This document shows, one piece after another, positions 1 through 64,000 of a stretch of DNA of 64,000 bases (positions are counted from its first letter, which is position 1; every line of letters starts with the position of its first letter). The notes beneath the pieces are model-generated. The model ran no database searches, had not been told where the DNA came from, and was given only the letters and a program-made list of their open reading frames with translations. The DNA is from Paludibaculum sp. (GTDB taxonomy: Bacteria; Acidobacteriota; Terriglobia; Bryobacterales; Bryobacteraceae), in the NCBI GenBank assembly GCA_029973955.1, contig JARKQJ010000152.1:1-64000 (forward strand). The letters are read 5' to 3'. The position numbers and the translations under genes were made by a program.

Positions 1-1878
1 CTAGAGCCGGGCGGCCTGGCGGGCGCGCGCTTGCCGGCCGAGGGTGTCGGCGCGGTCGCCGGCATATTGCAGGTATAGGTCGTAGTAGCGTTGGGCTTCG
101 GTGCTCTTCTGCGCGGCGCGGGCCACCTCGGCGCGCACGTAGAAGAGATTCGGGTAAAGGAAGTAATCGTAGAGCACGCCCTGTGCCTTGGTGAGGATGG
201 GCCAGGCGGTAATGTACTGGGCAGCCTCGGCGGCGCGGCCGGCCGAGACCAGGCAGTAGGCGAGCATCTCACGCTGCGGGGCGTCGGCACCGCCGCGGGG
301 CGGTACCAGAGCCGCCTTCCACGCTTCGATGGCGGCCGGCCATTCCGAGCGAAGAGTCAGGGCGAACGCTTTGGCATCGGCCTGCAGGGCTGGATCGGGA
401 ATCGACTGCGCGGCGGAGGGGTCCAAAACGGCGACGGCGAAGACGGCAAAGTACGCCTGGCTGGGATTGCGGGCCAGGACTCTGGCCTGAGCCGCGGTGC
501 GCGCCGCCAGAGCGGCGTTGCCGGCGGAAGCCTGGCGTAGCGCGAGCATCGCCGCGGCGACTGGGGCCAGCGGGGAGTTTCGATCCGCGGCCACCGCGGC
601 GAGCCGCGCCTCGGAGTTCGCCGTGCGCCCGGTGATCGACTCCCAACGGGCACGGATCACCATGACCCACGGATCTCCGGCGGCCAGGCGGTCTTTCAGG
701 TACTGCTCCAGCAGACTGCCGGCTGCATCCCGGTCCCCGTTCAAAAGATGCGCGAGCGCCGCCTTCTCCATGGCATCGCCATCGTTGAAGGACTTGTCGC
801 GCTGGTAGGAGACACCGAAGGCCCGCGCCGCAGCCGCGAAGTCGCCGGCCATCAGAGAGATTTCGCCTTGCGAGTCGGGCGGATTGGCAGAATTCGGGTC
901 CAGGGTGGCATAGCGCTGGACGGCCTTCTGCGCTTCGGCGAAGTTGCCGGCGTAAGCGAAGTCATAAGCCAGCAGGTTCCAGAGTTCAGCGCGGGTAGGC
1001 TGGAGCGCAATCGACCGGCGATGGACTTCGATGGCACGGCTGAACTGGCGCATGGCGGTGAGAGCGAGACCCCAGTCCGACTGGGCGGAAGCGTCGGAGG
1101 GGAGCGCGGCGGCCAGGCGCTCCAAAGCGGAGATGCGGCGGCCGGTGTTGCCGGTCAGCTCCGATTCGAGCAGATCCAGACGCGCAAGGCTGATGGGATC
1201 GAGCGACTGCGCGCTGGCAGTGCGTCTGGCCAGCACGGCACGGGCCGGCTCAGGGCCGGCGAATTTGAGAGACGCTTCGACATAAGACAGCCAGCACCAG
1301 CCGCAGGCGGGATCGGCGGCCACGGCAGCCTCCAACTGCCGCAGGGCGGCGGCAGGGTCAAGCAGCGCGGCCGCCATGGCGCGGGCCGCGGCGGCGTTGT
1401 GGATGGTGGTGGGCCGGGCTGGCACGGGCGCGCCGAGCGAGGAGGCGACAGAGGCGGCAGTAGCGTTGAGCAGCGCGGAAGGATCGTCGCCATCAATGCG
1501 CACGACGCCATGATGAGTCTCCTTCTGGGTCTGGGATGCGTGCAGCGAGTAGTGGAGTTCGACCCCGCCGCGGTGCCGGGTGAGATACGACTCGAAGTGA
1601 TGCGTGGCGCCGGCGGCGGTGGCCGCGGCATCGTCACTCGCGGCGAAGACCAGCAGCGTCGGCGAGCCCTCCAGTTGGCGGGAGAGCGAATACGACAGAA
1701 GGGGCGAGGCCCAGTCCAGGGAGCTGTCGCCGGTCTGGTTATCCGACGGCAGAATGGCGATGCGCAGGACGGCCGGCGTTTCCGGCGCAGAGCGCTTCCG
1801 CCACCACGAATAGGCTCCCGCGGAGAGCAGGAGGAGGGAAAGGACGGCGGCCAGGGCGCGCCAGGATCTAGAGAACAC
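1..1878 (-). CDS. Membrane-anchored TPR protein with TolB-N/FlgO-like domain
   Basis: The 625-residue product has one N-terminal membrane segment (about residues 8-26) followed by a domain beginning with RIAILPSDNQTGD. That resembles the TolB amino-terminal/FlgO-like fold often found in acidobacterial TPR proteins and protein kinases. Several TPR-type helical repeats follow from about residue 160 to the end, ending in an alanine-rich C-terminus. The start overlaps the end of the preceding TPR gene by 11 nt, so the two are probably translationally coupled. TPRs suggest a protein-protein scaffold outside the cytoplasmic membrane; no catalytic motif is visible. The stop codon sits at the window edge, so the gene is complete. 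Confidence 0.75.
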   Translation of the reverse strand: MFSRSWRALAAVLSLLLLSAGAYSWWRKRSAPETPAVLRIAILPSDNQTGDSSLDWASPLLSYSLSRQLEGSPTLLVFAASDDAAATAAGATHHFESYLTRHRGGVELHYSLHASQTQKETHHGVVRIDGDDPSALLNATAASVASSLGAPVPARPTTIHNAAAARAMAAALLDPAAALRQLEAAVAADPACGWCWLSYVEASLKFAGPEPARAVLARRTASAQSLDPISLARLDLLESELTGNTGRRISALERLAAALPSDASAQSDWGLALTAMRQFSRAIEVHRRSIALQPTRAELWNLLAYDFAYAGNFAEAQKAVQRYATLDPNSANPPDSQGEISLMAGDFAAAARAFGVSYQRDKSFNDGDAMEKAALAHLLNGDRDAAGSLLEQYLKDRLAAGDPWVMVIRARWESITGRTANSEARLAAVAADRNSPLAPVAAAMLALRQASAGNAALAARTAAQARVLARNPSQAYFAVFAVAVLDPSAAQSIPDPALQADAKAFALTLRSEWPAAIEAWKAALVPPRGGADAPQREMLAYCLVSAGRAAEAAQYITAWPILTKAQGVLYDYFLYPNLFYVRAEVARAAQKSTEAQRYYDLYLQYAGDRADTLGRQARARQAARL

Positions 1879-2644
1879 GCGGCTCCAGTTTCATGAGTGC
1901 CTCAAACTCGGGCAGTTTGCGGAGAGGCTCGAATTCGGCATCCTCCATGTACTTCTTGCGCTCCTTGAAACCCTCTTCGAGCGACTTGCGGATGTACTGG
2001 AGAGCGAGTTCGGTGCGGCCCGCCTTGGCGTAGGTCTTGGCCAGGTAGTAGTGGAACTTGGCGCGCTCCTCGACGGTGCGCTCCTGCAACAGGACGCCCT
2101 GTGTGCTGCGGTGCTCGAAGACCTCGGGATCGAGTTGGAGCGCGAGTTCGTACTCCTGAGTGGCGCGCTTGTAGTCCTTGCGGGCGAAGTAGGCGGTGCC
2201 CAGATTGGAATGGATGGAGGCGGAGTTCGGACTGAACTTCAGGGCTTTTTTGTAATACGAGATGGACCGGCGGTAGCTCTTCTGGGCGTAGTGGATGGTG
2301 CCCAGATTATTGATGGCCTCAGCGTAGGCTTTGTTCAGCTTGAGAGATTTCTCGTAGTATTTGCGCGCGGTTTCGAGGTCCGTGGCCTGGTGGTAAGCGA
2401 TGCCCACCTTGTTGTAGACGACGGCGGTCGGCGGCTTGACGCTGAGGTACATCTCAATGGCTTCGCGGTACATTTTGCGGGCCATGTAGATATCGCCGCG
2501 ATCTTCAGGGGAAAGCGGCGCGGCGGCAGGCTGGGGCACTACCGGCCTGGGGTCGCGCACACCGGCGCGAGTTTCCTGAGCCTGGGTCGAAGCGAAGGCG
2601 GGAAGCAGGATGAAGACGGCAGCAAGGAGAGAACGAGTCCGCAT
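1868..2644 (-). CDS. Secreted TPR-repeat protein
   Basis: The 258-residue protein starts with a typical signal peptide (MRTRSLLAAVFILLPAFAST, cleavage near AQA) and then carries about four consecutive TPR units (about residues 50-185), recognisable by repeated A-x2-NLGT-x2-Y spacing such as EAINNLGTIHY and SIHSNLGTAYF. A further TPR-like pair lies near the C-terminus. It probably acts as a periplasmic interaction scaffold. It lies 21 nt downstream of the penicillin-binding protein gene on the same strand and overlaps the following TPR gene, so all three may form one transcript. A link to cell-wall synthesis is suggested only by position. Confidence 0.8.
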   Translation of the reverse strand: MRTRSLLAAVFILLPAFASTQAQETRAGVRDPRPVVPQPAAAPLSPEDRGDIYMARKMYREAIEMYLSVKPPTAVVYNKVGIAYHQATDLETARKYYEKSLKLNKAYAEAINNLGTIHYAQKSYRRSISYYKKALKFSPNSASIHSNLGTAYFARKDYKRATQEYELALQLDPEVFEHRSTQGVLLQERTVEERAKFHYYLAKTYAKAGRTELALQYIRKSLEEGFKERKKYMEDAEFEPLRKLPEFEALMKLEPRVL

Positions 2645-2665
2645 ACAACCCTCCCGGGAACGGGT

Positions 2666-5143
2666 CTACCTAAATATAGAACGAATCGTGCCCCAAAAGC
2701 TCTTCTTTTCCTCGGGTTTGGGGGGAGTTTGCGGTTGTTGCTGAGCAGTTGGGGGCGAGGCTGGCCGGGCCCGGCCCTGGGGGGGGCGCGAGACGGCGGA
2801 GGAGGGGCGGACAGGCTCAGGGGATTCGGCTTCCCAACCGGCGATCTGGGTGCGGCCGGCGCCGCCGTGGAGGCGGCAGAGTTCCACCGGTTGAGTTCCG
2901 GCGATGAAGACTTCAGGGCGCGCGCCGGGGCAGGTGGAGGTGGCGAGCATCCCGGTGGCGGGGTCGATATCGACGATAGCGACGCCGTCGGGCGGGGCGA
3001 AGTCCTGGACGCCGCGGTATTCGCGGTAGGTGTGGGCGCGCTTCATGAACTCAGTCCAGATGGGGAGGGCGGCGCGGGCGCCCTCGAGCGGGAGTTCCTG
3101 ATTATCGTCGAAGCCGACCCAGACGATGGTGAGGAGCTTGGTGGTGAAGCCGGCGAACCAGGCATCGTGGGAGGTGCCTGTCTTGCCGGCGGCGGGGAGG
3201 CCGAAGCCGCGGGAGCGGGCGCCGGCGCCGGTGCCGCTGCGCATCACTTCCTGCATCAGGTTGACCACCATGTAGGAGATGCGCGGATCGAGCACTTCCT
3301 TGGAGGCCGGCTTGTAGGCGTGGATGAGCCCGCCGGAGTTGGAGCGGATTTCACGGATGATGTTCTGGCGAACCCAGGTGCCGTGGTTGGAGAAGATCGT
3401 ATAGGCTGCGGCGATGTCGATGGGGGTGACCTCATAGGAGCCGAGGGCGAGAGCCGGAGTCGCCTTGACGCCGGCGAGGCCGGCTTCCTTGGCGAGGTTC
3501 GCCACTTTGCCATAACCCACCATTTCAGCGAACTTTACGGTGGGAATGTTCATGGACTTCGAGAGGGCCTGGCGGAGGTTGACGGTGCCGTGAAACTCCT
3601 GCTTGAAGTTGTTGGGCGCGTACTCCTTGTCGTCGAAGTAGAAGGTGGTGGCTTCGTCGACGACCTGGGTGACGGGAGTGATCACGGGATCGCCGCCTTC
3701 GATGGCGCTGCTGAGGGCGGTGGCGTAGACGAAGGGTTTGAAGATGGAGCCCGGCTGGCGGCGGGCGAGCACGCGATTCAACTGGCTAGCGCCATAGCTG
3801 CGGCCGCCGATCAGGGCCTTGACCTCGGCGGTGTGGGGATCGATACAGACGAGGGCGACCTGGGGTTGGGGGTACTTCCTGCGCATCTTGCCGATGAGGC
3901 CATCGACTTCCTTGAGGCCGATGCCGACGGCTTCGAGGGCGTCGCGCTGAAGCTTCATGTCGAGGGTGGTGTAGATGCGGTAGGAGTTGGCCTGGAAGTC
4001 GATATCGCCGAAGTTCTCCTGGAGGTCGTCGTGGACGAGGTCAACGAAGTAGGGGGCGTCGGAGGACTCTTCCCCGCCCTGGGCGAGGTTGATGGGCGTT
4101 TTGACGGCTTCGATGTACTGGAGGTCCGAGATGTAGCCGTTCTCCTTCATGAGGGAGAGGGTGATATTGCGGCGGGCGAGGGCGCGCTCGGGGTGGCGGT
4201 AGGGGTTGAGGTAGTTGGGCCGCTGGATGAGCGAGGCGAGGAGAGCGGCCTCTTCGACGCGGAGGTCGCGGATGTCGCGGCCGAAGTAAACCTGGGCGGC
4301 TTCGCCGAAGCCGTGGATGGCGAAGCTCTTGCGCTGGCCGAGATCGACCTGGTTGGCGTAGAACTCGAAGATCTGCTCCTTGGTCAGCTTCTGCTCGATT
4401 TGGAGGGTGATCATGGCCTCGGCGGCCTTGCGCTGCCAGGTTTTGTCCTGGGAGAGCCAGAGCAGGCGGGCGAGCTGCATGGAGATGGTGGATGCGCCGT
4501 AGCGGCGATTCTGAGTGACGTCCACCCAGATGGTGCGGATGAGGCGGAGGGGATCGAAGCCGGCGTGCTCGAAGAAGCGTTTGTCCTCGATGGAGATGAC
4601 GGCATGGACAAGGACTTTGGGGATGTCGCCGAAGCGGACGAGACGGCGCTTTTCGCGGTTGCGGTCGAACAGGTTGGTGATGTGCTCGGGCTCGAGGAAG
4701 AGCGTCTGGCGTTCGGTGTTGTCCTGGCTGGAGACGATGCGGGCGACGCTGTTATTGCGGAGGAAGATGACGCCGGATTCGGTATTGGGATAGGCGTCGA
4801 CGCCGGGGAAGATTTCGACGCCGTCGGCGCGGCGGTTGTACCAGCCGATGCGGTTGCTGCGGGACTCGTTGTAGCCGCGTCTGCGGAGGTCGGAGATGAG
4901 TTCGTCGGCGGTGAGCTGATCGCCGAGGCTGACGGGCTCAGGCGCGGCGAAGATCTGAGCGGTTTCGGTGAAGGGGCCGGTGCGGAGCTTTTCGTCGATG
5001 ATGCGGGAGTATTTCACCCAGAAGAAGCCGGCCACGGAGACACCGGCGATGAGGCAGAGGGCGAGGAAGCCGAAAAAGATCTTGCCGACGGGGTGAAAGA
5101 AGAAGCGGACGAAGAGGGCCGAACGGGGGACTTGAATGCGCAC
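2666..5143 (-). CDS. Class A penicillin-binding protein (PBP1b-like)
   Basis: This 825-residue bifunctional enzyme would polymerise glycan strands from lipid II and cross-link peptides at the outer face of the inner membrane. It has one membrane anchor (about residues 18-42), a UB2H-like regulatory region (about 60-150), a GT51 transglycosylase domain with catalytic Glu186 in IEDKRFFEH, and a transpeptidase domain with Ser466-x-x-Lys469 (PGSIFKP), Ser530-x-Asn532 and Lys654-Thr-Gly. All catalytic residues are present. The UB2H-like region points to PBP1b rather than PBP1a. The C-terminal 70 residues are Pro/Gln-rich and probably unstructured. It leads a minus-strand run with the two TPR genes. 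Confidence 0.93.
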   Translation of the reverse strand: MRIQVPRSALFVRFFFHPVGKIFFGFLALCLIAGVSVAGFFWVKYSRIIDEKLRTGPFTETAQIFAAPEPVSLGDQLTADELISDLRRRGYNESRSNRIGWYNRRADGVEIFPGVDAYPNTESGVIFLRNNSVARIVSSQDNTERQTLFLEPEHITNLFDRNREKRRLVRFGDIPKVLVHAVISIEDKRFFEHAGFDPLRLIRTIWVDVTQNRRYGASTISMQLARLLWLSQDKTWQRKAAEAMITLQIEQKLTKEQIFEFYANQVDLGQRKSFAIHGFGEAAQVYFGRDIRDLRVEEAALLASLIQRPNYLNPYRHPERALARRNITLSLMKENGYISDLQYIEAVKTPINLAQGGEESSDAPYFVDLVHDDLQENFGDIDFQANSYRIYTTLDMKLQRDALEAVGIGLKEVDGLIGKMRRKYPQPQVALVCIDPHTAEVKALIGGRSYGASQLNRVLARRQPGSIFKPFVYATALSSAIEGGDPVITPVTQVVDEATTFYFDDKEYAPNNFKQEFHGTVNLRQALSKSMNIPTVKFAEMVGYGKVANLAKEAGLAGVKATPALALGSYEVTPIDIAAAYTIFSNHGTWVRQNIIREIRSNSGGLIHAYKPASKEVLDPRISYMVVNLMQEVMRSGTGAGARSRGFGLPAAGKTGTSHDAWFAGFTTKLLTIVWVGFDDNQELPLEGARAALPIWTEFMKRAHTYREYRGVQDFAPPDGVAIVDIDPATGMLATSTCPGARPEVFIAGTQPVELCRLHGGAGRTQIAGWEAESPEPVRPSSAVSRPPQGRARPASPPTAQQQPQTPPKPEEKKSFWGTIRSIFR

Positions 5144-5187
5144 AGAGTGAGGTAGTCTCCAACCCTATTGTCGCATGGTGCGTGCGG

Positions 5188-5625
5188 CTAACGACGGCGG
5201 GAGAGCTCTTCGAGTTCCTGCCACATGTCGCCGTGCGCGTGCCATTCGGCGGGGGTTTGGCCGGAGGTGTGAGACTCCGGCACTTCGAAGGTTCCGTGCC
5301 CGTAAGGGCAGATGGAGGCGAGGCGCGGAGGGCTGAAGAGCGTGGCCCGGCTCCAATTGCCGGATTCAACGGGCATGAGGAGAATGCGGCCGCAGGTGCG
5401 GCAGCGGCGGCGCTGATCCCAGACGCAGAAGTACAGAAGACCGATAGCCAGCAGCCAGAAGATCAGAATGGCGGTGGTCCAGGGAAGATCGTTGGGAAAG
5501 CGCGGGAGTTTGGTGTAGAGGAAGATCTCCGGTTCCGGCAGGAGGATCTCCATGACCTGCCAAACGGTGGCAAGGAGGAAACCAGCGCCGGAGAGATTTG
5601 CCAGGAGGTAAGCCCAATATCGCAT
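5188..5625 (-). CDS. Small two-helix membrane protein with CxxC motif
   Basis: The 145-residue product begins MRYWAYLLANLSG. It has two predicted membrane helices (about residues 5-27 and 47-70), then a cytoplasmic tail containing RRCRTCGR and, later, CPYGHG, which together could make a small zinc ribbon. The ATG at 5625 was chosen because AGGGA precedes it and the hydrophobic helix begins there; upstream codons in the same frame are low-complexity. I do not recognise the family. It lies between the proline dehydrogenase and PBP genes on the same strand. Confidence 0.6.
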   Translation of the reverse strand: MRYWAYLLANLSGAGFLLATVWQVMEILLPEPEIFLYTKLPRFPNDLPWTTAILIFWLLAIGLLYFCVWDQRRRCRTCGRILLMPVESGNWSRATLFSPPRLASICPYGHGTFEVPESHTSGQTPAEWHAHGDMWQELEELSRRR

Positions 5626-5686
5626 CGGCAGTCCCTGACAAATTAGACGCCGGAGAGGATGCGGGCGGTTCCGAAAGTTTACCTGG

Positions 5687-6613
5687 CTAGGCGCGGAGGA
5701 GGTTGCGGGTGATGAAGAAGACGTTGGCGGGGCGTTCGGCGAGGCGGCGCATGAAGTAGGGGTACCAGGCGTCGCCGTAGGGGACATAGAGGCGAAGGCG
5801 GTAGCCCTGGGCGACGAGATCGCGCTGGAGGTCGCGGCGGACGCCGTAGAGCATCTGGAACTCGAAGCCGGAGGTGGAGCGGCCGGTGTGGGCGACGTGA
5901 TCGCGGACGGCCTGAATCATGCGGGGATCGTGGGTGGCGAAGGCTGGGTAAGCGCCATCTTCCACGAGGAGGCGGGCGAGGCGGATGTAGGTCTCGTCGA
6001 CCTTGGACTTTTCGGGGAAGGCGACGGAGGGCGGCTCTTTGTAGGCGCCTTTGCAGAGGCGGATGGGGATGCCGAGGGAGTTCATGCGGCGGGCATCGTC
6101 GAGAGTGCGGTGGAGGTAGGCCTGGAGGACGGAACGGACGCAGCCGTATTCGCGGTGGAGCTGTTCGACGATGGCGAGGGTGCGATCGACGTACTCGCTC
6201 GATTCCATGTCGATTTCGACGCGGCTGCCAATTTCGCGGGCGCGGGCGGCGAGAGCGGCGACGTTTTCGAGGCAGAGACGGTCGCTGAGGTCGAGGCCGA
6301 ATTGAGAGAGCTTGATGGAGATGGTGGAGGGCAGGGCGGAGGAAGCGATGGCGTCGAGGGTGCGCTCCATAAAGCCGCGGGAGGCAGCGGCCTCCTCGAT
6401 GGTGGTGACGTTTTCGCCGAGGTGGTCGAGGGTGGCGAGGATCTTCTCAGCGTGCAGATGGCGGGCGACGCGAAGGACATCGTCGAGGGTTTCGCCGGCG
6501 ACGAAGCGCGAGGTGAGCCGGGCGGCGTGGTGGGAGGTCTCAAACCAGCGGCGGAGGCCCTTGTGGCGGGAGAGGAAGAGGAAAGACTGTCGCAGCATAC
6601 GGAGCTGATCCAC
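5687..6613 (-). CDS. Proline dehydrogenase (monofunctional)
   Basis: This FAD-dependent TIM-barrel enzyme would oxidise proline to pyrroline-5-carboxylate and pass electrons to the quinone pool. The 308-residue length matches stand-alone bacterial proline dehydrogenases rather than the PutA fusion. Recognisable signatures are SIKLSQFGLDLS, the RLCKGAYKEP segment and the C-terminal LRLYVPYGDAWYPYFMRRL helix that carries the substrate-binding Tyr/Arg residues. No pyrroline-5-carboxylate dehydrogenase gene is adjacent. Its start is divergent from the phage-type cassette, with 176 nt between the two. Confidence 0.92.
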   Translation of the reverse strand: MDQLRMLRQSFLFLSRHKGLRRWFETSHHAARLTSRFVAGETLDDVLRVARHLHAEKILATLDHLGENVTTIEEAAASRGFMERTLDAIASSALPSTISIKLSQFGLDLSDRLCLENVAALAARAREIGSRVEIDMESSEYVDRTLAIVEQLHREYGCVRSVLQAYLHRTLDDARRMNSLGIPIRLCKGAYKEPPSVAFPEKSKVDETYIRLARLLVEDGAYPAFATHDPRMIQAVRDHVAHTGRSTSGFEFQMLYGVRRDLQRDLVAQGYRLRLYVPYGDAWYPYFMRRLAERPANVFFITRNLLRA

Positions 6614-6718
6614 TTCTAAAGTACACGACGTTGGGGTGGTGCTCAGAGAGGCGGCAGTAAGAAAACGGGGGTGACGGCTCTGGAATAAAAAGTATTTCTT
6701 TTGTTTTGTGAGTGTTGG

Positions 6719-6740
6719 AGCGTTTTCATTGAAAAACGCT
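6719..6740. promoter_or_regulatory. Inverted repeat in the AT-rich leader of the phage-type cassette
   Basis: AGCGTTTT and AAAACGCT form a perfect 8-bp inverted repeat around a 6-nt centre. It sits in an unusually AT-rich patch (about 6680-6760) in an otherwise GC-rich window, 50 nt before the first cassette gene. It could be an operator, or an RNA hairpin in the leader. No U-run follows, so it is not an obvious terminator. I could not identify a convincing -35/-10 pair. Confidence 0.45.
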
Positions 6741-6789
6741 TGGTGGGCCTCTTTAGTCTTTTGTGCGGCGGGGGAAGTTGCGGACAGAA

Positions 6790-7122
6790 ATGGCTACTAA
6801 GAAGACAACGACGAAGAAAGCGGCGCGAAAGACGGCGAAGAAGGTCGCCGGCAAAGAGAGCGCGCCGAAAATGGCGGCCCAGCCGGGGGCGGAGGAGCAA
6901 CCGGCGAAGAAGCCCGTAGCGCGCCAGTTCAGCGAGCGGAAGATGCGGGCGATGTTGAACATGCTGTTGAACCAGTACGCGGACCAGGTGAAGGACGGGG
7001 GCGTGAAGCTGACGGCCAGCGAAGGGTTCCGGCTGATGCAGTTGCAGGAAACGATGGGGCTGATCAAACCGACGGGAGTGAAAGTCGAGTGGGTGGAGCC
7101 CAAAGAAGAAAGCAAGGAGTAG
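6790..7122 (+). CDS. Lys/Ala-rich small protein, candidate small terminase subunit
   Basis: The 110-residue protein begins MATKKTTTKKAARKTAKKVA, a histone-H1-like basic tail of about 40 residues, followed by a helical segment (about residues 45-100) that I do not recognise. It sits 4 nt upstream of the large terminase gene, the usual place of the small terminase subunit that selects DNA for packaging. ATG 6790 is preferred over an in-frame GTG at 6763 because GGGGGAAG lies about 12 nt before it and the basic tail starts cleanly there. A DNA-binding role is inferred from charge and position only; a nucleoid-type protein is the alternative. Confidence 0.55.
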   Translation: MATKKTTTKKAARKTAKKVAGKESAPKMAAQPGAEEQPAKKPVARQFSERKMRAMLNMLLNQYADQVKDGGVKLTASEGFRLMQLQETMGLIKPTGVKVEWVEPKEESKE

Positions 7123-7126
7123 AGCG

Positions 7127-8410
7127 ATGAAAGTTACCCGGAAAATCCCGTACCAGCCACTGCCTTCGCAGGCGAAGTTTCACGAGTCGAGCGCGAGGTT
7201 CAAGGGATTTTCCGGGCCGATCGGCTCCGGCAAGAGCGCGGCGATGTGCCAGGAGGCGATCAAGCTGGCGTACCTGAATGCGGGGCGGATGGGGCTGATT
7301 GGGGCGCCGACGTTTCCGATGCTGCGGGACGCGACGCAGGCGGCGATTTTGGAGGTGCTGGCGGCGAGCGAAATTCCGTACGACCTGAACAAGGCGGAGA
7401 ACATGCTGACGCTGACGGACACGCAGTCGAAGATCCTGTTCCGGTCGTTGGACGAGTACGAGCGGCTGAGAGGCACGAACCTGGCGTGGTTTGGTGTGGA
7501 TGAATTGACGTACGCCAGCGAAGAGGCGTGGACGCGGCTGGAAGGCCGGTTGCGGGATCCGAAGGCGTCGCGGTTGTGCGGTTTCGGCGTATGGACTCCG
7601 AAGGGGTACGACTGGGTCTACGAACGCTTCATCCAGAACCCGGTGGAAGGGTATGAGTGCATTCAGGCGCGGCCGTATGAGAACCGGCACCTGCTGGATA
7701 AAGTGCCGGACTTTTACTCGCGGCTGGAGAAGAGCTACGACTCGGCGTTTTTCGCGCAGGAGGTTTTGGGCGAGTATCTGAACCCGCGGCAGGGGCTGGT
7801 GTACCACGCGTTCGAGCGGAAGGTGAACGTGGGGGAGACGGCGCTGGACGAGACGAGGGAGCTGCTATGGTCGTTGGATTTCAACGTGAATCCGATGTCG
7901 AGCGTAGTGGCGCAGCGGGATGGGGAGTGCGTGAAGGTACTGGACGAGATCGTGCTGAACCGGGCGAGCACGCGGGACGCGTGTGAGGAGTTTGACCGGC
8001 GGTATCCGCGGCGGGAGCACGGGCTGGTGATCTATGCGGACGCCAGCGCGTCGCACATGCAGACGTCGGGGACGACGGACCGGGAGATTATCGAGCGGTT
8101 CTTCGCCGAACTGGGCGAGCGGCCGGCCTACCGGATTCCGAAGAAGAATCCGGCGGTGCGGGACCGGGTGGGGTTAGTGAACGCCAAGCTGCGGTCGGCC
8201 GGGGGCGGCGTGAGCCTGGTGGTGGACGCGCGGTGCAAGGAGTTGATTGCGGACTTCGAGCGGGTGCAGTGGGTGGAGAATTCGACGGAGATTGACAAGG
8301 ATCGGGATCCGAGGCGGACGCACCTGAGCGACGCGCTGGGCTACCTGCTCTGGCAGGAGTTTCAGAGGAGGCCGGAGATCGGCGAGAGAGACCAGAGGCT
8401 TTTTTGGTAA
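7127..8410 (+). CDS. terL: Phage terminase large subunit (ATPase-nuclease)
   Basis: The 427-residue motor protein would translocate DNA into the procapsid and cut it. The ATPase half has Walker A GPIGSGKS (residues 30-37), Walker B LAWFGVDE (119-126) and a TPKG coupling motif near 157-160. The RNase H-like nuclease half keeps three candidate metal-binding aspartates: Asp251 in LDFN, Asp305 in YADAS and Asp402 in HLSDALGY. The length is normal and there are no lesions, which argues against simple decay. It overlaps nothing and lies within a tightly spaced plus-strand operon. Confidence 0.93.
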   Translation: MKVTRKIPYQPLPSQAKFHESSARFKGFSGPIGSGKSAAMCQEAIKLAYLNAGRMGLIGAPTFPMLRDATQAAILEVLAASEIPYDLNKAENMLTLTDTQSKILFRSLDEYERLRGTNLAWFGVDELTYASEEAWTRLEGRLRDPKASRLCGFGVWTPKGYDWVYERFIQNPVEGYECIQARPYENRHLLDKVPDFYSRLEKSYDSAFFAQEVLGEYLNPRQGLVYHAFERKVNVGETALDETRELLWSLDFNVNPMSSVVAQRDGECVKVLDEIVLNRASTRDACEEFDRRYPRREHGLVIYADASASHMQTSGTTDREIIERFFAELGERPAYRIPKKNPAVRDRVGLVNAKLRSAGGGVSLVVDARCKELIADFERVQWVENSTEIDKDRDPRRTHLSDALGYLLWQEFQRRPEIGERDQRLFW

Positions 8411-8428
8411 GGGAGCGGAACGACAGTG

Positions 8429-9805
8429 ATGGACATCAACCGGGAACATCCCGAATATACGGCATGGAAGACGGTCTGGCCGCGGTACCGCGACCTGTAC
8501 GTCGGAGGCGAGCAGTTCACGGCGAACGCGGAGCGGTATCTGATTCCGCGGCAGAAGGAGCCGGCGGACGTGTACCGCGAGCGAGTGAGCCGGGCGTTCT
8601 ACGAGAACTACATCGGCTCGATCATCGACTGGTATGCGGCGACGCTGTTCCGGCGGGAGCCGATTCTGACGTTCGAGGGGAAGGACGCCATCGCGCGGAA
8701 GTACTTCAACGAACTGTCGGAGGACTGCGACCGGCGCGGCTCGACGCTGAGCGACTTTTTCCGGCGGCTGGTGGTGGAGACTCTGGTGGCAGGGCGGAGC
8801 TACGTTGCGATCGACTTCCCGCGCTCAGAGAAGACGCCGGGGAGCCGGGCGGAGGAAGAGGCGCTGGGCATCTCGCGCGGCTATCTGTGCGAGTATCCGG
8901 CCGAGAGCGTGATCAACTGGCAGCGCGATGAGAAGGGCCAGTTCGAGTGGGTGGTGCTGCGCGGCGAGCGTCTGGTGGAAGACGAGAGCCGGGGCGGGCT
9001 GAAGGTGGTGCGGCAGTGGATCCGGTACGACCGGCAGGGCTTCCAGTTGTGGAGGCAGGAGGGCCGGCAGGATTCGGGCGCGGCGCCGGAGCTGGTGGGC
9101 GAAGGGCTGCACGGGTTGTCGAAGATCGGCAAGGTGCCGGTGTTCGAGTTCTCGATGGGCGAGGGGATGTGGCTGATGAACAAGGCCTCGTCGCTGCAGT
9201 TGGAGCACTTCAACAAGAGCAACGGGCTGGCGTGGGCGTTGACGATGGGGCTGTTCTCGATGCCGGTGATTTACTCCGACAGCGAGTTCAAGCAACTGGT
9301 GGGCGACAGCTACTACGTGAAGCTTGGCAAGGACGACCACTTCGGCTGGACCGAGCCGGAAGGGCACGTCTTCGAGATCGCGCTGCGGAACATCGACCGG
9401 TTGAAGGACGAGATCTACCGGGTGTGCTACGCGATGAACCAGGCGGGCGGAACACTGTCGAAGAACTCGGCGCAGACGGGCTGGAGCAAGCAGCGGGACT
9501 ACCTGATCACGCAGGAAGTGCTGCGGGGCTTCGGGGACCGGGTGAAGGACACGCTGAAGGCGCTGTTGCGGACGCTGGCGCAGGCGAGAGAAGACGAGCT
9601 CAGCATCGACGTGGCGGGGCTGGATGAGTTCGACATCGGCGAGTTCACGAGCGATCTGGAAGATGCCGAGCGGCTGCTGAAGCTGGGGATCGAGTCGAAG
9701 ACATTGAAGGCGCAGGTGCAGAAGAAGGTGGCGCTGAAGTATCTGTGCGACGCGAGCCAGGAAGTGAAAGACCGGATCGCGCAGGAGATCGACGCCGGGC
9801 TGTGA
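8429..9805 (+). CDS. Phage portal protein (DUF4055-like)
   Basis: The 458-residue protein starts MDINREHPEYTAW, like phage portal/DUF4055 proteins, and contains the region in which such proteins form the dodecameric DNA gate at one capsid vertex. The order terminase-portal-scaffold-coat supports the call. The ATG at 8429 is preferred over the overlapping GTG at 8426; GGGAGCGGAA precedes it. The C-terminal third is helical (about residues 350-458), consistent with the portal clip and crown. It is intact and of usual length. Confidence 0.85.
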   Translation: MDINREHPEYTAWKTVWPRYRDLYVGGEQFTANAERYLIPRQKEPADVYRERVSRAFYENYIGSIIDWYAATLFRREPILTFEGKDAIARKYFNELSEDCDRRGSTLSDFFRRLVVETLVAGRSYVAIDFPRSEKTPGSRAEEEALGISRGYLCEYPAESVINWQRDEKGQFEWVVLRGERLVEDESRGGLKVVRQWIRYDRQGFQLWRQEGRQDSGAAPELVGEGLHGLSKIGKVPVFEFSMGEGMWLMNKASSLQLEHFNKSNGLAWALTMGLFSMPVIYSDSEFKQLVGDSYYVKLGKDDHFGWTEPEGHVFEIALRNIDRLKDEIYRVCYAMNQAGGTLSKNSAQTGWSKQRDYLITQEVLRGFGDRVKDTLKALLRTLAQAREDELSIDVAGLDEFDIGEFTSDLEDAERLLKLGIESKTLKAQVQKKVALKYLCDASQEVKDRIAQEIDAGL

Positions 9806-9836
9806 GGCCCGGGCGGCGGGAGAGGAAAGGAGCAAT

Positions 9837-10424
9837 ATGGAGCAGACGCAGAACGAAGAACGGCGTGGGTCCGAAGGGACGGCCGGGGACGGAATGAAGG
9901 GCCTGATCCGTTCGGTGGTGGACGAGTACGTGTCGTCGGAGCGGACGAAGACCGAGCCGGCATACAAGACGGAGCTGGTGGAGGAGCGGAAGCGCCGAGA
10001 GCAGTTGGAGCGGCGAGTGAACGAGTTGGTGGAAGAGAACAAGCGCAGCCGGCAGGCGGCGGAAGAGGCGGACCGGCATGCGCAGATCCGCTCGGAGCTG
10101 CAGCGTCTGGGGGTCTCGAAGGTCGATTTGGCCTTCAAGATCGTGAAGGACGAGGTGGTGCGGACGGCCGACGGAGCGCTGACGGCGGTGACGACGGAGG
10201 GGGAGAAGGGCCTGAAGGAGTTTCTGTCGGGCTTTGTGAAAGAGAACCCCGAGTTTTTGCCGGCGAGAATTGCGGGCGGCAGCGGAGCGGTGAGTCCCGT
10301 GAAGGGGCCGGCCGGACACGGAATTGAGCTTGAGCGGATCCAACCCGGGATGAGCCGGGAGGAGTTGCAGAAGGTCCGCGAGCAGATCTCCCAGGTGATG
10401 TTGCAAACCCTGGGAGGCGAGTAG
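9837..10424 (+). CDS. Capsid scaffolding protein
   Basis: The 195-residue, highly charged protein has a strong coiled coil (about residues 45-85, with EERKRREQLERRVNEL) and no hydrophobic core domain. A helix-loop segment follows (about 90-150), then a Gly/Pro linker and a short C-terminal helix (MSREELQKVREQISQV), a common place for coat binding. Position between portal and P22-type coat genes matches internal scaffolds that template procapsid assembly and are then released. No prohead protease gene is present, as in P22-like systems. The function is inferred from position and structure, not from a recognised family. Confidence 0.75.
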   Translation: MEQTQNEERRGSEGTAGDGMKGLIRSVVDEYVSSERTKTEPAYKTELVEERKRREQLERRVNELVEENKRSRQAAEEADRHAQIRSELQRLGVSKVDLAFKIVKDEVVRTADGALTAVTTEGEKGLKEFLSGFVKENPEFLPARIAGGSGAVSPVKGPAGHGIELERIQPGMSREELQKVREQISQVMLQTLGGE

Positions 10425-10448
10425 AGGGGCCGCGAGGGCCCGCTGGTT

Positions 10449-10489
10449 GGAAAGAAGAAGAAGAAAGAGAAGAGAGAGGAACAAGAGAA
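10449..10489 (+). promoter_or_regulatory. Purine-only leader before the major capsid gene
   Basis: A 33-nt run of only A and G (10449-10481), then CAAGAGAAA, leads directly into the capsid ATG at 10490. It includes GAGAGAGGAA as Shine-Dalgarno. Such an unstructured purine leader would favour high translation of the most abundant particle protein. It is unusual in this window, where most ribosome sites are short. Confidence 0.5.
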
Positions 10490-11401
10490 ATGTCAGCAAT
10501 CACTTCATCGAATCTGGCGAACGCGATTGTGAAGCTGGTGGCGGTGGACGCCCTGCCCGCTTTGATGGGGAACCTGGTGATGGGCAACCTGGTGAACCGC
10601 GACTTCGAGCCGACGCTGGCGCAGGCCGGCGACACAGTGAACGTGCCGATTCCGCCGACGATGGTGGCGAACAACATCGCCGAAGGCGGGACGGTGCAGA
10701 CGCAGAACCCGAGCCTTTCGAACGCACAGATCGTGCTGAACACGCACGCTGAAGCGACGTTCCAGATTCCGGACGTGACGAAGGTAATCGCGGTTCCGGA
10801 TCTGCTGCGGCTGTACATGCAGCCGGCGATGATCGCTCTGGCCGAGAAGGTGGAGAGCGACCTGATGGGCCTGTACGGCCAGTTCACGGCGAACACTCCG
10901 CTGGGGACGGGCGGCTCGGCTTTGACGGAAGCGACGGTGGACGCGGCGGAGACGGCGCTGTTCGAAGCGAAGGTTCCGGCCTCGGAGCAGAAGTACCTGG
11001 TGGTGGACAGCTCGTCGTACTCGCAACTGCGGCAGATTCCGCGCTTCAGCGAGTATCAGACGGCGGGCGACGCCGGGCTGAAGACGCTGGTGGACGGCAG
11101 CATTGGACGGATCAAGGACTTCTACGTCTTCCGTTCGCAGTTCGTGAAGAAGACCGGCACTACGCCGGTGACCACGAACAACATCGCGTTTGCGAAGAAC
11201 GCGCTGGGCCTGGCGATCCGCCGGCTGCCGAAGCCCCTGCCGGGGACGGGCGGCATCGTGGAGTACGCCGAGGTGGGCAACTTCGGCATGCGCGTGCTGA
11301 TGAGCTATCAGCCGAACACGCTGGCGCAGCAGTTCACGGTGGACATTCTGTACGGCGTGGGCGTTCTGCGGAACCAGCACGGCGTGCAGGTGCGCAGCTA
11401 G
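10490..11401 (+). CDS. Major capsid protein, P22 coat (HK97-fold) family
   Basis: The 303-residue protein has the layout of P22-type coat proteins: an N-terminal region with LVNRDFEPTLAQAGDTVNVP, a spine region DLLRLYMQPAMIALAEKVE, and a long C-terminal beta-rich part ending in IRRLPKPLPGTGGIVEYAE. It would assemble with the portal and scaffold into the procapsid. No cleavage site or protease gene is seen, consistent with the P22 group. It is shorter than P22 gp5 (430 residues), so large insertion domains are probably absent. Codon use matches the neighbouring genes. Confidence 0.88.
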   Translation: MSAITSSNLANAIVKLVAVDALPALMGNLVMGNLVNRDFEPTLAQAGDTVNVPIPPTMVANNIAEGGTVQTQNPSLSNAQIVLNTHAEATFQIPDVTKVIAVPDLLRLYMQPAMIALAEKVESDLMGLYGQFTANTPLGTGGSALTEATVDAAETALFEAKVPASEQKYLVVDSSSYSQLRQIPRFSEYQTAGDAGLKTLVDGSIGRIKDFYVFRSQFVKKTGTTPVTTNNIAFAKNALGLAIRRLPKPLPGTGGIVEYAEVGNFGMRVLMSYQPNTLAQQFTVDILYGVGVLRNQHGVQVRS

Positions 11402-11426
11402 CCGAACGGCGAGCGGGTGCAGAAGG

Positions 11427-11462
11427 AGGGCGGCTCAACCAGGGCCGCCCTGCGTGTTTTTG
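11427..11462 (+). terminator. Rho-independent terminator after the capsid gene
   Basis: AGGGCGGC pairs perfectly with GCCGCCCT across a 9-nt loop, followed by GCGTGTTTTT. It lies 25 nt after the capsid stop and 26 nt before the next gene. Partial read-through here would give more capsid than tail transcript, a common phage arrangement. Confidence 0.75.
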
Positions 11463-11487
11463 AGCAGAACGAAAGGAGCAAGCGGGC

Positions 11488-11808
11488 ATGAAGCTGCATG
11501 AGTACTACGACAAGTTGAAGCAGAAGGAAGCGGAGATCTCCGGCAAGGACATCTACGTGACGAGCCTGGCGACGGGGGACGGCGGGAAGGCGGGCGTGGT
11601 GACGCAGGTGCCGAAGCGCGTGGGCTGCCAGTTGATAGTGGAAGGCAAAGCGCGGCTGGCGAGCGAGGACGAGGTACTGGAGTATCTCGAGGAGCAGGAG
11701 CAGCGGCGGGCGGAGATCGAGAGCCAGGTATGCGCGCAGCGGCTGCAGGTGCAGGTGGTGTCGGGCGGGCGGTTCACGGCGCGCGAGCCGAAGAGCAGCC
11801 GGGAATAG
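11488..11808 (+). CDS. Small cassette protein, possible head-completion or decoration protein
   Basis: The 106-residue product (MKLHEYYDKLKQKEAEISG...) is charged, with a central beta-like stretch (about residues 20-60) and a helical Glu-rich segment (about 65-80). I do not recognise its family. It follows the capsid terminator and is separated by 12 nt from the next gene, AGGAGG being the ribosome site between them. Position suggests a capsid-associated or connector protein, which is inference only. Confidence 0.55.
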   Translation: MKLHEYYDKLKQKEAEISGKDIYVTSLATGDGGKAGVVTQVPKRVGCQLIVEGKARLASEDEVLEYLEEQEQRRAEIESQVCAQRLQVQVVSGGRFTAREPKSSRE

Positions 11809-11820
11809 GAGGAGGCTGAG

Positions 11821-12558
11821 ATGGCACTGCTGGTAGACGGCGACTTGAATCGAGTGGAAGAGCTGAAGGACTGGGACACGACGGTCCTGGACGTGGCGAA
11901 CAGCGAGGGGATCGACCTGCCGGCGAAGTTGAGGCTGGCGTGGAAAGAGATCGAGGAAGAGGTGCAAGGGTTCCTGCTGTGGCAGGAGGCGGGAGAACTG
12001 GGCCAGGCGCTGGTGGACCAGGCGATGCGCAAGTGGCACGCGTTGATGACGCTGGAAGCCGTCTACCGGGATGCCTATTTCAGCCAGTTGAACGACCGGT
12101 ACGAGAAGAGGTGGAAGCACTACGCGGAGCTGGCGGCGGCGCAGGAGCGGCGGTATTTCCAACTGGGGGTGGCGACGGTGTCGAAGCCGGTGCGGCGGCC
12201 GGAGAGGGTGGTGGTGACGTTCGGCGAAGGCACAGCGCCGGCGGCGACGTACTGGGTGCGGGCGACGCACCTGGATGAAGCGGGCCGGGAGAGCGCGGCG
12301 AGCGAGGTGCAGATGGTGAGCAGTCCTCTGCCGCACTCGATGACGGTGGGGCTGGCGTATGCGCCGGCGGGGGTGACGCACTGGAACGTGTACGTGGGTC
12401 TGGAGAGCGGCAGCATGTCTTTGCAGAACGCGGCGCCGATGGTGGCGGGCGGGCTGTGGGTGCTGCCGGAGAGCGGCGTGCGGAGCGGGCGGCCGCCGGG
12501 CGACGGGCAAGCGGCGGACGGGCGGATCGAGCGACTGCCGCAGATGCGGAGGGGCTAG
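11821..12558 (+). CDS. Head-tail connector-like protein with C-terminal FN3-like module
   Basis: The 245-residue protein has a helical N-terminal half (about residues 1-110) in the position normally held by gp6/adaptor-type connectors. A beta-rich C-terminal half (about 125-225) contains APAATYWVRATHLDEAGRES and THWNVYVG, resembling fibronectin-III-like modules found on phage surfaces. A similar module appears in the tail-tip protein of this cassette. The FN3-like region may be displayed on the particle surface. The stop is 2 nt from the next ATG. Family assignment of the helical half is tentative. Confidence 0.6.
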   Translation: MALLVDGDLNRVEELKDWDTTVLDVANSEGIDLPAKLRLAWKEIEEEVQGFLLWQEAGELGQALVDQAMRKWHALMTLEAVYRDAYFSQLNDRYEKRWKHYAELAAAQERRYFQLGVATVSKPVRRPERVVVTFGEGTAPAATYWVRATHLDEAGRESAASEVQMVSSPLPHSMTVGLAYAPAGVTHWNVYVGLESGSMSLQNAAPMVAGGLWVLPESGVRSGRPPGDGQAADGRIERLPQMRRG

Positions 12559-12560
12559 CG

Positions 12561-13058
12561 ATGACGTTCACGACGCGAGAGGTGGTGGAGGCGGTCCAGG
12601 AACTGCTGGAGAGCGACGGCGGATTGCCGGCGAGCCTGGAGGCGCTGAAGCGCGAATACATTCGCGAGGAACGGCTGCCGGAGTACGCGCCGGTGGTGGT
12701 GTCAAACATTCCGGCGGAGATGCAGGAGCGGGCGTGGGGATTGAAGTATCCGGTGGTGCAGGTGTACGCGGAGCGGATCGAGAGCCGGCCGGCGGAACGG
12801 CTGCGGCGGTTTTCGGGGCGAGTGAGAGTGGTGGCTGAGATCCGGGTGTCGGGCGACCGTCTGAACGGATTGACGGAGCGGCTGCACTACTACGTGGACG
12901 CGGTGCGGGACGTGCTGGAGAAGAACGTGGGGTGCGTGCGCGAGGGGCTGTACCTGCTGCAGGAGTATGACGTGCAACTGGAGCCGGTGAAGAAGGGCGG
13001 ACAGAACTTTCTGCAGACGGCGCGGATCGGCTGCGTGGTGATGGTGAACCGAGGATAG
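12561..13058 (+). CDS. Tail terminator/completion-like protein
   Basis: The 165-residue product begins MTFTTREVVEAVQELLES. It has an alpha/beta composition with a central strand-rich segment (RRFSGRVRVVAEIRVSGD) and C-terminal QTARIGCVVMVNRG, reminiscent of phage minor tail proteins that cap the tail tube. The ATG lies 2 nt after the previous stop, with GGAGGGG as ribosome site; longer in-frame extensions would overlap the neighbour without a start signal. It precedes the tail-tube gene directly, matching lambda U/Z-type order. The family is not certain. Confidence 0.6.
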   Translation: MTFTTREVVEAVQELLESDGGLPASLEALKREYIREERLPEYAPVVVSNIPAEMQERAWGLKYPVVQVYAERIESRPAERLRRFSGRVRVVAEIRVSGDRLNGLTERLHYYVDAVRDVLEKNVGCVREGLYLLQEYDVQLEPVKKGGQNFLQTARIGCVVMVNRG

Positions 13059-13072
13059 ACGGAGAAATTGAG

Positions 13073-14239
13073 ATGGCTTGCTACATATCGTCGAGAAACA
13101 ACCGCTACTACGCGGCAGTGGAGGAGAGCTACGGCACAGCGGCGCCGGTGACGGCGGCGAACCGCTTCAACGCGGTGACGCTGGAGGCGCAGTTCGAGTA
13201 TGAACGGCCGCGGCGGAGAGACAAGACCGGGACGCGGACGGATTTGGGGTTCACGGGCGAGTTGAAGCGGAAGACGCGCTTCGCGCTGCAGACCTACCTG
13301 TACAGCAGAGAGAGCGGCGACCAGGCGCCGCGGTATGGAGCGCTGGTGCAGAGCGCGCTGGGCGGCGCGCCGCGCGTGGTGGGCGGAGGCAAGGCGGTGG
13401 CGTCAGTGAACGGATTGACGCTGACGTTCGGCTCGGCTCACGGATTGACGCTGGGCGATGCGATCACGGTGGGCGGCGAACTGCGCTTCGTGGCGGCGGC
13501 GCCGGACAGCAACAGCGTGACGCTGAGCGCGCCGTTGAGCGGAGCGGCCGGGCAGGTGACGGGCGGCACGGTGGTGTATTCGCCGGCGACGGGATTGAAG
13601 GGCGTAACGGTGTACGACTACTGGGATCCGGAGACGGCGGTGCAGAGGCTGCTGCGGGGTTCCGCGGTGAACACGATGGAGCTGAAGTTGAACGCGGACT
13701 TCCACGAGCTGACGTTCGAAGGGCAGGCGGCGGACCTGGTGGACAACAAGAGCTTCGTGGAGGGCAGCGGCGGGCTGAGCACATTCCCGGCGGAGCCGGA
13801 GCGGGAGATGGTGAACGACTGGCCGGTGCCGGGGCACCTGGGGCAGGCGTGGATTGGGACGGGTCCGGATCAGTTGCACACACTGGTGGATGCGAAGGTG
13901 CGGATCAAGAACAACATCGATTTCCGGAGCAAGGATTTCGGCGCATTGGCACCGCGGTGCATTGTGGCCGGGGACCGCGAGGTGACGGTGGAGCTGGAGC
14001 TGTACAGCCAGGACCGGGCGGTGTTTGACGAGATCTACCAGGCGGCGCGGCAGCAGAGTCCGATCGGGTTGACGCTGCAGATGGGCGACGCGGAGGGATC
14101 GATGTGCGGGGTGTACATCCCGGCGCTGATTCCTGCGGTGCCGGAGTTGCTGGATGGAGAGGAGCGGCTGCGGTGGCGGCTGCGGGGCTGCAAGGCGATC
14201 GGCACGGGGGAGGATGAAATCCATGTGGCGTTTGGGTAA
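13073..14239 (+). CDS. Major tail tube protein with inserted surface domain
   Basis: The 388-residue protein lies just upstream of the frameshifted chaperone gene, the standard place for a siphovirus tail tube. An N-terminal part (RNNRYYAAVEESYGTAA) is typical of tube proteins. A Gly/Ser/Thr-rich beta insertion (about residues 100-175) may be an Ig-like decoration. The C-terminal half (about 195-388) resumes the tube-like pattern, with VRIKNNIDFRSKDFG and VELELYSQDRAVFDEIY. It would polymerise around the tape measure. It overlaps the chaperone start by 17 nt. Confidence 0.75.
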   Translation: MACYISSRNNRYYAAVEESYGTAAPVTAANRFNAVTLEAQFEYERPRRRDKTGTRTDLGFTGELKRKTRFALQTYLYSRESGDQAPRYGALVQSALGGAPRVVGGGKAVASVNGLTLTFGSAHGLTLGDAITVGGELRFVAAAPDSNSVTLSAPLSGAAGQVTGGTVVYSPATGLKGVTVYDYWDPETAVQRLLRGSAVNTMELKLNADFHELTFEGQAADLVDNKSFVEGSGGLSTFPAEPEREMVNDWPVPGHLGQAWIGTGPDQLHTLVDAKVRIKNNIDFRSKDFGALAPRCIVAGDREVTVELELYSQDRAVFDEIYQAARQQSPIGLTLQMGDAEGSMCGVYIPALIPAVPELLDGEERLRWRLRGCKAIGTGEDEIHVAFG

Positions 14240-14624
14240 ATGGCGGCGGCGCGGGGAGGTGGAGTACGCGAGCGCGGAGTGGCACGAGTCCGATGTATTG
14301 AAAGGCGTGCGATACAAGCTGGCGCGGATTTCGCTGGCGCGGCGAGTGGAGATCACTAGCCGCGTGCGGGCGCTGGTGGCGGAGGCTGAGTATCACGTGT
14401 CGAGCGACGGGATGCTGGACGCGATCGCAGCGGCGGAGGTCGAGGCGAAAGTGCATCAGGCGTACCTACAATGCGGGCTGCTGGAGCTGCGGGGCCTGCG
14501 GGTGGACGGCGAGACGTGCGGCGTGGCGGAGCTGGTGGAGCGGGGTCCGGAGGGGCTGTGCCGCGAGATAGCGGGGCGGATACGGGCGCTGTGCGTGGTG
14601 AGTCAGGAAGAGCGAAAAAACTAG
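14223..14624 (+). CDS. Tail assembly chaperone, short form (lambda gpG-like)
   Basis: The 133-residue protein starts at ATG 14223, eight nt after GGGGAGGA, and ends at a TAG placed directly after a slippery heptamer. It has a helical core (about residues 35-110). In lambda-like phages this product, with its frameshift-extended form, holds the tape measure while the tail tube assembles, and is not in the final particle. Position between tail tube and tape measure and the frameshift signal support the role; sequence similarity alone would not. Confidence 0.8.
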   Translation: MWRLGKWRRRGEVEYASAEWHESDVLKGVRYKLARISLARRVEITSRVRALVAEAEYHVSSDGMLDAIAAAEVEAKVHQAYLQCGLLELRGLRVDGETCGVAELVERGPEGLCREIAGRIRALCVVSQEERKN

Positions 14625-14674
14625 TTCTCGCACTCCAGTTCCATTTGGGAGGCGGAGCCGCCTGGCGGTGCGAG
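14615..14674 (+). promoter_or_regulatory. Programmed -1 ribosomal frameshift site
   Basis: Heptamer A AAA AAC at 14615-14621 is in the exact zero-frame register needed for tandem -1 slippage and is followed immediately by the TAG stop. After a 5-nt spacer (14622-14626), CTCGCAC (14627-14633) pairs perfectly with GTGCGAG (14668-14674), enclosing a second 5-bp hairpin AGGCG/CGCCT (14650-14663, tetraloop). The -1 frame stays open to 14947. This is the canonical arrangement of lambda G/GT-type sites. Confidence 0.92.
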
Positions 14675-14947
14675 GAATGCAGGAAGATGCGGCTGGAAGA
14701 GCGGCGCGGGTGCGGTTGGTTGAAACCGCGGAAAGCGGGCGGACGGATTGTGTGGGCCCGCGGCGGAGCGGCGACGACAGAGTGCCCGCGCAGCGCGATT
14801 ACGGCGCAGAGCGCGGCGTGGCTGGAGTTGTTCGCCGCCTGGAAATGGACCGGCCTGGCCGGGGAGAGCGAGTTGACGGCGCGGGACGTGGACGCGCTGG
14901 CGATTCTGAACCGCGAATGGGAGAAGGCGAAGCATGACCAACGATGA
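14621..14947 (+). CDS. Frameshift extension of the tail chaperone (gpT-like domain)
   Basis: Read after the -1 shift, this segment adds 108 residues to the 133-residue short form, giving a 241-residue GT-type protein. It has no plausible start of its own near the junction. The extension carries four cysteines, in WRCEECRK, RRGCGW and TTECPRS, which could bind a metal, and ends with a helix (VDALAILNREWEKAKH). In lambda the T domain recruits tail tube subunits to the tape measure. Its last bases overlap the start of the next gene by 14 nt. Confidence 0.8.
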   Translation, partial: LVLALQFHLGGGAAWRCEECRKMRLEERRGCGWLKPRKAGGRIVWARGGAATTECPRSAITAQSAAWLELFAAWKWTGLAGESELTARDVDALAILNREWEKAKHDQR

Positions 14948-15542
14948 ACGGGACGTGGCGAGCGTATTGAGAGAGGCAGTAAAAGCGGCGGCGGGGTATC
15001 CGGCGTCGCGAGTGGAGACGGAAGGCGTGGCGCTGGATGGGCCGGCGCCGGAGTCCGCGCGGGCTGTGAAGCAGAGCGCCGGCACGGAGACGGCGAAGGC
15101 TGCGCAGGGGCGGACGGCGGAGAGCGCGCTGGGGGTGGGGTCGACGAGCACGGTGCTGGATTCGATCGCACCGCTGGTGACGCAGGTGACGGGCGGGAGC
15201 ACTGTGTCGAAGGTGGTGTCGTGGATCAACCCGCTGGCGGGCGCGCTGCTGGGCTTGTTCGGCGGAGGCCGGAGCGAGCCGGAGGTGGAACTGCCGAAGG
15301 CGATGCGGCCGGCGAGCATCCACTACGAAGCAGGCATTCGCGGCGCGGGCGGAGAGATGGTGCAGGTGGACCGCGACGAGCAGGGCCAGCTACGGAGCGC
15401 GGAGGCGCCGCCGAGCGTGGTGGTGCACGTGGCGGCGATGGATAGCGTGTCGTTCCTGGACAGGACGCCGGAGATCGCGGAAGCGGTGAAGCGGGCGCTG
15501 CTGGAGAGCGACGGGTTGGGCCGGTTAATGAACCCCGATTAG
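14934..15542 (+). CDS. Very short tape-measure-like protein
   Basis: The 202-residue protein follows the chaperones, where the tape measure belongs. It has a low-complexity Ala/Glu N-terminus, a hydrophobic segment (VVSWINPLAGALLGLF, about residues 97-115) as found in tape measures, and a C-terminus (VVVHVAAMDSVSFLDRTPEI) that resembles the end of tape-measure proteins in GTA-like and lambdoid tails. Typical siphovirus tape measures are 600-1500 residues; this one would specify a very short tail. It may be an internally deleted tape measure. No other tape-measure candidate exists in the cassette. Confidence 0.65.
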   Translation: MTNDERDVASVLREAVKAAAGYPASRVETEGVALDGPAPESARAVKQSAGTETAKAAQGRTAESALGVGSTSTVLDSIAPLVTQVTGGSTVSKVVSWINPLAGALLGLFGGGRSEPEVELPKAMRPASIHYEAGIRGAGGEMVQVDRDEQGQLRSAEAPPSVVVHVAAMDSVSFLDRTPEIAEAVKRALLESDGLGRLMNPD

Positions 15543-15552
15543 GAGAGAAGCG

Positions 15553-15909
15553 ATGTTGGAATTCCCCAAGCTGAAGACGGGCGCGGCGGCGCAGTATGGC
15601 GTGCGGCGAGGCGTGGCGGGCGAAGTGCGCGTGCTGCCGTTTCTGGATGGCACGGAGCAGCGGTACGCCTCGAAGCGCTGGAAGAGGAAGTGGCGCATCC
15701 GCCTGGACCAGTTGGACGAAGGGGAGGCGGGAGCGGTGGAAGAGTTCGTCAGGCGGCACTTCACGACGCTGGAGCCGTTCGCATTCACGGATCCGCAGAC
15801 GGGGACGGTTTACGCGCAGTGCGTAGTGGAAGGCGATGGGCAGGAGTGGGCAGCCTGGGCGGCGGGCGACAGCCGCATGAGCATCACGGTTTCGGAAACG
15901 GAGGAATGA
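15553..15909 (+). CDS. Distal tail protein A (paralogue of the next gene)
   Basis: The 118-residue protein begins MLEFPKLKTGAAAQYG and is nearly all beta-strand. Its first 90 residues align by eye with the first 90 residues of the next gene product (MNYPILKSGAVAQYP), including the shared W-x-I-x-L/Y-D and EAGA-x-E patterns. Both look like the DUF2460/distal-tail domain that builds the tail tip ring. AGGAGAGAAG precedes the ATG. The role is inferred from position and from the similarity to distal-tail domains. Confidence 0.65.
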   Translation: MLEFPKLKTGAAAQYGVRRGVAGEVRVLPFLDGTEQRYASKRWKRKWRIRLDQLDEGEAGAVEEFVRRHFTTLEPFAFTDPQTGTVYAQCVVEGDGQEWAAWAAGDSRMSITVSETEE

Positions 15910-15910
15910 G

Positions 15911-16675
15911 ATGAACTACCCGATATTGAAGAGCGGCGCGGTGGCGCAGTATCCGCTGTCGAGAAGGACACGGCATCACATCCTTCAGACCGAGACGCCG
16001 GGCGGCCAGGTGAAACGGATCCACGGCGGGCGGACGGCGGAGGTCGGCTGGACGATTCAGTACGAGGACCTGACCGACGCCGAGGCGGGCGCGCTGGAGC
16101 TGCTGTTTGAGGCCAGCGGCGGCGGGCTGCAGACGTTCCGGTTTGTGGACCCGCTGGCGAATCTGCTGCGGTCGAGCGGAGATTTGAACGCCGAAGTGTG
16201 GAGCCGCGCAGGTGTGACGGCAGCCGCGGTGGAGGGAGAGCCGGGAACGTTCGTGGTGACGAATGGGGCCCAGGCTGAGGCGATGGTGTGGCAGAGCGTG
16301 GGGGCGGTGCCCGGGATGACGGTGTGCTTTTCGTGCGAGGTGGGCGGGTTGCCTGGCGCGGAAGTGAAGTTGCGATGTGCGGGTCAAGAGAGCCTGGTGA
16401 GGCTGACTCCGCAGTGGCAGCGCGTGTGGGTGGCCGGCGTGGCGGCTGGCGAGGATGTTGTGTGCGGTGTGGCGGTGCCGGCGGCAGCGAGTGTGGTGGT
16501 GCGGAGATTGCAGGCTGAGAATCAGATGGCGCCGACCGAGTACAAGAGCGGCGATCCGGATGGCGGCGTGCACCAGGTTCGGTTTGAAGCGGGCGGTTTG
16601 GAGACGGAGATCACCGGCAAGGATCGCAACGCGATGGTGGTGCGCTTGCGCGGCAGACGAGGGAGCTTGGCATGA
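15911..16675 (+). CDS. Distal tail protein B with C-terminal lectin-like module
   Basis: The 254-residue protein combines an N-terminal distal-tail-like domain (about residues 1-90), paralogous to the preceding gene, with a beta-rich domain (about 95-215). The second domain has ELEVWSR-like spacing (LNAEVWSRAGVT) and repeated short strands, resembling galactose-binding/carbohydrate-binding modules. The C-terminus returns to the tail pattern. It starts 1 nt after the previous stop and overlaps the tip gene by 4 nt (ATGA). The added module could contact a cell-surface glycan. Confidence 0.6.
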   Translation: MNYPILKSGAVAQYPLSRRTRHHILQTETPGGQVKRIHGGRTAEVGWTIQYEDLTDAEAGALELLFEASGGGLQTFRFVDPLANLLRSSGDLNAEVWSRAGVTAAAVEGEPGTFVVTNGAQAEAMVWQSVGAVPGMTVCFSCEVGGLPGAEVKLRCAGQESLVRLTPQWQRVWVAGVAAGEDVVCGVAVPAAASVVVRRLQAENQMAPTEYKSGDPDGGVHQVRFEAGGLETEITGKDRNAMVVRLRGRRGSLA

Positions 16676-19600
16676 GCAGCATCCATGAAAAGAAGCGGCT
16701 GGAGGTGCTGGAGACGCCGCTGCTGTTGTTTGAGTGCGCGCTGGCGGACGGAGGCGTGGAACGGTGGTCGACGCACCGGGTGACGGCCGAGGGGCAGGAG
16801 TACGAACCGAGGATTCTGCGGCACAGCGGCTTCGAGATGAAGCTGGCGGGAGAAGAGGCCGTGGATAGCGGGGCGCGGTTCACGGTGACGCTGAGCAACG
16901 TAGACCGGAGAGTTTCGCAACTGGACAGCCAGAACCGCTGGAGCGGCGCGCGGCTGCGGGTGCGGTTCGGATTCTTCCACCTGCAAACGGGAGTGCCGGC
17001 GAGCGAGCTGATTGCCGTGTATGCGGGTGTAGCGAATCCGGTGGAGGAGCTGACAGAGACGGAGGCGCGGCTGAGCTTCACGAACCGGTTGAGCCTGCAG
17101 AGAGTGAGCGTGCCGACGCTGCGGATTCAAGCGCGGTGCCCGTGGCGATTTCCGGTAACGGCGGAAGAGCGCATGGCGGCGTTGGATGCGACCTCAGCGT
17201 GTGGAAAGTGCGGCTATTCGGCGGATGCCGAAGGCGGTGTGGGGAATCTGCTGGAGGGCGCAGCCTACGCCGGCTGCGGGCGGACCCGGGAGGAGTGCCA
17301 GGCCCGGGGGATGTTCTCCGTAGACGCGCGGGGGCAGGAGACGGCGCGGTTTGGCGGGTTCACCTATTTGCCGCCGAGCGTGGAGGTGCGTTCGCATGCG
17401 ACCGGCGAGCGGATGGTGGCGGAGGCGATCGACGGGCGGGCGCGTTCGAATGACGCGGTGCCGCTGGTGTACGGGACGGCTTGGATCAATGCGCCGGTGG
17501 TGTTCGCCAGGAACGACGGGAATCTGACGCACTGCGAGGTGCTGCTGTGCTCGGGGCCGATCGAGGGTGTGCAGAAGGTGATCGCCAATGGTGTGGAGCT
17601 GCCACGCGGGGAGCATGGCAAGGACATGACGGCGACGGGTTGGTACAACGTGCTGAGCCTGGGCGGACGGAACGGCGGATTCAACCTCACATTCACGGAT
17701 GCGGCGGGCAGGCCGGCCGGCGACCCGCATGGGAGCATGGCGTGTCTGGCGGTAGTGCTGCCGAATGCGATTGTGACGCAGGGCAAGCTGCCGAAGGTGG
17801 AGGTGCTGCTGGACGGGCTGAAGCTGCGGCGGTATTCGAATGAAGGCGAGGAGTTGGGGGCGGCGTTTACGCGGAACCCGAGTTGGGTGCTGCTGGATTT
17901 GCTGGAACGCGGCGGGTGGAGCACGGAGGAGATTGACATCGCGAGCTTCGCGGCGGCGGCGTCGTTTTGTGAGGAGTTTGTCGAGATCCGGATGCCAGGC
18001 GGCGAGACGGCGCAGGGGCCGCGGTTTGAAGTGAATGTGGCGTTGACGCAGCGGCGGAGCTTGAGCGAGATCGTGCGCGGCGTGCGGATGGCGGCGGGGC
18101 TGATGGCGACGATCGATGAGCAAGGTCGGGTAACGATCCGGCCGGAGTCCACGCTGGCAGTGCAGGCGGCGGAGAGACCGGCGGGGTCGAACAGCACGGA
18201 GGCTTTGCAGGGGGGCTGGCCGGCGTATGAGTTCGGCGATGGAATGAACGGGAGGAGCGCGATTCTGCGGAGCGAGAGCGGGCGTTCCACGTTCCGGATC
18301 TGGCGGCGGGCGACGAGCGCGACGCCGAACAGGATCAGCGTTGAGTTTCAGGACGCCTTCAACTACTACCAGCAGGACAGCCTGTCGCTGGTGGACTTCG
18401 AGGACGCGGCGGCGCAGGGATGCGAGGTGGCGGTGACGTCGGGGGCAGTGGGGTTGCCGCACGTGGACCAGGCGGCACGGATCGTCAGGCTGCAGTTGGA
18501 GCGCGGAATCGCGGGGAACCGGTTTGTGGAGTTTGAGACGAGCGTACAGGCTCTGGGCCTGCGGCCTGGAGACCTGATCGCGATCTCGCACTCCCGGGAA
18601 GGTTTGGACCGCGCGCTGTTCCGCGTGCTGAAGCTGACACCGGCGTTGAACTTTGAGCGGGTAAAGATTGTGGCGCAGCTCCACAAAGACGAGTGGTACC
18701 TGCGGGCGAGCGGAGATTGGCAGGACAGGTATCGGGAAGCCTTGGAGCGCTCCGGGATTCCGCGGCCACTGGCAGGCCTGATGAAGGACGCCGCGGGCGA
18801 GGAGTTGTTCGCGGTGGAAGAGATCGACACCGGCGGATTGGAGCAGGTGGAACTGGCGGTGAAGTTCGGCAAGCCGGCGGGGATTCCATTACAGGCGGGG
18901 ACGCCGCCGGTGGTGAATCTGCAGGCCGGAATCACGGCGGGCGGCGGGACGCTGGCGGGCGGCGAGGTGCTCTACTACGCAGTGAGCGGAGTGGATGCGC
19001 AGGGCGTGGAGACGGCGCTCTCGTTTGTGGTGCAGGCCGCGCTGCCGGCGGGCGCGCAGTATGCTGTGGCGCTGGAGGGGATTCGATGCGCGACAGGTCA
19101 CGGCAGGATGAGGATCTATCGCGGGAGATCGACGTGGCGGATGAGGCGGATTGCGGAGACGGTAGCGGCGGCGCGATTTGTGGATGCCGGTTTGGAGGCG
19201 AGTCTGGCTGCGCCACCGGATGCGAACTACGACCATGCTCTGTTCCAGTGGCGATTTGAAAAGTTGCCGGAGACGGAGGTGGAGATGGCTGGCGCGAGTT
19301 CGGTGGGCAAGCGCGGGCTGGGTTTGCTGCCGAATGAGTTTGCCGGCTGTCTGGTGCGGATCACGCGAGGGAAGGGTGCGGGGCAGGAGCGGCTGATCGC
19401 CAGCCATTCGGCTGAGGTGCTCGAACTGACCGAGGCATGGCGGGAGGCGCCGGATGCGACGAGCTGGTTCACGATCGCGGAGGGGAGCTGGAAGCCGGCA
19501 GGCATCACATCGAGCGATGGGATTCATATGCTGGTGCCGAACCGGCCGGGCGAAGTGGTGCAGTTGCTGGGCACGGCGGTGAGCGCGGCCGGGGCGGAGA

Positions 19601-20556
19601 GTGTCAACCGGGAGGCGATCGTACACCGGCACCGGATCGAAGGCGATCTGCAGGCGGGCGATGCGGATGTGCCGCCGGAACCGGTATTCGGTGTAACGAC
19701 CATGGGGCAAGGCGCCGTGGAGATCGCCGGCATCGGGTTTGGGACGCTGGACAACACGGTGACGATCCGCAGCGGGACGCTGACGCTGCACTATTGGAAT
19801 GAGCTGCTGAGTCCGAGCCAGGCGGTGCTGGCAGGCGCGACTGACGACACGGCGCAGGCACTGGTGATGAGCGGATTGACGGCGGAGGCCGGCGATCTGC
19901 TGCAGGTGGAAGGCGAACTGGTGCGCGTGTTGGAGGTGAATGGAGGCCAGTATCTGGTGGACCGGGGTTGCCACGGCACGCCGGCGATGGCGCATGGTGC
20001 GGGCGCGATCGTCTACCGAATGAGCCGGCGGACGGCGGTGCTGCCGTTTTCGAAGGGATTCTTTGGGAGCAGCGCCAGCGGGAGCTACTCGCAGTCCGTG
20101 GATCTTCCGAACGCCAGGGTGGCGGCGGCTGAGCTTTTCATGACCAACGACCGGGGCCACGGCCCGACAGGCGCGCTGGCGTTCACAATGACGGCGCAGG
20201 GCGGATTGCGGACCATGAGCGGCGGGCAGTACAGCCTGCAATGGGAAGGCGATCTTGCGGTGACGGGGTCGATCGCTCCGGAGCTGGTAGTGGAGGCGAC
20301 GCGAGTGGTGCTGGATGTCCGGGCCCGGCTTGGAGTTGCCCCGATCATGGAACCGGTGGAGGTGCGGGTGCTGGTGAATGAAAACGTGTACGCCACGCTG
20401 CAGGTTCCTCCGGGGTCCAGGAACTCCGCGGCGTTGAGCGGATTCGGGAAGCCGGCGCTGAAAGAGGGGGATCGAGTTCGCGCCCAGATTGCGAGCGTCG
20501 GGACGAGCGGCGGGAGCTATCCGGGGCGGGACCTGACGGTGACGATGCGGCTGTAG
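16672..20556 (+). CDS. Tail-tip protein: gpL-like Cys-rich domain fused to gpJ-like host-specificity protein
   Basis: The 1294-residue protein begins with a beta domain (residues 1-150, DUF2163/gpL N-terminal-like). A cysteine-rich segment follows, with Cys156 (RCPWRF), Cys177/Cys180 (CGKCGY), Cys202, Cys209 and then RFGGF at 226-230. That pattern matches lambda gpL, whose C-terminal domain binds an iron-sulfur cluster. From about residue 262 it continues as a gpJ/tip-attachment protein (PLVYGTAWINAPVV, LLCSGPIEGVQKV, RNPSWVLLDLLERGGW). A C-terminal 600 residues hold FN3-like and other beta modules, the likely receptor-binding part. In lambda, L and J are separate genes with K and I between them; here no K-type peptidase is present. 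Confidence 0.85.
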   Translation: MSSIHEKKRLEVLETPLLLFECALADGGVERWSTHRVTAEGQEYEPRILRHSGFEMKLAGEEAVDSGARFTVTLSNVDRRVSQLDSQNRWSGARLRVRFGFFHLQTGVPASELIAVYAGVANPVEELTETEARLSFTNRLSLQRVSVPTLRIQARCPWRFPVTAEERMAALDATSACGKCGYSADAEGGVGNLLEGAAYAGCGRTREECQARGMFSVDARGQETARFGGFTYLPPSVEVRSHATGERMVAEAIDGRARSNDAVPLVYGTAWINAPVVFARNDGNLTHCEVLLCSGPIEGVQKVIANGVELPRGEHGKDMTATGWYNVLSLGGRNGGFNLTFTDAAGRPAGDPHGSMACLAVVLPNAIVTQGKLPKVEVLLDGLKLRRYSNEGEELGAAFTRNPSWVLLDLLERGGWSTEEIDIASFAAAASFCEEFVEIRMPGGETAQGPRFEVNVALTQRRSLSEIVRGVRMAAGLMATIDEQGRVTIRPESTLAVQAAERPAGSNSTEALQGGWPAYEFGDGMNGRSAILRSESGRSTFRIWRRATSATPNRISVEFQDAFNYYQQDSLSLVDFEDAAAQGCEVAVTSGAVGLPHVDQAARIVRLQLERGIAGNRFVEFETSVQALGLRPGDLIAISHSREGLDRALFRVLKLTPALNFERVKIVAQLHKDEWYLRASGDWQDRYREALERSGIPRPLAGLMKDAAGEELFAVEEIDTGGLEQVELAVKFGKPAGIPLQAGTPPVVNLQAGITAGGGTLAGGEVLYYAVSGVDAQGVETALSFVVQAALPAGAQYAVALEGIRCATGHGRMRIYRGRSTWRMRRIAETVAAARFVDAGLEASLAAPPDANYDHALFQWRFEKLPETEVEMAGASSVGKRGLGLLPNEFAGCLVRITRGKGAGQERLIASHSAEVLELTEAWREAPDATSWFTIAEGSWKPAGITSSDGIHMLVPNRPGEVVQLLGTAVSAAGAESVNREAIVHRHRIEGDLQAGDADVPPEPVFGVTTMGQGAVEIAGIGFGTLDNTVTIRSGTLTLHYWNELLSPSQAVLAGATDDTAQALVMSGLTAEAGDLLQVEGELVRVLEVNGGQYLVDRGCHGTPAMAHGAGAIVYRMSRRTAVLPFSKGFFGSSASGSYSQSVDLPNARVAAAELFMTNDRGHGPTGALAFTMTAQGGLRTMSGGQYSLQWEGDLAVTGSIAPELVVEATRVVLDVRARLGVAPIMEPVEVRVLVNENVYATLQVPPGSRNSAALSGFGKPALKEGDRVRAQIASVGTSGGSYPGRDLTVTMRL

Positions 20557-20574
20557 TCATGAATTGAACTGGAA

Positions 20575-20604
20575 TAGACAAGGCCGAGCGCCGGTTGCTA
20601 TATT
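20575..20604 (+). promoter_or_regulatory. Sigma70-type promoter of tRNA-Val
   Basis: TAGACA (20575-20580) and TATATT (20599-20604) are separated by 18 nt, a good match to the sigma70 consensus. The expected transcription start is near 20611, ten bases before the tRNA. The tRNA therefore does not depend on the upstream cassette. Confidence 0.65.
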
Positions 20605-20620
20605 GAGAATGCTCGGTCGA

Positions 20621-20697
20621 GGGCGCGTAGCTCAGTTGGTTAGAGCGCCTGCTTCACACGCAGGAGGTCACAGGTTCGAGTCCTGTCGCGCCCACCA
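20621..20697 (+). tRNA. tRNA-Val (anticodon CAC)
   Basis: A complete cloverleaf can be drawn. The acceptor GGGCGCG pairs with CGCGCCC, the D arm is GCTC/GAGC, the anticodon stem CCTGC/GCAGG surrounds TTCACAC (anticodon CAC at 20655-20657), and the T arm is ACAGG TTCGAGT CCTGT. An encoded ACCA ends it. It decodes GUG, a frequent codon in this GC-rich genome. Confidence 0.95.
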
Positions 20698-20704
20698 TCC
20701 CCCC

Positions 20705-21484
20705 CTACAGTTTGAACATCTCCCGCAGCCGCTTCGTCTGCACCCGGCTCACTGGGATTTCCGTCCCCTTCCGGTCGTCCATCTTCAATTGGAAGCTCGA
20801 CTTGAACCACGGCACCACTTCCTTGATCCGGTCCACGTTCACCAGATAGCTGCGGTGGGCGCGCCAGAACTTCTCAGGATCCAGGCTCCCCTGCAACTCC
20901 TCCAGCGTGCGATAGTTCGACTGCCCCTCCATCGTCGCCGTCGCCACCGTGATCAGCCCGTCTTCGATCGTCGCGTAGATCACTTCCGCCGCGTCCACCA
21001 CCAGATTCCGCCCAGCGCTCCGCACCAGCAGTTTTGCCTTCACCGCTGGCGCCGATTCCAGTGCAGCCGCAGTCTCCACCGCGATCGGTTCCGGCTCCAG
21101 CATCGCCCGTCTCACCCGCTCCACCGTCATCGCCAGCCGCTCTTTTTCCACCGGTTTCAGCAGGTAATCCAGCGCCTCCAGCTTGAAGGCCTCCAGGGCG
21201 TACTGCTCATAGGCCGTGCACAACACAAACGCCGGCATCGGCGCCCCGGCCTGCTTCAGCCGATTGATCACCCCTAACCCATCCAGACCCGGCATCTGCA
21301 CATCCAGAAACACCAGATCCGGCTCCAGTTCCTCGATTCTCTCCACCGCCTCCAGTCCATTCGAGGCGGCCCCCACCACCTCAATCTCCGGATACTCATT
21401 CAGCAGAAACAGTAACTCATCCCGCGCTGGAGCCTCATCATCCGCAACCACCGTTGGAATGCTCAACGTAACTCGCCCGCTCAT
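20705..21484 (-). CDS. LytTR-family response regulator
   Basis: The 259-residue protein has a receiver domain (residues 9-130; acidic pair Asp15/Asp16, phosphoacceptor Asp61 in LVFLDVQMPG, conserved Lys in YLLKPV). An Ala/Glu linker joins it to a LytTR DNA-binding domain at the C-terminus (YLVNVDRIKEVVPWFKSSFQL). It would bind promoter repeats on phosphorylation. No histidine kinase gene is adjacent, so it is an orphan here. The ATG at 21484 starts just before the receiver fold; an open frame continues upstream but encodes sulfatase remnant sequence. Confidence 0.88.
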   Translation of the reverse strand: MSGRVTLSIPTVVADDEAPARDELLFLLNEYPEIEVVGAASNGLEAVERIEELEPDLVFLDVQMPGLDGLGVINRLKQAGAPMPAFVLCTAYEQYALEAFKLEALDYLLKPVEKERLAMTVERVRRAMLEPEPIAVETAAALESAPAVKAKLLVRSAGRNLVVDAAEVIYATIEDGLITVATATMEGQSNYRTLEELQGSLDPEKFWRAHRSYLVNVDRIKEVVPWFKSSFQLKMDDRKGTEIPVSRVQTKRLREMFKL

Positions 21485-21960
21485 CGGCCTCAGTATAGCG
21501 TTTTCCCGCCGCCCTTCACCTCGCCGTCCGGTATCCGTCGCCAGTCCTCTCTTCGAAGTCACCGCCAACGCCGTGTTCTCCATCAACTCGCTCTCACGCA
21601 GCGCCCCAAGCGCCCGCCCCATCTGCCGGTCCACTTCCCCCACCATCCGGCAGTCGTCGTGCAACTACACCCGGAAATCGTCCCTCTGCCAGTGCGAAGC
21701 GATCCCCACCCCCTGCGACATCAGGTCGCAGTCCGCCTTCCGGTGATACTGCATCGCCTCCGGCGTCAGAGGGTCCACCGCCATGTTGCCCGGCGCCGGC
21801 GGATACTTCCACTTCTCCCGATGCCCCGCCGTCCCCGGATACTGCCGGGTCCACTCGCAGATGTCGTGCCCCTGGTCCGTCATCAGCACCAGGTTCGGTC
21901 TCCGGCCGCCCCCCACCTGTGCCGCGGCCATCCCGCCCCCGCAAACTCTCGCCGGTTCAT
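21485..21960 (-). pseudogene. Sulfatase remnant
   Basis: The segment begins with a start-like ATGAACCGGCGAGAG (MNRREF, 21960). A frame change follows, then PNLVLMTDQGHD, the N-terminal metal-binding signature of type I sulfatases. After an in-frame TAG (21665-21667) the same frame resumes with EVDRQMGRALGALRES and LMENTALAVTSKRG, matching the conserved part that precedes the second metal site. Only about 150 of the usual 450-500 codons remain and the catalytic C-x-P-x-R is missing. It is a decayed gene lying directly downstream of the esterase gene on the same strand. Confidence 0.75.
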
Positions 21961-21969
21961 CGTTCCACC

Positions 21970-23037
21970 CTACTTCCCGAATAACCGCGGCGCAAACTCC
22001 GCCAGCGACTTGCGCCACGTCTGCCACTCGTGCGCCGTCCCCTCGTACTCGTGCCACTCCGCCTTCACCCCACGCCCCTTCAGCTTTTCCACCAGCTCTC
22101 TCCCTCCCTTCATCCGCGCCGCCTCCACAGATCCCGCACTCATCCACACCAGCTTCACCTTCGTCCCCACCGTCCCAGCATCCACCCCTCGCCCTCCGCC
22201 GCTGAACGCCCCCACCCATCCAAACACCTCCTGGTTCTTCAACCCGATCTCCAGCGCCTGCCCCGCCCCCATCGACAGCCCCGCCACCGCCCGGCTCTCC
22301 GCCTTCGCCTTCGTCCTGTAAGCCCCATCGATCTCCGGCACCAGCTCCTGCACCACCATCTCCCCAAACGCCTCGTTCCGTCGCCCGCCCGGCGCCACCG
22401 CCGCTGAACCCGCCCGCGGCGCCACCATCCCGTTCTCCATCACCACAATCATCGGCGCCGCCTTCTTCTCCGCAATCAGATTGTCCAGAATGAAATTCAC
22501 CTTCCCCTGCTCCGTCCACCCTCTCTCGCTCTCGCCCGACCCGTGTTGAAGATACAGCACCGGGTACCGCGCCTTCCGACTCCTGTCATACCCTGGGGGG
22601 GTATATACCATCGCCCGACGCCACATCCCCGTCACCTTCGAATGCCACCAGTAGCTCCGCACCTCCCCATGCGGCACGTCCTTCATGTCCCCCACCGTGA
22701 ACCCCTTCTCCGGCACGTCCACCCCGCTCGTCTCCCGCCCCCACCCGTAGTACGCCTTGGACCCCGGATCATTCACCGCCAGCCCATCCACGAGAAACCA
22801 GTAGTAATGAAATCCCGGCACCGCGGGTCCCACCGTCACCGTCCATGCCCCCGCCCCGTCCCGTGCCATCTCCACCGGACCTTTCCCCAATCCGTTATCG
22901 TCACCTCCCGGCATCAGTTGCACCCTCCGCGCCTCCGGAGCCTTCAACGAAAACGTCACTTTCCCGTCCTCCCGTACCTGTCCCCAAACCGCACTCATCA
23001 AGATCAATGCAACCGAAAATCTCATACCAGCCAGCAT
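21970..23037 (-). CDS. Secreted CE1-type esterase with N-terminal E-set domain
   Basis: The 355-residue protein has a signal peptide (about residues 1-19), an immunoglobulin-like E-set/CBM48-type domain (about 25-115, ending GFHYYWFLVDG) and an alpha/beta-hydrolase domain. The nucleophile is Ser255 in AGLSMGAG, an oxyanion segment lies in PVLYLQHGSGE, and His336 lies in GTAHEWQTWR. This layout is typical of feruloyl/acetyl-xylan esterase-like proteins of carbohydrate esterase family 1, which remove acyl groups from plant polysaccharides. GGGGGAG supports the ATG at 23037; an internal ATG at 23025 is the alternative. The next gene is divergent. Confidence 0.85.
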   Translation of the reverse strand: MLAGMRFSVALILMSAVWGQVREDGKVTFSLKAPEARRVQLMPGGDDNGLGKGPVEMARDGAGAWTVTVGPAVPGFHYYWFLVDGLAVNDPGSKAYYGWGRETSGVDVPEKGFTVGDMKDVPHGEVRSYWWHSKVTGMWRRAMVYTPPGYDRSRKARYPVLYLQHGSGESERGWTEQGKVNFILDNLIAEKKAAPMIVVMENGMVAPRAGSAAVAPGGRRNEAFGEMVVQELVPEIDGAYRTKAKAESRAVAGLSMGAGQALEIGLKNQEVFGWVGAFSGGGRGVDAGTVGTKVKLVWMSAGSVEAARMKGGRELVEKLKGRGVKAEWHEYEGTAHEWQTWRKSLAEFAPRLFGK

Positions 23038-23077
23038 CTATCACCCACTCCCCCGGATCAACCCATAATGAAATCGG

Positions 23078-24871
23078 ATGCTCGCCCTCCTCCTCCTTCC
23101 GCTCATTACCGTCGACTACCCCGCCAACCACTCCATCTTCCCCCCAGACCTCACTCCGCCCCGCCTCGAATGGCGCGATCCCTCACCCGCCACCATCTGG
23201 CGCATCGACATCCAATTCCCCAACCAACCCACTCTCCGCCAGCTCTGGACCCAGGGCCCGCGCCTTCAGCTCGCCCCCCTCGACCCCGACACCGTCGCCG
23301 ATTCCAACAAGCCCCCAACCCTGACTCCCGAACAGGCCGCCGCCCACACCTGGCGCTTCCCCCAGGCCCTCTGGTCCGAACTCCGCCGCCACCGCTCCGC
23401 CCACATCACCATCCATGGCTTCACCCCAGGCGCGTCGAAACCCCTCTCCCAAGCCAACCTCGACATCTCCATCTCCAAAGACCCCGTCGGCGCCCCCATC
23501 TTCTATCGCGACGTCCCCCTCATGCCCACAAAGAACGAAAAGGGCGTCATCCAACCCCTCGCCCCCTACGCCCTCCGCCTCGTCAAATGGCGCCTCCGCG
23601 ACATCTCGCAACCCGCAAGCCGCGTCGTCATGGAGCGCATGCCCGTCTGCGCCAACTGCCACTCCTTCGCCGCCGACGGCAAGACCATGGGCATGGACCT
23701 CGACGGCCTCCAGAACAACAAAGGCCAGTACTTCCGCGCTCCCCTTTCTCCACAAACCACCGTCAACCTCGAAAACCTCATCCAGTGGCGCTCCCCCCAA
23801 GGCCGTCTCCGCAACAAAATCCGCGTCGGCTTCATGAGCCAGCTCTCACCCGACGGCCGCTTCGTCGCCACCACGCTCAATCCCTCGGAGCCCCTCCCCG
23901 GCCAGGCCGACCCGCCCAGCAACTACTACGTGATGAACTTCCCTGACTACCGCTTCCTCCAGGTTTTCTTCCCTACCCGCGGTACCATCAACTACTTCAA
24001 TCCCGACGACGGCCTCCTCCATCCCCTCCCCGGCGCGGACCTCCCCCAGTACGTCCAATTCGGGGCCGTCTGGAGCCCTGACTCTTCCTACCTCGTCTTC
24101 GCCCGCGCCGACGCCCGCGACCCCAACCCCGCGGGCGCACCCACCGCCAGCTACGCCAACGATCCCAACGAACGCCAGATCCAGTACGACCTCTACCGCA
24201 TCCCATTCAACAGCGGCCGCGGCGGCACGGCCAAGCCGCTCGCCGGCGCCTCCTTGAACGGCATGAGCAACACGTTCCCCAAGGTCTCCCCCGACGGCCG
24301 TTGGATCGTCTTCGTCAAAGCCCGCAACGCCCAGCTCATGCGCCCCGATTCCGAACTCTGGATCATCCCCGCCGCCGGAGGCGATGCCCGCCGCATGAAC
24401 TGCAACACCGCCCTCATGAACTCCTGGCACTCCTTCTCCCCCAACTCCCGCTGGCTCGTCTTCTCCTCCAAAGCCCGCTCGCCCTACACGCAGATGTACC
24501 TCACCCACATCGACGAGAACGGCATCGACTCCCCGCCTATCCTGATCGAAAACTCCACCGCCTCCAATCGTGCCGTCAACCTCCCGGAGTTCGTCAACAT
24601 CAAACCCGGCACTCTCCAATCCCTCGGTGGGCCCGCCCTGGACTTCTATCGCCTCTACGACCGCGCGGCGTATCTCCAGAAGCAGAACGACCCAACCGCC
24701 GCCGTCCAGGCCTGGCAGCGAGTCCTGGCCATTCGCCCCGACGACGAAATGGCCCTCAACCAGCTAGGCGTAGCCCTCCTCAAGTCCGGCCGCCCCGCCG
24801 AAGCCCGCCAGGCTATGCAGCGCGCAGCCCAAGCCCGCGCCCGCCGCCTCGCCGAAGAACAGGCCCGCTGA
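23078..24871 (+). CDS. c-type haem, beta-propeller and TPR fusion protein
   Basis: The 597-residue protein has a short N-terminal signal sequence, an early beta-rich region (about residues 20-130), then one haem-binding CANCH motif (191-195). A WD40/TolB-like propeller follows (about 250-510), with repeats such as VGFMSQLSPDGRFVA, SPDGRWIVFV and FSPNSRWLVF. Two TPRs lie at the C-terminus (about 525-590). A single haem inside a propeller-TPR protein suggests a periplasmic electron-transfer or sensory scaffold. I do not know a characterised homologue. The gene starts a plus-strand run of C-rich genes. Confidence 0.75.
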   Translation: MLALLLLPLITVDYPANHSIFPPDLTPPRLEWRDPSPATIWRIDIQFPNQPTLRQLWTQGPRLQLAPLDPDTVADSNKPPTLTPEQAAAHTWRFPQALWSELRRHRSAHITIHGFTPGASKPLSQANLDISISKDPVGAPIFYRDVPLMPTKNEKGVIQPLAPYALRLVKWRLRDISQPASRVVMERMPVCANCHSFAADGKTMGMDLDGLQNNKGQYFRAPLSPQTTVNLENLIQWRSPQGRLRNKIRVGFMSQLSPDGRFVATTLNPSEPLPGQADPPSNYYVMNFPDYRFLQVFFPTRGTINYFNPDDGLLHPLPGADLPQYVQFGAVWSPDSSYLVFARADARDPNPAGAPTASYANDPNERQIQYDLYRIPFNSGRGGTAKPLAGASLNGMSNTFPKVSPDGRWIVFVKARNAQLMRPDSELWIIPAAGGDARRMNCNTALMNSWHSFSPNSRWLVFSSKARSPYTQMYLTHIDENGIDSPPILIENSTASNRAVNLPEFVNIKPGTLQSLGGPALDFYRLYDRAAYLQKQNDPTAAVQAWQRVLAIRPDDEMALNQLGVALLKSGRPAEARQAMQRAAQARARRLAEEQAR

Positions 24872-24899
24872 ACCGCCAACTGCGATAGCTTGTTAATCG

Positions 24900-26555
24900 A
24901 TGAACCGCCGTAATTTCCTGGCCAATGCCGCCGCCGGAGCCGTCATCCCTTCTCCACCCATCGACATCCAAACCACCCGCCTCACACTCGCCACCGGTGA
25001 AACCGCCGTCCGCCAGACCGTCACCATCACCGACCCCGGCGCCGCCCGCCTCAAGGTCGAAATCCCTCGCGGCCTGACCCACGACCTGCCCAACCGCCAA
25101 CTCCTTCTCCCCATGAAGAACGGCGTCCTCCGCCGCACCGCCCCCGGCAATGCCCTCACAGAAGCAGTCTTCGAATTCTCCGGCACGCACGACTCCCCCC
25201 TGGCCGCCCAACTCGCCATCCCGCTCGTCACCGAAACCTCACCAGACACCGGCTGGTCGCTCTCCTTCGCCGCCGACCCCTTCTTTACCACCGCGTTCGG
25301 AGAGAAGCACCACTGGATCTACCCCGAGGGCGTCCCCCGTGCGCCGCGCGAAACCCGCACCATCTACTCGTGCCTCCACCGCGGCGGCCCCCAACGCGCT
25401 CTCGACCTCTTCTACGAGACCGCCCTCGCCGGCGTCCCCAAAGGACCCGATTGGCTCCACGACATCGCGCTGATCGACTACGACTTCCTCAGCAAGCACG
25501 GCCGCGGCTGGTTCGCCGACATCGACACCCTTGAGAAAGCCATCGCCCCCGCTGACCGCCACAAAGTCATCCTCGGCCTCCACGGCTGGTACGACTACTG
25601 CGGACGCTACGCCTACGACGCCAAATCCAAATCGCTCGACAAGACCTGGCTCGCCTTCCCCAATGCCCAGGGCCCTGAAGTCCAGCAGCGTGCCGAGCGC
25701 CCCGACAACGGCGATCCCTTCTATTGGGCCCCCGCCGCCATCCGTTCCCTAAAGCCCGTCGAGATGTCCATCGACAACCTCCGCTACCGCATCCGTTACG
25801 CCAAACAGCGCGGCTTCCGCGTCGCCCTCTACTTCGCCGACGGCATGAACGCCTGCGACGGCATCCCCACCCACGACCCCTCCAAGGTCCTCCGCTGGGG
25901 CGGCTGGTCCGGCCCCGAAACACGCGGCCGCTCCTACGCCCTCAACCCCCTCCACCCCCAGGTCCCCGAGTTCTTCCGCGGCTACCTCGCCGCCCTCCTC
26001 GAAACCTATGGCAAGGAGATCGATGCGCTCATCTGGGATGAGACCTTCATGGTGCAGCCGCCTGACCACGGCTCCGGCCCCTACCAGGGCTTCGCCGCCA
26101 CCGCCATGATGCGCCTCGTCGGCGAACTCACGCAGACCGTCACCTCCTTCCGCAAGGACCTCGCCTTCCTCGCCTCCGACGATGTCGGCGTCGTCCCCAA
26201 CTACCGCGCACCCTACGCCCTCATGGCCCACGGCACCTACCAGGACAGCCACTGCGCCCCCAAAGGCTGGCCCTATGGCCTCTTCCCCAACTATCGAAAC
26301 ACCCTATGGTCCTGCCAGTGGGCGCCCATCAAGGCCTTCGACCGCACCCTCTACGCCGTCGACACCTTCGATCACCCCGTCGCCATCTCCAACGGCTACG
26401 CCGAAGACCGCGGCGTCTCGGACATGAACCCCGCGGATCTCCGCAAAATCCTCGACCTCTTCCAACGCCGCAAGTCCCTCCGCCAGGATCTCCACTGGAT
26501 CGAAGAGTCCAACGGCGCCTTCACTTACAAGGGCCGCCCCGTCCGCGCCATCTAG
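24900..26555 (+). CDS. Tat-exported TIM-barrel glycosidase-like protein
   Basis: The 551-residue protein starts MNRRNFLANAAAGAVI, a twin-arginine-like signal. A beta-sandwich region (about residues 20-150) precedes a probable TIM barrel (about 170-520). Features such as HKVILGLHGWYDYCGRY, RVALYFADGMN and IDALIWDETFM at expected strand ends resemble clan GH-D/GH-A glycosidases; the Asp-Glu in IWDE is the best catalytic candidate. The substrate cannot be told. It lies 28 nt after the haem-propeller gene and 47 nt before the URO-D-like gene, probably one transcript. Confidence 0.6.
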   Translation: MNRRNFLANAAAGAVIPSPPIDIQTTRLTLATGETAVRQTVTITDPGAARLKVEIPRGLTHDLPNRQLLLPMKNGVLRRTAPGNALTEAVFEFSGTHDSPLAAQLAIPLVTETSPDTGWSLSFAADPFFTTAFGEKHHWIYPEGVPRAPRETRTIYSCLHRGGPQRALDLFYETALAGVPKGPDWLHDIALIDYDFLSKHGRGWFADIDTLEKAIAPADRHKVILGLHGWYDYCGRYAYDAKSKSLDKTWLAFPNAQGPEVQQRAERPDNGDPFYWAPAAIRSLKPVEMSIDNLRYRIRYAKQRGFRVALYFADGMNACDGIPTHDPSKVLRWGGWSGPETRGRSYALNPLHPQVPEFFRGYLAALLETYGKEIDALIWDETFMVQPPDHGSGPYQGFAATAMMRLVGELTQTVTSFRKDLAFLASDDVGVVPNYRAPYALMAHGTYQDSHCAPKGWPYGLFPNYRNTLWSCQWAPIKAFDRTLYAVDTFDHPVAISNGYAEDRGVSDMNPADLRKILDLFQRRKSLRQDLHWIEESNGAFTYKGRPVRAI

Positions 26556-26602
26556 CCTGCGAAGCCGCCGCCGTTTGACTACATTGAACTCAGGCAGATC
26601 CA

Positions 26603-27622
26603 ATGACCCCGCAGCAGTGGCAAACCTTCAAGTCCGCCGCCAAAGGCGAAGCCTATTCCACGCCTCCCGTCGCCGCCATCGTCGATAGCCCCTGGATCCC
26701 CGGCTACACCGGCACGTCCTACCTCGACTACTTCACCCAGCCCGACGCCTGGTTCCGCGCCAATCTCCAGGTCGTGCGCGACTTTCCCGAGATCATCATG
26801 CTCCCCTCCTGGTGGGTGGAATACGGCATGGCCATCGAGCCCTCCGCCCTCGGCAACCGCATCCATTTCCAGGCCGACCGCCCCCCCGAGCAGTCGCCCA
26901 CCCTGGTCCGCATCCAGGACGCCGCCCACCTCAAGCCCGTCAACCCCCTCACCGACGGCCTCATGCCCTTCGCGCTGCACCTCTACCGCCACCACCGCCA
27001 GCGCATTCTCGACGAAGGCTACACCATCCCCATGGTGGCCGCCCGCGGGCCCCTCTGCCTCGCCTCCTTCCTCCGCGGCGTCAACCCGCTCATGCTCGAC
27101 ATCGCCGACGAACCCGAAGCCGTCCACGCACTCTTCCGCCTCACCACCCAAACCGTCATCGACTGGCTCCAGGCCCAGGCCGATGCCATCGGCCCCTCGG
27201 TCGAAGGCATCCTCGTCCTCGACGACATCGTCGGCTTCCTCTCCAAACGCACCTATCTCGAATTTGCCCACCCCTATCTCAGGCAGATCTGCGACGCCTT
27301 CCCGGAACACTGGGTGAAGGTCTACCACAACGACGCCAACGCCCGCCCCATGCTCGCCGAACTCGCCACCACGGGGTTCGACGTCCTCAACTGGTCCCAC
27401 AACATCCCTGTCTCCGAAGCCCGCCAGAAGACCCAGGGCAAGCTCTGCCTCCTCGGCAACGTCCCGCCCCTCGACCTGGGCGTCCGCGGCACCCCCCAGC
27501 AGATCCGCGCCGCCGTCCAGGACTGCATCGCGCAGTGCCCCGGCCAGGGTCTTATCCTCTCCTTCGGGGGCGGCGTCAGCATGGGGACTCCCGCCGCCAA
27601 CCTCCGCGCGCTCCACCCCTGA
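26603..27622 (+). CDS. Uroporphyrinogen decarboxylase-family protein (MtaA/CmuA-type)
   Basis: The 339-residue protein has the URO-D superfamily layout: a C-terminal barrel with WVKVYHNDANARPMLAEL and FDVLNWSHNI, and the C-terminal GLILSFGGGVSMGTPAANL phosphate-loop-like end. It lacks the N-terminal RQAGR motif of haem-pathway HemE, so it more likely belongs to the methyltransferase/unknown-function branch (COG0407). A His-x-Asn-Asp set could bind zinc, as in MtaA-type methyltransferases. Neighbouring genes give no corrinoid partner, so the role is unresolved. Confidence 0.75.
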   Translation: MTPQQWQTFKSAAKGEAYSTPPVAAIVDSPWIPGYTGTSYLDYFTQPDAWFRANLQVVRDFPEIIMLPSWWVEYGMAIEPSALGNRIHFQADRPPEQSPTLVRIQDAAHLKPVNPLTDGLMPFALHLYRHHRQRILDEGYTIPMVAARGPLCLASFLRGVNPLMLDIADEPEAVHALFRLTTQTVIDWLQAQADAIGPSVEGILVLDDIVGFLSKRTYLEFAHPYLRQICDAFPEHWVKVYHNDANARPMLAELATTGFDVLNWSHNIPVSEARQKTQGKLCLLGNVPPLDLGVRGTPQQIRAAVQDCIAQCPGQGLILSFGGGVSMGTPAANLRALHP

Positions 27623-27731
27623 AATCCACAACTCCGCCCCAGCCTCAAGCGGATTCACCCAAAAAGGCGTAACCTGAAAGTGAGCCACCGCTGCCCCACC
27701 AGGCAGCGGGCAAGGCCGCACGAGACCACGG

Positions 27732-29078
27732 ATGTTTCAAAACATAGAACTCCACGTCCGCGACCAGCGCTTCCACTCCTGGGACGAATTTATCCGAGAC
27801 GCCGGAGATTATTCCATCGCTCTGGAAGTTCTCGACGACGTGCCCGGCCACCGCGGCCACTACGTGAACTTCGATCACCATGCCGGCGTCGTCCGCGAAG
27901 CCACCATGAGCGCCGCCATGCAGGCCTATATCGCCGTGCGCCAGGGCCACCTCATGGAACGCTGGCTGCAAAAGGTCCGCCCCGTCCCCGTCCATGTCTG
28001 GAACGCCGATCAGGATGTCTGCCTGGCCGCCTTTGTCCTCGAATACCACGAGATGCTCGAGCGCGCCGAAGGCAAACCCCTGCTGCGCTGGGTCGTTCAG
28101 TACAACAACAAAATCGACGTCTGTGGCGGGCTCTATCCCGTCAACCTCGACGACCTCGTCTCCAACCACTTCACCTGGGTCTTCGAACCCTACCGCCAGC
28201 AGCGCATCCACGGCAAGGTCCAGGGCGACGCCGCCCTCGTCAAACACACCATCCGCCTCGTCTGCGACCGCCTCCTCGCTCTGCTCAACGGTCACGCCGG
28301 CACCACGCCCATCACTGCCGAACCCGAAATCCTCTACCGTTCGCCTTACAACTACGTCATCGCCAACGAAAAAGGGGATCCTCTCTCCCGTCTCGTCCTC
28401 GCCTCCGCCGGCTGCACGAACCTCATCAGTATCATCTGCAAGCGCCCCAACGGCCGCTTCACCTACTCCATCATCCGCGGTTCGCCATACGACGAAGACA
28501 TCTTCGAGATTCCCCGCCTCATCGAGGCTTTTCAGGCCGCCGAAGACCAGCCGGACGCCAAGATCTGGGGCGGCTCCAATCTCGCCGCCGGCTCCGACAG
28601 CCAGCTCGGCAGCAGCCTGCATTGGACCCAGTTGCGTGAAATCGCGGACAATGTCGTCGGCGAGGCCCACCGCCGCACCGCCACTCCACCCTTCGCATAC
28701 CACCCTATGTCCGAGGCCGCGCCCGCCGTGCTGCTCGCCCTGCCGCCCGGCGCGCAAACCCGCATCCGGCCGCATCTCGACGAATGCGGCGCACGGATTT
28801 TCACTACCACCTGTTGCGAGGAAGCCGAACGCATCTTGGCCGCACACCCCGAGATTCAGGTCATCTTCAGCGAGATCCTCCTGGACGACGGCTGCTTCAC
28901 CCGGCTGGTCGAGTCCGGCTCCAAACGCGGCATCCCCACCATCGTCTGCCTGGAGCACGTCGATGCCGGCTGCACCGATCTGCTCGAACGCGGCGCCTTC
29001 AGCCTGCTCACTCCCCCCTTCACCGCCGAAAAACTGCGCTGGGTGCTCAGCGAGTGTGCCGTCGCCGTCTCGCGCTGA
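27732..29078 (+). CDS. Unrecognised protein with degenerate C-terminal receiver domain
   Basis: The 448-residue protein has an N-terminal region (about residues 1-320) with the words FDHH (47-50) and NADQD (91-95) and a later CGGLYPVNLDDLVSNHF. Such words recall DHH-type phosphoesterases, but their order is reversed relative to that family, so I do not assign it. Residues about 332-448 follow the receiver fold (VIFSEILLDDG, PTIVCLEHVDAG, GAFSLLTPPF). The phosphoacceptor Asp is absent and the conserved Lys is replaced by Pro, so it is probably a pseudo-receiver used for binding. The gene lies alone between the URO-D-like and Gfo/Idh/MocA genes, with about 67-110 nt on each side. Confidence 0.6.
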   Translation: MFQNIELHVRDQRFHSWDEFIRDAGDYSIALEVLDDVPGHRGHYVNFDHHAGVVREATMSAAMQAYIAVRQGHLMERWLQKVRPVPVHVWNADQDVCLAAFVLEYHEMLERAEGKPLLRWVVQYNNKIDVCGGLYPVNLDDLVSNHFTWVFEPYRQQRIHGKVQGDAALVKHTIRLVCDRLLALLNGHAGTTPITAEPEILYRSPYNYVIANEKGDPLSRLVLASAGCTNLISIICKRPNGRFTYSIIRGSPYDEDIFEIPRLIEAFQAAEDQPDAKIWGGSNLAAGSDSQLGSSLHWTQLREIADNVVGEAHRRTATPPFAYHPMSEAAPAVLLALPPGAQTRIRPHLDECGARIFTTTCCEEAERILAAHPEIQVIFSEILLDDGCFTRLVESGSKRGIPTIVCLEHVDAGCTDLLERGAFSLLTPPFTAEKLRWVLSECAVAVSR

Positions 29079-29145
29079 ACCGCCTTCCTCCTGCGGCCCC
29101 GCCCGAACCCTGTGATAGGATGCCATTTCGACAGAGGTCTGCCCC

Positions 29146-30546
29146 GTGAACACTACAGCCCCGCATCGTAGAAGCTTCCTCAAAACGGCCGCCGCCGTCG
29201 CCGGTTTCCCCACCATCGTCCCCTCCACCGTCTTCGGCAAGTCCGCCCCCAGCAACCTCATCCAGTTGGGCCATATCGGCTGCGGCCGCATCGCCCGCGG
29301 CCACGACATCGCGGAGACCATTCGCCACACCGGCGCCGCCCGCTACGTCGCCATCTCCGACCTCGACAGCGTCCGCCTCGCCGACGGCAAACAGCTCATC
29401 GAAGGCTATTACGCCAAAAACCTCGGCGGCTCCAACGCCGTTACCGTGAAGACCTACCCGGACTACAAGGAACTCCTGGCCGACAAGAGTATCGACGCCG
29501 TCCTCATCTCTACCCCGGACCACTGGCACGCCCAGCCGGCCATGGAGGCCGCGCTCGCCGGCAAGGACGTCTACCTTCAGAAACCCACCTCCCTCACCAT
29601 TCAGGAAGGCCGCCAGATGGCCGATTGCATCAAAGCCACCGGCCGTATCCTGCAACTCGGCAGCCAGCAGCGCTCCGACCCCGCCTTCCGCCTCGCCACC
29701 GAACTCGTCCGCAACGGCCGCATCGGCAGGCTCAAGGAGATCTACATCGGCCTCCCCGAAGACCCCTCCGGCCCCGTCGAGCCCGAGATGCCCGTGCCGC
29801 CCAATCTCAACTACGAGATGTGGCTCGGCTCCACCCCCAAGGTCTTCTACACCGAAAACCGGGTCCATCCCCAGACCAGCGACCCCCGCAAACGCTACGA
29901 CCGTCCGGGCTGGCTGCGCTGCGAGCAGTTCGGCGCCGGCATGATCACCGGCTGGGGCGTCCACCACGTCGACATCGCCCACTGGGCCATGGGCTGCGAT
30001 GAATCGGGCCCCATCGAAGTTCTGGCCGACGCCCATTTCCCCAAATCCGGCCTGTGGGATGTCCACGGCCCCTATCACGTCCGCCTCAGGTACGCCAACG
30101 GCGCCACAGTCTATATGAGCGAGAAGTACCCCAACGGCCTGCGCTTCGTCGGCGAATCCGGCTGGATCTGGGTCACCCGCGGCCGCTACGATCCCGCCAA
30201 GGTGGACGCCAACGGCCACCCCCTCGGCAACGCCATCGACGCCAGCGATCCGCGCATCCTCACCGCCGGGTTCAAAGAGGGCGAGATCCGCCTCCACTTG
30301 AGCCCGCAGAACGATCACCACCTCGACTGGCTCGAAAGCATCCGGAGCCGCAAGCCGCCGGCCGCGCCGGCCGAGGTCGGCCACCGCTCCTGTTCAGCCT
30401 GCCTCGTCTCCCACATCGGCATGCGCCTGGCCCGGCCCCTCAAATGGGACCCGGCCAAGGAACAGTTCAACGACGCCGAAGCCAACGCCATGCTGTCGCG
30501 CCCGCAGCGCGCGCCCTACGGCTCCAGCTATGTGAAGAAGCCTTAG
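29146..30546 (+). CDS. Tat-exported Gfo/Idh/MocA oxidoreductase
   Basis: The 466-residue protein starts at GTG 29146 (AGAGG nine nt before) with a twin-arginine signal HRRSFLKTAAAVAG. The Rossmann domain has HIGCGRIARGH for NAD(P) and the QKP motif in VYLQKPTSL that replaces the usual EKP. The C-terminal substrate domain includes GWGVHHVDIAHW. It would oxidise a sugar or sugar-derived polyol in the periplasm with tightly bound cofactor, as in other Tat-exported members. It ends 4 nt past the convergent ROK kinase stop. Confidence 0.85.
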   Translation: MNTTAPHRRSFLKTAAAVAGFPTIVPSTVFGKSAPSNLIQLGHIGCGRIARGHDIAETIRHTGAARYVAISDLDSVRLADGKQLIEGYYAKNLGGSNAVTVKTYPDYKELLADKSIDAVLISTPDHWHAQPAMEAALAGKDVYLQKPTSLTIQEGRQMADCIKATGRILQLGSQQRSDPAFRLATELVRNGRIGRLKEIYIGLPEDPSGPVEPEMPVPPNLNYEMWLGSTPKVFYTENRVHPQTSDPRKRYDRPGWLRCEQFGAGMITGWGVHHVDIAHWAMGCDESGPIEVLADAHFPKSGLWDVHGPYHVRLRYANGATVYMSEKYPNGLRFVGESGWIWVTRGRYDPAKVDANGHPLGNAIDASDPRILTAGFKEGEIRLHLSPQNDHHLDWLESIRSRKPPAAPAEVGHRSCSACLVSHIGMRLARPLKWDPAKEQFNDAEANAMLSRPQRAPYGSSYVKKP

Positions 30547-31643
30547 AGCTTGCTCAACGCAAACGCATAGGCGCCCAGGGCGACGGCTTCGCTCGTGTCG
30601 AGCCGCGCCAGCCCGACGGCCACTCTCTGCAACGGGTCATACTGTACCGTCCGGCCGGACCGCGGCACGGTAAGGCTCCGCGCCTCCCCCTTCAGGAAGA
30701 TCGCCCGCTCCTCCGGGTTGTCGATGTCAAAGGCCGTCGCAATCACGCGCCGCAGCGGATTGCCGTCCCGCTCGTACACGCCGTTGACGGCTTTCATGAG
30801 TGCCGGCATGAACAACGGCGCAGCGGCCGAAATGCCCCCGCCGATCACCGCCAGCCCGTCGACGAGCGTCAACGCCTGCGCCACCACGTCGCCCGCGGCC
30901 TGGCCCAGACACCGGAACGCTTCCTTCGCCGCGGCCTGATCGCCCGCGGTCTGGCCCATGCCGATTTCGAAAATGGCCTTCGGCTCCGGCGCGGCATCCA
31001 CAGAAATCCCCGCACAGCGCGCGTAGACCCGCCGCACCGCGCGAATCGACGCGCCCTCTTCGGCGTTGATCGAAGGATCGTGGATGTTCCTCGACAGCCA
31101 CACCTCCCCCGCCATCGAGTTGTCCCCGATGAAGAGCTGCCCGTCCCTCACGATGCCGCCGCCCAACCCCGTGCCCAGCGTGATGCCGAACAGGTTCTTG
31201 TACCGCTTCGGGCTGCCGGCCTCTTCGAGCAGCCCGTTCACATACGGCAGGAAGCCGGACATCGCTTCGCCGTACACAAACAGGTCGCCGTCGTTGTTGA
31301 TGAAGGTCGGAATGCCGAACTCATCGGCCAGCATCGGCCCCAACGCCACGCCGCCGCGGAACGCCGGCAGGTTGTTCTCGTTGGCGACGATCCCCGCCGG
31401 ATAGTCCGCCGGCCCGGGGAAGGCGAAGCTGATCGCCACGGGCGCTTCCGGCAGTTGCTCGCGCACGCGGCGGAAGCCCTCGATCATGTTGCCCAGGCAG
31501 CGCTCCAGGTTGTTGGCCTCGGAGGGGATATAGATCGGATCCAGCAGCAGCTTGTTGGAGCGGATCGCGGAAAACTTCAGGTTTGTGCCGCCCGCATCGA
31601 GGATCATCACGATGCGGGAATCGGTGGAGGTATTGAGTGCCAT
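30543..31643 (-). CDS. ROK-family sugar kinase-like protein
   Basis: The 366-residue protein has the actin-fold signatures of ROK proteins: LDAGGTNLKF (phosphate 1, about residue 15), SFAFPGPADYPAG, INNDGDLFVYGEA and FGITLGTGLGGGIV. It has no N-terminal winged helix, so it is probably a sugar kinase and not a repressor. The C-x-C-x2-G-C zinc motif of many ROK proteins is not visible, so activity and substrate (glucose-type sugars are usual) are uncertain. It starts one nt after the FHS transporter stop, indicating a transport-phosphorylation operon. Confidence 0.82.
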   Translation of the reverse strand: MALNTSTDSRIVMILDAGGTNLKFSAIRSNKLLLDPIYIPSEANNLERCLGNMIEGFRRVREQLPEAPVAISFAFPGPADYPAGIVANENNLPAFRGGVALGPMLADEFGIPTFINNDGDLFVYGEAMSGFLPYVNGLLEEAGSPKRYKNLFGITLGTGLGGGIVRDGQLFIGDNSMAGEVWLSRNIHDPSINAEEGASIRAVRRVYARCAGISVDAAPEPKAIFEIGMGQTAGDQAAAKEAFRCLGQAAGDVVAQALTLVDGLAVIGGGISAAAPLFMPALMKAVNGVYERDGNPLRRVIATAFDIDNPEERAIFLKGEARSLTVPRSGRTVQYDPLQRVAVGLARLDTSEAVALGAYAFALSKL

Positions 31644-31644
31644 G

Positions 31645-32817
31645 TTATGCTTTCGCGCCCCTCAGGTTGGCCAGGGCAACGTAGGTGATATAGAGCAGAG
31701 CGGCCAGCGGAACCAGGAAGCCCATCTGCACGGAGCCGAGCATGTCGGAGACGACGCCCATCACGGGCGGCACCAGGGCGGCGCCGACGATGGCGGTGAC
31801 CAGCAGTCCGCTGAGCGCGTTCTGGTGCTCCGGCATGGCGTCGACGACGATGGAAAACACCAGCGGGAAGATGTTGGCGAAGCCCAGACCGATGACAAAG
31901 AAGCTCGCCACCGCTACGCCCTGATTTGGCACGAAAATGCCCATCAAACCGACAACGGAAACGATACAGGTAACGATAAAGAAGACACGAGGCTTCATCC
32001 AGGTGAGCAGAACACCGCCCGAGAACCGTCCGATGGTCAAGGCGAGGAAAAAGAGCCCGGTGCCGAGCAATCCGATCTTGTTGATGTCGACTCCAAAGCG
32101 GTCTTTGAGGTACATCGGGATGCCGGCGCTGACGCTCACCTCGGCGCCCACATAGAAGAAGATCGCCATCACCATCATGGCGACGTAGCCATTCTTCAGC
32201 AGCGCCAGGCAACTGGCCAGCGTGGTGGGTTTGTGGTTGGGGTCCTTCTCCTCTTTCACCTTCAGCGGCAGCACGGCCAGCATGGTGATGAGCAGCGCGG
32301 CGCTGTAGATGGGGAACACCACCTGCCAGGAGGCGCCCCAGTAGCGGGCCGCGAAGACGGGCAGCAGCGGACCGGAGAGCGAACCGATGGCTTTGACGAA
32401 CTGCGCCAGCGAGAGATTGCGCGAGTAGTAGCCGGGGCCGGAGACGTCGCGCATGATCGGGTTGCCGGCTACCTGCAAGGTGGTGGCGCCGGCGCCGAGC
32501 AGCAGGACGGTGACCAGGAACATGGCGAAGGTGGAGAAGCCAAAGACAGCGGGGATGAGCATGCCGGCCAGCATGATTCCGAGACCGGTGAGGAGGATGA
32601 ACTTCTTGCCCATGCGGTCCTGCAGCACACCCATGGGGACGGAGAGGAAGCCGAACATGATGAAGCCCATGAAGGCGATCAACTGGGCCTGGAAGTTGTT
32701 GAGTTGAAACTGCTCGCGGGCCAGGCTGACGAAGGGGCCGGAGGCGTCGGCGAAGCCCATGGCGAGGAAAGCAAGGAAGACGGGAAAAGCTCTCAGCATA
32801 AAGGAAGCATCCAGCAT
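31645..32817 (-). CDS. FHS-family sugar:proton symporter (MFS)
   Basis: The 390-residue, roughly 12-helix protein matches the FHS group that includes L-fucose permease FucP: MGFADASGPFVSLAREQF in helix 1, LMG-like FLSVPMGVLQDRMGKKF in the loop between helices 2 and 3, and GLGFANIFPLVFSI in the second half. It would import a sugar coupled to protons. ATG 32817 has GGAG upstream and begins shortly before the first helix; the open frame further upstream has no membrane pattern. It overlaps nothing and is followed by the ROK kinase gene after one nt. Confidence 0.85.
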   Translation of the reverse strand: MLDASFMLRAFPVFLAFLAMGFADASGPFVSLAREQFQLNNFQAQLIAFMGFIMFGFLSVPMGVLQDRMGKKFILLTGLGIMLAGMLIPAVFGFSTFAMFLVTVLLLGAGATTLQVAGNPIMRDVSGPGYYSRNLSLAQFVKAIGSLSGPLLPVFAARYWGASWQVVFPIYSAALLITMLAVLPLKVKEEKDPNHKPTTLASCLALLKNGYVAMMVMAIFFYVGAEVSVSAGIPMYLKDRFGVDINKIGLLGTGLFFLALTIGRFSGGVLLTWMKPRVFFIVTCIVSVVGLMGIFVPNQGVAVASFFVIGLGFANIFPLVFSIVVDAMPEHQNALSGLLVTAIVGAALVPPVMGVVSDMLGSVQMGFLVPLAALLYITYVALANLRGAKA

Positions 32818-32953
32818 ATCTCCAATGCCGTGAACGGTGGGGGCTATTCCGCGTGGAGGGCTGAGGTGGGGTCGAGGCGGACGGATCAATTTTGGAGTTT
32901 TCTTCATAATTGCGACGAAGCCACGGTCCACTGGGAAGTGAGTCGAATTCCGG

Positions 32954-34145
32954 ATGGATCTCATGATGCGAGCGGGGATGATGCTGGCCGCCGTAGGGCT
33001 GCTTGGGGTGAGCTCGTCCGGGCAGGAAGCCAGCCCGTTGTACGAGATTCGAGGGGTGGTGGTGGAGTCCGGCAGCGGCCAACCGCTGGAGGACGTCGAG
33101 GTCAGCGTCCAGCCTTCCGGGAACCCCGAAAAGCTCGCGACGGACCTCACCGGCGCTTTTCGTTTCCGGGTGAATGAACCCGGGCGCTATGTTCTCACGG
33201 CGCGCAAGCCAAGCTATGATCCCTCTGGTCACGCTGCAAAGGTCTACTGGCAGTATCACTTTGACTTGAGCAAAGAGAAGCCGCGGGCAGATCTCCATGT
33301 TTCACTGGCAAGGCCGTGCAGTTTGACCGGCCGTATCGTAGATTCTGAATCCAAGAAGCCGGTGGCCGGAGCGAGCGTGAGGGTATACGGGGCGGGTTTC
33401 CTGGACGGAGCGGTCCACATCTCGCCCCTCGATCCAGTGAATACCACCAAGGCGGATGGTGTCTTCCGGATGTCCGGATTGCCACCGGGCTAGTACATCG
33501 TGGAAACCGAACGAGGGCGGCAGGCGGCGCAGCGCATCCGGAGCGACTTTGGCGAGGACGACGTGAACCGGACGGCGGTTTCGGATCTGCACACAGATTG
33601 GCCGGGCGGAACGGAAGCGGAAGGAGCCAACCCGCTACGACTGGCGCCGGGCGCCGTTCTGGATTTGGGCGACCTGCCGGTCCCGCTCAGGCCCGCATAA
33701 CATATGCGCGGCAAAGTGAACACTCCCAACTGCGTCCCCGGAACCCCTTTGGCGGTGACACTGTTTCAATCCGTCAACGGCTTACACATGATTCGTGGCC
33801 AAGGCAGGGCGAATTGCGGCGGGGAGTTCCTGACTGAGGGCCTGGAGCGCGGCCGGTTCGAGATCGGCGTCTTCAGACTGAAAAAGGACGATGCGGATGG
33901 TTTCGGCTTCACCGCTGTGGAGATTCCGAATCGCAATGTCAGTCACCCAGAGCGGCGCCGATGGCGCCTTCGAATATCCGACAGTGGTGCCCGGCGAATA
34001 TCGTCTGTTTGCCGTACCGGAGTTCTATGCGGAGCGACTGGAAGCGCCCGGAGTGCTGGAAAGTTTTGTCCGGGATGGGCGAAAGGTCAAGTTGGCGGAG
34101 AGCGAGCAGGTATCAGTGGTGGTCACGCCGGCGACGCTGCCGTGA
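32954..34145 (+). pseudogene. Decayed carboxypeptidase-regulatory-like secreted protein
   Basis: The frame opens at 32954 with a signal peptide (MDLMMRAGMMLAAVGLLG...SSG) and a CarboxypepD-regulatory domain (IRGVVVESGSGQPLEDVEV). A second such domain begins at CSLTGRIVDSESKKPVAGA. Two in-frame stops, TAG at 33491-33493 (where PPG is usually followed by Glu-Tyr) and TAA at 33698-33700, interrupt it, and a frame change occurs near 33930-33960. The last part (GADGAFEYPTVVPGEYRLF...) is the recognisable C-terminus in another frame, ending at 34145. The whole architecture survives, so inactivation is fairly recent. Sequencing error could explain one lesion but hardly three. Confidence 0.78.
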
Positions 34146-34163
34146 TGGTAGTGGAAAGATTTG

Positions 34164-35426
34164 CTATTCGGTGCGGAGGGCTTCGGTGGGGTCGAGGCGG
34201 GCGGCCTGCATGGCGGGGATGAGGCCGCTGGTGATGCCGACGAGCATGAGGACGAGGAAAGACACGCCGACGGTGGAGAGCTGGACTTTGAGGATGAGGT
34301 CGCCTTTGCCGGAGGTGTCTTCGAACAGGCCACCGAGCATGGGCATGGGCGGGATGATCCAGGTGATGGCGTAAGAGAGGGCAACGCCGATGATGCCGCC
34401 GGCGAGGGTGAGGACGAGGGCTTCGGCGAGGAACTGGAGGGCGATGTGCCAGCGGCGGGCGCCGAGGGCGCGGCGGAGGCCGATTTCGCGAGTGCGCTCG
34501 TTGACGCTGACGAGGAGGATGTTCATGAGGCCGATGCCGCCGATGGCAAGGGTGAGCGAGCCGATGAAGAGCAGCAGCACCTGGAGGCCGATGGTGAGGC
34601 CGTCGATGATGGGGCGCATGTTGGAGGTGCCGAAGCCGGTGATGGCGCGTTTGTCGGTGGGGTTGAAGTTGAAGCGGCGGGCCATGGCTTCGCGGAACTG
34701 GAGTTCGGCCTTGGCTTCAAACATCGGCGAGATGGGCTGGAGGACGGCGTTGGTGGGATAGCGGGTATTCCAGAGTTCGGCGGCGGAGCCGTAAGGGATG
34801 AAAACGGAGCGGTCGTCGGGGCCGTAATAGTTGCCGAAGGAGAGCTTCTTGTCCATGACTCCGATGACGCTGAAGCGGATGCCCTGGATGGTGATGGTCT
34901 CGTTGACGGCGGGGCGGCCGGAGAAGAGTTTCTTCTTCACCCAATCGCCCATGAAGACGACGCGGCGGCGTTCGGAGGCGTCTTCGGGGGAGATCCAGCG
35001 GCCTTCGAGCGGGCGTTCACTGCGGATTTCGCCGTATTCGTAGCAGACGCCGCGGACGTTGACGGTGACGACGCGCTCCTGGTAGGTGAGCGGGAGGCGT
35101 TTGATGGTCTCGGCGCAGAGCTGCTTGATGAGTGGGGATTCGGCCTTGGCGACATCGAGGTCGGCGAGTTCGAACTGGATGCGGCGGCCGGCGCGCTCGC
35201 CGCCGGCCTGTTCGCTGGTCTGGCCGGGGAACATGATGATGGCGGACCTGGAGAAGTTCTGGAAGACGCCCATCATGAGTTGGCGGAAGCCGGTGCCGTA
35301 GGACATGAGGAGGGTGACGGCGGCGATGCCCCAGACGATGCCAAGCATGGTGAGGATGGAGCGGGTGGGGCTGCGGCGGAGCGAGTCCCAGGCCTGGCGG
35401 AGGATTTCGGCGATCATGCCGGCCAT
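34164..35426 (-). CDS. MacB-type ABC transporter permease
   Basis: The 420-residue protein has one N-terminal helix (SILTMLGIVWGIAAVTLL), a large periplasmic MacB-PCD domain (about residues 45-270) and three C-terminal helices containing the FtsX coupling region (NILLVSVNERTREIGLRRALGAR). It has no ATPase domain. With its paralogue and the membrane fusion protein upstream it would form an ABC exporter or mechanotransmitter for a lipid, peptide or lipoprotein. It is the last of three minus-strand genes and sits next to a decayed secreted-protein gene. Confidence 0.88.
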   Translation of the reverse strand: MAGMIAEILRQAWDSLRRSPTRSILTMLGIVWGIAAVTLLMSYGTGFRQLMMGVFQNFSRSAIIMFPGQTSEQAGGERAGRRIQFELADLDVAKAESPLIKQLCAETIKRLPLTYQERVVTVNVRGVCYEYGEIRSERPLEGRWISPEDASERRRVVFMGDWVKKKLFSGRPAVNETITIQGIRFSVIGVMDKKLSFGNYYGPDDRSVFIPYGSAAELWNTRYPTNAVLQPISPMFEAKAELQFREAMARRFNFNPTDKRAITGFGTSNMRPIIDGLTIGLQVLLLFIGSLTLAIGGIGLMNILLVSVNERTREIGLRRALGARRWHIALQFLAEALVLTLAGGIIGVALSYAITWIIPPMPMLGGLFEDTSGKGDLILKVQLSTVGVSFLVLMLVGITSGLIPAMQAARLDPTEALRTE

Positions 35427-35432
35427 GGCGGA

Positions 35433-36692
35433 TCAGCCTCCCGCCTCGAAGCGCAGGGCTTCAATGGGATCGACCGAGGCGGCGCGGGAGGCCGGGTACA
35501 TGGCGGCGAGCACGGCGACGAGTCCGAGCAGGAAGACGCAGCCGAGGCCGACCTGCCAGGTGGCGTAGAGGCCGGCGAAGTACTGAGGCATGGGGAGTTT
35601 GTTGACGTAGTGGCAGACGGTGTGGGCGAAGGCGAGGCCAATGGCGCCGCTGGCGAAGACGATCATGAACGTCTCAAGGAAGAACATGGTGAGGATGGAG
35701 CGGCGCGTGGCGCCGACGGCCATGCGGAGGCCGATTTCGCGGGTGCGTTCGCGCACGGCGACCAACATGACGTTCATGGTGCCGATGCCGCCGAGGAGGA
35801 GCGTGACGACGCCCATGGCGCCGAGGAAGTACTTCATGCCGTCGGCCATGGTGGCGAAGGCGCGAGACTCCTTGACGGTATCCCAGATGGCGGCGGCCTC
35901 TTTGTCGCCGGGATCGAAGCTGTGGATGCGGCCGAGGCCGCGGCGGACCTCGGCAACGCAGTCTTCGTGCTGGTCGAGGGTCCAGGCCTTGACGATGAGC
36001 TGGTCGACAGTCATGGGCGGATAAGGCGGCGGCTGGGGGAGGTCGCGGATCATGGCGCCATAGGGGACGTAGATCTTGGTGACGTCGCGGCCATCGTAAC
36101 TGGAGTCCTGATCCTTGGTCTGCATGACGCCGATGACCTGGTAGGGCATGCCGGCGATGGAGATGGTCTTTCCGACCGCATCGCGCCCAGAGAAGAGCTG
36201 CTTGCGGACGTCGGAGCCGAGGAAGGCCACGCGGCGGCCCTGGGCGTCGTCTTCCCAGGAGAAGAAACGGCCCTCGGCGACGGGGATGGCGCGGATGCGC
36301 TGGAAGGGCGGCTGGGAGCCGGTGACCATGAGGGTGGCGGAGTTGAAATCGCTGCGCACGGCGACGTTGCCGCGGCCGAGTTCGGGCAGGACGAATTCAC
36401 AGGAAGGAGCCTGGGGGGCGAGCAACTGGTGGTCGTAGACGGTCCACATGAGGCGGCGGCCGGCACGCTCGCCGCCGGCCTGGAGGGAGGTGCGGCCGGG
36501 AAAGACGATGAAGATGTTCTCGCCGAAGTTGGCGGCGACGCGGCGCTGGCCTTCGCGGAAGCCGTCGCCGGCGGCGGTCATGAGGGTGATGGAGACGACG
36601 CCCCAGCTCAGCCCAAACATGGTCAACCCTGCCCGCAGTTTGTGTGCGAGCAGGGTTTGAACGGTATCGCGGATCAGGTCACCGAAGGTCAA
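35433..36692 (-). CDS. MacB-type ABC transporter permease (paralogue)
   Basis: The 419-residue protein has the same layout as its downstream paralogue: helix 1 (HKLRAGLTMFGLSWGVVSITLM), a periplasmic domain (about residues 45-270), and three C-terminal helices with VMLVAVRERTREIGLRMAVGA and PASRAASVDPIEALRFE at the end. Two different permeases in tandem suggest a heterodimer. It follows the membrane fusion protein after 3 nt and precedes the second permease after 6 nt. No ATP-binding subunit is encoded next to it. Confidence 0.88.
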   Translation of the reverse strand: MTFGDLIRDTVQTLLAHKLRAGLTMFGLSWGVVSITLMTAAGDGFREGQRRVAANFGENIFIVFPGRTSLQAGGERAGRRLMWTVYDHQLLAPQAPSCEFVLPELGRGNVAVRSDFNSATLMVTGSQPPFQRIRAIPVAEGRFFSWEDDAQGRRVAFLGSDVRKQLFSGRDAVGKTISIAGMPYQVIGVMQTKDQDSSYDGRDVTKIYVPYGAMIRDLPQPPPYPPMTVDQLIVKAWTLDQHEDCVAEVRRGLGRIHSFDPGDKEAAAIWDTVKESRAFATMADGMKYFLGAMGVVTLLLGGIGTMNVMLVAVRERTREIGLRMAVGATRRSILTMFFLETFMIVFASGAIGLAFAHTVCHYVNKLPMPQYFAGLYATWQVGLGCVFLLGLVAVLAAMYPASRAASVDPIEALRFEAGG

Positions 36693-36695
36693 GGC

Positions 36696-37904
36696 TTACT
36701 GGAGGATCACCTTCTGGCCCTGCGTGAGGCCGGAGACGAGTTCGGTCTTGACGCCGTTGGAGATGCCGAGCTTCACAGGCAACTTCTTGCGGCCCTTCTC
36801 GGCGGTGGAGTCGGGCACTTCCACGCTGGCGCTGCGCTGCTTGTCGTAGACGACGGCGGCTTCGGGCACCAGCAGGACATTCAACTTCTCTTCGAGGATG
36901 ATTTCGGCGTTGGCGCTCATATTGGCCTTGAGTTCGCGGCCGGGGTTGTGGATGGAGACCTGGACTTCAAAGGTGGTGACGTTATCCTTCTCGACGCCGT
37001 AGGGCGAGATGCGGTAGACCTTGCCTTCGAACTTCCGGTCGCGGAAGCTCTCGACGACAATGCGGGCGGGCTGATCGATGTAGACCTTGCCGATGTCGGC
37101 CTGATCGACTTTGCCGCGGACGAAGACGTCGCCGACGTCGCCGAGGGTAAAGAGGAGGGTGGACTGCGAGCCCATCACGAGGATGGAACTGACGGCGTTG
37201 CCGACCTCGACGTTGCGGGAGAGGACGAGGCCGTCGATGGGGCTTACGATGGTGGAGTTGCGGAGGTCTTCCTCGGCGCGTTCGAGCATGGCCTGGGCCT
37301 GGGCGACCTGGGCTTTGGCGCGGGTGATTTCGGCGCGGGAGACGGCGAGGTTACGGGCAGCGGAGGACTGTTTATTGAGGGCGAGCTGGTAGGCCTTTTC
37401 GGCGTCCTCGACGAGGTTTTTGGCGATGAGGCCTTCCTTGTGGAGTTGGCGGGCGCGGTCCATGCCGGATTTCAGGAAGGGCAGATCGGGGCCTTCGGCT
37501 TCGACCTTGTTGCGTTCCAGGGAGGCGAGGGCGGACTCTTCGGTGGCCTGGGCGGCCTGGAGGTTCGCCTTGGCTTCGCGCTGGCGGGCCTGGAGTTCCT
37601 CTTTGTCGAGCTCGGCGAGAACCTGTCCGGATTGAACATTATCGCCGTAATTGACAAAGATCTTCTTGACGATGCCGCTGGCCTTGGACTTGACCTCGAC
37701 GGTGGCGCGCGGTTCGATTTTGCCGGTGGCGACGACGCTGCGGGCGATGTTGCCGCGATCGATGGAGGCGATCTTGGAAGGGTCGATCTTGTTATCCGGT
37801 TTAAGAGCGGCACGCACGCCAAAGCCGGCGCCGGCCAGAACCAATACGATGACGGCCGCCCAGATCCAGCGGCGCTTGCCCTTCCTTTTTCCGTTCACTG
37901 CCAT
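36696..37904 (-). CDS. Membrane fusion protein (HlyD/MacA-type)
   Basis: The 402-residue protein has an N-terminal membrane anchor (WIWAAVIVLVLAGAGFGV), a lipoyl half-motif (VEVKSKASGIVKKIFVNYGDNV), a long coiled-coil hairpin (about residues 100-220), the second lipoyl half (STIVSPIDGLVLSRNVEVG) and beta-barrel domains. It would bridge the two MacB-type permeases to an outer-membrane channel. ATG 37904 with GGGAG upstream was chosen; the frame extends 16 codons further without a good ribosome site. Its promoter lies in a 98-nt divergent region shared with the M20 hydrolase. Confidence 0.87.
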   Translation of the reverse strand: MAVNGKRKGKRRWIWAAVIVLVLAGAGFGVRAALKPDNKIDPSKIASIDRGNIARSVVATGKIEPRATVEVKSKASGIVKKIFVNYGDNVQSGQVLAELDKEELQARQREAKANLQAAQATEESALASLERNKVEAEGPDLPFLKSGMDRARQLHKEGLIAKNLVEDAEKAYQLALNKQSSAARNLAVSRAEITRAKAQVAQAQAMLERAEEDLRNSTIVSPIDGLVLSRNVEVGNAVSSILVMGSQSTLLFTLGDVGDVFVRGKVDQADIGKVYIDQPARIVVESFRDRKFEGKVYRISPYGVEKDNVTTFEVQVSIHNPGRELKANMSANAEIILEEKLNVLLVPEAAVVYDKQRSASVEVPDSTAEKGRKKLPVKLGISNGVKTELVSGLTQGQKVILQ

Positions 37905-38002
37905 GGTCTTGAAAACTCCCTTAACACTGGTATGAGACGAGTGAGCATGCAAGGATGTTCCCGGAAGACGACAACAATTGGTGATTTCGTTTTGGAGCTA
38001 AG

Positions 38003-39583
38003 ATGGAACGCATGAAACGGGCCGGTTTTCTATGGGTTGCCGCGATGGCGGCGGTGCTGGGGCAGACGCCGGAGAAGGCTGTGCCGGAGATGGGGGTGCT
38101 GAAACAGGCGGCGCGGGAGATGGTGGAGGGCCGGAAGCAATTCACGCAGCAGGTGGTGGACTCGATTTTCAGCTTTTCGGAGCTGGGGTACGAGGAGGTG
38201 GAGACGTCGAAGTACGTCACCGGGATCCTGGAGAAGAACGGCTTCCGGGTGACGCGGGGTGTGGCGGGGCTGCCGACGGCGTGGGTGGCGGAGTGGGGCT
38301 CGGGCAAGCCGGTGATTGGGCTGATGGCCGACATTGACGGGTTGCCGCAGACGTCGCAGATGCCGGGGGTGGCGTGGCGCCAGCCGCTGATTGAAGGCGG
38401 GCCGGGGCATGGCGAAGGGCACAATGCGGGGCAGGCTGTGAATGTGACGGCGGCACTGGTGGCCAAGGAACTGATGGCGAAGTACGGCATCCGGGGTACG
38501 CTGCGACTGTATCCGGGCGTGGCGGAGGAGCTGATCGGCAGCCGGACGTACATGGTGAATGCCGGGCTGTTCAAAGACCTGGATGCGATGCTCTCGACGC
38601 ATATCGCGGCGGACTTCAGGACGGTGTACGGGGAGTCCGGCTCCGGGCTGGTGTCGACGGAGTATACGTTTCTGGGGCGGAGCGCGCATTCGGCCGGAGC
38701 GCCGTGGGCGGGCCGGAGCGCTCTGGACGCGGTGGAGTTAATGGACATCGGATGGAACTTCCGGCGCGAGCATCTGCGGACGGAGCAGAGGTCTCACTAT
38801 GTGATCACGCAGGGCGGGGACCAGCCGAACGTGGTGCCGCCGGTGGCGAAGGTCTGGTACTACTTCCGCGAGTGGGATTACGCGCGCATTCGGGAACTGC
38901 ACGAACTGGGCACAAAGATGGCGAAAGCGGCTGCGATGATGACCGACACCGAGGTGAGCGAGCAGGTGCTGGGCGCGGCGTGGCCGGGCCACTTCAACAA
39001 ACCGATGGCCGAAGCACTGGCGGCGAATATCCAGGCGGTGGGGATGCCGAAGTGGAGTGAGGACGACCAGGCGATGGCGAAGGCGGCGCAGGCTCTGATG
39101 AAAGTGAAAGAAGACGGGCTGCGGACGAAGCCGGACGAACTCAGGCCGCCGGATCCGTCGCGGCGCAGCTATGGTTCGGACGACATCGCGGAGGTGGGGT
39201 GGAATGTTCCGACGGTGGTGCTGCAGTTTCCGGGCAACATTCCGGGGATGACCGGGCATCATTGGTCCAGCGGGATTGCGATGGCGACGCCGATCGCGCA
39301 CAAGGGCGCCTCAGCGGGCGCGGCGGCGCATGCGATGACGGTGCTCGATCTGATACTGAAGCCGGAACTGCTGGCGGCGGCGAAGGCGTACTTCGCAGAG
39401 CAGACGAAGGAGATCAAATGGCAGTCGTTGATTCCGGTGGGGCAAGCGCCGCCGGTAACGATCAACAAGGAGAAGATGGAGCGGGTACGGCCGCAGTTGG
39501 AGAAGCTGCGGTACGACCCGTCGCGCTATGCGACGTACCTGGAGCAGCTTGGGGTGAAGTACCCGGGACTGAAGAAGCCGTAA
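38003..39583 (+). CDS. Secreted M20-family amidohydrolase (AbgB-like)
   Basis: The 526-residue protein has a signal peptide (FLWVAAMAAVLGQ) and an M20D catalytic domain: ELGYEEVETSKYV near residue 60, metal-binding Asp110/Asp112 region (GLMADIDGLP), GPGHGEGHNAG (134-143) and a dimerisation domain beginning TFLGRSAHSAGAPWAGRSALDA. AbgB-like enzymes have GHGCGHN here; this protein has Glu138 in place of Cys. It would hydrolyse an N-acyl or peptide amide bond in the periplasm. It is transcribed alone, divergent from the membrane fusion protein gene. Confidence 0.83.
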   Translation: MERMKRAGFLWVAAMAAVLGQTPEKAVPEMGVLKQAAREMVEGRKQFTQQVVDSIFSFSELGYEEVETSKYVTGILEKNGFRVTRGVAGLPTAWVAEWGSGKPVIGLMADIDGLPQTSQMPGVAWRQPLIEGGPGHGEGHNAGQAVNVTAALVAKELMAKYGIRGTLRLYPGVAEELIGSRTYMVNAGLFKDLDAMLSTHIAADFRTVYGESGSGLVSTEYTFLGRSAHSAGAPWAGRSALDAVELMDIGWNFRREHLRTEQRSHYVITQGGDQPNVVPPVAKVWYYFREWDYARIRELHELGTKMAKAAAMMTDTEVSEQVLGAAWPGHFNKPMAEALAANIQAVGMPKWSEDDQAMAKAAQALMKVKEDGLRTKPDELRPPDPSRRSYGSDDIAEVGWNVPTVVLQFPGNIPGMTGHHWSSGIAMATPIAHKGASAGAAAHAMTVLDLILKPELLAAAKAYFAEQTKEIKWQSLIPVGQAPPVTINKEKMERVRPQLEKLRYDPSRYATYLEQLGVKYPGLKKP

Positions 39584-39586
39584 AGG

Positions 39587-40753
39587 CTACAAGGTGGAGT
39601 CCAGCACCTTGATGGACTCCTGGGCGTCGATATCGGTGAGCATCTGCTTGAACTGCTGGCGGGCCTTTTCGAGCGAGACGAGGGATTTGGAGACGTCCTG
39701 CTGGAAGGTTTCGACGCCGGCGCAGGCGTACTTCTGGTGCATGAGGATGAACTCCTGGAGGCGGCCCTGCTGTTCGCCGATGGATTCCATGAGCTGACGG
39801 TAGTCGGTGAGAAGGAGGCGGGCGGTGCTGACTTCGCGGCGTGAGATGCGGAGGCGGTCGTCGAGAGCAGTGAGGGCCTGGAGGGGAATCTCACCTTCGC
39901 GAGTGTTCATGGCGCCGAAGTAGGCAGCGACCCGGTCCTTCACGGGACCGGAGCCTTTGAGGAGCGCGAGCATGCGCTGGTGGTTCTGGTGCATGCGGTC
40001 GCGGAGCTTGGCGGTGCGTTCGTTGAGGGTGTCGAGTTCGGCGATGCGGGCTTTGCGGGCGGTGTCGACCTGATCGGCGAAGTCGCGGGCGCAGATGATG
40101 GTTTTGGCGTCAGTCTCCTTGCTCTTGCTCTTGAAGGAGGGAGAGAGGACGAGGGTGACGGCGGTGTTGAGCCAGGCCAGCTGGGGGAAGGCGCCCATGA
40201 GCTGAGTGGCGAGAGAGGGGAGATTGCTCTTCTTGGATTGGGCGTCGAGAGTTTTGACGGCGGCCTGGTATTGGGCGCTGGCGGCGACGGGGCTGGGCAA
40301 CTGGATGAGGGCCCGGGTGGTGTTGCCGGTATTGGCCAGAGCGCTCAGGTTGGTGATGAGCGAGGAGATAGCGGCCTCAGCGTTCTCGAAGACGGCCTGC
40401 TCCGTGCGGAGACGGCCGTGCAGGGCTTCGCGCTCGATGTTCTCCTGCTGGCGGAGTTGGGCGGTGAGCGACTGCTGGAAGGCGGAGAGGGCCTTCTGGT
40501 AGGCGGCGAACTCATCCTTGGTGACGTAGCCGCGGCCTTCCTTGAGCTTGAGTTCGAGCTGGGAGAGCGAGGTTTTCTGGGCTTCGAGTTCGCGGCGCTG
40601 GTCTTCCAACTGAGTCTGGAGGTTGCCGATCTTTTCCTCGGACGCGCGGCGCTCGGCCTCGATGGAGGACATGGAGGGCGGCGCGGGGACGGCCGAGGGG
40701 TCCTGCGCGTAGAGCGGACACAGAACGATGAAGATTAGAACAAGCCGGCTCAT
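39587..40753 (-). CDS. Secreted coiled-coil protein
   Basis: The 388-residue protein has a signal peptide (MSRLVLIFIVLCPLYAQ) and is almost wholly helical. A coiled coil runs from about residue 30 to 80 (EKIGNLQTQLEDQRRELEAQ), more heptad-like stretches cover 90-130, and a further long helix pair spans about 225-380. A central segment (about 150-220) is not coiled. Two cysteines (IICARD and YACAG) could form a disulfide. I do not recognise the family; a periplasmic structural or adaptor role is a guess. It converges on the M20 hydrolase gene with 3 nt between stops. Confidence 0.65.
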   Translation of the reverse strand: MSRLVLIFIVLCPLYAQDPSAVPAPPSMSSIEAERRASEEKIGNLQTQLEDQRRELEAQKTSLSQLELKLKEGRGYVTKDEFAAYQKALSAFQQSLTAQLRQQENIEREALHGRLRTEQAVFENAEAAISSLITNLSALANTGNTTRALIQLPSPVAASAQYQAAVKTLDAQSKKSNLPSLATQLMGAFPQLAWLNTAVTLVLSPSFKSKSKETDAKTIICARDFADQVDTARKARIAELDTLNERTAKLRDRMHQNHQRMLALLKGSGPVKDRVAAYFGAMNTREGEIPLQALTALDDRLRISRREVSTARLLLTDYRQLMESIGEQQGRLQEFILMHQKYACAGVETFQQDVSKSLVSLEKARQQFKQMLTDIDAQESIKVLDSTL

Positions 40754-40834
40754 TTATGTATTTTACCTTTTGACGCAGCCTGGACGGAAAAAGACGAACG
40801 GACGGCGGCTTCGATAGAATCCGGGGGAACTCTC

Positions 40835-41491
40835 ATGAAGAAACTGATTCTGGCGGCGATGGCGGCGGGGGCGCTGATGGCGCAGACGGCGGCGAAGAAA
40901 GACCCTTCGCTGGCGGTGGTGCACGAGACGGCGGGGCTGAAGCGCGTCCTGCTGATCGGCGACTCAATCTCGATGGGCTACACGCCGGTGGTGCGGGAGC
41001 GGCTAAAAGGGAAGGCGAACGTACACCGGATTGGGGAGAACGGCGGGCCGACCTCGAACGGCGTGGCCAAGGCGGATGCGTGGCTGGGGACTTTCGAGTG
41101 GGACGTAATCCACTTCAACTTCGGGCTGCATGACCTGAAAGTGATGGAGGACGGCAAGCGGCAGGTGGAGTTAGAGCAGTATGAAGCGAACCTGCGGAAG
41201 ATCGCCGCGCGGTTGCAGGAGACGGGGGCCAAGGTGATCTTCGCCACGACGACGCCGGTGCCGGAAGGCAAGGTGAGCCCGTTGCGGCGGCCGGAGGATG
41301 TGGCGCGTTATAACGAGGCGGCGGTGCGGGTGATGAAGGAGATGGGGATCGAGGTGAACGATCTCTACGAAGTGGCGCTGCCGAGATTGAAGGAGATCCA
41401 GCGGCCGGTGAACGTGCACTTTACGGAGCCGGGGTATGCGGTGCTGGGCGAACGGGTGACGGCCAGGATCGAACGGGCGATGGAGCGCTGA
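40835..41491 (+). CDS. Secreted SGNH/GDSL hydrolase
   Basis: The 218-residue protein has a signal peptide and the SGNH blocks: Ser44 in LLIGDSISMGY, Gly/Asn in ENGGPTSNG and HFNFGLHDL, and the catalytic His in NVHFTEPGY. It would cleave an acetyl or other ester from a carbohydrate in the periplasm. A possible -10 (TAGAAT, 40815-40820) lies 15 nt before the ATG, with CGGGGGAA as ribosome site. Its TGA overlaps the next ATG, so it is coupled to a hexuronate-type transporter. Confidence 0.88.
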   Translation: MKKLILAAMAAGALMAQTAAKKDPSLAVVHETAGLKRVLLIGDSISMGYTPVVRERLKGKANVHRIGENGGPTSNGVAKADAWLGTFEWDVIHFNFGLHDLKVMEDGKRQVELEQYEANLRKIAARLQETGAKVIFATTTPVPEGKVSPLRRPEDVARYNEAAVRVMKEMGIEVNDLYEVALPRLKEIQRPVNVHFTEPGYAVLGERVTARIERAMER

Positions 41492-42711
41492 TGGAGGGAC
41501 AGGCTTCGCGGCTGCGCTGGGGGATGATCGCGCTGGTGTTCTGGGCGACGGTGATCAACTATCTGGACCGGCAGGCGTTATCGGTAGCGGCGCCGGTGCT
41601 GCGCGAGCAGTTCTCGATGTCGAACACGGAGTACTCGCGCGTGGTGACGGCGTTTCTGCTGGCATACACCATCGCGAACGGGATCTCCGGGCCGCTGATC
41701 GACCGGATGGGCACGCGGGCCGGCTACGCGCTGTGCATGGCGTGGTGGAGCGGAGCCGCCCTGCTGCACACGCTGGCGACAGGCGTCTGGAGCCTGGGGG
41801 CGGCGCGGTTCTTGCTGGGCCTGGGGGAAGCCGGCAACTGGCCGGCGGGCGTGAAGGTGGTGGCGGAGTGGTTTCCGAAACGCGAGCGGGCGCTGGCGTC
41901 GGGGCTGTTCAACAGCGGGTCTGCGATTGGGGCGATTCTGGCGCCGCCGGTGGTGGCGTGGCTGCTGCTGCAATATGGGTGGCGGGCTTCGTTTGTGGCG
42001 GTGGGGTTGAGCGGGTTCGTCTGGCTGTTGATCTGGTGGCCGGTGTACCGGACGCCGGATTCCGGCGCTCAGGTGGGCCGGGCGGAAGTGCCCTCGCCGT
42101 GGCGGCTGTTCCGCGTGCGGTTTGTCTGGGTATTCACCTTGTCGAAGGTCTTTCTCGACCCGGTCTGGTATTTCTACATCTTCTGGTTTCCGGAGTATCT
42201 GAGCAAAGCGCGCGGGTTCAGCATGGCTTCGATCGGCAAGTATGGGTGGATTCCGTTCCTGGTGGCGGGTTTAGGGAACGTGGCCGGGGGATGGATGTCG
42301 GCGGCGCTGATCCGCGGAGGATGGACGGTGGATCGCGCCCGGAAGACGGCGGTGACGTGCTTCGCGGCGCTGATGCTGGCGGCGGTCCCGGCGGTGCTGG
42401 TATCGGACGTCCGGGTGGCGATCGCGCTGGTGGCTGTGGCGATGGTGGGCTATACGGGGAGCACGGCCAACATGCTGGCGTTTCCGGCGGACGTGTTTCC
42501 GGGGTACATGGTGAGTTCGGTGTACGGGCTGGCGAGCATGGGGTCGGGCTTCGGAGGGATGCTGTTTACGCTGATCACGGGGTGGATGGTAGACCGGTAT
42601 TCTTATGTTCCGGCGTTTGTGATGTTTGGGGTGATGCCGCTGGTTGGTTTGGGGTTGATTTGGGGGTGGCTGGGGCCGCTGGACGGACGGAGCACGGAGG
42701 ATCTGGCCTAG
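41491..42711 (+). CDS. MFS transporter, anion:cation symporter (hexuronate ExuT-like)
   Basis: The 406-residue, 12-helix protein carries signatures of the ACS family: INYLDRQALSVAAPVL in helix 1, GISGPLIDRMGTRAGY in the loop between helices 2 and 3, and LGEAGNWPAGVKVVAEWFPKRERALASG (read as two blocks) around helix 4. Hexuronates, glucarate or similar acids are the usual substrates. The ATG overlaps the SGNH hydrolase stop by one base, so the pair probably releases and imports a sugar acid. It overlaps the convergent NTF2-like gene by 4 nt at its stop. Confidence 0.87.
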   Translation: MEGQASRLRWGMIALVFWATVINYLDRQALSVAAPVLREQFSMSNTEYSRVVTAFLLAYTIANGISGPLIDRMGTRAGYALCMAWWSGAALLHTLATGVWSLGAARFLLGLGEAGNWPAGVKVVAEWFPKRERALASGLFNSGSAIGAILAPPVVAWLLLQYGWRASFVAVGLSGFVWLLIWWPVYRTPDSGAQVGRAEVPSPWRLFRVRFVWVFTLSKVFLDPVWYFYIFWFPEYLSKARGFSMASIGKYGWIPFLVAGLGNVAGGWMSAALIRGGWTVDRARKTAVTCFAALMLAAVPAVLVSDVRVAIALVAVAMVGYTGSTANMLAFPADVFPGYMVSSVYGLASMGSGFGGMLFTLITGWMVDRYSYVPAFVMFGVMPLVGLGLIWGWLGPLDGRSTEDLA

Positions 42712-43166
42712 TTCTTCGGCGGGCCCAAAGGGCTGGGGACGCAGCCGGTGGTGTTGACGTCGTAGGCGATGGTGGTGATCTTCCAGGCGGCGTCGGAGCC
42801 CTTGATGAGATGGATGGCGTCGATGCCGCAGTGGCTGAACTTGCCGTCGCGGTGGAAGTCGTATTCGGCCCAGACGGCGGCGAGGCGGCCCGAGATGCGG
42901 ACTTCGGGCTTCCAGATGCGCTCCAGCAGCGAGCCGGGGATTTGCGGGAGACGGGTGACGTATTGATCGAGGGTAGTGGCGCTGATGGAGCCGTCCGCGC
43001 GGACGGCGAAGAACTGGGCGGCGGGATGGAGGTCGGCGCGGAAGGCGGCGGCGTCCTTGGACTTCATGGCGTCGAAGGTTCGCTGGATGGTGGCCAGGAT
43101 CTTCTCCTGATCTGAAGTCTGGGCGGCGAGAGGCAGGATGGAGAGCAAGAGGAGGATCGGGCGCAT
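42708..43166 (-). CDS. Secreted NTF2/SnoaL-like protein
   Basis: The 152-residue protein has a signal peptide (MRPILLLLSILPLAAQ) and a cone-shaped NTF2-like fold: KILATIQRTFDAMKSKDAAA helix, then strands LAAVWAEYDFHRDGKF and AWKITTIAYDV. Such proteins bind small ligands or act as accessory domains; no catalytic set is obvious. It overlaps the convergent MFS transporter gene by 4 nt, and is separated from the sulfatase gene by 45 nt on the same strand. Confidence 0.7.
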   Translation of the reverse strand: MRPILLLLSILPLAAQTSDQEKILATIQRTFDAMKSKDAAAFRADLHPAAQFFAVRADGSISATTLDQYVTRLPQIPGSLLERIWKPEVRISGRLAAVWAEYDFHRDGKFSHCGIDAIHLIKGSDAAWKITTIAYDVNTTGCVPSPLGPPKN

Positions 43167-43211
43167 GGGTAGTGAGACGAGTTTAGCAGGCGTTTGCCAG
43201 AGGCAGGCGAG

Positions 43212-44666
43212 CTAATTGGCCGCGCTGGGTATTGGCTTGGGATAGTTGGGGCTGTAAAGCATGGGCTTGGGGCGGAGTTGGAGTTCACCGCGGGAGACCC
43301 ATTGTTCGCCGCGGATTTCGAGGTGAGCGGCCATGCGGGCGCGCCATTGGCGAAGGATCCCGGTGTCGTTGGATTCTTCGAGTTCGTGAGGGTCGTTCTG
43401 GAGATGGAAGAGTTGCTCGGAGCCGTCGAAGGCGTGGAAGATGTACTTCCAATTGCCGTCGGTGAGGGCGGTCCAGTGGTTGACCTTGTCGTAGCAGACG
43501 TCGTGCTCGAGATCGATGAAGGCGCGGGAAGGCTGGAAGAGGCTTTGGCCGTCGCAGGCAGCGGGGAGAGTGGCGCCGGCGGCCTGGGCGAAGGTCGGAA
43601 GGATGTCCCGGATTTCGACGGGGGTTTGGGCGACGGCACCGCGGGAGGCGCCGGGGCCGGCCAGGAGCATGGGAATGCGGGCGGAGGCCTCATAGGCGTA
43701 GGACTTGCGCCAGAGGTTGTGGTCGCCGGTCATGTCGCCGTGATCGGCGAGGAAGACGATGAGGGTTTCATCGAGGATGCGGCGTTTCTGGAGCGATTCG
43801 AGAATGCGTCCGATCTGTTCATCGATGAAAGTGATGTTGCCGTAGTAGCCGATGCGGGCGGCGCGGACGGCTTCATCGCCCATGGCGCCGTGCCAGATGT
43901 CGTCGCGATTCGAGTTGCGGGGCTCGTACTTCGAAGCCCATTTGCCGACCTGGGCTTTGGGCAGTTGGGCGTCTTTGTAGCGATCCCAGAAGCGCTGAGG
44001 GGGATCGTAGGGGGAGTGGGGGCGGGCGAAGGAGACCTTGAGGAAGAACGGTTGTGGATTCGAGTAGGTGTCGAGGAAGCGGGTGGCGACGTCACCGGTC
44101 CAGGCGGTGGGGTGGAGGCGTTCGGGGAGAACGTAGGGTTTGGCGGTGTAGTCGTTGAAGCCGATGCCGGTGGCGTCGGGGTTGAGATTGGGGGCTTCGG
44201 AGGCGAACCAGGCGCGGTAGTCGGATTTGAAGTCGGGGGATTCGGCGCGGCCGCTTTCGTCGAGGATGGTTTTGTGGAAGCCGTGGAGGTGGCGCTGGGG
44301 GGTCCAGTGCATTTTGCCGATGCCGGTGGTGAAGTAGCCGGCATCGCGAAGGACCTGGGGCATTTCGGCGGCGTATTTGCCGGCGACGCGGCCGTAGCCG
44401 AGCATGCCGTGGCGCCAGGGGCTCATGCCGGTGAGGAGCGCGGCGCGGGCGGGGGTGCAGGTCGGTGTGGAGGAGTAGGCGCGCTGGAAGCGGACGCCGC
44501 GGGCGGCGATGGAGTCCAGGTTCGGCGTGTGGATGAGCGGGTTGCCATCGCAGTTGAGGCAATCGGCGCGGTGCTGATCGCTCATGAGGAGGAGCAGGTT
44601 GGGTTTTGACTGGGAGAGCGAGCGGAGGAAGGCCGGGGCGGCGGCGAACTGGCGTCGGGTGAGCAT
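43212..44666 (-). CDS. Type I sulfatase (formylglycine-dependent)
   Basis: The 484-residue protein has an MLTRRQFAAAPAFL start that may act as a Tat-like signal, metal site PNLLLLMSDQHRAD (Asp30), the formylglycine motif Cys70-T-P-A-R in TPTCTPARAALLTG, and FLADHGDMTGDH as second metal site. A sulfatase-maturing enzyme must convert Cys70 to formylglycine; none is in this window. It would remove sulfate from a glycan or aryl ester. Unlike the remnant near 21.7 kb, this copy is complete. Confidence 0.9.
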   Translation of the reverse strand: MLTRRQFAAAPAFLRSLSQSKPNLLLLMSDQHRADCLNCDGNPLIHTPNLDSIAARGVRFQRAYSSTPTCTPARAALLTGMSPWRHGMLGYGRVAGKYAAEMPQVLRDAGYFTTGIGKMHWTPQRHLHGFHKTILDESGRAESPDFKSDYRAWFASEAPNLNPDATGIGFNDYTAKPYVLPERLHPTAWTGDVATRFLDTYSNPQPFFLKVSFARPHSPYDPPQRFWDRYKDAQLPKAQVGKWASKYEPRNSNRDDIWHGAMGDEAVRAARIGYYGNITFIDEQIGRILESLQKRRILDETLIVFLADHGDMTGDHNLWRKSYAYEASARIPMLLAGPGASRGAVAQTPVEIRDILPTFAQAAGATLPAACDGQSLFQPSRAFIDLEHDVCYDKVNHWTALTDGNWKYIFHAFDGSEQLFHLQNDPHELEESNDTGILRQWRARMAAHLEIRGEQWVSRGELQLRPKPMLYSPNYPKPIPSAAN

Positions 44667-44746
44667 GGGTGGTGGATTCTCCGTCGCGGGCGGTGTCAGT
44701 AGATGAGTTTAAAGAAGAAGTCGATCTGCCGCCAGCCGTGGCTGCG

Positions 44747-47700
44747 TCAGTGGCGTCCGGAGATGAAGTAGTGGGTGGCGGGGGTGACGATGAGAGAGAA
44801 GACCATGGAAGCCAGGACGCCGCCGATGACGGCGATGGCGAGGGGTTGGAGCATCTGGGAGCCGGCGCCGAGGGAGAGGGCGAGGGGAATCATTCCGGCG
44901 ACGGTGGCGAGGGCGGTCATGAGGATGGGGCGGAGGCGGCGTTCGCCGGCGAGGACCATGGCCTCGAAGGCGGAAGCGCCCTGGGCCCGGTAGCGCTGGT
45001 CGGCGTCGAGCAGGAGGATGCCATTCTTGGCGACGATGCCGATGACCATGATGAGGCCCATGAATGAGCTGATGTTGAAGGTGACGCCGGTAACGAGGAG
45101 GGCGAGGAAGACACCGGCGGTGGAGAGCAGAGCGGAAGCCAGGATGGCGAGGGGCGCGGCAAAGGAGCCGAATTCGAAGAGCAGGACGATGAAGACGAGG
45201 AGGATGGCGAGGACCAGGACGTTGAGGAGGTCCTGGAAGGATCGTTTCTGCTCCTGAAAGGCCCCTCCGTATTCGACACGGATGGAGGGAGGGATATTGA
45301 GTCTGGCGACAGCGGCTTCAACGCCCTGAAGGGCGCTGCCGAGATCGAGGTCTTCGAGCCGCGCGGTGACGGCGAGGGCGCGCTGAAGATTCTCGCGGCG
45401 GACTTCGCTCTGGCCGGGGAGTTCGGTGGTGGAACCGAGAGTACCGAGGGTGGCGGTTTTGCCGGTGGAGCTGACGAGGAGGGCGTTGCGGATCTGGTCC
45501 ACGGTGGCGCGGGCCTCGGCGGGGTAGCGGACGCGGATGGTGTAGGGGCGGTCGTTGAGGATGACGGGGACGGGGGCGGGTTCGCCCTGAATGATGGCGC
45601 TGACATCGAGTTCGACCTCTTCGGGAGTAAAGCCGGCGCGGGCGGCGACGGCGGGGTCGACTTTGTAGACGATGGCGGGACCGCTGATCGCATTATCGAC
45701 ACCGTTGAGGACATCGACGATGCCGTGGATCTTCCTGACCTCATCGGCGAGTTTGGGGCCCCATTCGTGGAGGAGGGCCTGGTCCTGGGAGAAGAGTTTG
45801 ATCTCGACGGGCTCGGGGGCGCTGGTGAGGTCGCCGATCATGTCCTGCAGGAGCTGGACGAATTCGACCTGGAGCATGGGGAGGGCGTCGTTGACCTTTT
45901 CGCGGACTTCGGCGATGACCTGATCCGAGCTGCGCTTGCGGTTGCGCTTGAGGCGGACGGCGATATCGCCGGTGTTGGCCTCGGTAACCTGGGCGAGGCC
46001 GAGTTGCATGCCGGTGCGGCGGGAGGTGTTATCGACTTCAGGGATGGAGCGGAGGATCTTCTCGACTTCGAGGAGGGCGCGATTGGTTTCGGCCAGCGAT
46101 GAGCCCGCGGGCATGATGTAGTCGAGGATGAAACCGCCTTCGTCCATGGCGGGCAGGAGGTCGCTGCCGACGTGCTGATAGCAGACGAAAGATCCGGCGA
46201 TCACGGCGAGGACCAGCGAGGAGAGCACGATGGGGTGGGCGAGGGTGAAGCGGAGCACGACCTCGTAGGCGCGGACGAGCCGGGCGAGGAAGGCGGAGTT
46301 CTCGTCGCGGGGCGCGGATGCGGAAGCGCGGCGCGTGCGGAGGAGGTAGTGGCTGAGGGTGGGGGTCCAGGTGAGGGCGAGCAGCAGCGAGGTGAGGAGG
46401 GCCATGGTGACGGTAATGGCCAGGGCGCGGAAGAAGACGCCGGTGACGCCGGTGATGGAGATGAGAGGCAGGAAGACGACGATGGGGGTAATGGTGGAAC
46501 CGACAAGCGGTTTGCTGATTTCTCGCAGGGCGCTACGGATGGCCTCAGCGCGGCTCTGCCCGGCGTCGCGGTGAAGGACGATGTTTTCGACGACGACGAT
46601 GGCGTCGTCGATGATGAGGCCGACGGCGGCGGCGAGGCCGCCGAGGGTCATGAGGTTGAAGGTCTCGCCGAAGACCTTCAGGGCGACGAAGGTGACAGCG
46701 ACGGTGGCGGGGATGACCAGGCCGGCGACGAGCGAGGTGCCCCAGTCGCGGAGAAAGAGGACGAGGATGATGGAGGCGAGGATGAGCCCGATGAGGATGG
46801 CTTCGCGGACGCTATGGATGGAGTCGTTGACGATTTCGGACTGGTCGTAGAAGGGCTGGAGGTCGACGCCTTTGGGGAGGGACTTGCGGATGGATTCGAT
46901 CTCGGCGTGGACCAGGTTCGCAGCGAGAACGGTATTGCCGTCGGGCTGGCGGTTGATATTGAGGAGCACGGCCGGTTTGGCATTGGCGGTGACGATGGTG
47001 TAGACGGGCTTGACGGACTCCTGCACGGCGGCGATGTCGCCGATGCGCACGGGGAGGCCGGCGGGCGTGGTTTTGACGACGATGGCGGAGATTTCGGCGG
47101 GTGTCCGGGCCTGTCCGCTGACGAGGCTGAGGACGAGCTGGTGGTTGTTCTCGATGAGGCCGGGTGAGTCGATCAGGTTGGACCGGCGAACGGCCTCGAG
47201 GATGGTGGGGACGTTGACGCCGGCCTGGAGCATCTTGGGCGGGTCGGGCCGGATTTCGAATTCGGGCTCCTGGCCGCCCTGAACGACGACGGTGGCGATG
47301 CCTGGGATGCGGTTGAGGCGGGGCTTGAGGTCGTAGGTGGCGAGTTCCCAGAGGCGGGTCATGGGGACGCGGTCCGAGGTGAGGCTATAGCCGAGGATGG
47401 GGAAAGCGGCGAAGGTGAGGCGGTTGGCGGTGAGGCGGCAGGCCGGCGGGAGGGTGGGTTGGACGCGGGCGAGAGCGGCGTTGACGAGTTCGAGGGTGCG
47501 GTACATGTCCACGTCCCAGGAGAAGAAGAGATTCACCTCGGCGGTGCCCCGGCTGGTGATGGACTTGATGCGCTCACGGCCCTGGACGCTGTTCATGGCC
47601 TCTTCAATGGGGCGGGTGACGGTGACGAGCATCTGGTCAATGGGCGCGACGCCGCTGTCGGCGCCGATGACGATGCGGGGGAAGTCCGTAGCGGGAAAGA

Positions 47701-47836
47701 CGGCGACGGGGATGGTGAAGGCGAGGTAGATGCCGACGGCGACGACGGTGAGGATGACGAAGATGATGGGCTTGCCGTGGCGGGCAGTCCAGTGCTCGCC
47801 GGCTTCGGGGAGGCCGTTGGGGAGTGGATCACTCAT
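44747..47836 (-). CDS. RND efflux transporter
   Basis: The 1029-residue inner-membrane proton antiporter has the RND layout of two 6-helix halves and two large periplasmic loops. Helix 4 carries GGLAAAVGLIIDDAIVVVENIV-type proton relay with the paired Asp410-Asp411. Its N-terminal PATDFPRIVIGAD and NLFFSWDVDM resemble the multidrug/hydrophobe group more than the CusA metal group, though the substrate cannot be told. It overlaps the membrane fusion gene by 8 nt and ends the four-gene efflux operon. 80 nt without a gene separate it from the sulfatase. Confidence 0.92.
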   Translation of the reverse strand: MSDPLPNGLPEAGEHWTARHGKPIIFVILTVVAVGIYLAFTIPVAVFPATDFPRIVIGADSGVAPIDQMLVTVTRPIEEAMNSVQGRERIKSITSRGTAEVNLFFSWDVDMYRTLELVNAALARVQPTLPPACRLTANRLTFAAFPILGYSLTSDRVPMTRLWELATYDLKPRLNRIPGIATVVVQGGQEPEFEIRPDPPKMLQAGVNVPTILEAVRRSNLIDSPGLIENNHQLVLSLVSGQARTPAEISAIVVKTTPAGLPVRIGDIAAVQESVKPVYTIVTANAKPAVLLNINRQPDGNTVLAANLVHAEIESIRKSLPKGVDLQPFYDQSEIVNDSIHSVREAILIGLILASIILVLFLRDWGTSLVAGLVIPATVAVTFVALKVFGETFNLMTLGGLAAAVGLIIDDAIVVVENIVLHRDAGQSRAEAIRSALREISKPLVGSTITPIVVFLPLISITGVTGVFFRALAITVTMALLTSLLLALTWTPTLSHYLLRTRRASASAPRDENSAFLARLVRAYEVVLRFTLAHPIVLSSLVLAVIAGSFVCYQHVGSDLLPAMDEGGFILDYIMPAGSSLAETNRALLEVEKILRSIPEVDNTSRRTGMQLGLAQVTEANTGDIAVRLKRNRKRSSDQVIAEVREKVNDALPMLQVEFVQLLQDMIGDLTSAPEPVEIKLFSQDQALLHEWGPKLADEVRKIHGIVDVLNGVDNAISGPAIVYKVDPAVAARAGFTPEEVELDVSAIIQGEPAPVPVILNDRPYTIRVRYPAEARATVDQIRNALLVSSTGKTATLGTLGSTTELPGQSEVRRENLQRALAVTARLEDLDLGSALQGVEAAVARLNIPPSIRVEYGGAFQEQKRSFQDLLNVLVLAILLVFIVLLFEFGSFAAPLAILASALLSTAGVFLALLVTGVTFNISSFMGLIMVIGIVAKNGILLLDADQRYRAQGASAFEAMVLAGERRLRPILMTALATVAGMIPLALSLGAGSQMLQPLAIAVIGGVLASMVFSLIVTPATHYFISGRH

Positions 47837-49103
47837 GGCGGGCCTGGCCTTCCCTGGCTGCAGGCTTGTCGTTTTCGGCGAGCTTCACTTTGGCGCCATC
47901 CTGGAGGCCGACGCCGCCGTCGACGACCACTTTGTCGCCGGGCTTGAGGTCGCCGAGGATCTGGACCATTTCGGGGCCGCGGATGGGGACCTGAACCTTG
48001 CGTTCGCGAGCGACGAGGTCAGGGCCGACCAGCATGACGGCGGTGGAGCCGTCCTGGGCGGGGAGGAGGGCGGCGGCGGGAACGACGAGGGCGTCCGTCA
48101 CGGCGCCGGCGCGGACGGAGGCGCGGACGGTGGAGCCGGGGCGGAGCTTCTCGCCGGGATTGGGCGCCTGGATCCAGATTTCGACGGTAGTGCTTTGGGG
48201 ATCGACAGCGGGGCTGACGACGGTAACCTTGCCGGCGGACTCGGCGGAGCCGTCGGAGGCGGTGATGGTGGCGGATTGGCCGATGCGGAGGAAAGAGGCC
48301 TGCGCCTGGGGAATGTTGATGCGGGCGATGACGGAGCTGACATCCATGACGGTGAGCAGCGGAGTGCCTGGAGAGGCCATTTCACCTTGGAAGAGGGGGC
48401 GGTCGGCGACGACGCCGGAGACGGGGCTGCGGATTTCAGCGTAAGAGAGCTGGGCCTCCGCGGCGGCGAGTTTGCCCTTGGCGGATTCCATGGCCGCGGC
48501 CGCCATCTTGATCTCTTCGAGGCTGGCTACTTTCTGGTGGCCTTCGAGGTGCTTGAGCGCGGTTTCGTACTGGCTGCGGGCCTGGGCGTAGGCGACCGCG
48601 GCTTCATCGGCGCTGCGGCGGGCGAGGGCGCCGTCCTTGACGAGCTGCTGGCGGCTTTCGAGGAGGCGGCGAGCGGCGTCGACGGCCTGGCGGAGGGCTT
48701 CGGCGTCGGATTGAGCTTTGACGGCCTCTTCGGGGACGGTGGCGGCGGAGATGTTGCGGTAAGTGGCGGCGGCCTGTTCATAGGCGCCGCGGGCGTCGAC
48801 GACGGCGGCTTCGAGATCGCGCGACTCGAGCTTGGCGAGGAGCTGGCCGGCGGAGACGTGATCGCCGCGATTGACGTAGAACCTGGACACGGGGGCGGCG
48901 ATTTTGGGCATGATGGCGGACTGGTCGATGGCGCGGAGGATGCCTTCGCCGGAGACGATGCGGTCAATGGGCGCCTGTTCGACGGGCTGGAGTTGGACGA
49001 CAAGGACGGGCTCGGTCTCCTTCTCCTTTTCCTTGGCGCACGAGATGAGGAGCAGGGCGGCGGCGAGAGCGGCGATGAGGCGGGCAGTACGAAGGAGTGG
49101 CAT
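47829..49103 (-). CDS. RND membrane fusion lipoprotein
   Basis: The 424-residue protein starts with a lipoprotein signal (LLLISC lipobox) and then shows HlyD/AcrA domains: a lipoyl half (KIAAPVSRFYVNRGDHVSAG), a coiled-coil hairpin (about residues 95-200), the other lipoyl half (YAEIRSPVSGVVADRPLF) and beta-barrel/membrane-proximal domains at the C-terminus. It links the RND pump to the TolC-like channel. Its stop overlaps the RND start and its own start follows the channel gene by 2 nt. Confidence 0.9.
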   Translation of the reverse strand: MPLLRTARLIAALAAALLLISCAKEKEKETEPVLVVQLQPVEQAPIDRIVSGEGILRAIDQSAIMPKIAAPVSRFYVNRGDHVSAGQLLAKLESRDLEAAVVDARGAYEQAAATYRNISAATVPEEAVKAQSDAEALRQAVDAARRLLESRQQLVKDGALARRSADEAAVAYAQARSQYETALKHLEGHQKVASLEEIKMAAAAMESAKGKLAAAEAQLSYAEIRSPVSGVVADRPLFQGEMASPGTPLLTVMDVSSVIARINIPQAQASFLRIGQSATITASDGSAESAGKVTVVSPAVDPQSTTVEIWIQAPNPGEKLRPGSTVRASVRAGAVTDALVVPAAALLPAQDGSTAVMLVGPDLVARERKVQVPIRGPEMVQILGDLKPGDKVVVDGGVGLQDGAKVKLAENDKPAAREGQARHE

Positions 49104-49105
49104 GA

Positions 49106-50407
49106 TTACAGGCGTCCAGAGAGGATCTCGAGGCCGGCGAGAGCCAGGCGGTAGCGGGCCAGTCCGTCCACCTGGGCGTTGCGGGACTGGACCAGGGTGG
49201 ACTGGGCGTCAACGACTTCGAGAGCGGTGGCTTCACCAGCCTGATAGCGGAGTGTGGTGAGGCGCAGGCTTTCGGTGGAGAGAGCGAGGGAGTTGGCGAG
49301 GGAATCGAGCTGAGTGTGCGCGGTTTGGGCCTCGACGTAGAGGGCCTGGACCGCGGACTGCAGATTGCGTTGCGTGTAGGCGAGATCAAAGCGTGCCTGG
49401 TCGCGCAGAAGGGTAGCCTGGCGGACTTTGCTGCGGGTGGCGCCCCAGTTCCAGACGGGGATGGTGGCGGTTGCCACGACGACGGAGCCGAGGTTTTGGC
49501 GATCATCGGGACCGTGGAAGCCGAAGACGTTGGCGTTGAAGCCGTAGAAGTAATCGACGGCGAAGGTGGGGTAGTAGCCGGCGCGGGCGATCCCGATGGT
49601 GGCGTCGGAGGCCTGGATCTGGTGGCGGGCGGCGCGAAGATCGGGGCTGGAGGATGAGGCGGCGCCACGGAGGTCGTCGAGGAGAGGCAGAGGGGCATCC
49701 GCGCGGAGATCGTCCTGCACTTCGTAAGGCTGGGCGGGATCGGAGAAGAGCATGACCCCGAGTTCAATGGAGGCCTTGGCGAGAGCGGCTTCGGCGTCGG
49801 AGGCGTCGCGCTGGCGCTGCTGGAACTGGAGTTGAGCCTTGACGACGTCAGCGCGAGCGACTTCCCCGCCCTTCTCCTGCTTGTCGGTGATGGTGAGGAA
49901 CTGCTGCGCCTCAGCGACGGACTGGCGCGTGTTGGCAAGGCGGCGCTGGGCGGCGACGACGGTGTAGTAGCCGGCGACGACCGTGGCGGAGAGTCCGCGA
50001 GCGGCGATATCGACGCGGGCTTTGGCGGCGGCTTCGGCGGCCTGGGCGCGTTTGAGGTCGGCCCGTTTGGCGAAGGAGAAGACGTCGGCGTGGAGGCCGA
50101 GTTGTTCGTTGTAGATGTGCGGGCCGTCGTTGGAGACGAAGACGCCGGAGGGGGTGCCGTTGGGCTGGGTGTAGATGAACTGGTTGAGGACGTCGAAGGT
50201 GGGCAGGAGGGCGGCCTTGGCCTGCACGCGGTCTTCGCGGGCGAGGCCGGCCGCGCTCTGGGCCTGGACGTACTGCTGGCCGAACTGCCGGGCGCGCTGG
50301 AGTGCGGTGGAGAGATCGATGGCGACGGGCTGAGACGGCTGTTGGGCGGGCAGCAGAGCGGCGGCGGCGAGCAGGGTGAGGAGGATGCGTCGCATGGCGG
50401 GGGTCAT
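49106..50407 (-). CDS. TolC-like outer-membrane efflux protein
   Basis: The 433-residue protein has a signal peptide (RRILLTLLAAAALLPAQ) and the duplicated TolC/OMF repeat: long helices with LAREDRVQAKAALLPTFDV and AARHQIQASDATIGIARAGYYPTF, and strand regions in between. It would form the trimeric exit duct for the RND pump. It overlaps the propeller gene by 4 nt (ATGA) and precedes the fusion protein by 2 nt. Confidence 0.9.
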   Translation of the reverse strand: MTPAMRRILLTLLAAAALLPAQQPSQPVAIDLSTALQRARQFGQQYVQAQSAAGLAREDRVQAKAALLPTFDVLNQFIYTQPNGTPSGVFVSNDGPHIYNEQLGLHADVFSFAKRADLKRAQAAEAAAKARVDIAARGLSATVVAGYYTVVAAQRRLANTRQSVAEAQQFLTITDKQEKGGEVARADVVKAQLQFQQRQRDASDAEAALAKASIELGVMLFSDPAQPYEVQDDLRADAPLPLLDDLRGAASSSSPDLRAARHQIQASDATIGIARAGYYPTFAVDYFYGFNANVFGFHGPDDRQNLGSVVVATATIPVWNWGATRSKVRQATLLRDQARFDLAYTQRNLQSAVQALYVEAQTAHTQLDSLANSLALSTESLRLTTLRYQAGEATALEVVDAQSTLVQSRNAQVDGLARYRLALAGLEILSGRL

Positions 50408-51396
50408 TGACTGACGATGAGGACCCGGAAGGTATTGGGAAGGGCGGAGGGGCGGCCGCCCTGGGCGGGCGCGGCGGCGAAGTCGGCGGTGGGGAGGTAG
50501 AGCTTGTGGGTGGTCTGGTCGATGGTGATGGTGCGGGCGCCGCGCTGGGTGGGCACGGTGGCGGCGACCTCGTAACGGCCGTTGACCTGATGCACGACGG
50601 TGAGGGTGCCGTCGGCTCCGTTCGAGCTGAAGGCGAGGCCGAGGGCGGAGTCGAAGGCGGCGCCGTCGGTGCCGGCGCCGATGGGGAGAGTGGCGATTAC
50701 CTTGCCGGCGGAGGGGTCGGAGACGACCATGACTTTGTTGGCGCAGACAGAGAAGAGGCGGTTCTGTTTGGGATCGAGGGCGAGGCCGGAGGGTTCTTCA
50801 CACCCGGCAAGGTTGTAGCGTTTGGTGAGGGTGCGGCCGGCGAGGTTGAGTTCAGCGATCTCGTGGGTGTCCTCGATGTTGACCCAGAGTTTGCCTTTTC
50901 CGTCGGCGGCGGGGAATTCAGGCTTGCCGCCGAGAGGGATGGTGGAAAGGAGCTTGCCGGAGGAGGCGTCAAAGACGGAGGCGTCTTTGGACCGGCCGTT
51001 GAAGGTGAGCACCTGGTTGTGGAGGGGGTCGTAGAAGATGGCATCGGGGTTCTGCCCGGCAGGAAGTTGAGTCAGGGTTTCGAGAGTCTTGAGGTCGAAG
51101 ACGGTGACATTGTTGCCGCGGCCGTTGGAGATGAAACCGCGATTGAGCTTGGGCGCGAGAGCGATGCCGTGGACGCCAGGGGTATTGAGGATCTCGCCGA
51201 CGATCTTGGACGAGGCAAGATCGACGACCATCACCTGGTTTCCGTGAGAGACGTAGAGACGGTGGGCGGCGGGGTCGACGGTGAGGTAGTCCCAACCGCC
51301 TTCTTTGCCGATTTCGATTTGTCCGGTCACCCGGTAGGAGGGCGGCGCGGCCGGGAGGAGCGTGGCGATGACAAACAGGAAGGAGACTGTCTTCAT
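50404..51396 (-). CDS. YncE-like secreted beta-propeller, first gene of the efflux operon
   Basis: The 330-residue protein has a signal peptide (VSFLFVIATLLPAAP) and a seven-blade NHL/YncE-type propeller with repeats such as LTVDPAAHRLYVSHGNQVMVVDL and GLALDPKQNRLFSVCANKVMVV (read as repeat cores). It has no catalytic motif and probably binds a ligand or partner. It leads the operon with the TolC-like, fusion and RND genes and lies divergent from the two-component regulator with 110 nt between the starts. Confidence 0.82.
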   Translation of the reverse strand: MKTVSFLFVIATLLPAAPPSYRVTGQIEIGKEGGWDYLTVDPAAHRLYVSHGNQVMVVDLASSKIVGEILNTPGVHGIALAPKLNRGFISNGRGNNVTVFDLKTLETLTQLPAGQNPDAIFYDPLHNQVLTFNGRSKDASVFDASSGKLLSTIPLGGKPEFPAADGKGKLWVNIEDTHEIAELNLAGRTLTKRYNLAGCEEPSGLALDPKQNRLFSVCANKVMVVSDPSAGKVIATLPIGAGTDGAAFDSALGLAFSSNGADGTLTVVHQVNGRYEVAATVPTQRGARTITIDQTTHKLYLPTADFAAAPAQGGRPSALPNTFRVLIVSQ

Positions 51397-51406
51397 GGTG
51401 GAGCCT

Positions 51407-51500
51407 CAGTTTCAGTGAACTCGATGGAACTGAAAACAAACTGAAAGCGGCGGGAGTTACAGGCGATTTTCAGGTTGAGGCGGGAGGGTGGAAACTGAAA
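51407..51500. promoter_or_regulatory. Cluster of CTGAAA boxes between efflux operon and two-component genes
   Basis: Five copies of CTGAAA or its complement TTTCAG lie in 91 bp of the divergent region: plus-strand copies at 51430-51435, 51441-51446 and 51495-51500, and TTTCAG at 51410-51415 and 51468-51473. The first two plus-strand copies are 11 bp apart, as in OmpR-family tandem sites. They probably bind the adjacent response regulator. The 51495 copy is 6 nt before that regulator's ATG, so it could mediate autoregulation. Confidence 0.65.
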
Positions 51501-51506
51501 GGGAAG

Positions 51507-52184
51507 ATGAAAGTCCTGGTGGTCGAAGATGACGCGAGGATGGCGCGGCTGCTCCAGCAGGGGCTGACGGAGGAGGGCCATGCCGTGACGGTGGCGTTCA
51601 ATGGAGCGGATGGGCTGGGCATGGCGGAGACGGGCGAATTTGAGCTGATCGTGCTGGACGTGATGCTGCCGCAAATGGACGGATTGACGGTGGTGAGGAG
51701 GCTGCGGGCGTCAAAGAACCAGACGCCGGTGCTGATGTTGACGGCGCGGGATTCGACCGGAGACATCGTAGCCGGGCTGAATCTGGGCGCGGACGACTAT
51801 CTGACGAAACCGTTTTCGTTCGAGGTGTTGTGCGCGCGGGTGAACGCGGTGGGACGGCGTGGACCCATCGCGCAACCAGTGGTGGTGGAGGTAGGCGGGC
51901 TGCGAGTGGACCTGGGCTTGAAGGAGGTTTCGCGCGACGGGCAGCAGATCTCACTCACGCGGACGGAATACGCGATTCTCGAACTCCTGGCGCGAAATGC
52001 CGGACGCGTGGTCACGCGAGAGACGCTGATGGAAGGTGTGTGGGGCGCCGGATCGGAGGTGGAGAACAACACGCTGGACGCGTTTGTGCGGCTGCTGCGG
52101 GCGAAGGTGGAGGGGAGCGGCGATGGGCGCGTGATCCAGACGGTGCGCGGGTTCGGATATGCGTTGCGGACGGAGGCGCCGTGA
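51507..52184 (+). CDS. OmpR-family response regulator
   Basis: The 225-residue protein has a receiver domain (Asp8/Asp9, phosphoacceptor Asp51 in LIVLDVMLPQMDG, Lys in YLTKPFSFEVL) and a winged-helix DNA-binding domain (TRTEYAILELLARNAGRVVTRE). It resembles CopR/CusR-type regulators. It starts 110 nt from the divergent efflux operon and overlaps the kinase gene by 4 nt (GTGA). It probably controls both operons through the CTGAAA boxes. Confidence 0.92.
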   Translation: MKVLVVEDDARMARLLQQGLTEEGHAVTVAFNGADGLGMAETGEFELIVLDVMLPQMDGLTVVRRLRASKNQTPVLMLTARDSTGDIVAGLNLGADDYLTKPFSFEVLCARVNAVGRRGPIAQPVVVEVGGLRVDLGLKEVSRDGQQISLTRTEYAILELLARNAGRVVTRETLMEGVWGAGSEVENNTLDAFVRLLRAKVEGSGDGRVIQTVRGFGYALRTEAP

Positions 52185-53557
52185 AGGGAGTCCCGATCCG
52201 CGTGAAATTGACGGCGTGGTACGCGGCGGTGCTGCTGGCGGGCATGTCGCTGTTTGGAGCTGGCGTGCTGTTTGGCCTGGAGCGCCGGCTGGTGGCGGGC
52301 GTGGATGCGTGGCTGGACGGCCGGGTGGCGGGCCTGAGCAAGGTACTGGAGATCGAAGGGGGCTTGAAGAATCCGGAGGAACTGAAGACGGAGTTGGCGG
52401 AGTTTGCGCAGGAGATGCCGCAGGGAGAGCTGCTGTCGATGACGGACCCAGCCGGCAAGCGGCTGCTGCCTGCGAAGGGGCAGCCTGTGTTTGAGGCACA
52501 GCCGGGGCTTGGCCAGGGTGAGTACAGAACGGAGTCGCGGGGCGGGAAGAGATACCGGGTGCTGCGGTCTTTGGTGCGGTACCGGGGCGCAGGCTATGAA
52601 GTGGCGGCCGGGGCCTCAATGGAGGAGACGGAAGCGGCGCTGCGGATGTTGAAGGAACTGCTGCTGGGGCTGATTCCGCTGGTATTGCTGGTGGCGTGCC
52701 TGGGCGGGTATTGGATCAGCGGGCGGGCGCTGCGGCCGGTGGATGAGATCACTGAGGCGGCACGCACGATCACGGTGCAGAACCTGTCGCAGCGGCTGAC
52801 GGTGCCGCCGGCGGGCGACGAACTGTCGCGATTGTCGCAGGCCTGGAACGAGACACTGGAACGGCTGGAGGGGGCGGTGGGACGGATTCGCCAGTTCACG
52901 GCGGATGCGTCGCACGAGCTGCGGACGCCGCTGGCGTTGATCCGGACGACGGCGGAGCTGGCACTGCGAAGGGAGCGGCCGGCGGGGGAATATCGTGAGG
53001 CGCTGGCGCAGATCGAGCACGAGTCGGAGAAGATGGCGGAACTGACGGAAGCGCTGCTGGAGTTGGCCCGGGAGGACGCGGGCGTCACGGCCATGCCGCT
53101 GACGAAGTCGGATGTGAACGAGATCGTGCAGGAGGTAGGGCGGGCGTGCCGTGGGATGGCCGAGGAGCGCGGCGTGAAGCTGGAGACGATGCTGGCGGAG
53201 GGCCCAGCGATGGCGGCCGCGCACACGGCGGGGTTGCGGCGGCTGCTGCTGATCCTGGTGGAGAATGCCCTGCATCACACGGAAGCGGGGGGCAGTGTGA
53301 TTTTGAAGACGGCGCTCAACGCGAACGGCGTGAAAGTGTCGGTGGCAGACACAGGGGAGGGCATCCCGGCGGAGGCGCTGGCGCATGTGTTCGAGAGGTT
53401 CTTCCGGGTGGATGGAGCGCGCAGCGGCAGGGGCAGAACGGGGCTCGGATTGTCGATCGCGCAAGGGATCGCGCAGGCGCACGGAAGTGAGCTCACGGTG
53501 GAAAGCGAGCCCGGGCTGGGGTCAACGTTTACGATCTGGTTGAAGCCGGCGAAGTAA
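52181..53557 (+). CDS. Sensor histidine kinase
   Basis: The 458-residue protein starts at GTG 52181, overlapping the regulator stop. It has two membrane helices (about residues 13-35 and 155-180) around a small periplasmic sensor region, a HAMP domain (about 180-232; SGRALRPVDEIT), the phosphoacceptor His in FTADASHELRTPLA, the N box (LVENALHHT), and G boxes (VADTGEGIPAE, GLGLSI). It would sense an efflux substrate or membrane stress and phosphorylate the adjacent OmpR-family regulator. Confidence 0.92.
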   Translation: MKGVPIRVKLTAWYAAVLLAGMSLFGAGVLFGLERRLVAGVDAWLDGRVAGLSKVLEIEGGLKNPEELKTELAEFAQEMPQGELLSMTDPAGKRLLPAKGQPVFEAQPGLGQGEYRTESRGGKRYRVLRSLVRYRGAGYEVAAGASMEETEAALRMLKELLLGLIPLVLLVACLGGYWISGRALRPVDEITEAARTITVQNLSQRLTVPPAGDELSRLSQAWNETLERLEGAVGRIRQFTADASHELRTPLALIRTTAELALRRERPAGEYREALAQIEHESEKMAELTEALLELAREDAGVTAMPLTKSDVNEIVQEVGRACRGMAEERGVKLETMLAEGPAMAAAHTAGLRRLLLILVENALHHTEAGGSVILKTALNANGVKVSVADTGEGIPAEALAHVFERFFRVDGARSGRGRTGLGLSIAQGIAQAHGSELTVESEPGLGSTFTIWLKPAK

Positions 53558-53602
53558 GCAACGGGGCGTCCGGCAGGTGGAGGAGAGCAGAAAAGGCTAG
53601 CA

Positions 53603-53617
53603 TTTCTTAATAAGAAA
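53603..53617. promoter_or_regulatory. Inverted repeat, possible operator of the TonB operon
   Basis: TTTCTT-AAT-AAGAAA is a perfect 6-bp inverted repeat, AT-rich in a GC-rich context, ending 15 nt upstream of the -35 of the TonB-receptor promoter. The position fits an activator or repressor site. No matching regulator gene is adjacent. Confidence 0.4.
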
Positions 53618-53632
53618 GCGCTAACTGAACCC

Positions 53633-53661
53633 TTGTGATCGACAGCCAGACAAGATAGAAT
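53633..53661 (+). promoter_or_regulatory. Sigma70-type promoter of the TonB receptor operon
   Basis: TTGTGA (53633-53638) and TAGAAT (53656-53661) are 17 nt apart, a good sigma70 match. A transcription start near 53668 would leave a leader of about 100 nt before the receptor ATG. No terminator is seen between the following four genes. Confidence 0.6.
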
Positions 53662-53767
53662 CGGGTCGCTTGCCGACGGAGCTGCAAGAGGCTCGTACAC
53701 GTTAACGATATTCGCCTCATGAGGGCTCCGCGGTGGGCGCAGCTCCCTAGAGAGGAAGATGGAAGTA

Positions 53768-56700
53768 ATGAAACGGCTGTGTCTCGCTTTAGTAATCGCA
53801 GCAGGGGTATTGAATGCGCAAGGTGATCCACGAGGCGCGATCTTTGGGCACGTGACGGATCCGGCCGCGGCATCCATTGTGGGCGCCAGGGTCAAGGTGA
53901 CGAACACGTTGACTAACGTGACGACCGAACGGGCGACGAACGAGCAGGGGTACTTTGAGGCTCCGCTGCTGGTGGCAGGAACGTACAAGGTAGAGGTGAA
54001 TGCGCCAGGATTCAAGGGGGCGACGCGACCGGCGTTCGACCTGCCGGCGGGCTCGCGGCTGGAGGTGGACTTCCGGCTGGAGATAGGAACGGTATCGGAT
54101 TCGGTGACGGTGAGCGATGCGCCGCCGCTGCTGAACACAGACAACGCGTCGGCGGGGCTGGTGCTGGACCGGCAGAACGTGAGAGAACTGCCGTGGCCGG
54201 GCGGCAATCCGATGATGCTGGTGTGGATGGCGCCGGGCGCGCAGACCAGCCTGTCGATTTCGGATTACTCGCAGCGGCTGCACAGCGGCGGTCCGGCGAA
54301 CAACGTGAGTATCAACGGCAAGGTGGGCGGCAACGAGTTCACGGTTGACGGCGCGTCGAACAACGCGAATGGGCGAGGCGTGGGATTCAACCCGGCGCCG
54401 GAGTTCGTGCAGGCGGTGAAGGTGGAGACGTCGGGGTTCGATGCGAGCTTTGGGCACTCGACGGGCGCCGCGATCTCGATGATGACGAACTCAGGGACGA
54501 ACCAGTTCCACGGCGTGCTGAGAGAGATGCACGAGCAGTACAAGTGGCGCGCGGCGGACCTGTTCGTGAAGCAGGGCTACTATACGAGAATCGCGCAGGC
54601 GGAGGCGGCGGGCGATAAGGCGGGGGCGGATGCGATTCGCAATACGTCGCCGCTGCAACCGGGGCGCGAGAATTCCTACGCAGCTTCGATCGGCGGCCCG
54701 ATTATCATTCCGAAGCTGTTCAACGGGAAAGACAAACTGTTTTTCTTTTACGGCTTCGCGGGATTCCGCGTGGGCGAGTACCGGCAGTCGTACTATCAGT
54801 TTCCGACGGACGACATGCGGGCCGGGAACTTCTCCCAGTTGCTGAACATCAACGCCAACCAGTATCAGATTTACGATCCGCTTTCGACGATTGCGGATGC
54901 CTCGCGGCCGGGGCACGTGGCGCGGACGCCGTTCGCGGGCAACATCGTGCCGCAGTCCCGCATTATCAATCCGGCCTATAAGTGGATGAGCGGATACCTG
55001 CCGAAGCCCAACGCCGTCGGAGCAGCCAATGTGGAGCCGGCGCGCAATTTTAACGCTTACAGCTACCCCTACAAAGAGAAGTTCGACTCGCATGTAAACC
55101 GGTTCGACTACAACATCTCGCCGGCCGACCGAGTGTTCTTCCGGTGGAGCTACAACCGCTGGCAGAACCAGAATCCGAACTACCACTTCTACACGAATTC
55201 GGCCAACATCTGGGAAGGGGCGGGACAGATCCGGACGAACTACGGGCAGGCGCTGGACTGGGTGCACAACTTCGGCTCCTCGACGCTGCTGGACGTGGCG
55301 GTGAGTTCGAACATCTACAAGCAGGAGAACATCAGTCCGGCGGTATCGTCGCTGACGCCATCTGCCGTGGGTTATCCGACATACCTGGATCAGCAATCGG
55401 CCGGAGCGCCCAATCTGCCGGCGGTGAACTGGAGCGGGTGGACGGGATTCTCCCTGCCGGCGAGCCCTTCTACCACCAGGTGGCGCGTGCTTTCCTTCAA
55501 AGCGGACCTTTCGCACATGCGGGGCGCGCACACTCTGAAGGCGGGCTTTGAATCTCGCGGGCAGTTCTACACGAACTCGGCGCCGGGCAACAACGCGGGT
55601 TCGTTCAGCTACACGAGCACATATACGCAGCGGACGGATGACGGGCAGGGCTCGGCGGGCACGGGAAACTACGGCGGCAGCTGGGCGTCGTTCATGATGG
55701 GGCTGCCGGCATCGGCATCGGCGGATGTGAACGCCACGGCGCTGGCGGGCAACCCTTATTATGCGGCGTACTTCCACGATACGTGGCGCGTGAACTCCAG
55801 GTTGACGGTGAATCTGGGCTTGCGCATGGAGTATGAACTGGGTCCGTCTGAAAGGTACAACCGGATCATCGGACCGTTCGATTCCGCGATCAAGCTGCCG
55901 ATTACGGATGCGGCGATTGCGGCGTACGCGAAGAACCCGATCGCGGAAGTGCCGGTATCGCAGTTCACGGTGTTAGGCGGCGCGACGAACCCTGGCGTGG
56001 GCAACTACTCGCGCCGGCTGTGGAGCAACTACCTGGTTTGGCTGCCGCGCATTGCGGCGGCGTACCAGATCGCTCCGAAGACGGTGATCCGGACGGGCAC
56101 AGGCATCTTCGCCGATACGTTGAACGTGGAGAACGAGACGATCAACCAGTTGGGCTACTCGTGGCCGACTTCGGCGGTGTACACGAACAACTTCGGTCAG
56201 AGCTGGCTGGTGGGCAACCCGGCTGCTGGGGTTTCGCCGATGACGGATCCCTTCCCGACGCGCGCGGACGGAACGAGGTTCGACACGCCTCCGGGCGCTT
56301 CGCTCGGAGCGATGGCGCCGGTGGGCCGCGGCTACACGTACGCGCCATATGAAAGGCCGCACGCGCTGCAGTACCGCTGGCGGCTGGACGTGCAGCACCA
56401 GTTGAGCAACACGATGGTGTTGAACGTGGGCTATGCGGGCAGCTATTCGGGCAATGTGCCGCTGAACCGATCGCTGTCGGCCCTGCCGCCCCAATACTGG
56501 TCGTACGACAAGACGCGCAACGACGCAGTGGCCAACAATCTGAACACGAACCTGACGAACCCATACAACATCAACAATTTCGGTGACATCAAGACATCGA
56601 ATCCGATGCTGTACCAGTTCATGAGCACAAACAGCTTCTTCACGAGCAGCACGATCAGGAAGTCCGCGGTTCTGTCGCCGTACAGCCAAATGAACGGGCT

Positions 56701-57442
56701 GACGCAGACGACGGCACTGGGCAAGGTGAAGACGCATGAGTTGGATGTGAGCTTGCAGCGGCGGTTCGCGAACGGCTCAAACTTCGTGGTGAACTACACG
56801 AAGCTCTACAACTACGCGGCCGACTACTTCCCGAATCCGTTTGACGCCTCACCGGCGTGGGAGCCTTCGAACCAGGGCCGGCCGCACCGGTTGACGGGCG
56901 CGGCGGTAGCGGAGCTGCCGTTCGGCAAAAACCGCAAGTGGCTGCAGGAAGGCGTGCTGATGTGGGTTCTGGGCGGCTACCAAGTGACGGCGCTGGGCGA
57001 GTACCAGCACGGGCAACTGCTGACGTGGACTAACTCGGCATCATACTACTACACGGGAGATATCGACGACGTTTGTTCTACGGGGCCGCATTCCATCGCG
57101 CAATGGTTCAACACCAGTGGATTTGTCAAGGTGGCAGCGCAAGCGCCGAACACAGGCCAGGCGCGTGTGTTCCCGAACATCATCAACGGTTACGGCGGCT
57201 GCCGGGGCGACTCGGCGAAGCGGATCAACGGGAGCCTGCAGCGGCGCTTCTCCATCAAGGAGCGGACGAAGCTGGAGTTCCGCTGGGACGTCTACAACGT
57301 GTTCAATCACGGGCAACTTTCGACGCCGAACATGACGCCGACTTCGACCGACTTCGGCAAGATCACGGCGTCGTTCAACGGCGGCGGCGGATCTCCGACG
57401 ATGAACCGTTCGATGCGATTCCAGTTGAGAGTGCTGTTCTAG
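53768..57442 (+). CDS. Oar-like TonB-dependent receptor with carboxypeptidase-regulatory domain
   Basis: The 1224-residue protein has a signal peptide (MKRLCLALVIAAGVLNAQ), a CarboxypepD-regulatory domain (about residues 22-110; IFGHVTDPAAASIVGARVKV), a plug domain (about 120-250; VSINGKVGGNEFTVDGAS) and a long beta-barrel with the C-terminal strand ending in FQLRVLF. This is the usual acidobacterial Oar type, thought to import oligosaccharides or other large ligands. ATG 53768 is favoured because AGAGGAAG lies nine nt before it; ATG 53759 is only two nt from the same site. The next gene follows after 11 nt, so it is likely the importer of an operon. Confidence 0.9.
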   Translation: MKRLCLALVIAAGVLNAQGDPRGAIFGHVTDPAAASIVGARVKVTNTLTNVTTERATNEQGYFEAPLLVAGTYKVEVNAPGFKGATRPAFDLPAGSRLEVDFRLEIGTVSDSVTVSDAPPLLNTDNASAGLVLDRQNVRELPWPGGNPMMLVWMAPGAQTSLSISDYSQRLHSGGPANNVSINGKVGGNEFTVDGASNNANGRGVGFNPAPEFVQAVKVETSGFDASFGHSTGAAISMMTNSGTNQFHGVLREMHEQYKWRAADLFVKQGYYTRIAQAEAAGDKAGADAIRNTSPLQPGRENSYAASIGGPIIIPKLFNGKDKLFFFYGFAGFRVGEYRQSYYQFPTDDMRAGNFSQLLNINANQYQIYDPLSTIADASRPGHVARTPFAGNIVPQSRIINPAYKWMSGYLPKPNAVGAANVEPARNFNAYSYPYKEKFDSHVNRFDYNISPADRVFFRWSYNRWQNQNPNYHFYTNSANIWEGAGQIRTNYGQALDWVHNFGSSTLLDVAVSSNIYKQENISPAVSSLTPSAVGYPTYLDQQSAGAPNLPAVNWSGWTGFSLPASPSTTRWRVLSFKADLSHMRGAHTLKAGFESRGQFYTNSAPGNNAGSFSYTSTYTQRTDDGQGSAGTGNYGGSWASFMMGLPASASADVNATALAGNPYYAAYFHDTWRVNSRLTVNLGLRMEYELGPSERYNRIIGPFDSAIKLPITDAAIAAYAKNPIAEVPVSQFTVLGGATNPGVGNYSRRLWSNYLVWLPRIAAAYQIAPKTVIRTGTGIFADTLNVENETINQLGYSWPTSAVYTNNFGQSWLVGNPAAGVSPMTDPFPTRADGTRFDTPPGASLGAMAPVGRGYTYAPYERPHALQYRWRLDVQHQLSNTMVLNVGYAGSYSGNVPLNRSLSALPPQYWSYDKTRNDAVANNLNTNLTNPYNINNFGDIKTSNPMLYQFMSTNSFFTSSTIRKSAVLSPYSQMNGLTQTTALGKVKTHELDVSLQRRFANGSNFVVNYTKLYNYAADYFPNPFDASPAWEPSNQGRPHRLTGAAVAELPFGKNRKWLQEGVLMWVLGGYQVTALGEYQHGQLLTWTNSASYYYTGDIDDVCSTGPHSIAQWFNTSGFVKVAAQAPNTGQARVFPNIINGYGGCRGDSAKRINGSLQRRFSIKERTKLEFRWDVYNVFNHGQLSTPNMTPTSTDFGKITASFNGGGGSPTMNRSMRFQLRVLF

Positions 57443-57453
57443 GAGAACCCGAC

Positions 57454-58341
57454 ATGAGAACGCCTCATGAACTGACCCGCCGCGGCCTGATAGCCGCGGC
57501 GGGCGTCACTTCCCTGCCCTTATGGGCCTGGGCCAAGCACACGAGCAAGATGAAGTTCGGCTTCACTACATATCAGTGGGGCAAGCAATGGGACCTCCCG
57601 ACGCTGATCAAGGTCTGCACGGAGATCGGGGCGACGGGGTTGGAGATGAGGGTGGAGATGCAGTCGGCGCACGGCGTGGAGTTGACGCTGGACCCGGCTC
57701 AGCGGCGCGAGGTGAAGAAGCGGTTCGCCGGCAGCCCGGTGAAGTTGCTGGGGCTGGCGACGGGCGAGCGGTTCGACTATGTCGACCCGCAGAAGAACAA
57801 GGCCTCGATCGAGAAAGCGAAACAGTATCTGCAGCTCTGCAAAGACATCGGCGGGCTGGGCATCCGTGTGTTTCCGAACGACTTTCACAAGGAAGTGCCG
57901 CGGGAGCAGACGATCGACCAGATTGCGCGCGGCGTGCGGGAGCTGGCTCAGACGGCAAAAGGGCTGGGCTTGAAGGTGCGGCTGGAGAACCACGGCTCGG
58001 CGGGAGAGCTGGTGAACCTGGCGCAGGTGTTGAAGCAGGTGCCGGACAAAAACGTGGTCGTGAAGCTGAACTGCGACTCGCGGGACGCGGCGGGCGGCAA
58101 GTTTGAAGAGCACTTCAACCTGGTAAAGAGCCGGCTGGGCGATACGATGCACATGAAAGATCTGCACGCGCAGGACTTCCCGTTCCAATTGCAGACGGAC
58201 CTGCTGATCGATGCGGGCTGGGCGGGGTGGTGTCTGCCGGAGTTGGAGAAGCCGCCGGCGATGGAAGCTCGAGTCGAGGGCCTCAAAGAGCAGCGGCGGA
58301 TGTGGAGTCAACTGATCGAGACATCGCTCAAGCGAGCCTGA
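57454..58341 (+). CDS. Tat-exported sugar phosphate isomerase/epimerase-family protein (first copy)
   Basis: The 295-residue protein starts MRTPHELTRRGLIAAAG, a twin-arginine signal, followed by an AP-endonuclease-2-type TIM barrel: FGFTTYQWGKQWD (strand 1), IRVFPNDF (strand 4), KVRLENHGS (strand 5), VVVKLNCDSRD (strand 6), CLPELEKPP (strand 8). His, Glu and Asp at strand ends would hold the divalent metal. It is paralogous to the third gene of the operon. A periplasmic isomerase or epimerase acting with the neighbouring oxidoreductase is inferred. Confidence 0.82.
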   Translation: MRTPHELTRRGLIAAAGVTSLPLWAWAKHTSKMKFGFTTYQWGKQWDLPTLIKVCTEIGATGLEMRVEMQSAHGVELTLDPAQRREVKKRFAGSPVKLLGLATGERFDYVDPQKNKASIEKAKQYLQLCKDIGGLGIRVFPNDFHKEVPREQTIDQIARGVRELAQTAKGLGLKVRLENHGSAGELVNLAQVLKQVPDKNVVVKLNCDSRDAAGGKFEEHFNLVKSRLGDTMHMKDLHAQDFPFQLQTDLLIDAGWAGWCLPELEKPPAMEARVEGLKEQRRMWSQLIETSLKRA

Positions 58342-58355
58342 AGGAGCACAAATCG

Positions 58356-59810
58356 ATGAAACACCTGTCGCGCCGCGGCTTCCTGGCCACGGGCCTTACG
58401 GCGGCGTCGTATTCGCGCGTGCTGGGGGCAAATGATGCAATCCGGCTGGGTGTGATCGGTGTCGGATCCACAGTAAAGATCGGCGGTAAGGGCAAGGGAG
58501 ACGCGCGGGACTTCGCGAAGATTCCGGGCGTGAAAGTGGCTGCGTTCTGCGATGTGGATCACGCGAACCTCGATCCGGAGGTGCAGAAGTGGCGCGACCG
58601 CGGCGAGCAGGTGGACGCCTACACGGACGTACGCAAGCTACTGGAGAACAAGAATATCGACATCGTCAGCGTGACGACGCCGAACCATTGGCACGCGCTG
58701 ATCACGGTGTGGGCATGCCAGGCAGGCAAGGACGTATTCGTGCAGAAGCCGGCGTCACACAACCTGTTCGAGGGCCGGAAGATGGTGGAGGCGGCGCGGA
58801 AGTACAAACGCATTGTGCAGTGCCCGAGCAACTCGCGGTCGCCGAACGGGCTCATGGAAGCGGTGGCGTGGACCCGGAAAGGAAATCTGGGCAAAATCCT
58901 GTACGTCCACGGGATCAACTGGGCTGCGCGGACGAGTATTGGGAAAGTGGCAGCGGCGCGGCCGATCCCATCGACGATCGACTACGACATGTGGTGCGGG
59001 CCTGGGCCCGTGCTGCCGGTGATGCGCGAGAACCTCCACTACGACTGGCACTGGCAGTGGCCGTATGGAGACGGCGAGCTGGGCAACTGGGGTCCGCACA
59101 TCCTGGATGGTTGCCGGATGGCGATCGACGCAAAGGCGATGCCGAAGCACGTCATCTGCCTGGGCGGCCGGTTCGGTTATGACGACGACGGGCAGACGCC
59201 GAACAGTCAGTTGATGTTCTACGACTACCAGCCGGCGCCGATCCTGTTCGAGATCCGCGGGCTGCCGAAAGAGAAGTCGCTGATGCAGACGGCTTGGGAC
59301 AAGAACCAGCCGCAGACGATGGACGCGATGTGCGGGATCCGGCAGGGCACCATCATCTACTGCGAAGGCGGCTACGTGGCGCAGAACAAGGCTTACGACA
59401 AGGACGGAAAGCTGATCCAGCAGTTCCAGCCGGAGTCTCCGAATCTCAACGTGAACTTCATCGAGGCCGTGCGCAGCCGGAAGCAGGAGACGCTGGTGGC
59501 CGACATCGAAGAAGGTCATCAGACGGTGGCTCTGATCCACATGGCGAACATCTCCTACCGCGTGGGCAAGTCGGCCAGCGCTGGAGAAGCGCAGGAGCGG
59601 ATTCGCGGGAACAGGGAGTTCAGCGCGGCGTTCGGACGATTTGAAGAGCATCTGAAGGCAAACGGCGTGGAGCGCAGCCCGCTCACGGTGGGTCCGATGC
59701 TGGCGATGGATCCAGCGGCGGAGAAGTTCCACGGCGACCTTGCCGTTCAGGCCAATGAACTGGCGCGGGGCAAGTACCGCAAGCCCTATGTGGTGCCGGA
59801 GAAAGTGTAA
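58356..59810 (+). CDS. Tat-exported Gfo/Idh/MocA oxidoreductase (TonB operon)
   Basis: The 484-residue protein starts MKHLSRRGFLATGLTAASY (twin-arginine signal). The Rossmann fold has RLGVIGVGST for the dinucleotide, followed by VTTPNHWHAL and VFVQKPASHN (QKP in place of EKP). The C-terminal domain includes NWGPHILDGCRMAID. It would oxidise a sugar or cyclic polyol in the periplasm, using bound NAD(P). It lies 14 nt after the first isomerase and 11 nt before the second, so all are co-transcribed with the TonB receptor. Confidence 0.87.
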   Translation: MKHLSRRGFLATGLTAASYSRVLGANDAIRLGVIGVGSTVKIGGKGKGDARDFAKIPGVKVAAFCDVDHANLDPEVQKWRDRGEQVDAYTDVRKLLENKNIDIVSVTTPNHWHALITVWACQAGKDVFVQKPASHNLFEGRKMVEAARKYKRIVQCPSNSRSPNGLMEAVAWTRKGNLGKILYVHGINWAARTSIGKVAAARPIPSTIDYDMWCGPGPVLPVMRENLHYDWHWQWPYGDGELGNWGPHILDGCRMAIDAKAMPKHVICLGGRFGYDDDGQTPNSQLMFYDYQPAPILFEIRGLPKEKSLMQTAWDKNQPQTMDAMCGIRQGTIIYCEGGYVAQNKAYDKDGKLIQQFQPESPNLNVNFIEAVRSRKQETLVADIEEGHQTVALIHMANISYRVGKSASAGEAQERIRGNREFSAAFGRFEEHLKANGVERSPLTVGPMLAMDPAAEKFHGDLAVQANELARGKYRKPYVVPEKV

Positions 59811-59821
59811 GAGGGAAAATC

Positions 59822-60793
59822 ATGAGCGGAGAGCTGGCGATGACACGGCGGGAGTGGCTGGCGGGGGCAGGCCTGATGCTGGGGGCGCCGGCGAAGAAGG
59901 CGAAGTTTCGCTTCGGGCTGGCGACGTATGAGTGGGGCAAGGATTGGGACATTCCGGCGATTCTGAAGAACCTGACCACGGCGAAGGTGCACGCGGTGGA
60001 GTTGAAGACGGTGATCACGCAGCGGGACTTGAGCGCGCTGCGATATCCGCACGGCGTGGAACTGGACCTCCCGAAGAGCGCGCGGGCCGAGGTAAAGAAG
60101 CGGTTCAAAGACAGCCCGGTGGAGCTTGTGTCGCTGGCGACCAGCGAGCACTTTCCTTATTCGGACGGGGCCAAAGGCTGGGGCGCCATGGCGACGGTGG
60201 ACGGCGTGCGGTTGTACACGGAGAAGCACGGCAAGGCGCCCTACAACGGGGAGTCGCGGACGGAGGCGACGAGAGAAGCGGTGAAGGCGTTCCTGCAGTT
60301 GAGCCACGACGTGGGGTCGAAGTTCATCCGTGTGCTGCCGAACGACTGGCTGCCGGAGTTCCCGCACGAAAAGACGCTGGACAAGATCGCGGAAGATCTG
60401 AACGCCGTGGCCCAGACGGCGCGGGATCTGGGGCAGCAGATTGCGCTGGAAGCGCACACGGCCCCGGGCACGCTGCCGAACATGAAGTACGTGATGGACC
60501 GGGTGAAGGACAAGAAGGCGGTGGGGATCCGACTGAACTCGGAGCTGCGGAACACGGTGGATCCGAGCTTCGAGGAGCAATGGGAGATGGTGAAGGACGT
60601 CGCGTCACCGACGATGCACATTCACAACCTGAAGACGCCCGGGTACCCGTACCAGCGGGTGGTGCAGGCGATGGCGAAGGACGGCTGGGATGGGTGGGTG
60701 TTCCTGGAAGTGAGTGACAAGGTGGATGATCGCGTGGCGGCGCTGGCCGAACAGCGTGAGCTTTGGGAGAAACTGGTGGCCGCGGCGGTTTAA
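59822..60793 (+). CDS. Tat-exported sugar phosphate isomerase/epimerase-family protein (second copy)
   Basis: The 323-residue protein begins with TRREWLAGAGLMLGAP, a probable Tat signal, and then a TIM barrel parallel to the first copy: FGLATYEWGKDWD, KRFKDSPVELVSLAT, FIRVLPNDWLPEFPHEKT and IALEAHTAPGT. Against the first copy it has an extra segment (about residues 118-150; GWGAMATVDGVRLY) and replaces the ENHGS strand with EAHTA. The shared words show an old duplication with later divergence. It closes the operon, three nt from a convergent porin gene. Confidence 0.8.
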   Translation: MSGELAMTRREWLAGAGLMLGAPAKKAKFRFGLATYEWGKDWDIPAILKNLTTAKVHAVELKTVITQRDLSALRYPHGVELDLPKSARAEVKKRFKDSPVELVSLATSEHFPYSDGAKGWGAMATVDGVRLYTEKHGKAPYNGESRTEATREAVKAFLQLSHDVGSKFIRVLPNDWLPEFPHEKTLDKIAEDLNAVAQTARDLGQQIALEAHTAPGTLPNMKYVMDRVKDKKAVGIRLNSELRNTVDPSFEEQWEMVKDVASPTMHIHNLKTPGYPYQRVVQAMAKDGWDGWVFLEVSDKVDDRVAALAEQRELWEKLVAAAV

Positions 60794-60796
60794 CGT

Positions 60797-62389
60797 CTAC
60801 GGCAGGTTGTAGCGCAACTGGGTGATGAACTGGAAGGCGCTGGTAGAACCGAGGAGGCCGAGGCGAGCCCAGGGGCTGCGGCTGATCCAGGAGAGTTCGT
60901 TGTTCCACTGGACGGAGCCGCGGCGTTCGGTCTTGATGATGCGGTAGGCCCAGACGCCCGTCCACTCGGAGATGGCGCGGTTGTTGGAGTCGGGCGAGCC
61001 GGGGTAGCCGTAGCCGATGTAGGTGCGGCCATCGCGGTCGAGGAAGAAGCTGCGCGCGCTGTAGATGCCGCTGTAGTAGAGGGAGAGGGTGGCGTTGCGA
61101 GTGATGTTGTTTTCGATGCCGGCGACCCAGGAACCGGAGAGGATCGGGCTGATGGAGCCGTCGGGCTTAAAGGCGACATCGGGGACGAGGCCGCCGAGGT
61201 AGCGGCCAAGGCCGGCGCCATAGGCGCCCTGGAGGATGAGCTTGGCGGCCCCTAAGCGGATGCTGCCGTTGACGTTGCCGCCGCCGCCGAGTTGTTTGCC
61301 GGAGTGTGTGTAGGGTTGCAGGCTTTGGCGGAAGACGCGGAGGACGCCACCGGCATCGAGGTGAAAGCGGCCGCGATTGAAGGCGACGCGCGTGGTGAGG
61401 TCGGGCATGAGGTTGGGGGTGGTGAGCCCATCTCCGCCGGTGTTGAACTCGGATTGGATGTCGGCCGAGCAGCAGGCGGGGAGCTGGACCACGCCTGCGC
61501 GGCCAAGCTGTTGTTCGGGGTTCTCGAGGGAGTAGGCCCAATTGAAGGTTCGGGAAGGGCGCCAGGTGACGCGGACCTGGGGAATGCGGCCCCAGACCAT
61601 GCCGGCGAGGTAGTTGGTATCGACGGCCTGGGACATTTCGACGTCGGAAGGCCAGACGGAGATCTGGTCCCGCTGGGGAGTCATGAGGGAGAATGCCTGG
61701 CCGACGGCGAGAAGCCAGTTGTTGCTGTACTGGGCCTCGCCGAAGGCATGGCGGAGGCGGAGCCCGGCGCTGTGGCTGGTGACGGCGATATTGCCGGGGA
61801 CATCGCCATTGAAATCCATTTCGAAGTAGCCGGAGAGGCGGCGGAAGCGGGCGATTCCGTCGGGGAAGGGGGCGTCGGCGCGGATGGAGAGGCGGGAGGA
61901 GGAGGCGGAGAGGCGGGTCTCGGAGAGATTGCCTTCGGGGCGCGTTGGGAACGGGATGGCGCCGAAGTTGGTGCCCGGGCCGCCGCCGGCATTGACGGAG
62001 CGGTAGATGCCGGTGAGGCCGAAGTAGCCGCCGATGCGAAGCTGGGCGGCGCCGACTTCGATGGCGTTGCCTTCGGGCTTTTCGCCGGCGACTTCCTGGG
62101 TGGGATTGAAGATGCGACCCTGAGCGGAGGCGGGGGGCGTGGTGATGGCGGCGGCTTCGGGTGTTGGCTGGGCGGCTTTGGGTTCGAGGGCGGCGTTGAC
62201 GAGAGCTTTGAGTTCGGCGATCTGCTGGCGTTGGGATTGGAGCTGCTGTTCCTGGGCGCGAAGGAGGCGGTCCTGAGCCTCCAGGCGGTCCCGCAGGCTG
62301 GCAAGTTCGGCGGAGTTGGGGGCCTGGCCGCGGGCGGAGTGCGCGACAATCAGCAGGAATGCCACGGCCGTTGCCTGGATTCGGTTCAT
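60797..62389 (-). CDS. Porin-like outer-membrane protein with N-terminal coiled coil
   Basis: The 530-residue protein has a signal peptide (AFLLIVAHSARG) and a coiled coil (about residues 28-65; ASLRDRLEAQDRLLRAQEQQ). A Pro/Ala linker follows, then a long beta-barrel of alternating aromatic strands from about residue 110 to the C-terminal QFITQLRYNLP. The layout is like coiled-coil porins of the DcaP/OmpL type, which trimerise. The ATG at 62389 is preceded by GGGAGG; upstream codons in that frame have no membrane or barrel pattern. The substrate is unknown. Confidence 0.75.
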   Translation of the reverse strand: MNRIQATAVAFLLIVAHSARGQAPNSAELASLRDRLEAQDRLLRAQEQQLQSQRQQIAELKALVNAALEPKAAQPTPEAAAITTPPASAQGRIFNPTQEVAGEKPEGNAIEVGAAQLRIGGYFGLTGIYRSVNAGGGPGTNFGAIPFPTRPEGNLSETRLSASSSRLSIRADAPFPDGIARFRRLSGYFEMDFNGDVPGNIAVTSHSAGLRLRHAFGEAQYSNNWLLAVGQAFSLMTPQRDQISVWPSDVEMSQAVDTNYLAGMVWGRIPQVRVTWRPSRTFNWAYSLENPEQQLGRAGVVQLPACCSADIQSEFNTGGDGLTTPNLMPDLTTRVAFNRGRFHLDAGGVLRVFRQSLQPYTHSGKQLGGGGNVNGSIRLGAAKLILQGAYGAGLGRYLGGLVPDVAFKPDGSISPILSGSWVAGIENNITRNATLSLYYSGIYSARSFFLDRDGRTYIGYGYPGSPDSNNRAISEWTGVWAYRIIKTERRGSVQWNNELSWISRSPWARLGLLGSTSAFQFITQLRYNLP

Positions 62390-62484
62390 GACAGCCTCCC
62401 TTGGCGCGGAGGACGCGCCGAGCCCTTGTGTTTGAACCTGATCCCGGCAGGTTGCTGTATTCCAGGGTAACTTAGGCGGCTGGG

Positions 62485-63735
62485 CTATTCGTAGCGGAGG
62501 GCTTCGATGGGGTCGATGCGGGCGGCTTTGAGAGCCGGGTAGATGCCGAAGACCACCCCGACGAGCACGGAGACTCCGAAGGCGATGCCGACGGACGAGG
62601 TGGTGACCACTGTCTCCCATTCCGCCCATTTGGCGATGGCATGAGAGATGCCGAAGCCGACGCTGATGCCGAGCAGTCCTCCGCCGACCGAGATGAGGAC
62701 CGATTCGAGCAGGAACTGGCGGAGAATGTCGCGGCGGCGGGCGCCGATGGAGCGCCGGATGCCGATCTCGCGGGTCCTTTCGAGGACGGTGGCGAGAACG
62801 ATGTTCATGATGCCGATGCCACCGACGAGCAGCGAGATGGCGGCGATGGCCACCATGACATAGGTGAAGATCTTCTGGGTCTGCTGCTGCTGGGCAAGGA
62901 GGGCGGCGGGGATGGTGACGGTGAAGTCCTCGGTGTTGTGGTGGGTGGAGTTGAGAATGGCGGTGACGATCTTGGCGGCGTCGATACTGTCGGCGGCCGG
63001 CTTCAGGCGGATATCGACACCGTCAATGTCATCGCGCATCTCGCGCGAGCGGTCGAAGTAGCGGTATTCGAAGGTGGAATAAGGGACGTAGATGACGTTA
63101 TTGATGTCATGGGATCCGGCGCCTCCCGCGGCGGGGCTGGCGATGCGGGAGGAGAGGACGCCAACAACTTCAAGCCAGGTGTCGTTCACCTTGACGTGCT
63201 GGCCGACGGCGGAGCCGTAGCCGAGCATGGAGATCTTTGCCTTTTCCCCTAGCACGCAAACCGCCGTGCTCTGCTGTTCGTCCTCTTCGGAGAAGAAGGA
63301 GCCTTCGATGAGGCGGAGGCTGTGGATGGAGGCGTAGCCGGGGTTCACGCCATAGAGCTCGGGCACGTCGGCGGAGGGCTTGGGGATGACGCGCTGCGGG
63401 TGCATTGTCTTGCGCGGCGAAAGCACTTCCAGGGCTTCGAGGTTGGCGCGCACCACGCGGATGTCGCGTTCCGAGAGGCCGGGGGAGTTGCGGCGGCGCT
63501 GCTGAAGTTCCTCAGCGCTCATGGCGGGGCGCGACTCGATGAGGACGTTGCGCACGCCGAGCTGCTCGATGAAACGGAGCGATTCGACTTTGGCCCCCTC
63601 TCCAATGGCGAGCATGCCGATCACCGAGCCGACACCGAAGACGATGCCGAGGGCGGTGAGGAAGGTACGGGTCTTCTGGGCGCGGAGGTTGCCGAGGCTG
63701 ACGCCGATGTCGGAGAGGATGCGGGGCGTTCTCAT
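62485..63735 (-). CDS. MacB-type ABC transporter permease
   Basis: The 416-residue protein has an N-terminal helix (KTRTFLTALGIVFGVGSVIGM), a periplasmic MacB-PCD domain (about residues 50-275) and three C-terminal helices with NIVLATVLERTREIGIRRSIGAR and ARIDPIEALRYE. It shares the layout of the two permeases at 34-37 kb but has a different sequence. Its ATG overlaps the membrane fusion gene stop by 4 nt (ATGA). A downstream gap of 95 nt separates it from the porin gene. Confidence 0.88.
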   Translation of the reverse strand: MRTPRILSDIGVSLGNLRAQKTRTFLTALGIVFGVGSVIGMLAIGEGAKVESLRFIEQLGVRNVLIESRPAMSAEELQQRRRNSPGLSERDIRVVRANLEALEVLSPRKTMHPQRVIPKPSADVPELYGVNPGYASIHSLRLIEGSFFSEEDEQQSTAVCVLGEKAKISMLGYGSAVGQHVKVNDTWLEVVGVLSSRIASPAAGGAGSHDINNVIYVPYSTFEYRYFDRSREMRDDIDGVDIRLKPAADSIDAAKIVTAILNSTHHNTEDFTVTIPAALLAQQQQTQKIFTYVMVAIAAISLLVGGIGIMNIVLATVLERTREIGIRRSIGARRRDILRQFLLESVLISVGGGLLGISVGFGISHAIAKWAEWETVVTTSSVGIAFGVSVLVGVVFGIYPALKAARIDPIEALRYE

Positions 63736-64000
63736 GATCCCTTGAGCGCTTTCATGGCTCCGTTGGAGGATGTTCCGTCTTTCTTGCGGGAGATCTGATC
63801 GGGGCTGGTGAGGGCGATCAACTGGCCGGCGGAGAGGCCTTCCACCACCACCTGGCTTTCGCTGCGGCGAACCAGTTTGACGTCCTTGGGCGAGAACGAA
63901 CCATTGGAGTGGAGGTAGACGAAGGAGCGGCCATCGGACTCGAAGAGCGCCTGGGAGGGGATCCAAAGGGCATCCTTGAGGACCTGGGTGGTGACCAGGA
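63732..64000 (-). CDS. Membrane fusion protein (partial, runs off the window)
   Basis: The last 88 residues of an HlyD/MacA-type fusion protein are present: LKDALWIPSQALFESDGRSF resembles the beta-barrel domain, and RRSESQVVVEGLSAGQLIAL is the typical C-terminal membrane-proximal strand, ending MKALKGS. The rest lies beyond 64000. It overlaps the permease start by 4 nt, so it is part of the same operon. Confidence 0.8.
   Translation of the reverse strand, partial: LVTTQVLKDALWIPSQALFESDGRSFVYLHSNGSFSPKDVKLVRRSESQVVVEGLSAGQLIALTSPDQISRKKDGTSSNGAMKALKGS

What the first reader, a model, noticed from the sequence alone, without database searches (positions are those of the whole stretch)
6790..20556. 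Candidate domesticated phage particle (gene-transfer-agent-like) with P22-type head and lambda-type tail parts
Seen: about 13.8 kb of intact, tightly packed plus-strand genes from terminase to tail tip, with no integrase, repressor, replication or lysis gene anywhere in the 64 kb, bounded by host-type genes. Known: Rhodobacter GTA is encoded by a structural cluster of similar size, and its lysis and regulation genes lie elsewhere. Inferred: this may be a retained particle that packages host DNA, assembled from a P22-fold coat and scaffold (no protease) and a gpG/T-gpL/gpJ tail. A prophage that lost its early region is the main alternative.
Basis: partly seen in the sequence, partly recalled or inferred. 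Interest (0 to 1): 0.85.

Follow-up and report, generated by a model that had tools for sequence, protein, structure and literature searches.

The report
Domesticated phage particle in soil Acidobacteria
A family of soil bacteria (Bryobacteraceae, Acidobacteria) appears to have tamed a tailed virus long ago and to pass its intact head-and-tail genes down with the chromosome, probably to make particles that move the bacteria's own DNA between cells.

Summary
The 13.8-kb cluster is real, intact and not a stray prophage. Cluster genes are found in 86 of 101 genomes of the same family, with the same order and gene lengths across tens of genera. The cluster tree largely follows rpoB (11 of 23 splits shared; shuffles average 0.2). 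Of 103 dN/dS values, 102 are below 1. TerL catalytic residues are invariant (54 of 54). A -1 frameshift heptamer is kept in 42 of 43 loci. No tyrosine-integrase match lies on the window's contig. As in R. capsulatus GTA, the presumed tape measure is miniature (179-235 aa; 1145 aa in a prophage relative) and the presumed small terminase has no predicted helix-turn-helix. A tail-sheath-like gene sits next to the cluster or elsewhere. Best reading: an independently domesticated, gene-transfer-agent-like particle; none was found described for this phylum in the library searched. Host-DNA packaging is inferred, not shown. One genus (4 of 4 genomes) has no TerL match yet keeps capsid and tail genes, so not every member can be a classical gene transfer agent.

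The parts
5687..6613 (-). host flank: proline dehydrogenase
   Evidence: PF01619 E 1.8e-35; also upstream in G001, G003, G004, G005, G052
6790..7122 (+). g1, putative small terminase (110 aa): basic disordered N-tail plus two helices and a conserved C-terminal VxW motif, no helix-turn-helix predicted
   Evidence: position before TerL; homologues aligned; AlphaFold2 mean pLDDT 70, helices 49-69 and 76-88 only; no PHROG hit; function inferred
7127..8410 (+). g2, large terminase (427 aa), catalytic residues kept
   Evidence: phrog_2 E 6.6e-42, PF03237; Walker A K, Walker B D and E, three nuclease D invariant in 54 of 54 (motif names recalled)
8426..9805 (+). g3, portal (459 aa)
   Evidence: phrog_145 E 1.1e-53
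9837..10424 (+). g4, scaffold-like (195 aa)
   Evidence: phrog_206 E 1e-4, position between portal and coat
10490..11401 (+). g5, P22-type coat protein (303 aa)
   Evidence: PF11651 E 2.5e-17, phrog_283 E 5.5e-44
11488..11808 (+). g6, conserved small protein of unknown role (106 aa)
   Evidence: found in 48 loci; no family hit
11821..12558 (+). g7, head-tail connector candidate (245 aa)
   Evidence: found in 48 loci; no family hit; role inferred from position
12561..13058 (+). g8, neck or tail-terminator candidate (165 aa)
   Evidence: found in 45 loci; no family hit; role inferred from position
13073..14239 (+). g9, tail tube candidate (388 aa)
   Evidence: phrog_290 (minor tail protein) E 3.6e-11; tube role inferred from position
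14214..14624 (+). g10, gpG-like tail assembly chaperone
   Evidence: position and conserved frameshift at its 3' end; no family hit
14615..14621 (+). -1 slippery heptamer A_AAA_AAC just before the g10 stop
   Evidence: heptamer in 42 of 43 tube-to-g13 intervals; 53 in 587,868 bases of other cluster genes, 3 of them in this phase
14621..14947 (+). g11, gpT-like frameshift extension
   Evidence: reading frame -1 to g10 in all 43 loci listed (in G010, G068, G081 the g10 frame picked is doubtful)
14934..15542 (+). g12, miniature tape measure candidate (202 aa)
   Evidence: 179-235 aa in 39 genomes; profile matches residues 941-1125 of the 1145-aa protein at the same place in a prophage relative, i-Evalue 2e-13 in a two-sequence search
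15553..15909 (+). g13, gpM-like minor tail protein
   Evidence: PF05939 E 2.5e-4, below the curated cut-off; phrog_14 E 4.6e-5
15911..16675 (+). g14, distal tail protein candidate (DUF2460-like)
   Evidence: phrog_1302 E 0.0023, PF09343 E 0.022: weak
16672..20556 (+). g15, gpJ-like tail tip / central fibre (1294 aa)
   Evidence: PF13550 E 4e-10, phrog_31 E 1.1e-18
20621..20697 (+). host flank: tRNA-Val (CAC), no matching att repeat

Best explanation
An ancient tailed prophage was domesticated near the root of the Bryobacteraceae. It lost its integrase and its long tape measure, and has since been inherited mainly with the chromosome as a structural cluster for a small, short-tailed particle. 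The likely working: scaffold and coat build a P22-type procapsid on the portal. TerS, with a basic unstructured tail in place of a sequence-reading domain, brings the catalytically intact TerL to chromosomal DNA without a pac site, and TerL fills the head. A -1 frameshift makes gpG and gpGT, which assemble a very short tail on the mini tape measure, tipped by the gpJ-like protein and a TIM-barrel tail protein encoded next door or at a second locus. Cell lysis would release particles that deliver host DNA to kin. Shown: gene content, synteny, intactness, selection, largely vertical inheritance, catalytic residues, frameshift site, shortness of g12. Inferred: ancestral losses, roles of TerS and g12, particle production, non-specific packaging, lysis, delivery.
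For: TerL in 63 of 101 relatives incl. all 8 other genomes of the genus, mostly one copy; cluster genes in 86 of 101 family genomes. Same order and spacing in loci long enough to show it; lengths of g2-g15 mostly conserved in 36-60 loci per gene. rpoB congruence: 11 of 23 splits shared against 0.19 expected; Mantel rho 0.69, and 0.54 outside the genus. dN/dS below 1 in 102 of 103 cells. TerL active sites 54 of 54. Slippery site 42 of 43. g12 of 179-235 aa against 1145 and 999 aa in two prophage relatives. TerS with no HTH predicted, as reported for RcGTA TerS (PMC6854486, passages). No tyrosine integrase on the contig, no att repeats. Phage records: all 54 coat and 1026 TerL matches below 60% identity; the listed rows reach 28.5% and 33.7%. 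Tail-sheath-like gene elsewhere in 18 of 18 tested cluster genomes without an adjacent copy, and in 0 of 6 tested cluster-less genomes.
Against: No particle, packaged DNA, lysis module or regulator was shown. Genus g81 has no TerL match in 4 of 4 genomes, G057 none beside the cluster, and G038 only scraps, while their capsid and tail genes look intact. 12 of 23 splits differ between the two trees. The coat tree does not separate three prophage coats from the 50 cluster coats, and the TerL separation has support of only 77. The chromosomal site differs among clades and even within the genus. Ten family genomes lack the cluster and five hold remnants or parts. 5 of 21 tested genomes with the adjacent sheath-like gene also have further copies. 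TerS and tape-measure identities are inferred; the 1145-aa protein has no family name.
Confidence: 0.7

Rival explanations
1. Domesticated particle that does not move DNA: an antibacterial or protein-delivery particle whose heads are empty or dispensable.
For: Genus g81 keeps portal, scaffold, coat and tail (coat dN/dS 0.03-0.09) with no TerL match in 4 of 4 genomes, and the other TerL-type hits fetched from those genomes do not match the cluster TerL profile.
Against: In most members TerL is conserved (54 of 54 active sites) with dN/dS 0.09-0.25, which a DNA-free particle would not need; tailocins keep no head genes (recalled).
Confidence: 0.18
2. A still-mobile prophage family specialised on Bryobacteraceae that integrates without an encoded integrase or borrows helpers (satellite-like).
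For: Related prophages live in the same hosts (second loci in G006, G049, G040); the chromosomal site differs between clades.
Against: No tyrosine integrase on the contig or att repeat; one fixed gene set; tree congruence with the host; two related prophages have a much longer protein in the tape-measure place, and prophage TerLs fall outside the cluster's TerL group (support 77 only).
Confidence: 0.07
3. Non-functional prophage remnant kept by chance.
For: A few decayed copies (G157, G302, G422, G038).
Against: Intact frames in tens of genera, purifying selection, conserved catalytic residues and frameshift signal.
Confidence: 0.02

Closest known systems
RcGTA and relatives (Rhodogtaviriformidae), Rhodobacter capsulatus
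   Same: About 14-15 kb structural cluster (size recalled), inherited with the host; TerS that appears to lack the N-terminal DNA-binding domain (PMC6854486, passages); short tape measure of about 113+83+20 residues (PMC7296036, passages); GTAs encoded by dispersed operons (PMC12946183, passages).
   Different: P22-type coat with a scaffold-like gene (RcGTA head type recalled as different); no peptidoglycan peptidase among Pfam hits of the 15 genes; gpG/gpT frameshift and TIM-barrel sheath-like protein; another phylum; no experimental proof of gene transfer.
Bartonella and Brachyspira GTAs (Barto- and Brachygtaviriformidae; PMC9662315, passages)
   Same: Independently exapted tailed-phage derivatives, transmitted vertically with the host genome.
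   Different: Different hosts; no gene-by-gene comparison was made here.
Related prophages in the same host family (second loci: G006 C1:850-886 kb, G049 C156, G040 C144)
   Same: Homologous TerL and coat (and portal); in G006 and G049 the tail order is similar.
   Different: In G006 and G049 a 1145- or 999-aa protein in the tape-measure place; larger spacing; extra genes that read like methyltransferases and a beta clamp (names from reading the sequence).
Acidobacterial prophages of Eichorst et al. 2018 (PMC5900883, passages)
   Same: One predicted prophage each in Bryobacter aggregatus and Ca. Solibacter usitatus was reported and counted as active.
   Different: The passages read do not propose a domesticated particle; whether those predictions are this cluster was not tested.

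Membership tests
Gene transfer agent (functional sense) | Particles package host DNA at random, not mainly their own genes | not testable with these tools
   No particle data.
Gene transfer agent (functional sense) | Inherited vertically with the host, no autonomous mobility | tested here: met
   rpoB congruence, though 12 of 23 splits differ; no tyrosine integrase on the contig, no att repeats, synteny
Gene transfer agent (functional sense) | Intact head, packaging and tail genes under purifying selection | tested here: met
   exceptions: genus g81, G057 and G038 have no intact TerL beside the cluster
Gene transfer agent (functional sense) | Small terminase without sequence-specific DNA-binding domain | tested here: inconclusive
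   No HTH in one predicted model, basic disordered tail; TerS identity rests on position; DNA binding not testable here
Gene transfer agent (functional sense) | Host-encoded lysis and regulation at other loci | not tested
   No genome-wide lysis or regulator search was made; a tail gene at a second locus was found
Rhodogtaviriformidae (RcGTA family) | Host in the order Rhodobacterales (PMC9662315, passage) | tested here: not met
   Record titles of coat matches are Bryobacteraceae, Bryobacterales, Solibacter and other Acidobacteria
Rhodogtaviriformidae (RcGTA family) | TerL and major capsid protein homologous to RcGTA | not tested
   No direct alignment with RcGTA proteins; the coat here is P22-type (PF11651)
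Active prophage | Integrase and att sites | tested here: not met
   (tyrosine type genome-wide, Pfam on window ORFs)
Active prophage | Replication and lysis genes | tested here: inconclusive
   None among Pfam matches of the 15 cluster genes and 36 other window ORFs, 18 of which match nothing
Active prophage | Patchy distribution, host-independent phylogeny | tested here: not met
   86 of 101 family genomes, congruence
Tailocin | Tail genes without capsid, portal and terminase (recalled) | tested here: not met

The most novel reading that the evidence does not exclude
A tamed tailed-phage particle is a shared organ of a whole family of soil Acidobacteria. In most genera it is a gene transfer agent that loads chromosomal DNA through a TerS with a histone-H1-like basic tail. 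In at least one genus (g81) it has lost the terminase and become a DNA-free headed particle with another job, still under selection.
Probability: 0.3. Interest if true: 0.9.

Novelty: new variant of a known kind. Interest (0 to 1): 0.8.

Why it matters
Well-founded gene transfer agents are few: the 2022 classification evaluated three independently exapted groups (PMC9662315, abstract passage). A further independent lineage, present in most genomes of a soil family, would show that domestication of phage particles repeats with the same solutions (mini tape measure, TerS without DNA reader, tail parts elsewhere), and would give a route for gene exchange in Acidobacteria. It also means that some 'proviruses' in viral databases may be host organs: IMG/VR holds 481 stretches encoding coat relatives, and 8 of the 26 fetched loci over 12 kb begin exactly at the terminase start codon. 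The genus without TerL makes the question 'what is such a particle for without DNA?' testable.

Tried and rejected
Att repeats of tRNA-Val: none of 12 bases or more in the window. Recent defective prophage: rejected. Empty-site test: in 8 of 10 cluster-less genomes searched an ilvB-like gene was found, but no cluster gene or ABC transporter of the expected kind lay in the 1.5 to 6 kb fetched next to it, so no ancestral empty site was shown. TerL in trans for genus g81: 12 stretches around other phrog_2 matches were fetched from the four g81 genomes; no ORF there matches the cluster TerL profile at E 1. A replacement by an unrelated TerL is not excluded. AlphaFold model of g12: too poor to use (mean pLDDT 54.6). 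The tail-sheath-like and gpJ-like proteins have no solved relative by sequence at E 0.1; the coat has two weak ones (8zdh, 9jwb). The 1145-aa protein of the G006 prophage has no Pfam or PHROG name, so 'tape measure' rests on position, length and the g12 profile match, which has a noted composition bias; the 999-aa protein of G049 does not match that profile significantly. First rpoB comparison used wrong reading frames for three genomes and is replaced. One dN/dS cell above 1 (g4, G009-G044, 1.66 with dN 1.88) is probably a wrongly chosen ORF; two cells of 105 could not be computed. TerS: for 8 of the 54 loci no ORF was picked (one has no upstream sequence), and a few picks (such as G011, G023) lack the motif. 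Literature: searches for a gene transfer agent with Acidobacteria or Acidobacteriota returned 28 (20 listed) and 5 papers, and one that added domesticated prophage returned 0; a wider GTA search returned 5. Passages of PMC5900883, PMC12142844 and PMC8522061 name no acidobacterial GTA; the other papers listed by those Acidobacteria searches were seen as listings only. Most subscription papers and bioRxiv are not held.
Full report
WHAT IS THERE. The window's contig (170,905 bases; genome of 6.5 Mb in 282 contigs) carries 15 plus-strand genes at 6790-20556 with no interrupted frame. Pfam and PHROGs recognise TerL (phrog_2, 6.6e-42), portal (phrog_145, 1.1e-53), P22-type coat (PF11651, 2.5e-17), a weak scaffold, a tail protein (phrog_290) and a gpJ-like tip (phrog_31; PF13550). 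The flanks are proline dehydrogenase, tRNA-Val and a LytTR response regulator. No tRNA-derived repeat of 12 bases or more exists in the window, and none of the genome's four PF00589 integrase matches is on this contig. Outside the cluster, 18 of 36 scanned window ORFs match Pfam, all host-type; the other 18 match nothing. Composition is like the surroundings.

HOW WIDESPREAD. In 101 relatives including its own genome, TerL matched in 63, including all 8 other genomes of the genus. In a class-wide draw of 399 genomes, 101 rows belong to the window's family f1 (85 with and, as listed, 16 without a match). Counting together: 79 have a TerL match of at least 50% identity over most of its length, 7 more have the coat although that TerL was not found (G057, G132, G138, G227, G268, G365, G416; the G365 and G416 contigs are only 3.0 and 3.6 kb), 5 have remnants or parts (G157, G302, G422, G032, G260), and 10 have none. 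So 86 of 101 have cluster genes; synteny was checked only in the fetched loci. Outside f1, strong full-length matches are few: G068, G081, G089 (53-54%) and G063 (58%); G210 has a 100-residue match of 53% at a contig end. Named contigs with the coat are mostly titled Bryobacteraceae, Bryobacterales, Solibacter, Sulfopaludibacter or Acidobacteria (80 of 113 matches listed); a few carry other names, such as Arcobacter, which I take for wrong labels. That f1 is Bryobacteraceae is inferred from these titles.

SAME GENES, SAME ORDER. In the 60 fetched loci the order TerL to gpJ-like and the spacing are the same wherever the contig is long enough, except for second loci that are prophage relatives (L074-L078, L080) and for insertions in L072 and L073. 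TerS is too divergent to be found by tblastn in most loci, and g12 or g10 in a few. Lengths hardly vary: coat mostly 303 in 53 loci (287-304), gpJ-like 1185-1323 in 36, g12 179-235 in 39 (a few outliers, some from the prophage loci). Flanks change by clade: proline dehydrogenase upstream in G001, G003, G004, G005 and G052 but not in G002, G006, G007; an ilvB-like gene upstream in G015, G027, G041, G046, G051, G055, with ilvN and ilvC-like genes in five of them; an ABC transporter downstream in G033, G036, G037, G041, G049, G059, and one that looks alike in two g81 loci. Pfam confirms ilvN and a Wzt-type ABC transporter for G041; the ilvB and ilvC names are from reading the sequence. G041 has both flanks, so these clades probably share one old site.

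INHERITANCE AND SELECTION. For 26 genomes a concatenate of 10 cluster proteins (3848 columns) was compared with rpoB. Eleven of 23 splits are shared (mean 0.19, maximum 3 in 2000 label shuffles); Mantel Spearman is 0.69 for all, 0.63 within f1, 0.54 without the genus (p 0.001-0.002). Twelve splits differ, so some transfer or tree error remains. NG86 dN/dS for 15 genes in 7 pairs gave 103 values, 102 below 1: coat 0.007-0.21, TerL 0.09-0.25, portal 0.05-0.27, g12 0.16-0.77, gpJ-like 0.13-0.38; the one value above 1 looks like a wrong ORF. TerL keeps the Walker A lysine, the Walker B DE and three nuclease aspartates in 54 of 54. The 54 cluster TerLs lie on one side of the tree from 7 prophage TerLs, with support of only 77; the coat tree does not separate 3 prophage coats.

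MECHANISTIC SIGNS. (a) Frameshift: 'A AAA AAC' stands at or within two codons of the g10 stop in 39 of 43 loci, g11 is in the -1 frame in all 43, and the heptamer is in 42 of 43 tube-to-g13 intervals (G025 lacks it), against 53 in 588 kb of other cluster genes (3 in phase). (b) Tape measure: g12 is 202 aa; the prophage at G006's second locus has a 1145-aa protein at that place and G049's second locus one of 999 aa; the g12 profile matches the C-terminal part of the former (i-Evalue 2e-13 in a two-sequence search, composition bias noted) but not significantly the latter. RcGTA's tape measure is of similar size (113-residue helix, 83 residues, 20-residue helix; PMC7296036 passages). (c) TerS: short proteins, mostly with a K/R-rich variable N-tail and a conserved 'RLLQLxKELE...VxW' end (no ORF picked in 8 of 54 loci). 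The window's model has two helices and no helix-turn-helix (mean pLDDT 70.3). Pfam shows only a sub-threshold histone H1-like HC2 match (E 0.015). RcGTA TerS likewise appears to lack the N-terminal DNA-binding domain (PMC6854486 passages).

A SECOND LOCUS. In 20 of 36 loci with a complete gpJ-like gene, a further gene follows on the same strand, in 18 of them within 57 bases; in G022 it encodes 918 aa with PF23845, non-contractile tail sheath TIM barrel, E 2.5e-15. The window's genus lacks it there. Of the 16 genomes without it, 14 were tested and all 14 have a homologue elsewhere, as do 4 of 4 g81 genomes: 18 of 18. Of 21 tested genomes with the adjacent gene, 15 have only that one, 5 have further copies or long pieces (G015, G028, G031, G035, G040) and G009 has fragments. 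Of the 10 cluster-less genomes 6 were tested and none has it. The window genome's best copy is at G000:C186:44275-47265, outside the window; in three loci read in full (L311, L314, L317) the neighbours look like host genes. Some other copies may belong to prophages.

LOSS AND A PUZZLE. G302 and G157 share a deletion that joins TerL codon ~50 to codon ~146 of the sheath-like gene. Genus g81 has no TerL match in 4 of 4 genomes but keeps portal to gpJ-like; in the two loci whose upstream region was read (G138, G268) no TerS or TerL is seen, and in G132 the contig starts inside the portal. Coat dN/dS is 0.03-0.09 and gpJ-like 0.08-0.15 (portal dS saturated). Other TerL-type hits fetched from those genomes are not of this family. 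So either a different terminase serves in trans or the particle works without DNA there.

VIRUS DATABASES. IMG/VR has 481 stretches encoding coat relatives; the best 80 lie on contigs of at most 17.4 kb. Of 26 fetched loci longer than 12 kb, 8 begin exactly at the TerL start codon, at a contig end (L081, L085, L086, L090, L094, L095, L096, L106), as expected if prophage callers cut the cluster out of host contigs. In the phage records all 54 coat matches and 1026 TerL matches are below 60% identity; the 15 rows listed for each reach 28.5% and 33.7%.

VERDICT. Domesticated, vertically inherited phage particle: about 0.9. Gene-transfer-agent function as described: about 0.7. No acidobacterial gene transfer agent was found in the library searched.

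Noticed in passing
L271 (G084:C2:1376001-1396000) 8562-17348; L272-L274: Another family of the class (f7) has a different conserved phage cluster (TerL 509 aa, an 885-aa protein of portal size, major head protein 418 aa; these three are 63-91% identical in three other loci). Its TerL is in 47 of 81 f7 genomes, 9 of 13 genera: a possible second, independent domestication.
   Followed up: partly
L323, L325, L330, L331 (genus g81): Capsid and tail genes kept under purifying selection in a genus with no TerL match.
   Followed up: partly
L312 (G000:C186:96001-116000) 8867-12715: A second, longer sheath-like homologue (1282 aa) on the same contig as the stand-alone copy, with large neighbouring ORFs of unknown kind; perhaps another phage-derived element.
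   Followed up: no
L072 (G068) between g12 and g13: About 3.7 kb inserted, with ORFs that read like LamG- and beta-helix-type tail-spike proteins (names from reading the sequence).
   Followed up: no
IMG/VR loci L081, L085, L086, L090, L094-L096, L106: Catalogued as viral, but cut exactly at the cluster boundary; viral counts for soil may include host-owned particles.
   Followed up: partly
L165 (DYJN01000047.1): A contig titled Arcobacter sp. has the length (28,418) of G052's cluster contig and carries the coat; the title looks like a wrong label.
   Followed up: no

Follow-up and report, generated by a model that had tools for sequence, protein, structure and literature searches.

The analysed window (the whole 64,000-nucleotide stretch of Paludibaculum sp. 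DNA) harbors a cassette of ~14 kb (6763–20556) encoding a terminase, a portal, a scaffold, a P22-type capsid, joining genes, and tail genes running from the tube through a J-like protein (Table 1). A family scan of 16 reading frames at E < 0.01 detected no integrase, replication, or lysis family and no protease/peptidase family, a maturation protease (phrog_22948) being matched only at 0.22. The N-terminus of the first cassette protein is lysine/alanine-rich and resembles histone H1, and a tRNA-Val gene (20621–20697) just downstream of the cassette end possibly marks an old integration site.

Table 1. Features of the cassette in the window, with the basis of each assignment
Feature	Position	Strand	Basis
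119-aa protein, perhaps small terminase	6763–7122	+	position only; no significant family match
Large terminase	7127–8410	+	phrog_2, E 6.6e-42
Portal	8426–9805	+	phrog_145, E 1.1e-53
Scaffolding protein	9837–10424	+	phrog_206, E 1e-4
Major capsid protein, P22-coat family	10490–11401	+	PF11651, E 2.5e-17; phrog_283, E 5.5e-44
Three genes, probably head-tail joining	11488–11808, 11821–12558, 12552–13058	+	conserved order in related loci; no family match
Tail tube protein, 388 aa, T5 pb6 / P74-26 class fold	13073–14239	+	structure model match
Tail assembly chaperone, G-like, 0 frame	14238–14624	+	position and frameshift site; no family match
−1 slippery heptamer A_AAA_AAC, directly before chaperone stop	14615–14621	+	kept in related loci
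T-like chaperone extension, −1 frame, ends 14 nt inside TMP gene	14622–14947	+	frame; chapT matches
Predicted stem-loop after slippery site	14625–14676	+	outermost tested pair covaries across loci
Miniature tape measure protein (TMP), 202 aa	14934–15542	+	homology, relatives' PHROG family match, gene order
Minor tail protein, lambda M-like	15553–15909	+	PF05939, E 2.5e-4 (below cut-off); phrog_14, E 4.6e-5
Distal-tail-like protein	15911–16675	+	phrog_1302, E 0.0023
Tail hub / central fibre J-like protein, 1294 aa	16672–20556	+	PF13550, E 4e-10; phrog_31, E 1.1e-18

The tape measure protein (TMP) gene is an ATG-initiated frame of 202 codons without an internal stop. Its own genome holds one full copy together with one 46-base partial match elsewhere, and a profile of 39 relatives returned a single match across that whole genome at E 0.001. 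The interval from the tube end (14239) to the minor tail gene (15553) spans ~1.3 kb, half of which is taken by the chaperone frames, leaving no room for a long tape measure; this layout bears out the original prediction that no other tape-measure candidate accompanies the ORF. On another contig of the same genome, a 796-codon frame (L301, G000:C88) shows a 45-position match to the RcGTA tape model (9e-6).

At the TMP C-terminus, MDSVSFLDR occupies residues 169–177, and D170, S173, and D176 are invariant in the alignment of 39 relatives. The best hydrophobic window (residues 91–109), preceded by ~90 residues, reaches a 19-residue hydropathy mean of only 1.39, and a mean of at least 1.6 is attained in just 18 of 64 TMP sequences. 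The proposal that both a hydrophobic segment and an MDSxSFLDR-type C-terminus are kept holds for the motif, and the segment is present in weak form. The AlphaFold2 model of the TMP is poor (pLDDT 63) and places helices only at residues 8–19, 100–109, 172–176, and 178–198; a long α-helical tape is not predicted, which counts against our best reading, though little at this model quality. Since no long helix is predicted, our claim is one of descent from tape measures, from which we infer the same role.

The frameshift signal upstream of the TMP gene is widely kept. The heptamer is found in 60 of the 63 loci having both tube and TMP (absent in L096, L132, and L136), among them loci with a capsid 76% identical; across all 80 named loci (1.29 Mb) it occurs 99 times, these 60 included. 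In 59 of the 60 loci, the zero-frame stop is no further than one codon from the heptamer, and in 50 the −1 frame ends between −30 and +60 bases from the called TMP start. The stem starts three to five bases 3′ of the heptamer. With the 3′ arm located by a motif, the outermost pair is standard in 48 of 61 sequences (29 G–C, 13 C–G, 5 G–U, 1 A–U), against a shuffle mean of 28.5 and with 0 of 20,000 shuffles as high, a comparison uncorrected for relatedness. Fold z-scores ranged from −0.6 to −2.9 over six sequences. The start of the G-like frame is uncertain, the ORF list giving 14154. In the lambda tail genes, the G/GT chaperone arrangement is generated by −1 frameshifting; heptamer and stem correspond to it and mark the next gene as the tape measure.

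Kinship and length of the tape measure

Searched alone, the window TMP finds no family match in Pfam, PHROGs, or NCBIfam and has no credible homologue in the PDB, and both results count against our best reading. Among its relatives, 34 of 39 match phrog_3779, a tape-measure family of 1225 positions, at E 0.1 or better (best 1.6e-6), and all ten relatives scanned at E 1 match within positions 1160–1220 (E 0.21 to 1.6e-6). The likeness is thus a common C-terminal stretch of ~50 residues, whereas ~1000 tape positions of the model have no counterpart in the cassette TMP. The phage database yielded no TMP homologue for the window protein (E 10) or for L139 (E 1); with L007 as query, 287 records were returned, 286 of them Vibrio phages, and the best E listed was 0.2, so that the tape-measure annotation of 15 of 20 rows among the matches listed agrees with the naming without being significant. 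Related loci long enough to show it keep the order tube, chaperone, TMP, minor tail, distal tail, and J. The family matches of the relatives and the place after the chaperone support the earlier naming of the ORF, which, judged by its sequence, is a tape measure protein. A chance ORF is ruled out by conservation.

The short length recurs across the cassettes. Loci were found via the capsid, and the 80 named ones are the best 80 of 195; a TMP is readable in 63 of these, at 153–319 aa with a median of 206.5 including the window, and the remaining 17 end at contig ends no more than 933 bases past the last cassette match. A set of 158 viral-contig loci, some being overlapping pieces of one contig and half having been found through the TMP itself, gave 118 matched TMP ORFs (median 218.5, range 98–464 aa). 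Throughout the class, a TMP profile match is present in 87 of 399 genomes; 4 of the 87 best matches contain a stop, which counts against our best reading. The original prediction had named a longer gene in other copies as the sign of a deletion mutant in the window, and a comparison of homologous cassettes found the readable copies short instead. A local deletion or an assembly artefact is ruled out likewise, the short form being read from many separate assemblies.

Linker expansion accounts for most of the extra length in L285 (464 aa) and L271 (325 aa), an over-called start being taken to add to the former. L066 (282 aa) aligns with a long N-terminal overhang and likewise looks like an over-called start, and L290 has a TMP of 317 aa. 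The length of L266 and L098 (319 aa) comes from N-terminal repeats: at L098:5247–5731, a 57-aa (171-bp) tandem repeat in 2.8 copies extends the N-terminal tape in one lineage. Tapes are known to lengthen by such repeats, and this one provides a natural test of the TMP as a ruler.

Long versions of the same protein exist in the same hosts. The class-wide search returned six long homologous frames (873–1175 codons stop to stop, or 862–1145 aa from the first start codon; E 3.4e-15 to 3.0e-4) in five genomes, each with a short cassette besides (G266, G076, G347, G044, and G006, the last with two long frames), as well as two further extra matches in short frames (G330:C144, 221; G290:C30, 160). The window TMP has only about one fifth of the length of such full-size homologues. 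The short-TMP profile aligns to residues 732–858 of 862 in L311, 990–1048 of 1053 in L315, and 885–926 of 934 in L314. This placement at the C-terminal end, the part in which the long TMPs (L309, L310, L311, L314, L315, and L316) resemble the short one, indicates that the short form corresponds to the C-terminal module and lacks almost the entire tape. Likeness extends to gene order in L309 (G006), where a piece of the terminase is followed by portal, scaffold, capsid, tube, chaperone, 1145-aa TMP, and distal tail, and in L311 (G266), where an 862-aa TMP precedes minor tail, distal tail, and J; at most one further cassette relative was seen in each of the remaining four loci. Besides length, the two forms differ in their neighborhood: a PF00589 integrase lies on the contig within 51 kb of all six long TMPs (within 16 kb for five), whereas none was found within 75 kb of eight short cassettes, a search covering the PF00589 family only and including some short contigs. 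Long and short versions of one protein in the same genomes constitute an internal control.

Apparent inheritance with the host and exchange of the capsid gene

Of 101 genomes sampled from Bryobacteraceae, the family of the window, 84 carry the capsid gene, as do 3 of 298 others of the class; its absence from 17 family genomes counts against our best reading. A sample of the phylum yielded it in 2 of 396 genomes, both Bryobacteraceae. A single capsid match (E 1e-40) was obtained in 84 of the 87 capsid-bearing genomes, with more in G006, G126, and G266. Capsid and RpoB are conserved to about the same degree, and their distances correlate (r = 0.70, 24 genomes, 0 of 5000 permutations as high); restricting the comparison to one genome per genus (19 genomes) lowers the correlation to r = 0.40 with 7 of 5000 permutations as high, which counts against our best reading. 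Upstream genes are common with another locus in 29 of 47 loci and form clade-specific sets, which we take to comprise a penicillin-binding protein with proline dehydrogenase, a ketol-acid reductoisomerase, and an asparagine synthetase; the site is therefore kept within clades and not across the family, which counts against our best reading. The cassette at L067 is acidobacterial, yet its record is titled Arcobacter sp., probably because the assembly is mixed or wrongly labelled.

Between the window and L063, dN/dS was 0.05–0.32 in 12 genes, with the TMP at 0.31; the 'dit' row of L063, a wrong match at a contig end, was left out. Two more distant pairs gave higher values, all below 1, and the rise of the TMP to 0.78 and 0.44 counts against our best reading. 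In identity to L063, the TMP (74%) is the least conserved together with the gene at 11488, as compared with 98% for the capsid. Vertical inheritance with the host lineage, absence of integrase and replication genes from the frames scanned, and purifying selection, three properties of gene transfer agents, are all seen in the cassette.

Trees of the tube (40 cassettes, 3 prophages), portal (45, 3), and terminase (42, 2) place the cassettes on one side of a branch supported by SH-aLRT values of 100, 100, and 98, respectively, which fits one shortening in the cassette lineage. The trees were built quickly, from alternate loci and some selected ones besides, and in the portal tree long branches that meet drew a warning from the program. 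When the very distant phage Keanu is added, the portal and terminase trees show no single clean split, whereas without it the split is clean. Use of the capsid tree to root the shortening failed, because the four prophage capsids nest within the cassette branches and three lie close to their own host's cassette, which counts against our best reading; portal, terminase, and tube were used instead. Prophage capsids are 68–84% identical to their best cassette match, with portals at 30–36% and tubes at 24–29%. The prophage-like loci L308, L309, L312, and L313 combine capsids of 68–84% identity with other structural genes at 24–52%. The capsid gene has apparently been exchanged between the putatively domesticated cassette and prophages.

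Tail length and the nature of the element

The tube model is confident (pLDDT 85) and matches the tail tubes of P74-26, DT57C, and T5 (E 4e-14 to 1e-10, TM ~0.5–0.6), while the phage database gave no sequence match for the tube protein. This predicted fold indicates that a real non-contractile tail is encoded. A tube of the T5 / P74-26 two-domain class is here combined with a miniature TMP; P74-26 itself is described as having the longest known tail.

The original prediction multiplied 202 residues by 0.15 nm to arrive at a tail of 30 nm. That rule assumes one long helix, and the derivation does not hold with a model, albeit a poor one, that lacks such a helix and with only ~90 residues before the hydrophobic segment, although a tail near 30 nm would still fall within the plausible range. 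RcGTA, whose short tape measure the prediction had rightly pointed out, has a TMP of 113 + 83 + 20 residues, of which 113 form a helix; its tube comprises five hexamers, and its tail measures 49 nm overall (PMC7296036). RcGTA (~216 residues, five rings, 49 nm) is a better yardstick than the 0.15-nm rule. From the ~90 residues, about 3–7 tube rings would be expected, for a tail of roughly 30–50 nm overall.

The cassette TMP resembles the RcGTA TMP, g11 (model NF058675), in length (220 positions in the model, median ~207 in the cassettes), place in the tail operon, and C-terminal helix. It differs in that the 113-residue N-terminal helix is not predicted, and the RcGTA tube of hexamers stands against a two-domain T5 / P74-26 class protein in the cassette. 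NF058675 gives weak matches, all under the cut-off, to 4 of 9 same-genus cassettes (3.3e-4 to 0.085); 0 of 21 genomes exceed the cut-off and 4 of 14 control genomes also match under it, which counts against our best reading. Kinship of the two TMPs is only suggestive. The RcGTA gene set includes a prohead protease and a peptidase, whereas the cassette has a scaffold-type head with a P22-coat capsid and no protease/peptidase match at E < 0.01 in the 16 frames. The RcGTA peptidase is g14 (PMC7296036). The lytic phage R4C, which has an RcGTA-like baseplate, carries a 517-residue predicted helix and a long tail (PMC10276861).

By its sequence, the TMP combines an N-terminal stretch of ~90 residues with the C-terminal module found in ordinary tapes, which comprises the hydrophobic segment and the MDSxSFLDR helix domain. 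In the mechanism we propose, three copies may thread the tube, loaded by G/GT chaperones arising from −1 frameshifting, and their C-terminal helices may dock in the hub beneath the J-like protein, in the manner of RcGTA TMP C-termini (PMC13420450). Only a few tube rings (~3 to 7) would be added before capping ends tail growth. Host DNA would pass from cell to cell in the particle, and the functions of lysis and regulation would be encoded elsewhere.

The same element has been described as Bryobacterales provirus group (i) (PMC11924767), one member of which, IMGVR_UViG_639633060_000001, is our L278; that work calls the elements proviruses, and the terms 'gene transfer agent', 'tape measure', and 'domesticat' are absent from its main text. 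Two soil isolates, Candidatus Solibacter usitatus Ellin6076 and Paludibaculum fermentans P105, are named there in connection with the group. For Ellin6076, one source gives no intact prophage (PMC3174227) and another counts one predicted prophage (PMC5900883). A search of the open-licence PubMed Central literature returned no report linking gene transfer agents with Bryobacteraceae or Terriglobia, and for Acidobacteri no title among the matches listed announces such an element.

We consider it probable that the TMP belongs to a long-inherited domesticated siphophage cassette of Bryobacteraceae, working like a gene transfer agent. A small, still mobile prophage family that has short tails, occurs in these hosts only, and is misread as domesticated is an unlikely reading: IMG/VR does hold the element as viral contigs, PMC11924767 names it a provirus group, and capsid genes have apparently passed between cassettes and prophages, but the 16 frames lack integrase, replication, and lysis families at E < 0.01, no PF00589 integrase lies within 75 kb in 8 genomes, nearly all capsid-bearing genomes give a single capsid match, the capsid tracks the host, and upstream genes are common within clades. 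Less probable still is that the TMP no longer measures and acts as a plug or needle-like tail-tip protein, tail length being set otherwise. The position behind G/GT-like chaperones and the lineage that lengthens its N-terminal part by 57-aa tandem repeats argue against such a role, which would accord with the lack of a predicted long helix, the location of the invariant residues in the C-terminal module, and the resemblance of the RcGTA TMP to the P22 needle (PMC7296036).

A decaying prophage remnant, its TMP truncated by chance and no tail made, is very improbable given the dN/dS values against L063 and the retention of the heptamer even in loci with divergent capsids; the low conservation of the TMP and of the gene at 11488 and the stops inside four TMP matches are what speak for it. 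Returning to the domesticated cassette, the view that extreme shortening fits domestication is consistent with the short TMP occurring in a host-tracking cassette with no PF00589 integrase nearby and the long ones near integrases; as to causation, this is a correlation only. A broader proposal is tentative, though a serious contender: that the cassette represents an independently arisen family of gene transfer agents in Acidobacteriota, retained by most Bryobacteraceae, in which the TMP shrank once to an RcGTA-like ~200 residues by convergence and from which prophages recapture the capsid gene. If true, convergent tail shortening would be a mark of domestication, and the short TMP would turn from an oddity of RcGTA into a possible general consequence of that process. 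On present sequence evidence, these findings flag a probable gene-transfer system in soil bacteria, cultured strains included.
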